Part shown: positions 1 to 20,787 of the stretch, in pieces
Layout: the number at the start of each line of letters is the position of its first letter
How positions within the stretch are numbered: position 1 is the stretch's first letter
Assembly (NCBI GenBank): GCA_016783105.1
Contig: JADHXF010000027.1
Location: 1-20,787, forward strand
Origin: Dehalococcoidales bacterium
GTDB lineage: Bacteria > Chloroflexota > Dehalococcoidia > Dehalococcoidales > RBG-16-60-22
Direction of reading: 5' to 3'
DNA length: 20,787 nucleotides
Notes under the pieces: model-generated
Databases searched by the model: none
The model's input: only the letters and a program-made list of their open reading frames with translations
What the model was told of the DNA's origin: nothing
Translations under genes and position numbers: made by a program

Positions 1-173
1 CAGGCGAGCCGGGATGAATTTCTGGCGATGCGGCTCATCCGGGACAGAATACCTGGGCTGAGCGACCGCTACATCAATTTCCTTCTACCTGACTTGGTGG
101 CGGCTCTAAATCAATATTCTCCGCTTTGCCTCATCAAACAGAAACTAGACGGGGGAGCATACGGGGGAGATGG
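1..173. other. Unassigned left flank with an open frame from the window edge
   Basis: No gene can be assigned here. Frame 1 on the plus strand is open from the first base to a TGA at 265-267 (88 codons) and could be the 3' end of a gene entering from the left. However, it would run antisense across the last 94 nt of the tmRNA and turn into a Gly-rich stretch (GGAYGGDGGG) there, so at least its end is probably not coding. The first ~45 codons have a plausible protein composition but match no family I recognise. The 9-mer ACGGGGGAG occurs three times (149-157, 161-169, 182-190), the last inside the tmRNA 3' end; see findings. Confidence 0.3.
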
Positions 174-526
174 TGGTGGAGACGGGGGAGAGTCGAACTC
201 CCCGTCCAGAAGAAGCGACCCAGAGTATGCTACAGGCTTAGTCAGCTCTTTGTTCTCATCCGGATGACCTCTGCTGACCGAGTTCAGCCAGACCAGTCGA
301 TTTTTCTTTCACTGCCTTTATCGACGTCCGGCAGCGGCACCTCAACTTTACGTCACCCAATCCCGACCCGTTGAGGAGAGGTCGGGTTGGATGCACAGCT
401 ATATTTTAAGCTGCGTAAACGACTTCAGGTTCGCCGTTTGTTTTTTTGCCACTTGTTTTGTGAGGGTAGTGGCACCTCAGCCTGCAACCCTGTAGCCTAC
501 TTCCCCTGTCGAAACCACGCGTCCCC
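174..526 (-). ncRNA. ssrA: Transfer-messenger RNA (tmRNA, ssrA)
   Basis: Read on the minus strand the RNA starts GGGGACG...GGTTTCGACAGGGG, the standard tmRNA 5' signature, and ends with a T-arm (GGGAG TTCGACT CTCCC) followed by CGTCTCC-ACCA. GGGGACG pairs with CGTCTCC as the tRNA-like acceptor stem. Length is 353 nt, normal for a one-piece tmRNA. The probable tag reading frame is 406-450 on the minus strand: Gly resume codon GGC, peptide GKKTNGEPEVVYAA, then TAA. The stop lies in the loop of a GCAGCT/AGCTGTGC hairpin, as expected for helix 5. The YAA ending resembles the protease-recognised ends of other tags. A rival frame (AKKQTANLKSFTQLKI) lacks such an end. An extra CCA is encoded right after the mature CCA (171-173). 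smpB lies 31 nt upstream on the same strand. The RNA with SmpB rescues stalled ribosomes and tags the nascent chain. Confidence 0.96.
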
Positions 527-557
527 ATTGGCTTCGGCGAACTTGTCTCAACCTCCT

Positions 558-1013
558 TTACCGTTTGTGTCTCTTCACTGCCCGCCCGATTTCTCTTTCC
601 ACCTCACGCCGGGCGATTGTCTCCCGCTTATCGTAAAGCTTTTTACCCTTGGCCAGGGCGATGGCCACCTTGGCCCGGCTGTCTTTCAGGTACAGCTTCG
701 TTGGCACCAGTGTCAGGCCTTTCTCAGCCACCTGCCCGGCCAGGCCGTCAATCTGTTTTCGGTGCAGAAGGAGCCGGCGGGGCCGTGTCGGCTCATGGCT
801 CATGTAGCTCCCGGCTTCATAGCGCGCGATGTGAGCATTCAGCAGCCACAGTTCGCCGTTCTCGGGCTTGACATAAGCATCTCCCAGGCTCACCCTTCCT
901 TCCCGGATTGATTTTATCTCCGTACCGGTCAGGGCGATGCCTGCCTCCAGGCTCTCCCCGATGTGGTAGTTGTGATATGCCTTGCGATTGGTCGCTACCG
1001 TCTTAACCGCCAT
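558..1013 (-). CDS. smpB: SmpB, tmRNA-binding SsrA-binding protein
   Basis: This protein binds tmRNA and delivers it to the A site of stalled ribosomes. The 151-residue product from ATG 1011-1013 (MAVKTVATNRKAYHNYHI...) has the family hallmarks: N-terminal NRKA-HNY, the central ALTGTEIKSIREGRVSLGDA-type motif, the HIARYE and EPTRPRRLLLH segments, and a basic tail ending KRHKR. Length is typical. A TTG at 1043 in the same frame would add ten residues (MHCDIINIEE) unlike the family N-terminus, so the ATG preceded by GAGGAA is preferred. The tmRNA gene follows 31 nt downstream on the same strand, so smpB and ssrA are probably cotranscribed. Confidence 0.97.
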   Translation of the reverse strand: MAVKTVATNRKAYHNYHIGESLEAGIALTGTEIKSIREGRVSLGDAYVKPENGELWLLNAHIARYEAGSYMSHEPTRPRRLLLHRKQIDGLAGQVAEKGLTLVPTKLYLKDSRAKVAIALAKGKKLYDKRETIARREVEREIGRAVKRHKR

Positions 1014-1026
1014 TTCCTCAATATTA

Positions 1027-1055
1027 ATTATATCACAATGCAAGTTCGCCTTTAA
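1027..1055 (-). promoter_or_regulatory. Probable smpB-ssrA promoter (extended -10)
   Basis: On the minus strand TGATATAAT is an extended -10 (perfect TATAAT at 1027-1032). A weak -35 (TTAAAG, 1050-1055) sits 17 bp upstream. It lies in the 148-nt gap between korC and smpB. The predicted start, about 7 nt past the -10, would leave only about 7 nt before the smpB ATG, just enough to include GAGGAA. Called by eye against sigma-70 consensus only. Confidence 0.45.
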
Positions 1056-1161
1056 TAAGTGTGGAATTCTGCGGGGATTGATATCTAACAGTATGGCGGT
1101 TATTTATGGAGATGCGGGTTACTTTCCGGCGTCAGGATGTCATATTTGTGCAGTAAAGGCT

Positions 1162-1764
1162 TTAAAATTCGTACTCTTCTGTTGTCCCGGCATATTTCAG
1201 ACGACCTTTGGCTCTGCGGGTAAATCGCAGTGCCTTATCGAACGCCTGCAAATTGGCCTTCAGCTTTGTTGAAGGCAGCCGGCTGGCAATGGCTCCGGTC
1301 AAAGCACGTCGGTTGAGCAAAGGGCAGAAGGGTACCAGAGAGCCGAGGGCGGCAACGTTGACGGCACGTGTCTCGCCGACCTTACGGGCTATTTCCCCGA
1401 AGGGTATTGAGACCAGTCTATCCCAGAGAACTCGCTGCACCGCGTCTGAATCAACAATAACCAGCCCGCCTTCTTTCATATCCGGCAGGTTACGGTCGCA
1501 GGCTACCTGGGTGAGGGCAATGAGCACATCCAGTTCCGTAGACTGTGGAAAATCAATCTCCGTATTGCTCAGAATGACCTCGGAGATGGAGTTACCACCT
1601 CTTGTCTCCGGGCCATAGGTCTGGCTCTGCGCCACGCAAAGGTCCTGAATGATTCCCGCCTCGGCCAGCATTATACCGGCCAGAATGATACCCTGACCTC
1701 CGGCGCCGGCTATGCGGATTTCAAACCTTGGATTTTTCAACGAGGAGACTCTGGTATTGCTCAT
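1162..1764 (-). CDS. korC: 2-oxoacid (2-oxoglutarate):ferredoxin oxidoreductase, gamma subunit
   Basis: This is the gamma subunit of a KOR-type enzyme, which oxidatively decarboxylates 2-oxoglutarate to succinyl-CoA with ferredoxin (or runs in reverse to fix CO2). The 200-residue product has the gamma-domain signature near the N-terminus (IRIAGAGGQGIILAG, about 17-31), then QSQTYGPETRGGNSISEVILS, and ALTQ / VNVAALG segments as in KorC/PorC gamma domains. The ATG at 1762-1764 lies inside korB (44-nt overlap). A TTG at 1738-1740 is the only nearby alternative and has no better ribosome-binding site. It is last in the korDABC operon. Substrate is inferred from the gene order and family; a related branched-chain or other 2-oxoacid cannot be excluded. 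Confidence 0.92.
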   Translation of the reverse strand: MSNTRVSSLKNPRFEIRIAGAGGQGIILAGIMLAEAGIIQDLCVAQSQTYGPETRGGNSISEVILSNTEIDFPQSTELDVLIALTQVACDRNLPDMKEGGLVIVDSDAVQRVLWDRLVSIPFGEIARKVGETRAVNVAALGSLVPFCPLLNRRALTGAIASRLPSTKLKANLQAFDKALRFTRRAKGRLKYAGTTEEYEF

Positions 1765-2548
1765 GGTAGCTTGGTCTTTCTTTGTCCACCAGAACGCCGA
1801 TGACTATCTTTCCTTCCAGTTCTGCTTCACTCTGCTGTTTCGCTTTTTCTACCGTAACCGAATTGTCCTTCTGCCATTTCATCATATCAACCGGCGTCTT
1901 GAGTTTCAGGAAATGACCGGCATGAGTGGTACACTGGGATACCACTTCCACTACGGCGGCCCCTTTCTTTTTCAGCGCCTTGTCAATGAGCCGTTCGAGG
2001 AGCTGCGTGTGGTAAACGGTGGCGCGGGCGACGAATGCCGCTCCGGCGGCCTCGGCCAGGCGGCAGATATCAAAGTCCGGCTCAAGGTTGCCGTATGGCG
2101 ATGACGCGGTCCTGACGCCATGGGGTGTGGTTGGCGAGGTCTGCCCCCCCGTCATTCCGTAGACATTATTGTTCAGGACAAAGCTGGCTATCTCAACATT
2201 GCGCCTGGCAGCGTGGATAAAGTGGTTCCCCCCGATGGCGACGGCATCGCCGTCGCCCATTACCGTTATCACCTTCAGGCGGGGGTTAGCCAGCTTTATG
2301 CCGGTGGCGAAGGTGAGTGCCCTCCCGTGCGTGGTATGCAATGTATTAAAGTCGACATATACCGGAAGTCGACCGGAACAGCCGATACCGGAGATGAGGA
2401 CTATATCATCTTTGCTGTATCCACTCTGGTCAATAACCCGAATCAGGGCCTGCATGAAAATACCGATTCCGCAACCGGCGCACCATATGTGCGGGAACCG
2501 CTTGCTGGAGCGGAGATATTTGTGGACAAGATGCTCTGTTTGCCTCAT
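1721..2548 (-). CDS. korB: 2-oxoacid (2-oxoglutarate):ferredoxin oxidoreductase, TPP-binding beta subunit
   Basis: This subunit carries thiamine diphosphate. The 275-residue product has the WCAGCGIG motif near residue 23, the ISGIGCSGR / LHTTHGRA segments, and the TPP motif GDGDAVAIGGNH followed about 20 residues later by NNNVYGMTGGQTSPTTP, all standard for KorB. Length is normal for the family. It lacks extra 4Fe-4S motifs, as expected when a separate KorD subunit supplies them. Its ATG overlaps the korA stop by 4 nt (ATGA, 2545-2548), a sign of coupled translation, and its 3' end overlaps korC by 44 nt. Confidence 0.95.
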   Translation of the reverse strand: MRQTEHLVHKYLRSSKRFPHIWCAGCGIGIFMQALIRVIDQSGYSKDDIVLISGIGCSGRLPVYVDFNTLHTTHGRALTFATGIKLANPRLKVITVMGDGDAVAIGGNHFIHAARRNVEIASFVLNNNVYGMTGGQTSPTTPHGVRTASSPYGNLEPDFDICRLAEAAGAAFVARATVYHTQLLERLIDKALKKKGAAVVEVVSQCTTHAGHFLKLKTPVDMMKWQKDNSVTVEKAKQQSEAELEGKIVIGVLVDKERPSYHEQYQSLLVEKSKV

Positions 2549-3690
2549 GAGTATATCTCCCCCAGTTTTTGCAGGATTTCCGCGGGCTTGATAGGTGTAC
2601 CGTCGACCTTGTTCAGGGTGACCACTTCGCAGCGGCTTTCATTGACCCTTTTCACCTCTCTGGAAATCTGCCCGACGTTCAGTTCCGGTACCAGGACTTT
2701 TTGCGATTTTGCCAGTATTCTGTTTATGGTGCGGCGCATGAAGGGCCAGAGGATTTTCAGCTTGATTAACCCAACTTTAAGCCCCTTTTCCCGTGCCTGC
2801 TGCACCGCCCGGTGTGCCGCGCGTGCCACGCAACCGTAGGCGATGACCGTGACCCTGGCATCTTCTGTTTCATATGTGTCAAACCACTGCAGGCGGTCAT
2901 AGTCCTTGGATATTTTGGTGAAGAGCCGGTGTATCAGCGGTTCCACCTCATCGGTCCGAACGGTAGGGTATCCCCTCACATCATGGTACAATCCCGTCAC
3001 GTGATAGCGGTAGCCGTCTCCAAAGGCTGGCATCGGCGGCACACCGGTGCCCGGGTCGGCGTAGGGAATATACCATTCCGGCGGCACGGTGGGGCGGGGT
3101 CTATCTTCAATTTCCAGGCTATTTTGGGCGGGCAGGATAACTCCTTCCCTCATGTGTGCCACCACCTCGTCGACGAGCAGGATGACGGGAGTGCGGTACC
3201 GTTCCGAGAGGTTGAAGGCCTGCATGGTCAGTTCGAAAAACTCATATACTGAGGAAGGGGCGAGGACAATGATGGGATGGTCGCCGTGGGTGCCCCAGCG
3301 GGCCTGCATGACATCACCCTGGGAAAGCTGTGTGGGCAGGCCGGTGCTCGGTCCGGCGCGCATAACATCGACGATGACACACGGCACCTCGGCCATGCTG
3401 GCAAAGCCGATATGCTCCTGCATCAGTGAGAAACCCGGTCCACTCGTGGCGGTCATGCTTTTCATGCCGGCGAGAGAGGCGCCGATAACCGCGCCCAGGC
3501 TGGCAATCTCGTCCTCCATCTGAATAAAGACGCCGCCGGTCTCAGGCATTTTCTCAGCCATAATCTCCATAACCTCTGTAGCCGGTGTGATGGGATACCC
3601 GGCATAGAAGCGGCAACCGGCCATCAGTGCGCCTTCAACGCAGGCTTCATTTCCCTGCAGGAGAACCTGTTTCTTTGCTACTTTCCTCAT
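2545..3690 (-). CDS. korA: 2-oxoacid (2-oxoglutarate):ferredoxin oxidoreductase, alpha subunit
   Basis: This is the pyrimidine-binding/alpha subunit of KOR. The 381-residue product opens with VLLQGNEACVEGALMAGCRFYAGYPITPATE in family register (given in part: GNEAC near 14, GYPITPATE near 31). It then has the QMEDEIASLGAVIGASLAG and TATSGPGFSLMQE motifs, followed by RAGPSTGLPT and WGTHGDHP, which are typical of KorA/PorA-type subunits. The C-terminal half (from about 270) fits the transketolase C-terminal-like domain II. The ATG at 3688-3690 is inside the korD gene (44-nt overlap), with only a weak upstream purine run (AAAG). No closer start would keep the conserved QGNEAC region. Confidence 0.95.
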   Translation of the reverse strand: MRKVAKKQVLLQGNEACVEGALMAGCRFYAGYPITPATEVMEIMAEKMPETGGVFIQMEDEIASLGAVIGASLAGMKSMTATSGPGFSLMQEHIGFASMAEVPCVIVDVMRAGPSTGLPTQLSQGDVMQARWGTHGDHPIIVLAPSSVYEFFELTMQAFNLSERYRTPVILLVDEVVAHMREGVILPAQNSLEIEDRPRPTVPPEWYIPYADPGTGVPPMPAFGDGYRYHVTGLYHDVRGYPTVRTDEVEPLIHRLFTKISKDYDRLQWFDTYETEDARVTVIAYGCVARAAHRAVQQAREKGLKVGLIKLKILWPFMRRTINRILAKSQKVLVPELNVGQISREVKRVNESRCEVVTLNKVDGTPIKPAEILQKLGEIYS

Positions 3691-3874
3691 CTTTATTTAC
3701 CACGATGGCAAAATCGGGACATCTCATCTCGCAGAGGAGGCAACCGGTGCATTTTTCGGGGGCTATTACGGTGGGATAAGACTCTTCGTCGGCTTCAAGG
3801 ACTTTCTGTGGGCAGAAAGCAATGCAGATGCCGCATTTCTTGCACCACCCCTGGTATATCTCAACTCTATTCAT
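3647..3874 (-). CDS. korD: 2-oxoacid:ferredoxin oxidoreductase, ferredoxin-like delta subunit
   Basis: A 75-residue 2x[4Fe-4S] ferredoxin-type subunit that relays electrons from the TPP site to ferredoxin. The two clusters are bound by CKKCGICIAFCP (about 11-22) and CTGCLLCEMRCP (about 42-53). The VEIYQGWCKKCGIC start and VLEADEESYPTVIAPEKCTGC spacing are typical of KorD. It is the first gene of the korDABC unit. The ATG at 3872-3874 is chosen because the protein then starts MNRVEIYQGWC as in relatives. No Shine-Dalgarno sequence is obvious, and the predicted transcription start is only about 8 nt upstream. Confidence 0.93.
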   Translation of the reverse strand: MNRVEIYQGWCKKCGICIAFCPQKVLEADEESYPTVIAPEKCTGCLLCEMRCPDFAIVVNKDEESSKETGSPAGK

Positions 3875-3888
3875 CTGAGCGCCATAAT

Positions 3889-3917
3889 ATTATATATGAT
3901 TGGGTATGGGCACACAA
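3889..3917 (-). promoter_or_regulatory. Probable korDABC promoter
   Basis: On the minus strand TTGTGT (3912-3917), 17 bp, then TATAAT (3889-3894). The -10 is perfect and the -35 keeps TTG. The predicted start falls near 3882, about 8 nt before the korD ATG, giving a very short leader. It is divergent from the rightward hdr promoter. Visual consensus match only. Confidence 0.5.
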
Positions 3918-3926
3918 GTTTAAACT

Positions 3927-3966
3927 GGCGAAGGGGATGTACGAATTACCTTTTTCCCATCCCGCC
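3927..3966. repeat. Imperfect inverted repeat between the divergent promoters
   Basis: GGC(GAAG)GGGATG at 3927-3939 mirrors CATCCCGCC at 3958-3966. The inner arms GGGATG/CATCCC are perfect over 6 bp, extended by GGC/GCC after an asymmetric 4-nt insertion. It sits between the -35 elements of the kor (3912-3917) and hdr (3981-3986) promoters, where an operator for a shared regulator would be expected. It could also be chance or a weak hairpin. Confidence 0.3.
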
Positions 3967-3980
3967 TGACGGTCCTGATT

Positions 3981-4008
3981 TTGCTTTTTAAATCGTATTT
4001 GTTAAAAT
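3981..4008 (+). promoter_or_regulatory. Probable promoter of the hdr/frd-like operon
   Basis: TTGCTT (3981-3986), 16 bp, TAAAAT (4003-4008, five of six to TATAAT). The predicted transcription start is near 4015, exactly where the paired leader element (4016-4120) begins, leaving an approximately 150-nt leader before hdrC1. That coincidence is the best support for the call. Confidence 0.5.
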
Positions 4009-4015
4009 GAAAACA

Positions 4016-4120
4016 TATGCTGGGTAAAGAGTTTGCCGGCAGGGGGATGAATAGAGTAGGTCACGGCTCCCCTTGAACTGCCGTTGCATTGTTTCCCAGT
4101 CCACTTTAAAACTCAGCATA
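4016..4120 (+). promoter_or_regulatory. Structured leader RNA with competing stems (candidate cis-regulator)
   Basis: Three pairings are visible. (a) Outer stem: TATGCTGGGT (4016-4025) pairs with ACTCAGCATA (4111-4120), ten continuous pairs with one G-U, extended by AAAG/CTTT (4026-4029/4104-4107) across a 3-nt bulge. (b) Inner hairpin: CGGCAG+GGGG (4037-4046) pairs with CCCC (4069-4072) and CTGCCG (4078-4083), with a TTGAA bulge and a 22-nt loop. (c) Alternative stem: CTGGG(T)AAA (4020-4028) pairs with TTTCCCAG (4092-4099), which cannot coexist with (a). Downstream, AATGC (4121-4125) can pair with GCATT (4157-4161) next to the hdrC1 start. I do not recognise a known riboswitch consensus and see no U-rich terminator, so if it acts, translation initiation or RNA stability is the more likely target. 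Confidence 0.4.
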
Positions 4121-4164
4121 AATGCATTTTCGGGCTTTGCTTGGATTTTAGATAAGGCATTGGA

Positions 4165-4572
4165 ATGAGGGTTCAGATCTCCTCGCGGACGCTCCATAGT
4201 GACTTCGTCAAGAAAATAGCCGAAATCTCGGGGCAGGATCTTCTTGCCTGCAACCAGTGTGGCAAGTGCTCGGCTGGCTGCCCGATGTGCTTCGCCATGG
4301 ATTTACTGCCCAATCAGGTTATTCGACTGGCACAGCTGGGACTGGAAGAGGACATCGCTGCTTCAAAGACGGTCTGGCTCTGTGCCTCCTGCTTTACCTG
4401 TACCGTTCGTTGCCCTCGTGGGGTCGACCTGGGCAAGGTGATGGAGGCGATAAGGCTCATCACCCTGAGGAAGAATATCGACTACGTAGGGGCATCAGAT
4501 ATTCCGAAAAATACCGTTGGTGAACTTCCCCAGATAGCACTGGTTAGCAGTTTCCGCAAACACACTGCCTGA
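4165..4572 (+). CDS. hdrC: HdrC-like heterodisulfide reductase subunit C (copy 1)
   Basis: A soluble 135-residue 2x[4Fe-4S] electron-transfer subunit that feeds HdrB. Cluster motifs are CNQCGKCSAGCP (about 30-41) and CASCFTCTVRCP (about 73-84), separated by the HdrC hallmark stretch MDLLPNQVIRLAQLGLEE and followed by GVDLGKVMEAIR. N-terminal SDFVKKIAEISGQDLLACNQCGKC fits the family in register. The ATG at 4165 has only a weak GGA upstream and sits beside the AATGC/GCATT pairing, so initiation may be regulated or weak. It is the first gene of the operon; hdrB1 follows 8 nt after the stop. The physiological disulfide or other substrate is unknown; a non-methanogen need not use CoM-S-S-CoB. Confidence 0.9.
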   Translation: MRVQISSRTLHSDFVKKIAEISGQDLLACNQCGKCSAGCPMCFAMDLLPNQVIRLAQLGLEEDIAASKTVWLCASCFTCTVRCPRGVDLGKVMEAIRLITLRKNIDYVGASDIPKNTVGELPQIALVSSFRKHTA

Positions 4573-4580
4573 GGAGTGTT

Positions 4581-5459
4581 ATGGACCTGAGTTACTATCC
4601 GGGATGCACATTGAAGACCAAAGCAAAGGGCCTCGAGGACTCTGCTGTTGCCTGCATGGGTGCCCTGGGCATCAGGCTGGTCGAAATCGAGCGCTGGAAT
4701 TGCTGCGGCACCGTTTATTCCCTCGCCGAGGACGACCTGGCCCATCATCTGGCCCCGGTGCGCAACCTTATCCGCGTCAAAGAGCAGGGCAGCGACAGGG
4801 TCGGGACCCTGTGTTCTTTCTGTTACCATACGCTGAAGCGGGCGAATTTGCTGATGCGAAACGATGGTGAAAAAAGGAAGACCCTCAACGACTTCATGGA
4901 GGAAGAGGTTGATTACAATGGGGAGGTGGAAGTCGTCCATCTTCTCGAGGTGCTCCGGGATGAGGTCGGCTGGGAGAATATCGCGGCGAAAGTTAAGGTT
5001 CCGCTGCAGGGCTTGAAGGTGGCACCGTATTATGGCTGTACCCTGCTGCGACCCCAGGAAGTGGCTATCGACCAGGTGGAAAGGCCAACCATACTGCACC
5101 GGCTGCTGGAAACCATGGGTGCCGAGGCAGTGGATTTCCCCCACGCCACCGAATGCTGCGGCTCGTTCCAGATTGTGGGCAATCCTGATTTCATCACCCA
5201 GTGCGCCCGGGAGATATTGAGTTCAGCAGTGAGGCGGGGCGCCGAAGCCCTGGTCCTTACCTGCCCTCTCTGTCACTTTAACCTGAGTCAAAGACAGCCT
5301 GAGTTAATACAGAGATACAGCGATTTTCAGGGCCTGCCGGTCCTTTATTTCAGCCAGCTTCTGGCCATTTCCCTGGGAATTGACCCGGAGGTCTGTCACT
5401 TTGAATCAGGTGACAGTAATTTTCTCTCTCTCCTCAAGAGCAAAAAACTGGTCTCTTAA
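4581..5459 (+). CDS. hdrB: HdrB-like heterodisulfide reductase catalytic subunit B (copy 1)
   Basis: The catalytic HdrB subunit, which in methanogens holds two noncubane [4Fe-4S] clusters that split the heterodisulfide. The 292-residue product has two complete CCG domains. The first is C9-X31-C41C42G...C78SFC81. The second includes YYGCTLLRP (about 151), TECCGSF (about 190) and CPLCHFNL (about 232). Both cysteine sets are intact, so a catalytic rather than structural role is likely. The start ATG follows GAGGAG with good spacing, 8 nt after hdrC1. The C-terminus carries a short extension past LAISLGID. By homology the substrate could be a disulfide or other thiol-linked acceptor. Confidence 0.93.
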   Translation: MDLSYYPGCTLKTKAKGLEDSAVACMGALGIRLVEIERWNCCGTVYSLAEDDLAHHLAPVRNLIRVKEQGSDRVGTLCSFCYHTLKRANLLMRNDGEKRKTLNDFMEEEVDYNGEVEVVHLLEVLRDEVGWENIAAKVKVPLQGLKVAPYYGCTLLRPQEVAIDQVERPTILHRLLETMGAEAVDFPHATECCGSFQIVGNPDFITQCAREILSSAVRRGAEALVLTCPLCHFNLSQRQPELIQRYSDFQGLPVLYFSQLLAISLGIDPEVCHFESGDSNFLSLLKSKKLVS

Positions 5460-5477
5460 TTGCTATATGGAAAAGTA

Positions 5478-8400
5478 ATGGGAAAACTAGGGGTTTTTCT
5501 CTGTGGTTGTCGTTTCAGTCCTCTGGGTTCGGCTGAGGCGGAAGAGCTTTTGACGGCGGCTCACCGCCATCCAGATGTTGCCTATGCCGGGCTCCATCCC
5601 GACATGTGTCTCAAGCCAGAGCCGGAGAAGGTGGCCGGGGTGATGAAGGAAAACGGGCTGGAGGGAGTGGTTTTCACCAGCTGTACTTCATTACTGCATC
5701 GAGGCGCATTTGGGGAGCTGGCATCTGCGGCCGGTCTGGCGCCCAATCAGTTTGAAGTAGTTGATTTGCGTGAGCAGATAGATGGGAAGAAGGCTTCGGA
5801 AAGGATAGCCGGAGCGGTGGCTGAACTTTCCGCCAGATTGATTTCGCCGCCAGAACTTGAGGAGAAATTGCCGGTTACCAGAAAGGCGCTGATAATTGGC
5901 GGCGGGGTAGCCGGTATTCAGGCGGCTCTGGACATCGCCGACGCTGGTTATGAGGTTTTCCTGGTGGAGAGAAATCCCAGCATCGGCGGGCACATGATAC
6001 AGTACTCCGAGGTCTTTCCCACCCTGGACTGTCCGCAGTGCATCATGACCCCCAAGATGGTGGAGGTTGGCCAGCATCCCGATATCAGGCTTCTGACCTA
6101 CTCGGAAGTGGAGCAGGTCTCGGGTCAGATAGGCAACTTCACCGTTCGCATCAGAAGAAAAGCTTCCTACGTGGACTGGGAAAAGTGTACCGGGTGCGGA
6201 GACTGTGCCACGGCCTGTCCCGTAGAAGTATATAGCGAATATGAACGAGGTATCGCGGCACAAAAAGCAATTTACAAGCCCTTTGGCCAGGCGGTGCCCG
6301 CGGTCTTTACCGTGGAAAAGAAGGGAACCGCGCCGTGCCGGATTGCCTGCCCGGCCGGTGTAAACGCCCAGGGGTATATTGCCCTGATTTCCCAGGGCAA
6401 ATTCAAAGAAGCCCTGGCACTGGTACGCCAGACCATGCCCTTCGCCGGGGTAATCGGGCGCGTCTGCACTCACCATTGTGAGACGGAGTGTGAACGAAAG
6501 ACTATTGATGAGCCCATGTCCATTCGAACTCTCAAACGATTTATTGCCGATTACGAGCTAAAGGCGGGTAGAGAGAAGGCGGTTCCTTTTGAAAAGACGA
6601 GGAAGGAGAAGATAGCGGTTGTGGGCTCCGGGCCGGCAGGCCTGGCCTGTGCCTATGACCTGGTCAGGAAGGGATATCCGGTAACCGTATTTGAAGCCAT
6701 GCCGATGGTCGGTGGGCTGCTGCGCTACGGGATTCCGGAGTACCGGCTGCCGGAGAACGTACTTGATAATGAGATTGATTATATTAAAGAACTCGGCGTT
6801 GAAATCAGGACGGATAGCACAGTAAAAGAAACGAGTGCACTTTTAGAACAAGGATACAGGGCTGTTTTCCTGGGTACCGGGGCCTGGGTGAGTCAGAAGC
6901 TGGGCATTCCCGGCGAGGACGCGGCGGGAGTGATTCACGCCCTCGATTTTCTGAAGCGGGTCAATTCTGGAAATGAAGTCAGTCCGGGACGGCGGGTAGC
7001 CGTGATTGGTGGAGGTAATGCGGCGGTGGATGCCGCCAGAGCCGCCAGACGCCTTGGTGCTGATGAGGTGACCATTATATATCGGCGTTCCCGGGAGGAA
7101 ATGCCGGCCGTTGCCGGTGAGGTTGATGAGGCGGAAAAGGAGGGGGTAAAGCTCCACATCCTGGCCGCGCCGGTGAAGGTCCTGGGCCAGAACGGCAAAT
7201 TGACCGGCATCGAGTGCCTGCGAATGGAACTGGGTGAGCCCGATGCCAGTGGTCGCCGACGGCCGGTACCAATCAAGGGCTCGGAATTCGCCCTGGACGT
7301 GGATAATGTGATTGTCGCCATCGGGCAGTCGGTGGACAAAGCCGGACTACCTGGGGAACTTGACTACACTGAAAGAGGCACCATAGCTGCCGACCCGGTC
7401 ACGCTGGAGACAAATATGACCGGTGTTTTCGCTGGTGGGGATGTGGTCTCCGGGCCGGCTGATGTCATCGGGGCTATTGCTGCCGGCAAGGAGGCAGCGG
7501 AGAGCATCGACCGCTATTTGAACGGCGCCGACCTGCGTGAGGGAAGACCGAAACAGGTTAACAGGGTCGAAGAAGTCTCAAAGGAAGGCATACCACCGAA
7601 ACTGAGGGCAGCGATGCCGATGCTTGACCTGAAACAGAGAGAAGGCTCCTTTGCCGAGGTGGAACTTGGCCTTGATGAGGAGACGGCCATGGCCGAAGCC
7701 AGGCGCTGCCTGAACTGCGCCGGTTGCTGTGAGTGTCTCTCCTGTGAAGCAGCCTGCGAAAGAAAAGCAATCGACCACGAAATGGTTGACCGTTATGAGG
7801 AACTTGACGTTGGCGCCATCGTGGTTGCCACCGGGTTTGAACTAACTCCCAAAAAGGCAATCACTGAGTTTGAGCCGGACCCGGACATGCTGGACGGGAT
7901 ACAATTTGAAAGAATTCTCTGTCCTGGCGGTCCTACTGCCGGGGTGGTATTGAGGCCATCCGACGCGAAAACACCCAAAGAGGTCGTATTCATATCCTGC
8001 GTGGGCTCCCGCGACCCCGAGCACGGCGTTCCCTACTGTTCCAGCGTCTGTTGTATGTATTTAGCCAAACAGGCCATGCTCTACAAGCACGCTGTCCCCG
8101 ATGGTCAGGCGTATATTTTCTATATGGACACCCGAAGCACAGGGAAGGGCTACGAGGAGTTTGTGCAGAGAGCTGTGGAAGAGGACGGCGTATTATACCT
8201 GAGGGGAAGAGTGTCCAAGATATTCCGGGACGGAGACAAACTGAAAGTCTGGGGAGCTGACACCCTGACGGGGAAGAGAATCGAATTGTCCTGTGACCTG
8301 GTGGTACTGGGCATGGCCATGATACCCAATCCAGAAAGTAAAGAACTGATGCGGGTACTCGGTATAAACACCGATAGCCACGGGTTTATCAACGAAGTTC

Positions 8401-8573
8401 ACTATAAACTTCGTCCTCTGGAGACCTCTGTCCCCGGCATCTACGTTGCCGGAACGGCTCAGGGCCCCAGGGACATCCCCGATTCGGTGGCTCAGGGGAG
8501 CGGGGCTGCCAGCAAAGTACTTATTCTATTCTCCGCCAGCGAAAAGGTGCCGGAAAAGGTGGCAGCAAGTTGA
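5478..8573 (+). CDS. hdrA: HdrA with an inserted NADPH-dependent GltD/NfnB-like flavoprotein domain
   Basis: A 1031-residue fusion. Order: HdrA N-terminal domain (VFLCGC, 1 to about 130); FAD-binding thioredoxin-reductase-like half with IIGGGVAGIQAALD (about 139) and FPTLDCPQC (about 175); ferredoxin motif CTGCGDCATACP (about 237-248). Then an insertion of roughly 400 residues (about 285-685) that is a complete GltD/NfnB-type module: CRIACPAGVNAQGY and CTHHCETECER iron-sulfur region, VVGSGPAGLA FAD motif, and IGGGNAAVDAARAARR with YRRSREEMPA for NADPH. After the insert the HdrA resumes with CLNCAGCCECLSCEAAC (about 744-760) and CVGSRDPEHGVPYCSSVCC (CX12CX3CC, about 840). It lacks the C-terminal 2x[4Fe-4S] domain. 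The ATG at 5478 (GGAAAA upstream) is preferred to TTG 5460. Likely role: NADPH entry or exit and flavin-based bifurcation. Confidence 0.93.
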   Translation: MGKLGVFLCGCRFSPLGSAEAEELLTAAHRHPDVAYAGLHPDMCLKPEPEKVAGVMKENGLEGVVFTSCTSLLHRGAFGELASAAGLAPNQFEVVDLREQIDGKKASERIAGAVAELSARLISPPELEEKLPVTRKALIIGGGVAGIQAALDIADAGYEVFLVERNPSIGGHMIQYSEVFPTLDCPQCIMTPKMVEVGQHPDIRLLTYSEVEQVSGQIGNFTVRIRRKASYVDWEKCTGCGDCATACPVEVYSEYERGIAAQKAIYKPFGQAVPAVFTVEKKGTAPCRIACPAGVNAQGYIALISQGKFKEALALVRQTMPFAGVIGRVCTHHCETECERKTIDEPMSIRTLKRFIADYELKAGREKAVPFEKTRKEKIAVVGSGPAGLACAYDLVRKGYPVTVFEAMPMVGGLLRYGIPEYRLPENVLDNEIDYIKELGVEIRTDSTVKETSALLEQGYRAVFLGTGAWVSQKLGIPGEDAAGVIHALDFLKRVNSGNEVSPGRRVAVIGGGNAAVDAARAARRLGADEVTIIYRRSREEMPAVAGEVDEAEKEGVKLHILAAPVKVLGQNGKLTGIECLRMELGEPDASGRRRPVPIKGSEFALDVDNVIVAIGQSVDKAGLPGELDYTERGTIAADPVTLETNMTGVFAGGDVVSGPADVIGAIAAGKEAAESIDRYLNGADLREGRPKQVNRVEEVSKEGIPPKLRAAMPMLDLKQREGSFAEVELGLDEETAMAEARRCLNCAGCCECLSCEAACERKAIDHEMVDRYEELDVGAIVVATGFELTPKKAITEFEPDPDMLDGIQFERILCPGGPTAGVVLRPSDAKTPKEVVFISCVGSRDPEHGVPYCSSVCCMYLAKQAMLYKHAVPDGQAYIFYMDTRSTGKGYEEFVQRAVEEDGVLYLRGRVSKIFRDGDKLKVWGADTLTGKRIELSCDLVVLGMAMIPNPESKELMRVLGINTDSHGFINEVHYKLRPLETSVPGIYVAGTAQGPRDIPDSVAQGSGAASKVLILFSASEKVPEKVAAS

Positions 8574-10531
8574 AAAAGAGAAGAATCGGAGTTTTTGTCT
8601 GCCACTGTGGTATGAATATTGCGGGCTCGGTAGATGTGGAGCGGGTGGTGGAGCAGATACAGGGCTACCCCGGAGTGGAACACGCCGAGCACTATATCTA
8701 CATGTGCTCCGACCCGGGTCAGGAGCTGGTGCGGAAAGCAATCAAAGAGAAAGGCCTGGATGGTGTTGTCATGAGCAATTGCTCGCCTTCCCTGCACCAG
8801 AACACCTTCCGTAAACTGGCATCATCAGAAGGCATTAACCCCTACCACTGCGAGATAGCCAATATACGGGAGCAGTGCAGTTGGCCCCATAACGCTGATA
8901 AGGAGACGGCCACCAGAAAAGCGGTGGCCATCATTGAATCGGTAATCGAAAAGCTGCGTCGCAACATATCATTAACGCCTTTGGTAGTGCCGCTGACCAA
9001 GAGGGTAATGGTTATAGGGGCCGGGGTAGCGGGGATGCAGGCGGCCCTGGACATCGCCGATAGCGGCTATGAGGTTGTGCTGGTGGAGAGAAGCCCAAGC
9101 ATCGGCGGGCATGCCACGCAGTTATCAGGAACGTTTCCCATTGCCGGTCGCGTTCCCTGCATGGTTTCACCTCTGATGTCAAAGGTGGCTTCACATCCCA
9201 ATATAAGGCTTTATGCCTACTCGGAAGTGGAAGATATCTCCGGCTATGTGGGCAATTTTAAAGTAAGCGTCAAAAAGAAAGCCACCAGTGTTGCAGAAGA
9301 GAAGTGCGACTACTGTGGACTCTGTCTGGGAAGCTGTCCGGTTGCCGTTCCTTCTGAATTTGACCGTGGTCTCTCGCAACGTGGTGCCATCTACGCTCCT
9401 TTTCCAGAGGCATTGCCGCAGCGACCGGTGATAGACCAGGACAACTGCAGGCATTTCAACGGCGACCAGTGTCATGCCTGCCAGGACGTCTGCCCCAATG
9501 GGGCTATCGATTTCCAGCAGAAGGATAAAGCAATCGAGGAAGAGGTTGGCGCCGTCATTGTGGCTACCGGGTATGAGCTTTTCCCTTGCAGTGGTCTCGC
9601 TGAATATGCCACTGACCCGGATATAATCGATGGGCTGCAGTTCGAAAGGCTGCTTTCACCTTCGGGGCCAACATCGGGGGAGGTCAGGAGACCGTCCGAC
9701 GGGAAGAAACCCGAGCAGGTGGTTTTCGTTCAGTGCGCCGGGTCGCGTGACCCGGAACACGGGGTATCTTATTGCTCCCGGGTATGCTGCATGTACGCGG
9801 CGAAACAGGCACTGCTTTACAAGCAGGCCGTTCCGAACGGCCAGGCATATATTTTCTACATGGACATTCGCTCCGATGCCAAGGGCTACGAAGAATTCGT
9901 CAAGGAAGTGGTGGATGAGGAGAGGGTGCTCTATTTACGGGGCAGGGTTTCCAGGATATTCCGGGACGGGGATAAACTTAAAGTCTGGGGCGCGGATACC
10001 CTGACCGGGAAGAGCATTGAGATTTCCGCCGACCTGGTGGTTCTGGCCACGGCCATGGTGCCCAGCCCGGGGGTGAAGGAGCTGGCAAGGAAGCTCAATA
10101 TCATCACCGACCAGCATGGCTTCATCACCGAAGCGCACATCAAGCTCAGGCCGGTGGAGACGCTCACTTCCGGAATTTACCTGGCGGGGACGGCACAGTG
10201 GCCAAGAGACCTGCCCGATACCGTCGCCTCGGCGAGCGGTGCGGCGAGTAAAATCCTCTCTCTCTTTTCCCGTAAAGAACTGCTCCACGAGCCGACGGTG
10301 GCCTTCGCGGACGAAGAAGTATGCCGCGGCTGCGGCCAGTGTGTTTCCATATGTGCTTTTCAGGCAATCGAGCTTGACCCGGTGAAAAAGGTGGCCAGGG
10401 TCAATGAAGCGATATGTGTTGGCTGCGGTGCCTGTGCGGCCACATGCCCTTCCAAGGCGATGCAGCACAAGAACTGGACGGCCCGGCAGTTCTTTGAGGT
10501 AATTGATATCGCTACGGCGGAATATGCATAA
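8570..10531 (+). CDS. hdrA: HdrA, flavin-based electron-bifurcating subunit (conventional form)
   Basis: A 653-residue HdrA of standard length and order: N-terminal domain (VFVCHCG at 8-14), FAD-binding half (VIGAGVAGMQAALD near 148), inserted ferredoxin domain (CDYCGLCLGSCP near 245; CHACQDVCP near 301), CX12CX3CC (CAGSRDPEHGVSYCSRVCC near 389), and a C-terminal 2x[4Fe-4S] domain (CRGCGQCVSIC and CVGCGACAATCP, about 585-625). The segment that reads FPTLDCPQC in its neighbour is FPIAGRVPCMVSP here, so one of the two usual cysteines is missing. It starts with TTG in TTGA, overlapping the stop of the previous gene by 4 nt, with AGGTGG 8 nt upstream. It is the best candidate for the bifurcating flavin site of the complex. 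Confidence 0.95.
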   Translation: MKKRRIGVFVCHCGMNIAGSVDVERVVEQIQGYPGVEHAEHYIYMCSDPGQELVRKAIKEKGLDGVVMSNCSPSLHQNTFRKLASSEGINPYHCEIANIREQCSWPHNADKETATRKAVAIIESVIEKLRRNISLTPLVVPLTKRVMVIGAGVAGMQAALDIADSGYEVVLVERSPSIGGHATQLSGTFPIAGRVPCMVSPLMSKVASHPNIRLYAYSEVEDISGYVGNFKVSVKKKATSVAEEKCDYCGLCLGSCPVAVPSEFDRGLSQRGAIYAPFPEALPQRPVIDQDNCRHFNGDQCHACQDVCPNGAIDFQQKDKAIEEEVGAVIVATGYELFPCSGLAEYATDPDIIDGLQFERLLSPSGPTSGEVRRPSDGKKPEQVVFVQCAGSRDPEHGVSYCSRVCCMYAAKQALLYKQAVPNGQAYIFYMDIRSDAKGYEEFVKEVVDEERVLYLRGRVSRIFRDGDKLKVWGADTLTGKSIEISADLVVLATAMVPSPGVKELARKLNIITDQHGFITEAHIKLRPVETLTSGIYLAGTAQWPRDLPDTVASASGAASKILSLFSRKELLHEPTVAFADEEVCRGCGQCVSICAFQAIELDPVKKVARVNEAICVGCGACAATCPSKAMQHKNWTARQFFEVIDIATAEYA

Positions 10532-10540
10532 GATGGGGAA

Positions 10541-13500
10541 ATGACCAAGTCAGAAGCAGTTTTAGTTATCGGCGCCGGGGTGGCGGGAATAAAAACCTCG
10601 CTGGAGATGGCGGAGGCGGGGCACAGGGTATATCTCTGCGAGCGGAAGCCGAGCATCGGGGGCGCACTCATCCAGATGGACAAATGGTTTCCGGATAACC
10701 ACTGCAGCCTGTGCCAGATGCTCCCTACGCTCAACAGAGATAAATCTGACCAGTTCTGCCTGCGGCGCGGGCTGAATCACCCGAACATCGAATTGCTATA
10801 CAATACGGAGGTCACGGAACTGCAGGGACAGGCGGGCGATTTCAGGGTAACGTTGGGTACCAGGAGCACCGGCGTTGATTCTCAACTATGCATTGGCTGT
10901 GGGCTCTGCACCGAGGTCTGTCCAATAGAGGTGGAGAGTCAGTTTGATGAAGGGCTGGGTCGGCGCAAGGCCATTGATGTGCCCAATCCATACGCTACAC
11001 CTCTCACGTATGCCATAGACTGGGAGAAGTGCACCCGGTGCGGGGACTGCGTAAAGAAATGCCCAACCGGGGCTATACAGCTTGAACAGATAGAAAGCAA
11101 GAGGCAGATTCAGGTGGGTGCCATTATTCTATCGACCGGCTTCGAGGAGTTTGACCCGCGTCTGGCCACGCAGTACGGCTACCGGCGCTATCCCAACGTA
11201 ATAACCAGCATTGGACTGGAAAGAATACTCAGTCCCGGTGGGCCTTCCTATGGTGAGCTGATTCGCCCCTCGGACAGCAGACCACCGGCGTCAATCGCCT
11301 TCCTGCAGTGCATCGGCTCGCGGGACAGCCGGAGGGATTACTGCTCCTCGGCGTGCTGCATGTTTGCCATCAAGGAAGCCACGCTCATCAAACAGAAGTG
11401 GCCGCAGACGGATGCCCAAATCTTTTTCATGGATATGAGGGCATTCGGCAAGGGGTATCATCGGTACTATGAACATGCCAGAGATGAGCTCGGCGTGCAA
11501 TTCACCCGCTGCCGTGTCCCGGTGGTAAAAGAAGACCCCCGCAACCATGACCTCCTGCTTACTGTAACCTCTGAAGAGGGATTACCGGTCAGGCGTCAGT
11601 TTGAAATGGTCGTACTGTCGGTGGGCCAGACGCCGGCACCGGAATTCAATGAGCTCTGTCAGGCCCTGGGCGTGGAAACGAACCGTTGGGGTTTCTGTCA
11701 GACGCGACCTTTCTCAAAGGTGGAGACATTACAGGAAGGGATATACGTATGTGGCAGCGCGGGCGGCCCCAAGGACATCGCTGATACCATGGTCGAAGCG
11801 GGTGCCGCCGCTGGCGAGGCGGCCAAATGGCTCTCCCCACCAGCCACCCGTCCGGTAAAAAAGGAACCGGTGGAAAAACCGACGAGTGAGGAAGCACCGA
11901 AGACCGCCGTTTTCCTGTGCGGCTGCGGTGGTGAAATTGCCCCGTTGCTCGACCTTGAGTCGGTGGCCGAATACGTTGGGAAGTTGCCTGGCGTCGTTCA
12001 CGTTGAGACTATGCCTTATCTCTGCCGCAGTGAGGCTTTCGAGGCGGTGGGCAAAGGGGTAAAGGAGCACAAGGGCAACCGCCTGGTGCTTGGGGCGTGC
12101 ACATATATCAGCGGGCAAATGCTTGATGAATTAACCGGCAAAGTCAGGCTTGACCCGGCCCTGGTCCGTGTGGTGAATCTCAGGGAAGAGGTTATCTGGG
12201 TACACCGTGACCAGTCGGCAAATGCGCTGGCCAAGGCGAAAAGCATGCTGGCCATGGCCGTGGAAGGCGTCAGGCAGCAGGAATTCCGGCCCACCTCACC
12301 GATAGCGGTGACACCCGATGCTGTGGTCATCGGCGGCGGCATGGCCGGTATGGCGGCGGCGCTGTCCATCGCCCGGCATGAAATCGAAGTTAATCTTGTC
12401 GAAAAATTATCGGAACCTGGTGGCAACCTGAAGGATATATATTCTACCCTGGAAAGCGGCGACACGCAGGCATTGCTCAGGGACACCGTAGAGCAGGTGC
12501 GAAAAAGTCCCCGTATTCATCTGCATATGGAGTCTGAGGTGGTGGAGGCGAGCGGTTACGCCGGCAATTTCAGGGTCGGTATCAGGGGGAAAGACGAGTC
12601 CATCAACACGGTGGCGGCTGGTGCCATAGTTGTCGCTACCGGTGGTGAAGAATACCATCCTGCCGAGTACTTGTATGGACAAAATGAAAAGGTGCTCACG
12701 CAGCCTGAACTGGAAAAGCGACTGTTTGCCGGCGAGCTTGACCCCGGCGGGTTGAGGTCGGTGGTTATGGTACAATGCGTTGGCTCCAGGGAAAAAGACC
12801 GACCCTACTGCAGTCGCGTCTGCTGCTCGCAGGCATTGAAGAACGCGTTAAAATTGAAAGAACTAAACCCCGGCATTGAGGTGAACGTTCTCTACAGGGA
12901 CATGATGAGCTACGGTTTTAGAGAGGAGCATTATACCCGGGCGCGGGAAAAAGGGGTGCGGTTTATCCGCTACGAGCTGGACAGTAAGCCAGAGGTAAAA
13001 CAGGATGGAGAAAGGCTAACTGTCGAAATCATCGATTCGGCGCTGGGTGGAACGTTAAGGCTTGAACCCGATCTTCTGGTACTGAGCACGGGCGTCATCC
13101 CCAATGATAACCGCGCTCTGGCTGATATTTTAGCCGTGGAACTGGACGAAGATGGGTTTTTCCAGGAGGCGGAGGAAAAATTCCGCCCGGTGGATTTTGT
13201 CAAAGATGGCATCTATGTCTGCGGGCTGGCCCATTCGCCGCGTGGTGTCGAGGAGACGATAGCCCAGGCCCGGGCGGCGGCGCGGAGGGCGGTATCGCTG
13301 CTGACCTCGAAACAGCTGAAAGCCGGAAGGGCTATTTCTGAGACGGTGCAGCGGCAGTGCCGCAAATGCGAGATGTGTATCAGCGTCTGCCCCTATGGCG
13401 CCCGGGCTATGGATGAGGAAACCGATGAAATTGTGGTGCGGGAGGCGCTGTGCCAGGGCTGTGGAGCCTGCGTGGTAGCCTGCCCCAGCGGTGCCGCAAA

Positions 13501-13558
13501 AATCAGGGGTTTCAGGGACAGGCAGGTATTTTCGTTAATAGATGCCGCTTTTCCGTGA
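10541..13558 (+). CDS. Double HdrA (two HdrA modules in one polypeptide)
   Basis: A 1005-residue tandem HdrA. Module 1 (about 1-433) starts directly at the FAD motif VIGAGVAGIKTSLE, without the usual N-terminal domain. It has FPDNHCSLC, two ferredoxin motifs (CIGCGLCTEVCP, CTRCGDCVKKCP) and CX10CX3CC (CIGSRDSRRDYCSSACC). A Pro/Lys/Glu-rich linker (about 434-455) joins it to module 2, which has the N-terminal domain (VFLCGCGG), a second FAD motif (VIGGGMAGMAAALS near 596), no inserted ferredoxin, a CX10CX3CC motif, and a C-terminal 2x[4Fe-4S] domain (CRKCEMCISVCP, CQGCGACVVACP). Fused HdrA pairs of this kind are known as BamE in class II benzoyl-CoA reductase complexes, but no BamB/BamC-like catalytic subunit is in this window. 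ATG 10541 follows GGGGAA, 9 nt after the previous stop. Confidence 0.92.
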   Translation: MTKSEAVLVIGAGVAGIKTSLEMAEAGHRVYLCERKPSIGGALIQMDKWFPDNHCSLCQMLPTLNRDKSDQFCLRRGLNHPNIELLYNTEVTELQGQAGDFRVTLGTRSTGVDSQLCIGCGLCTEVCPIEVESQFDEGLGRRKAIDVPNPYATPLTYAIDWEKCTRCGDCVKKCPTGAIQLEQIESKRQIQVGAIILSTGFEEFDPRLATQYGYRRYPNVITSIGLERILSPGGPSYGELIRPSDSRPPASIAFLQCIGSRDSRRDYCSSACCMFAIKEATLIKQKWPQTDAQIFFMDMRAFGKGYHRYYEHARDELGVQFTRCRVPVVKEDPRNHDLLLTVTSEEGLPVRRQFEMVVLSVGQTPAPEFNELCQALGVETNRWGFCQTRPFSKVETLQEGIYVCGSAGGPKDIADTMVEAGAAAGEAAKWLSPPATRPVKKEPVEKPTSEEAPKTAVFLCGCGGEIAPLLDLESVAEYVGKLPGVVHVETMPYLCRSEAFEAVGKGVKEHKGNRLVLGACTYISGQMLDELTGKVRLDPALVRVVNLREEVIWVHRDQSANALAKAKSMLAMAVEGVRQQEFRPTSPIAVTPDAVVIGGGMAGMAAALSIARHEIEVNLVEKLSEPGGNLKDIYSTLESGDTQALLRDTVEQVRKSPRIHLHMESEVVEASGYAGNFRVGIRGKDESINTVAAGAIVVATGGEEYHPAEYLYGQNEKVLTQPELEKRLFAGELDPGGLRSVVMVQCVGSREKDRPYCSRVCCSQALKNALKLKELNPGIEVNVLYRDMMSYGFREEHYTRAREKGVRFIRYELDSKPEVKQDGERLTVEIIDSALGGTLRLEPDLLVLSTGVIPNDNRALADILAVELDEDGFFQEAEEKFRPVDFVKDGIYVCGLAHSPRGVEETIAQARAAARRAVSLLTSKQLKAGRAISETVQRQCRKCEMCISVCPYGARAMDEETDEIVVREALCQGCGACVVACPSGAAKIRGFRDRQVFSLIDAAFP

Positions 13559-13573
13559 CAAGGAGGTAACAAA

Positions 13574-14005
13574 GTGGCCGAGGAAAAAGAGTTTGAACCA
13601 GTAATTGTTGGCTTCTTCTGTAACTGGTGTACGGCTACCGCCGCCGACCTCGCCGGCACACTCAGGATGCAGTACCCGGCCAATATCCGCCCCATAAGGA
13701 CCATGTGCAGCGGGTCGGTGGACCCGGTCTACGTTTTGAGAGCGCTGCTCGGTGGCGCTGACGGCGTGATTGTGGGAGGGTGTACTCCCGGCGATTGCCA
13801 CTATGTCTCCGGGAATTACAAAGCGAGAAGAAGAATGGCCATACTGAAGACGGTGCTGAGTACTCTCGGCCTTGAAGACGACAGGGTCTGGGTAAAATGG
13901 ATAAGCGCCGCGGAAGGCGCCAAGTTTGCCCGCACCATGAATGAAGTTACCGAAGCGGTCAAAAAACTGGGGCCAAACCCGATGAGCAAAGACTGGTCTA
14001 TATAG
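13574..14005 (+). CDS. mvhD: MvhD-like [2Fe-2S] adaptor protein
   Basis: A 143-residue MvhD/FlpD-family protein, the [2Fe-2S] adaptor that passes electrons from a hydrogenase, formate dehydrogenase or NAD(P)H module to HdrA. Visible cysteines are FFCNWCTATAADLAG (16 and 19), RTMCSGSVDP and GGCTPGDCHY, matching the family pattern. CNWCTATA replaces the commoner CNWCSYAGAD-type sequence. Length is typical. It starts with GTG behind a strong AGGAGG (13561-13566), 15 nt after the double HdrA, and is followed after 8 nt by the FdhB-like gene. That placement suggests MvhD bridges the FdhB-like protein to one of the HdrA modules. Confidence 0.95.
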   Translation: MAEEKEFEPVIVGFFCNWCTATAADLAGTLRMQYPANIRPIRTMCSGSVDPVYVLRALLGGADGVIVGGCTPGDCHYVSGNYKARRRMAILKTVLSTLGLEDDRVWVKWISAAEGAKFARTMNEVTEAVKKLGPNPMSKDWSI

Positions 14006-14013
14006 GGATGAGT

Positions 14014-15135
14014 ATGGAGAAATACGCGATTTTGCCAACCGGGAAAGATGGTGTGCTTGCGGCAATTCGTCAGTTTCTGGCCAGCCTGCTGGAGAAGAAA
14101 CTGGTCGATGCGCTGCTGGTGCCGCTGGAACTGCCCACCGGGGATAACGTGGTGCCGACCATTGTGAGCCGACCGGAGCAGATTAATGCCGCCAATCCAC
14201 TGGCCCCGGTGATGCCGGTGAACGCCGCCCGCCTCGTCTCCAGAATCACCATGGTATCACCCAGTCCCGACCGGCTGGGCGTGGTGCTGCGTCCCTGCGA
14301 GCTCAGGGCGCTGGTCGAACTGGTCAAGCTAAAGCAGGCCTCGCTGGAAAACCTGCTTCTGATCAGCATTGACTGCTACGGTACCTACCCGGTTGACGAC
14401 TATGGAAAATTCGCCAGGGAAAGCTCATCACCGACCGAGGATTTTTTGAAGCGGGTTCGGGATGGCAAGGATGACCCACTGCTGCGCAAGGCCTGCCAGA
14501 CCTGTGAATACCCGGTGCCCATGGGCGCTGACCTTACTATTGGTCTTTTCGGGGACAGCATTGAGAAAGGTATTGTACTGGTGGCCGGAACTCCGGAAGG
14601 GGAGAGAGCGATTCAGGAGCTGGGCCTTGAGGAGGTAAAAGCAGAGGGGAGAGATTCAACCATAGCAAAGCTCATTGCAGAAAGGGCAGAGAAGAGAGAA
14701 AAGCTGCTGCCACAAACCCAGGAAGAAATCAGAGGGCTGGACAAACTGATGGCCACTCTGGCCACCTGCATCAACTGCCATAACTGCAAGACGGTATGCC
14801 CGCTCTGCTACTGCAAGGAATGTTTCTTCGACTCCCCGGTCTTCGAATTTGAGGCCGAAAAGTATCTGGGCTGGGCGAAGCGAAAGGGCGCCCTCCGCAT
14901 GCCCAACGATACCCTTCTCTTCCATCTGACCCGACTCAATCACATGGTGATTTCCTGCGTCGGCTGTGGGCTGTGCACGGAAGCCTGCCCGAACGATATT
15001 CCGGTATCAGATATCTTCCGCCTGGTGGGACATCAGGTGCAGAAGACATTCGATTACGTGCCGGGAAGAAATCTGGATGAAGAACTGCCCCTGACCACGT
15101 TCAAAGAAGAAGAGTTGCCAGATATAGGGATGTAA
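14014..15135 (+). CDS. FdhB/FrhB-like flavin iron-sulfur protein (coenzyme F420 hydrogenase/dehydrogenase beta family)
   Basis: A 373-residue soluble flavoprotein of the FrhB/FdhB family. The N-terminal two thirds has the family domain, including LVDALLVPLE, GVVLRPCELRALVELVKL and LLLISIDCYGTYP. The C-terminal part has cysteine-rich ferredoxin motifs CINCHNCKTVCPLCYCKEC (about 252-270) and CVGCGLCTEACP (about 316-327). Known relatives exchange hydride with F420, formate dehydrogenase or NAD(P)H partners; the electron donor here cannot be read from sequence. Two in-frame ATGs exist: 14008 directly abuts AGGG, whereas 14014 stands 6 nt after it, so 14014 is preferred. Beside mvhD it likely forms an alternative electron-input arm of the Hdr complex. 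Confidence 0.88.
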   Translation: MEKYAILPTGKDGVLAAIRQFLASLLEKKLVDALLVPLELPTGDNVVPTIVSRPEQINAANPLAPVMPVNAARLVSRITMVSPSPDRLGVVLRPCELRALVELVKLKQASLENLLLISIDCYGTYPVDDYGKFARESSSPTEDFLKRVRDGKDDPLLRKACQTCEYPVPMGADLTIGLFGDSIEKGIVLVAGTPEGERAIQELGLEEVKAEGRDSTIAKLIAERAEKREKLLPQTQEEIRGLDKLMATLATCINCHNCKTVCPLCYCKECFFDSPVFEFEAEKYLGWAKRKGALRMPNDTLLFHLTRLNHMVISCVGCGLCTEACPNDIPVSDIFRLVGHQVQKTFDYVPGRNLDEELPLTTFKEEELPDIGM

Positions 15136-15139
15136 CCGT

Positions 15140-15694
15140 ATGCAATACATTAATAAGGAAGGCACATTGACCGTTGATGCGCGCTTTGGCGAGCAGGTGA
15201 AGGAAGAAAGCGGCGCTGAAATCGACCGCTGTTACCAGTGTCTCACCTGCAGCCTGGGCTGTCCGTCGGCCTTTGCTATGGACTACCTTCCCCACCAGAT
15301 TATCCGCATGGTGCAGCTGGGCCTGCGGGAGCAGGTATTGACCAGTTCCACCATCTGGGTCTGCGCTGACTGCCAGGCCTGCGCCACCCGGTGTCCAAAT
15401 GAGGTTGACCTGGTGAAGATAATGGATGTCCTGCGTGAGATTTCACTACGGGAAGGACTGGCCAAAGAGCGCGCTGTGGCCGATTTTCACCGCATTTTTC
15501 TGGGAAACATTGAACGGTGGGGAAGGCAGCACGAACTATCGTTGATTCTCAGGCTCAAACTCAAGACGAGGGACCTCTTCAGCGATTTATTACCGGGGAT
15601 GAAAATGATGATGAAGGGCAAATTGAAGTTGCTCCCGGCGCGCTTTAAGGCAATACAGAGCGTGAGAGATATTTTTCAGAGAGCGGAAAAATGA
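15140..15694 (+). CDS. hdrC: HdrC-like heterodisulfide reductase subunit C (copy 2)
   Basis: A 184-residue HdrC paralogue, longer than copy 1. Cluster motifs are CYQCLTCSLGCP (about 32-43) and CADCQACATRCP (about 75-86), with the intervening FAMDYLPHQIIRMVQLGLRE hallmark in family register. A C-terminal region of about 85 residues rich in Arg/Lys (KMMMKGKLKLLPARF) extends past the ferredoxin core and has no membrane segment. ATG 15140 lies 4 nt after the previous stop. Its stop overlaps the hdrB2 ATG (ATGA, 15691-15694), indicating coupled translation of the BC pair. Confidence 0.92.
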   Translation: MQYINKEGTLTVDARFGEQVKEESGAEIDRCYQCLTCSLGCPSAFAMDYLPHQIIRMVQLGLREQVLTSSTIWVCADCQACATRCPNEVDLVKIMDVLREISLREGLAKERAVADFHRIFLGNIERWGRQHELSLILRLKLKTRDLFSDLLPGMKMMMKGKLKLLPARFKAIQSVRDIFQRAEK

Positions 15695-16566
15695 GTCAGC
15701 CGAAAGCAACAGGCTTAAAATATGCCTATTATCCCGGCTGCTCCCTGGAGGCGACGGCCCGGGAGTATGACATGTCGGTGCGCGCGGTCTGCGCCCATCT
15801 CGGCATTGAGCTGTCCGAGCTTCCCGACTGGAGCTGCTGCGGGGCGTCATCCGGGCACAGCACCAGTCGGCGGCTGGCCTGTACCCTCGCCGGACGTAAT
15901 CTCGCCCTGGCCGAGGGGATGGATATGGATATTGCCGTTGCCTGTCCGGCCTGTTATATCCGGCTGAGAAAGGCGCATAATGAGCTTAAGAACGATGAGA
16001 ACCTGAGGGAAGAGCTCAGCAGCGTGATGAAGGTTCCCTATCGGGCCGAATATGGCACCAGGCATCTCCTGGACATCATCTGCCATGAAGTCGGTCTGGA
16101 TAACTTGAAGAACAAAGTGGTGAAACCGCTAAAAGGGCTGAAACTTGTGGCTTATTACGGTTGCTACCTTGTCCGCCCTCCCGAAATTGTGGCTTTCGAT
16201 GACCCGGAAAACCCGCAATGCCTGGATGCTCTGCTCGATACCCTGGGCGCCGAGGTCAGGGACTGGTCGGGCAAGGTGGACTGCTGCGGCGGCAGCCTGT
16301 CCTTGAGCAAGCGGGAGATGGCCAGGCAGATGGTCGGTGGACTCACCGAGATGGCGCGGTGGGCTGGTGCCGAGGCGATAGTTGCCGCCTGTCCATTATG
16401 CCATGCTAACCTGGAAATGCGGCAGACCGGCGCAGATAGCGCTAAACTGCCTGTCTTCTATTTTACCGAGCTTATCGGCCTTGCCCTGGGCATAACTGAA
16501 GCCAGGGGCTGGCTGAAAAGGCATCTGGTTTCACCTTCTGGCCTGTTGGCCTCTCATGGGTTATAA
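15691..16566 (+). CDS. hdrB: HdrB-like heterodisulfide reductase catalytic subunit B (copy 2)
   Basis: A 291-residue HdrB with both CCG domains intact: C17-X31-C49C50G...C85PAC88, then YYGCYLVRP (about 152), VDCCGGSLSL (about 193) and CPLCHANLEMRQ (about 233). It is clearly paralogous to the copy at 4581-5459 but diverged, so the operon carries two distinct catalytic HdrBC pairs rather than a recent duplication. It lies just before the fumarate-reductase-like iron-sulfur gene. In methanogen TfrB an SdhB-like part and an HdrB-like part are one protein, so HdrB2 may be the detached equivalent. Confidence 0.93.
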   Translation: MSQPKATGLKYAYYPGCSLEATAREYDMSVRAVCAHLGIELSELPDWSCCGASSGHSTSRRLACTLAGRNLALAEGMDMDIAVACPACYIRLRKAHNELKNDENLREELSSVMKVPYRAEYGTRHLLDIICHEVGLDNLKNKVVKPLKGLKLVAYYGCYLVRPPEIVAFDDPENPQCLDALLDTLGAEVRDWSGKVDCCGGSLSLSKREMARQMVGGLTEMARWAGAEAIVAACPLCHANLEMRQTGADSAKLPVFYFTELIGLALGITEARGWLKRHLVSPSGLLASHGL

Positions 16567-16582
16567 TCGAACGGAGGTTACT

Positions 16583-17356
16583 ATGGCGGAAAAAGAGCGT
16601 AAAGTGACCGGCAGGGAAAAGCCTGCTGAAACAGAGAAGGTAAACCTCATCCCGGTTTATGTGATGGGGAAAAGGTACCTGGTGCCGGAAACGCTCACCA
16701 TCATGAAGGCGCTGGAGTACGCTGGCTACCAGTTTATTCGCGGGTGCGGCTGCCGCGGCGGCATCTGTGGTGCCTGCGCCACTGTCTATCGTAAGCCGGG
16801 AGACTACCACATTCGGGTTGGGCTGGCCTGCCAGACGGTCGTTGAGCCGGACATGTACCTTGCGCAGATACCGTTTTACCCGGCGAACCGGGCCAGCTAC
16901 GACTTTGAGCAGCTCACCGGTAATCCCGAGGAAATCTTCAAGCTGTATCCCGAGGTTTTCCGCTGCATCGCCTGCAACAGCTGCACCAAGGCCTGCCCGA
17001 TGGACGTTCAGGTGATGGACGTGATATCGGCGGTGAAGCAGGGCAACATTGAGCGGGCAGCCACTCTATCCTTCAACTGCATCCAGTGCGGCCTCTGTGT
17101 CAGCCGGTGCATGGGGGAACTACCTCAATATCACATTATGCAGTTGGCGCGGAGGATTTACGGGAGCCGGATTGCGCCGAGGGCAGAGCACCTGAACGAG
17201 GCGATTGAGGCAGTGAAGGGTGAAAAATGCCAGCAGACGCTGGAAAAGCTGATGGAGTCCGATATCAAGCACCTCAGAGAAATATATCAATCCCGGGAAA
17301 TCGAGCCGGAAATGGCAGATGAGGACTGGACACCGGCGAAGCGTGATTATCTCTAG
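16583..17356 (+). CDS. Fumarate reductase/succinate dehydrogenase-like iron-sulfur subunit (TfrB N-terminal-like)
   Basis: A 257-residue SdhB/FrdB-type electron-transfer protein. The N-terminal plant-type [2Fe-2S] domain has CGCRGGICGAC...LACQT (about 53-84). The helical second domain has CIACNSCTKACP and CIQCGLCVSRC, implying two [4Fe-4S] clusters, whereas classical SdhB has one [4Fe-4S] and one [3Fe-4S]. There is no membrane anchor gene nearby, so the enzyme should be soluble. ATG 16583 follows GGAGG (16573-16577) with ideal spacing; the upstream ATG at 16556 lies inside hdrB2 and has no such site. The flavoprotein gene follows after 9 nt. This subunit probably links the flavoprotein to HdrC2/HdrB2. 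Confidence 0.88.
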   Translation: MAEKERKVTGREKPAETEKVNLIPVYVMGKRYLVPETLTIMKALEYAGYQFIRGCGCRGGICGACATVYRKPGDYHIRVGLACQTVVEPDMYLAQIPFYPANRASYDFEQLTGNPEEIFKLYPEVFRCIACNSCTKACPMDVQVMDVISAVKQGNIERAATLSFNCIQCGLCVSRCMGELPQYHIMQLARRIYGSRIAPRAEHLNEAIEAVKGEKCQQTLEKLMESDIKHLREIYQSREIEPEMADEDWTPAKRDYL

Positions 17357-17365
17357 GAGGAGAAA

Positions 17366-19030
17366 ATGCCATATACGGAAGAGCTTAGAAACCTCATCAA
17401 AATAGTGGAGAAAACCAGGCCGGAGCGGCTGGCGCGGAAAAAGAGGGGAGAGGAATTCCCCAGAATGTCGCTGGATGAATCCGAGGTGATACTTCAGAAG
17501 TATCACCCCGATTACATAGAAGAAGGGCGGCGGGAGCTGAAGGTGGGGCCGAGCAAGGGCTACCGGATTGCCCACGAGTTTGCCGACCTGCTGGAGGCGT
17601 GGAGTCGACTGGAGCCGGACCAAACCGACCTCTCGCGCAAGGATATTGAAACGGATGTGCTGATAATAGGTGGCGGTGGTGCCGGAACCGCGGCGGCCTT
17701 GCTTGCCGAGCAGAACGGTGCCAAGGTTATAGTGGCTACCAAACTGCGCCACGGTGATGCCAACACCATGATGGCCGAAGGCGGCATTCAGGCGGCCACC
17801 AAGATAGAGAAAGACTCGGCCTGCATGCATTATCTTGACACGCTGGGTGGCGGCCACTTCAAGAATGAGCCGGAACTGGTTCGCACCCTGGTTACCCAGG
17901 CACCAGAAATACTCAGGTGGCTGGAAGGCCTTGGGGTGATGTTCTCCAAATTTCCCGATGGGAGGCTGCATACCCTGCTTGGTGGGGGGACCAGTCGAAA
18001 GCGGATGCATTCCTGCGGGGACATAACGGGCGCCGAGATAATGCGCGACATTCGTGATGAAGCCCGCAACCGGGAGAATATCACTGTCCTGGAGTTTTCA
18101 CCGGCCATCGAGCTGGTGCTGAATGAACACGGCCACTGCGCCGGCGCCGTACTTTACAATCTGGAAACCGAAGAATACCTGATAGTCAAGGCCAAGGCGA
18201 TCATTCTTGCCACCGGCGGCTGCGGTCGGCTGCATATCCATGGGTTCATGACCACCAATCACTATGGGGCCACGGCCGATGGCATCGTCCTGGGCTACCG
18301 GGCCGGCCTGAAGCTCAAGTTATTGCATACCGTCCAGTACCATCCCACCGGTGTCGTCTTTCCCGAGCAGGTTGAAGGCATTCTCATCACGGAAAAATTC
18401 CGCGGGGCGGGGGCTAATATCTTGAACATCGATGGAGAGCAATTCGTCTTCGAGCGCGAGCCGAGGGACGTGGAATCAGCGGCTATAATCAGGGAGTGTC
18501 TGGAAAGGAGAAAGGGCGTTCCCACGCCCACCGGAAAACTGGGCGTATGGCTCGATTCGCCCATGATCGATACACTGATGGGCGAGGGCGCGGTGGAGAG
18601 GGAATTTCCGGGTAAATTTATCGTTTATAAGCGGTTTGGCATTGATATCGCCAAAGAGCCGATGCTGGTCTACCCCACCCTCCACTATCAGAACGGCGGA
18701 CTGGAATACAATGCACGGGGGGAGACCTCCATACCCGGCCTTTTCATCGCCGGGGAGGTCAGTGGCGGCGTGCACGGCGAAAACCGCCTAATAGGCAATT
18801 CCCTGCTCGATGTCCTCGTCTTCGGACGGATTTCCGGGGAGAACGCGGCGGACTATGCTAAGGATAAAGCCAGAGATGGCAGGCTGTCACTGGAGCATGT
18901 TAAGGATTATCACCGGGAATTGGAAAAGTCAGGTGTTGTCACCGACCGGGTGACCCCGATACTTCTCCCTGACTACGCCAATCCCGAGGTCCGGGAAAGG
19001 CAACTCACCGCCCGCCACGTCGGGAAATAA
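17366..19030 (+). CDS. Fumarate reductase/succinate dehydrogenase-like flavoprotein subunit (TfrA-like)
   Basis: A 554-residue FAD-binding flavoprotein. It has an unusual charged N-terminal extension of about 95 residues, then the dinucleotide motif VLIIGGGGAGTAAALL (about 98), MAEGGIQAA (about 136), ILATGGCGRL, and the dicarboxylate-site set: YHPTG (about 326), ITEKFRGAG, HYQNGG and GENRLIGNSLLD. These correspond to the catalytic His/Arg positions of fumarate reductases, so fumarate or succinate is a reasonable substrate. The residue that is the FAD-linking His in SdhA/FrdA (SHT-AAQGG) is Asn here (ANTMMAEGG), which predicts non-covalent FAD. A strong AGGAGGAG precedes the ATG. It is the last gene of the operon. 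Aspartate-oxidase-like or other dicarboxylate/enoate reductase activity is an alternative. Confidence 0.85.
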   Translation: MPYTEELRNLIKIVEKTRPERLARKKRGEEFPRMSLDESEVILQKYHPDYIEEGRRELKVGPSKGYRIAHEFADLLEAWSRLEPDQTDLSRKDIETDVLIIGGGGAGTAAALLAEQNGAKVIVATKLRHGDANTMMAEGGIQAATKIEKDSACMHYLDTLGGGHFKNEPELVRTLVTQAPEILRWLEGLGVMFSKFPDGRLHTLLGGGTSRKRMHSCGDITGAEIMRDIRDEARNRENITVLEFSPAIELVLNEHGHCAGAVLYNLETEEYLIVKAKAIILATGGCGRLHIHGFMTTNHYGATADGIVLGYRAGLKLKLLHTVQYHPTGVVFPEQVEGILITEKFRGAGANILNIDGEQFVFEREPRDVESAAIIRECLERRKGVPTPTGKLGVWLDSPMIDTLMGEGAVEREFPGKFIVYKRFGIDIAKEPMLVYPTLHYQNGGLEYNARGETSIPGLFIAGEVSGGVHGENRLIGNSLLDVLVFGRISGENAADYAKDKARDGRLSLEHVKDYHRELEKSGVVTDRVTPILLPDYANPEVRERQLTARHVGK

Positions 19031-19040
19031 AGACAGCTTG

Positions 19041-19745
19041 TCAGGTTACGGCAACAGTTTCCGGCAGAGGCTCATATTCTTTAATCTTATCCAGACTGAC
19101 GTCCATTGAGGCATCGGCCTCGCGGTCAACAATTACCTCAATGATTGAAGGCCAGTTGGCCTCCAGAGCCCGCTGCAGCGCCGGTTTGATTTCTTCCGGC
19201 TGCTCCACCCTTTGTCCGTAGGCCCCATAGGCCTCGGCAAACTTCACGAAGTCAACATACATCCCGTCGTACCAGGTATTGACTTCAAAGTTCATATCAT
19301 AGAGGTATTTCTCCTGCTGGCGGATGAGGCTAAGGTAGCCGTTATTTATTACGATGATAACGAGAGGTATCTGGTACATCACTGCCATCGCCAGTTCCTC
19401 GCCGCAGAACCCGATGCCGTAGTCGCCGACGATGTCCACCACTGTTTTATCCGGGTGGGCGACCTTGGCGCCGATGGCCGCCGGCAGGTCCCAGCCCAGC
19501 GGCCCGGCCCCGCCGGGAATGAGGTAATGACGTGGCCTGAATACTCGCTGGAACTGGGATGACCATATCTGGTTCAGCCCGATGCAGGTGGCAAATATCG
19601 TATCCTCATTAAAAAATTCGTTTATTTCCTTGAACACACGTTGCGGTTTGATGGGCACCTGGTCGAAGTCAAGTCGGCGCTGGTATTTTTTGCGCTGCTC
19701 CGGTACGGACAGCACCCTACCCGATGGCTCTTCCGGCTCCACCAC
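19041..19745 (-). pseudogene. 5'-truncated glyoxylate carboligase/acetolactate-synthase-like gene (TPP domain only)
   Basis: Only the C-terminal thiamine-diphosphate domain of a Gcl/IlvB-type enzyme remains. Visible are VPIKPQRVFKEIN, FRPRHYLIPGGAGPLGWDLPAA in family register, the TPP-binding stretch GDYGIGFCGEELAMA, and INNGYLSLIRQ, which together resemble tartronate-semialdehyde synthase (Gcl) most. Family members run to about 550-600 residues with N-terminal PYR and central domains; here about 234 residues are open from a GTG at 19743-19745 with no good ribosome-binding site. The sequence immediately upstream is the start of an unrelated TOTE gene in a different frame, so the 5' part was lost by deletion or insertion (or the contig is chimeric). 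It converges on the hdr operon with only 10 nt between stops. Confidence 0.75.
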
Positions 19746-20047
19746 AGCCTGGCAAACACGTCTTCCCGCCCACGGAACAGGGAGCGAAAAAGTCTGACCT
19801 TCTCCGATAAAGGCGACTCGTTGTTGACTATCAGAGAGCCGGTGGCTTGTTTCCCGGTAACAGGTGAGGAATCAGGTCTCACGCTGGCGGGAGACAGACT
19901 CACCTTTCCAGGCTCCTGTGGGCTTATCGAACAATCACGGCGCAGACGACGGTTCTCCGCCAGCAATCTGTCCCGTTCGGCGGTTACCTCCTCCAACTGA
20001 CGGCGCACCCGCTCCAGTTCTTTCCTATCATCAGCCGTTACGTCCAT
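19746..20047 (-). pseudogene. N-terminal fragment of a TOTE conflict-system primase/helicase gene
   Basis: From ATG 20045-20047 the product starts with a coiled-coil-like segment (KELERVRRQLEEVTAERDRLLAENRRLRR, seen in part), then a low-complexity Pro/Ser linker, then SEKVRLFRSLFRGREDVFARLW. The latter closely matches the start of the archaeo-eukaryotic-primase domain in TOTE-type conflict proteins (LFR-LFRGREDVYARRW). The family continues into a long primase-helicase-nuclease protein, but here the match stops near 19756 and the frame runs on meaninglessly to 19622. Beyond the junction the DNA is the Gcl-like remnant in another frame. The fragment is therefore broken. It could be a decayed defence element or an assembly join. 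Confidence 0.65.
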
Positions 20048-20303
20048 GCCTCTATGTGAGCCTTTACCCCTTCTCTGTGGATAAGGTGTATCACCTTCCT
20101 GACCATCGATTTCTCCACATTACGTTTTAAGTGCATCATACACATAAATCCATACAAGTTCAACGCTTGTTTGGTCACCAGTTGTAGCATGACACGATGC
20201 TGGGATATACAAGACAAAGAGACTTCCCCATAAGACTTGCATAATATGGAAGCTAGTGTTATCATATGATGTGGAACAGTTGTGGATGGAAGATGGAGGT
20301 TAA
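20048..20303. other. Intergenic stretch between the TOTE fragment and the toxin-antitoxin pair
   Basis: Lower in GC than its surroundings. The right end holds the mazE promoter and GGAGG (20295-20299). A minus-strand open frame ends at 20038, overlapping the TOTE start by 10 nt (ATGGACGTAA). Its last ~40 codons (MCMMHLKRNVEKSMVRKVI...) could be a small gene coupled to the TOTE gene, but no family is recognised and its upstream part covers the opposite promoter. AGCAT/ATGCT (near 20186-20203) is a short inverted repeat. Nothing else is supportable. Confidence 0.35.
20237..20270 (+). promoter_or_regulatory. Probable mazEF promoter with a palindrome over the -10
   Basis: TTGCAT (20237-20242), 17 bp, TATCAT (20260-20265) preceded by TGT (extended -10). 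A perfect 10-bp palindrome ATCATATGAT (20261-20270) overlaps the -10 and predicted start, the place where antitoxin autorepression usually acts. It lies about 40 nt upstream of the antitoxin ATG. Called by eye. Confidence 0.45.
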
Positions 20304-20309
20304 GTGAAT

Positions 20310-20576
20310 ATGAGCGAAAAGACAAAGAAAGCCACCTTTAATTTACACCCGGATGTCCTCGCTGCTCTGGATAAGGCTATGGCTGAGGGGGTAGCACCGA
20401 GCAAGAATGTTTTAGTGGAACGGGCGTTACTCAAAGAACTGAAGGAAGTACGAAGGCGGGCACGGCAAGCCCGATGGGAAGAAGGCGCCAAAGACCCCGT
20501 GCTGCTGAGAGATATCAGCGAGGTTGAGGTTGCCTTTCAGTCTGCCGATGCCGAAACTGCCGGGAGGATAGACTGA
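20310..20576 (+). CDS. Antitoxin of a MazEF/PemIK-type toxin-antitoxin pair
   Basis: An 88-residue protein. The N-terminus (KATFNLHPDVLAALDKAMAEG, in part) reads as a ribbon-helix-helix DNA-binding segment: a short beta strand, then LDKAMAEGVAPSKNVLVERALLKEL. The C-terminal half is charged and probably flexible (EVRRRARQARWEEGAKDP...), the part that typically wraps the toxin. GGAGG at 20295-20299 could serve either GTG 20304 or ATG 20310; ATG is chosen because MSEKTKKATFNL is a natural start for this family. Its stop TGA overlaps the toxin ATG by 1 nt (TGATG). It likely binds the palindrome in its own promoter. Confidence 0.78.
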   Translation: MSEKTKKATFNLHPDVLAALDKAMAEGVAPSKNVLVERALLKELKEVRRRARQARWEEGAKDPVLLRDISEVEVAFQSADAETAGRID

Positions 20577-20787
20577 TGCCAGTCTTCCAGTGGGCTATTA
20601 TGGAGGCTAACCCGGACCCCGTAGCAGGAGCCGAACAAAAAGGGACGCGGCCGGTGCTCATAGCGAGTAATGAAGAATATAACCAGGTAATGCCTAACGT
20701 CACGGTTTTGCCCCTCACTTCAACCAAGCGACGCTTATATCCTTCTGAGGTCTTTCTTCCTCAAGGGAAAGCAGGTCAGCCGTTGGA
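20576..20787 (+). CDS. MazF/PemK-family endoribonuclease toxin, cut by the window end
   Basis: A partial gene, 70 codons, reading MPVFQWAIMEANPDPVAGAEQKGTRP and on. The PVAGAEQKGTRPVLI segment is the MazF/PemK hallmark (G-EQ-G-RPVLV), followed by VLPLTSTKRR as in the core sheet of these mRNA interferases. Family members are about 110-130 residues, so roughly 40-50 remain outside the window. It is translationally coupled to the antitoxin by TGATG. The lead-in PVFQWAIMEA differs from the common MKRGDIYWV, which suggests a PemK-like branch. Confidence 0.85.
   Translation, partial: MPVFQWAIMEANPDPVAGAEQKGTRPVLIASNEEYNQVMPNVTVLPLTSTKRRLYPSEVFLPQGKAGQPL

Follow-up and report, generated by a model that had tools for sequence, protein, structure and literature searches.

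The window analyzed here, a stretch of 20,787 nucleotides from a Dehalococcoidales bacterium, contains eleven codirectional plus-strand open reading frames that fill positions 4165-19030 without internal stops, in the order C1-B1-A1-A2-AA-D-F-C2-B2-sB-sA. The successive stop-to-start gaps are 8, 0, -4, 9, 15, 2, 4, -4, -11, and 9 nt, so that the 4-nt overlaps described in an earlier note at hdrA1/hdrA2 (A1/A2) and hdrC2/hdrB2 (C2/B2) are real by ORF coordinates, and a further overlap of 11 nt lies at B2/sB. Profile matches and motifs also agree with the composition given there, namely, four HdrA modules, two HdrBC pairs, MvhD, an FdhB-like protein, and a fumarate-reductase-like pair. Divergent from the operon, on the minus strand, are the genes of a 2-oxoacid:ferredoxin oxidoreductase, KorG (POR gamma, 1162..1764), KorB (1721..2548), and KorA (alpha, 2545..3690), with a small 8-Cys ferredoxin-like ORF (within 3650-3889, minus strand) upstream of KorA. 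At Rfam gathering thresholds, the window yielded a tmRNA only, and no riboswitch was found upstream of the operon.

Hdr proteins and electron entry

A1 (5460..8573) has a GltD/NfnB-like FAD-NAD(P) domain inside its HdrA ferredoxin domain, the arrangement that defines a type III HdrA, and lacks the C-terminal ferredoxin. The insert (residues 285-787) scores 554 bits against NCBIfam PRK12771 (a GltD-like subfamily that binds NAD(P); cut-off 516 bits) and 393 of 472 bits, below the cut-off, against gltA, the glutamate synthase equivalog model. Its second Rossmann motif, GGGNAA, is of the NADP type by the criterion in the available text of PMC12054007. A2 (8570..10531) is a full-length type I HdrA with the N-domain, the Cys197 equivalent, and the C-terminal ferredoxin; its inserted ferredoxin has altered spacing in the second cluster motif. 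AA (10541..13558) is a type II double HdrA, whose first half has Cys197 and no N-domain, while the second half has the N-domain and the C-terminal ferredoxin and lacks both Cys197 and the inserted ferredoxin. Alignment to 5odc_A and 8rvu_a indicated that the flavin-proximal Cys set (C-GSR...C--xCC) is kept in all four FAD/Fe-S modules (A1, A2, and the two in AA).

The companion proteins are those of an HdrA complex: HdrC, HdrB with two CCG non-cubane motifs, and MvhD. C1 (4165..4572; PF13183, Fer4) is HdrC-like with two [4Fe-4S] motifs, and C2 (15140..15694; Fer4) is also HdrC-like. Both CCG motifs, those of the non-cubane cluster, are intact in the HdrB-like B1 (4581..5459; PF02754 in two stretches) and B2 (15691..16566). 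D (13574..14005) is an MvhD/FlpD [2Fe-2S] adaptor (PF02662, 176 bits). F (14008..15135) is an FdhB/ElpB/FrhB-like flavo-Fe-S protein (PF04432 [FrhB_FdhB_C] and Fer4) with the FdhB/ElpB fold, as its predicted model (pLDDT 84) matched 8rvu_E and 7bkb_E in Foldseek at TM 0.73-0.74. According to the available text of PMC12350162, HdrA, MvhD-like, and FdhB-like subunits physically assemble in solved structures, where MvhD is a [2Fe-2S] adaptor. Thus, of the "two hydride-entry proteins" previously proposed, the FdhB-like protein fits, as does the GltD domain, but MvhD does not. CofE, of F420 synthesis, was found in none of 15 carrier genomes of relatives, which are incomplete MAGs, and the CofD family, which also matches in E. 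coli, in two (G010 and G014). With CofD not found in the other 13, F420 as donor was rejected, provisionally, as the MAGs are incomplete and F420 scavenging is possible.

The sA-sB reductase pair

sA (17366..19030; FAD_binding_2) has the fold and active-site motifs of the fumarate reductase/succinate dehydrogenase flavoprotein (SdhA/FrdA/TfrA) superfamily. Aligned to 1nek_A and 7d6v_A, it retains the dicarboxylate-site residues and has Asn in place of the covalent-FAD His. This His is absent, and the active-site motifs HPT, TE..R, RD, H-Y, and NR are present, in all 36 sA rows covering these sites. A protein search scored 8000 sA relatives, with 120 among the matches listed, and indicated only their breadth and names. 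sB (16556..17356) joins Fer2 to a Fer4 pair, with one [2Fe-2S] and two four-Cys [4Fe-4S] motifs whose ligands are invariant in 18 of 18 aligned sequences; its predicted model is poor (pLDDT 56, pTM 0.33). The earlier designation of the pair as SdhAB-like therefore holds for the superfamily of sA and less so for sB, which is weakly SdhB-like (26-31 bits) and has two four-Cys cubane motifs where a [3Fe-4S] site is expected. Furthermore, both proteins score below every specific Sdh/Frd/Tfr/NadB cut-off (sA: sdhA_frdA, 289 bits; NCBIfam TfrA, 341.5 of 718; nadB, 281.4 of 452.75; sB: NCBIfam TfrB, 21.5 of 385), which counts against the explanation preferred below. So does another flavoprotein in genome G002 (L124), which is TfrA-like (601.6 of 718 bits) and not NadB.

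The Sdh cytochrome b (Sdh_cyt, PF01127) was found in none of 16 related carrier genomes; with the Asn for His and the four-Cys motif, this sets the pair apart from canonical complex II (SDH/QFR). L-Aspartate oxidase was rejected as the identity of sA because a separate homolog above the nadB cut-off occurs in all four genomes tested.

Conservation and genomic neighborhoods

We directly observed the conservation and neighborhoods of the operon, as we did its composition and motifs. All eleven genes recur in identical order on single contigs at four loci of the same class (L002, L005, L098, and L099), and the order is also kept in L004, where the contig cuts both end genes; because of this collinearity, the order is far beyond chance. 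The gene-order check suggested in the earlier note thus came out in its favor for close relatives, and the operon is nevertheless modular, with parts found again in other phyla. AA-D-F-C2-B2 occurs without sB-sA in L009, L016, and L063, and in ANME-1 loci, where the double HdrA is divergent. Seven loci of the class (L100-L106) have C1-B1-sB-sA only, C1 being retained beside B1-sB-sA, and HdrA homologs lie elsewhere in all six of their genomes that were searched. In L011 and L015, parts are shuffled or lost and the remainder stays together. A1 lacks GltD in L007 and L015, where a NuoF+NuoG-like pair lies directly upstream, as though the NAD(P)H module had been exchanged; it also lacks GltD, without NuoF-like neighbors, in L098 and, outside the class, in L010, L017, and L018, which counts against our explanation.

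In the sA tree (midpoint root; truncated rows L004 and L015 left out; L017 on a long branch), the C1-B1-sB-sA rows are nested inside HdrA-linked rows, and the starred branches force two changes for this four-gene arrangement. The label "full" in this tree denotes an HdrA core beside sB-sA and includes L001, L006, L007, L008, L014, and L017, with no C1-B1 on the contig. In the HdrB tree, which has long branches for L063, L029, and L011, the seven four-gene rows possibly form one group (61/92).

Of the eight loci of these two kinds with scanned flanks, seven (L100, L102, L105, L106, L107, L112, and L114) have sB-sA, alone or together with C1-B1, enclosed by the two fumarase halves, alpha and beta. 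The eighth, L108, has fumarase beta downstream, separated from sA by an acyl-CoA dehydrogenase-like gene; of the three genes scanned upstream, one is succinyl-CoA-ligase-like and none is fumarase alpha. Biotin-carboxylase-type genes (PYC_OADA, carboxyl transferase) and malate dehydrogenase adjoin fumarase in L105, and fumarase beta follows the HdrA-linked operon in L007. Fumarase alpha was found in 14 of 16 carrier genomes and not in G034 and G100, whose upstream neighbors are not Kor. The immediate neighbors of the operon in the window, L005, L098, and L099 are not fumarase; this and the two genomes just named are further points against our explanation. In the closest clade (G001, G002, and G005), KorA and the operon diverge, and sucC-sucD (succinyl-CoA synthetase) comes after korABG in G005.

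Electron flow, alternatives, and known systems

The conserved order, the fumarate-reductase-like end, and the probable bifurcating core bear out the earlier idea of one co-inherited HdrA-based enzyme system. On balance, we lean toward a soluble, NAD(P)H-fed, HdrA-based, flavin-based electron-bifurcating fumarate reductase. Fumarate reduction is suggested by sB-sA between the fumarase halves in seven loci, by the frequency of fumarase alpha, and by the Sdh cytochrome b result. The missing covalent-FAD His in every sA row argues for the reducing direction, since noncovalent-FAD homologs reduce fumarate and do not oxidize succinate, according to the available text of PMC9557727. The Cys set in four modules, together with FdhB-MvhD-type arms on HdrA in solved structures, points to a bifurcating HdrA core. 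The conserved gene order, the NuoF+NuoG-like pair next to the GltD-less A1 of L007 and L015, the separate nadB homologs, and the divergent KorA are also in favor. On the other side, the C1-B1-sB-sA loci imply that the reductase can exist without an adjoining HdrA core, and bifurcation was not demonstrated for the related HdrABC-MvhD-MetFV of Moorella, as far as the available text of PMC8578096 goes.

The route and direction of the electrons, their bifurcation, the stoichiometry, and the assembly of a complex are probably as follows. NAD(P)H would enter at the GltD domain of A1, and a second donor probably enters at F and passes via D, as in Fdh-Hdr and Elp-Hdr. Electrons would be split at the HdrA flavins, the favorable branch running through HdrC/HdrB (C1-B1) and the Fe-S chain of sB to the noncovalent FAD of sA, where fumarate would become succinate, and the unfavorable branch reducing ferredoxin. 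The minimal reaction would be 2 NAD(P)H + fumarate + Fd(ox) -> 2 NAD(P)+ + succinate + Fd(red). Reduced ferredoxin would then be spent by the divergent Kor in a reductive TCA branch from fumarate through succinate and succinyl-CoA to 2-oxoglutarate. We think it rather doubtful that the eleven proteins all belong to a single supercomplex in the cytoplasm. Two sets of bifurcating flavins would then sit in an A1-A2 heterodimer and in AA as an internal pseudo-dimer, and the large drop from NAD(P)H to fumarate would cover the cost of reducing ferredoxin at two sites for each fumarate, with no quinone or membrane. If this supercomplex did exist, it would be a soluble substitute for fumarate respiration. 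The single giant complex of the earlier note is only partly supported, since AA-D-F-C2-B2 also occurs without sB-sA and C1-B1-sB-sA also stands alone.

These same separations, in L009, L016, L063, the ANME-1 loci, and L100-L106, with the nesting in the sA tree, favor two or three enzymes on one transcript: an HdrC1B1-sB-sA fumarate reductase (thiol- or Fe-S-linked), an NAD(P)H-HdrA (A1-A2), and AA-D-F-C2-B2, linked only by diffusible ferredoxin or thiol/disulfide. Moreover, two complete CCG motifs in both window HdrB proteins make thiol/disulfide chemistry possible, as in TfrB. However, the long conserved order, the tiny gaps, and the cohesion of what is left in L011 and L015 weigh against separate enzymes, which we consider quite possible while not preferring them. 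Our confidence in this division and in the bifurcating reductase is not additive, because both have the same function and differ only in particles.

The complex could also run in reverse as a confurcating succinate dehydrogenase, combining reduced ferredoxin made by Kor from 2-oxoglutarate with electrons from succinate to form NAD(P)H. The stoichiometry with Kor suits this direction equally well, and the carboxylase and malate dehydrogenase genes beside fumarase in L105 are as in a methylmalonyl-CoA route. Reversal is nonetheless unlikely given the missing His and the behavior of noncovalent relatives. Ferredoxin has a potential of -420 to -500 mV. The mean of the donor potentials (succinate/fumarate and ferredoxin) thus lies above that of NAD(P)H, with fumarate at +33 mV and NAD(P)H at -320 mV in the available text of PMC5861303, which also speaks against reversal. 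The near-equal nadB and sdhA_frdA scores of sA, both under the cut-off, and the acyl-CoA dehydrogenase-like gene in L108 would suit a substrate other than fumarate, such as an aspartate- or urocanate-like compound; but the flanking fumarase halves in seven loci, the separate nadB homologs, and the retained dicarboxylate motifs make such a substrate very improbable.

Hdr electron-splitting proteins are best known from methanogens. In Dehalococcoidia, which occur widely in anoxic sediments, the operon bears on how uncultured members make low-potential electrons for CO2-fixing steps. Fumarate reduction is strongly exergonic and normally performed by membrane quinol enzymes. The operon probably enables the uncultured sediment Dehalococcoidia that carry it to convert fumarate into succinate by means of a soluble Hdr-wired enzyme, and tying such an enzyme to HdrA would let this step supply reduced ferredoxin to the neighboring 2-oxoglutarate synthase. 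The operon also offers a concrete example, from bacteria, of HdrA types II and III combined with an FdhB-like arm in hosts for which no F420 genes turned up, which makes the real substrate of this arm testable.

Every HdrA type here, and an Hdr/TfrAB clustering, are already in print; the operon composition was not found in searches of open-licence PMC papers. The available texts of PMC9012536 and PMC12054007 describe ANME type II/III HdrA that share with the window the double HdrA, the GltD/NfnB insertion, and the complementary Cys197/N-domain. However, the halves of AA are arranged in the opposite order to that described for HdrA3/4 (PMC9012536), with the Cys197 half that lacks the N-domain leading, and the GltD motif is GxGxxA instead of the GxGxxG given for archaeal type III (PMC12054007). 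The Elp-Hdr/Fdh-Hdr of methanogens, as described in PMC12350162, likewise have an FdhB-like and an MvhD-like protein as the donor arm on HdrA, but their donor is F420H2, in contrast to the CofE result here, and the window operon has no FdhA/ElpA gene. HdrABC-MvhD-MetVF of Moorella and of marine Chloroflexi (DscP3) also ties HdrABC-MvhD to a soluble oxidoreductase, with MetVF where the window has sB-sA (PMC5736913, available text). TfrAB and class E/MFR SdhABE resemble the operon in combining a flavoprotein, an Fe-S protein, and an HdrB-like CCG protein; here, HdrC and HdrB are encoded separately, sB has two four-Cys cubane motifs, and the family scores fall short. Finally, tubeworm symbionts and Thioflavicoccus, in the available texts of PMC6315080 and PMC11636981, have korABCD-tfrAB interspersed with flxABCD-hdrABC, for which direct electron delivery was proposed; as here, an HdrABC bifurcating module, a soluble fumarate reductase, and 2-oxoglutarate:ferredoxin oxidoreductase are clustered. 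By the published descriptions, that cluster has FlxABCD and a TfrAB homolog, whereas the operon has type I, II, and III HdrA, MvhD, an FdhB-like protein, two HdrBC sets, an sA clade under the TfrA cut-off, and an sB that lacks a CCG domain.

Conservation of the eleven-gene order

The operon at 4165-19030 (+), identified by family matches, reads C1-B1-A1-A2-AA-D-F-C2-B2-sB-sA, where C and B are HdrC- and HdrB-like, A1 is a type III HdrA with a GltD insert, A2 a type I HdrA, AA a type II double HdrA, D MvhD, F FdhB-like, sB an Fe-S subunit and sA an SdhA/FrdA-superfamily flavoprotein; intergenic gaps run from -11 to +15 nt. The earlier note took these genes for probably one enzyme system, whose full order should recur in relatives, and it does recur, 11/11 genes on one contig, at four related loci, two from a scan anchored on F (L002, L005) and two from a scan anchored on sA (L098, L099). 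Among these otherwise complete loci, the A1 of L098 has no GltD and that of L005 no N-domain. All 11 genes are also present in L004, the end genes being cut by the contig, and the visible parts of the cut loci L001, L003, L006 and L008 agree with the window order. L001, from a Dehalococcoidia MAG, is the closest relative (eight operon genes, A2 partial, 85-94% identity). The F-anchored scan gave 67 loci, 29 bacterial and 38 archaeal going by record title, with sB and/or sA present in 21/29 versus 0/38, many loci being cut by contig ends.

Other loci are partial or reshuffled. L015 reads C1-B1-NuoF-NuoG-A1-A2-D-F-sB-sA, without AA and C2-B2; KSB1 L014 has A1-A2-AA-D-F-C2-B2, two other ORFs, then sB-sA; and Planctomycetota L017 has an A1-like gene followed by A2-AA-D-F-C2-B2-sB-sA. 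C1-B1 was looked for on the L014 and L017 loci and found on neither. Reshuffled versions occur in Aerophobetes (L011) and in Anaerolineae-type loci (L012, L021-L025, L027, L062, L067). L021-L025, L027 and L062 carry a tandem pair of FdhB-like genes and an HdrC/HdrD-like protein of ~380 aa; sB follows MvhD there, and sA, where visible, is displaced. No sB-sA was seen in L009, L010, L013, L016, L018, L026, L028 and L063, which contig ends explain in some cases. The ANME-1 loci typically show D-F-C2-B2, then a divergent double HdrA; FdhB-only Hdr clusters have been noted in ANME-1 (PMC9012536).

KorA, of a 2-oxoacid:ferredoxin oxidoreductase (Kor), is divergent from C1 in the window, as in genomes G001 (96%), G005 (88%) and G002 (88% across 129 residues, the rest being lost to the contig edge). 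The order is korABG-sucC-sucD-smpB in G005 and korABG then smpB, without sucCD, in the window, where smpB (558-1043, -, family match) adjoins a tmRNA gene (174-526, -, RNA family scan) with the tag GEPEVVYAA. The upstream neighbours in G034 and G100 differ (carboxyl transferase; NAD kinase). Downstream, a TPP enzyme homolog lies in 19041-20047, 84% to residues 331-568 of the 568-aa L005 protein in the same position; cut at ~19757, it runs directly into a fragment with a match to the AEP primase domain of the TOTE system, and the junction is either a rearrangement or an assembly join. By eye, 20304-20787 holds a small antitoxin-like ORF without Pfam match and an overlapping incomplete frame resembling a PemK/MazF-type partner.

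Loci with and without the HdrA core

Searching sA in 294 genomes from the class to which G002 belongs (E <= 1e-60) gave 41 matches; 30 show 54-86% identity, and the other 11 reach 42% at most. Among the 30, seven are HdrA-linked (G002, G006, G007, G008, G034, G100 and G013, which carries L015), seven are C1-B1-sB-sA without adjoining HdrA (L100-L106), one is B1-sB-sA at a contig start (G211), and ten are sB-sA without window-like Hdr genes (L107-L116); the rest are in short loci only (G302, G239, G237), cut at a contig start (G129) or a fragment (G187). In the sA tree, C1-B1-sB-sA rows are nested inside HdrA-linked rows, and the starred branches force two changes, which would most simply be two losses of the HdrA core. 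The HdrB of these loci falls in the B1 clade (100/100), not with B2. We read the core-less loci as natural deletions in which the core would have been lost and the outer genes closed up, which makes C1-B1 probably the direct partner of sB-sA. HdrA homologs occur elsewhere in all six core-less genomes searched (G111, G200, G168, G125, G147, G156), so HdrA in trans may still serve C1-B1-sB-sA. In G004, G005, G034, G111, G125, G156 and G200, the matches to several HdrA homologs read through TGA codons in frame, one or two each, which may encode selenocysteine. Near the L102 block, 7680-11495 (-) encodes the lactate racemase LarA, a fusion of Fer4 with FlpD, and an FAD-linked oxidase, a set that may include an FlpD-linked lactate dehydrogenase.

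Fumarase alpha (PF05681) and beta (PF05683) lie on either side of C1-B1-sB-sA in L100, L102, L105 and L106, and of sB-sA in L107, L112 and L114. In L108, fumarase beta is downstream of sB-sA, and the three scanned upstream genes (8544-11645) encode LUD-Fer4, CCG (two genes upstream) and succinyl-CoA-ligase-like proteins. Two extra genes separate sA from fumarase beta in L107, L108 and L114 (in L108, one without family and one acyl-CoA dehydrogenase-like), and malate dehydrogenase or malic enzyme is nearby in L105, L107 and L114. Fumarase beta follows the L007 operon, and no fumarase was found among the scanned operon neighbours of the window, L005, L098 and L099. Fumarase alpha is elsewhere in the G005 genome and present in 14/16 carrier genomes (not found in G034, G100).

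Electron entry and direction of the reaction

We favour a soluble NAD(P)H-fed bifurcating fumarate reductase over the same complex reversed as a confurcating succinate dehydrogenase. The best sA model is TfrA, at 341.5 bits against a cut-off of 718, and no specific model passed. The motifs HPT, TE..R, RD, H-Y and NR are kept in 36/36 rows covering the sites, and sB has a single [2Fe-2S] motif plus two four-Cys motifs, all of them strictly conserved in 18/18 aligned. The E. coli SdhA His that binds FAD covalently is Asn in 36/36 aligned sA rows covering the sites and in two truncated rows. Relatives whose FAD is bound noncovalently are described as active in fumarate reduction but not in succinate oxidation (PMC9557727). 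The Sdh cytochrome b family is found in 0/16 carrier genomes; the control search was positive in 7/14 known genomes. All 16 hold an extra sA homolog at 34-40% identity (in G003, whose operon contig is cut, the only one found); 4/4 tested exceed the nadB cut-off, and G002 has an additional TfrA-like protein. Ferredoxin potentials lie near -420 to -500 mV. The fumarate/succinate couple stands at +33 mV and NAD(P)H at -320 mV (PMC5861303). On these values, reducing a single ferredoxin pair for each fumarate runs downhill, and reverse confurcation is uphill at standard potentials. A reductive branch from fumarate through succinate and succinyl-CoA to 2-oxoglutarate would spend the reduced ferredoxin, although Kor can run oxidatively as well.

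For a fumarate reductase of this kind, the GltD insert bears on the donor: its second Rossmann motif is GxGxxA in 13/14 GltD rows, the 14th being without that segment; GxGxxG is taken as NAD-type and GxGxxA as NADP-type (PMC12054007). In L007 and L015, where A1 has no GltD, a NuoF-like and NuoG-like pair is directly upstream of A1; the L007 contig starts partway through its NuoF-like gene, and C1-B1 may therefore sit outside the contig. Against a strict GltD/NuoFG swap, L098 has neither, GltD-less L010, L017 and L018, outside the class, lack the pair, and NuoF homologs in L106 and L113 stand apart from any A1. The predicted fold of F is closest to FdhB (7bkb_E, TM 0.74) and ElpB (8rvu_E, TM 0.73), then FrhB and Fsr. 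In Elp-Hdr, ElpB takes F420H2 and electrons pass via an MvhD homolog toward HdrA (PMC12350162). Among F420 genes, CofE was found in 0/15 genomes and the CofD family in 2/15, and our guess is that F takes electrons from NAD(P)H or ferredoxin. NiFe-hydrogenase large-subunit matches in 13/16 genomes (over cut-off in 11) make H2 through D another possible route.

HdrA architecture and known systems

The equivalent of Cys197 in 5odc_A is kept in A1, A2 and the first half of AA and absent from its second half; A1, A2 and the second half of AA carry the N-domain. With one element in each half, AA could, from its sequence, supply its own dimer contact. Such complementarity of double-HdrA halves is described in section 15 of PMC9012536; the window AA shares it, but with the halves in opposite order.

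Published precedents include type I, II and III HdrA (PMC9012536, PMC12054007), FdhB-MvhD arms (PMC12350162), the Hdr-TfrAB-Kor cluster of tubeworm symbionts (PMC6315080, PMC11636981) and, in Culexarchaeia, an SdhA gene adjoining HdrA2B2C2 (PMC9723716). The relevant portions of three Chloroflexi papers (PMC3971608, PMC11650866, PMC5736913) mention hdr genes and not the eleven-gene operon, which we judge to be a variation on systems already known.
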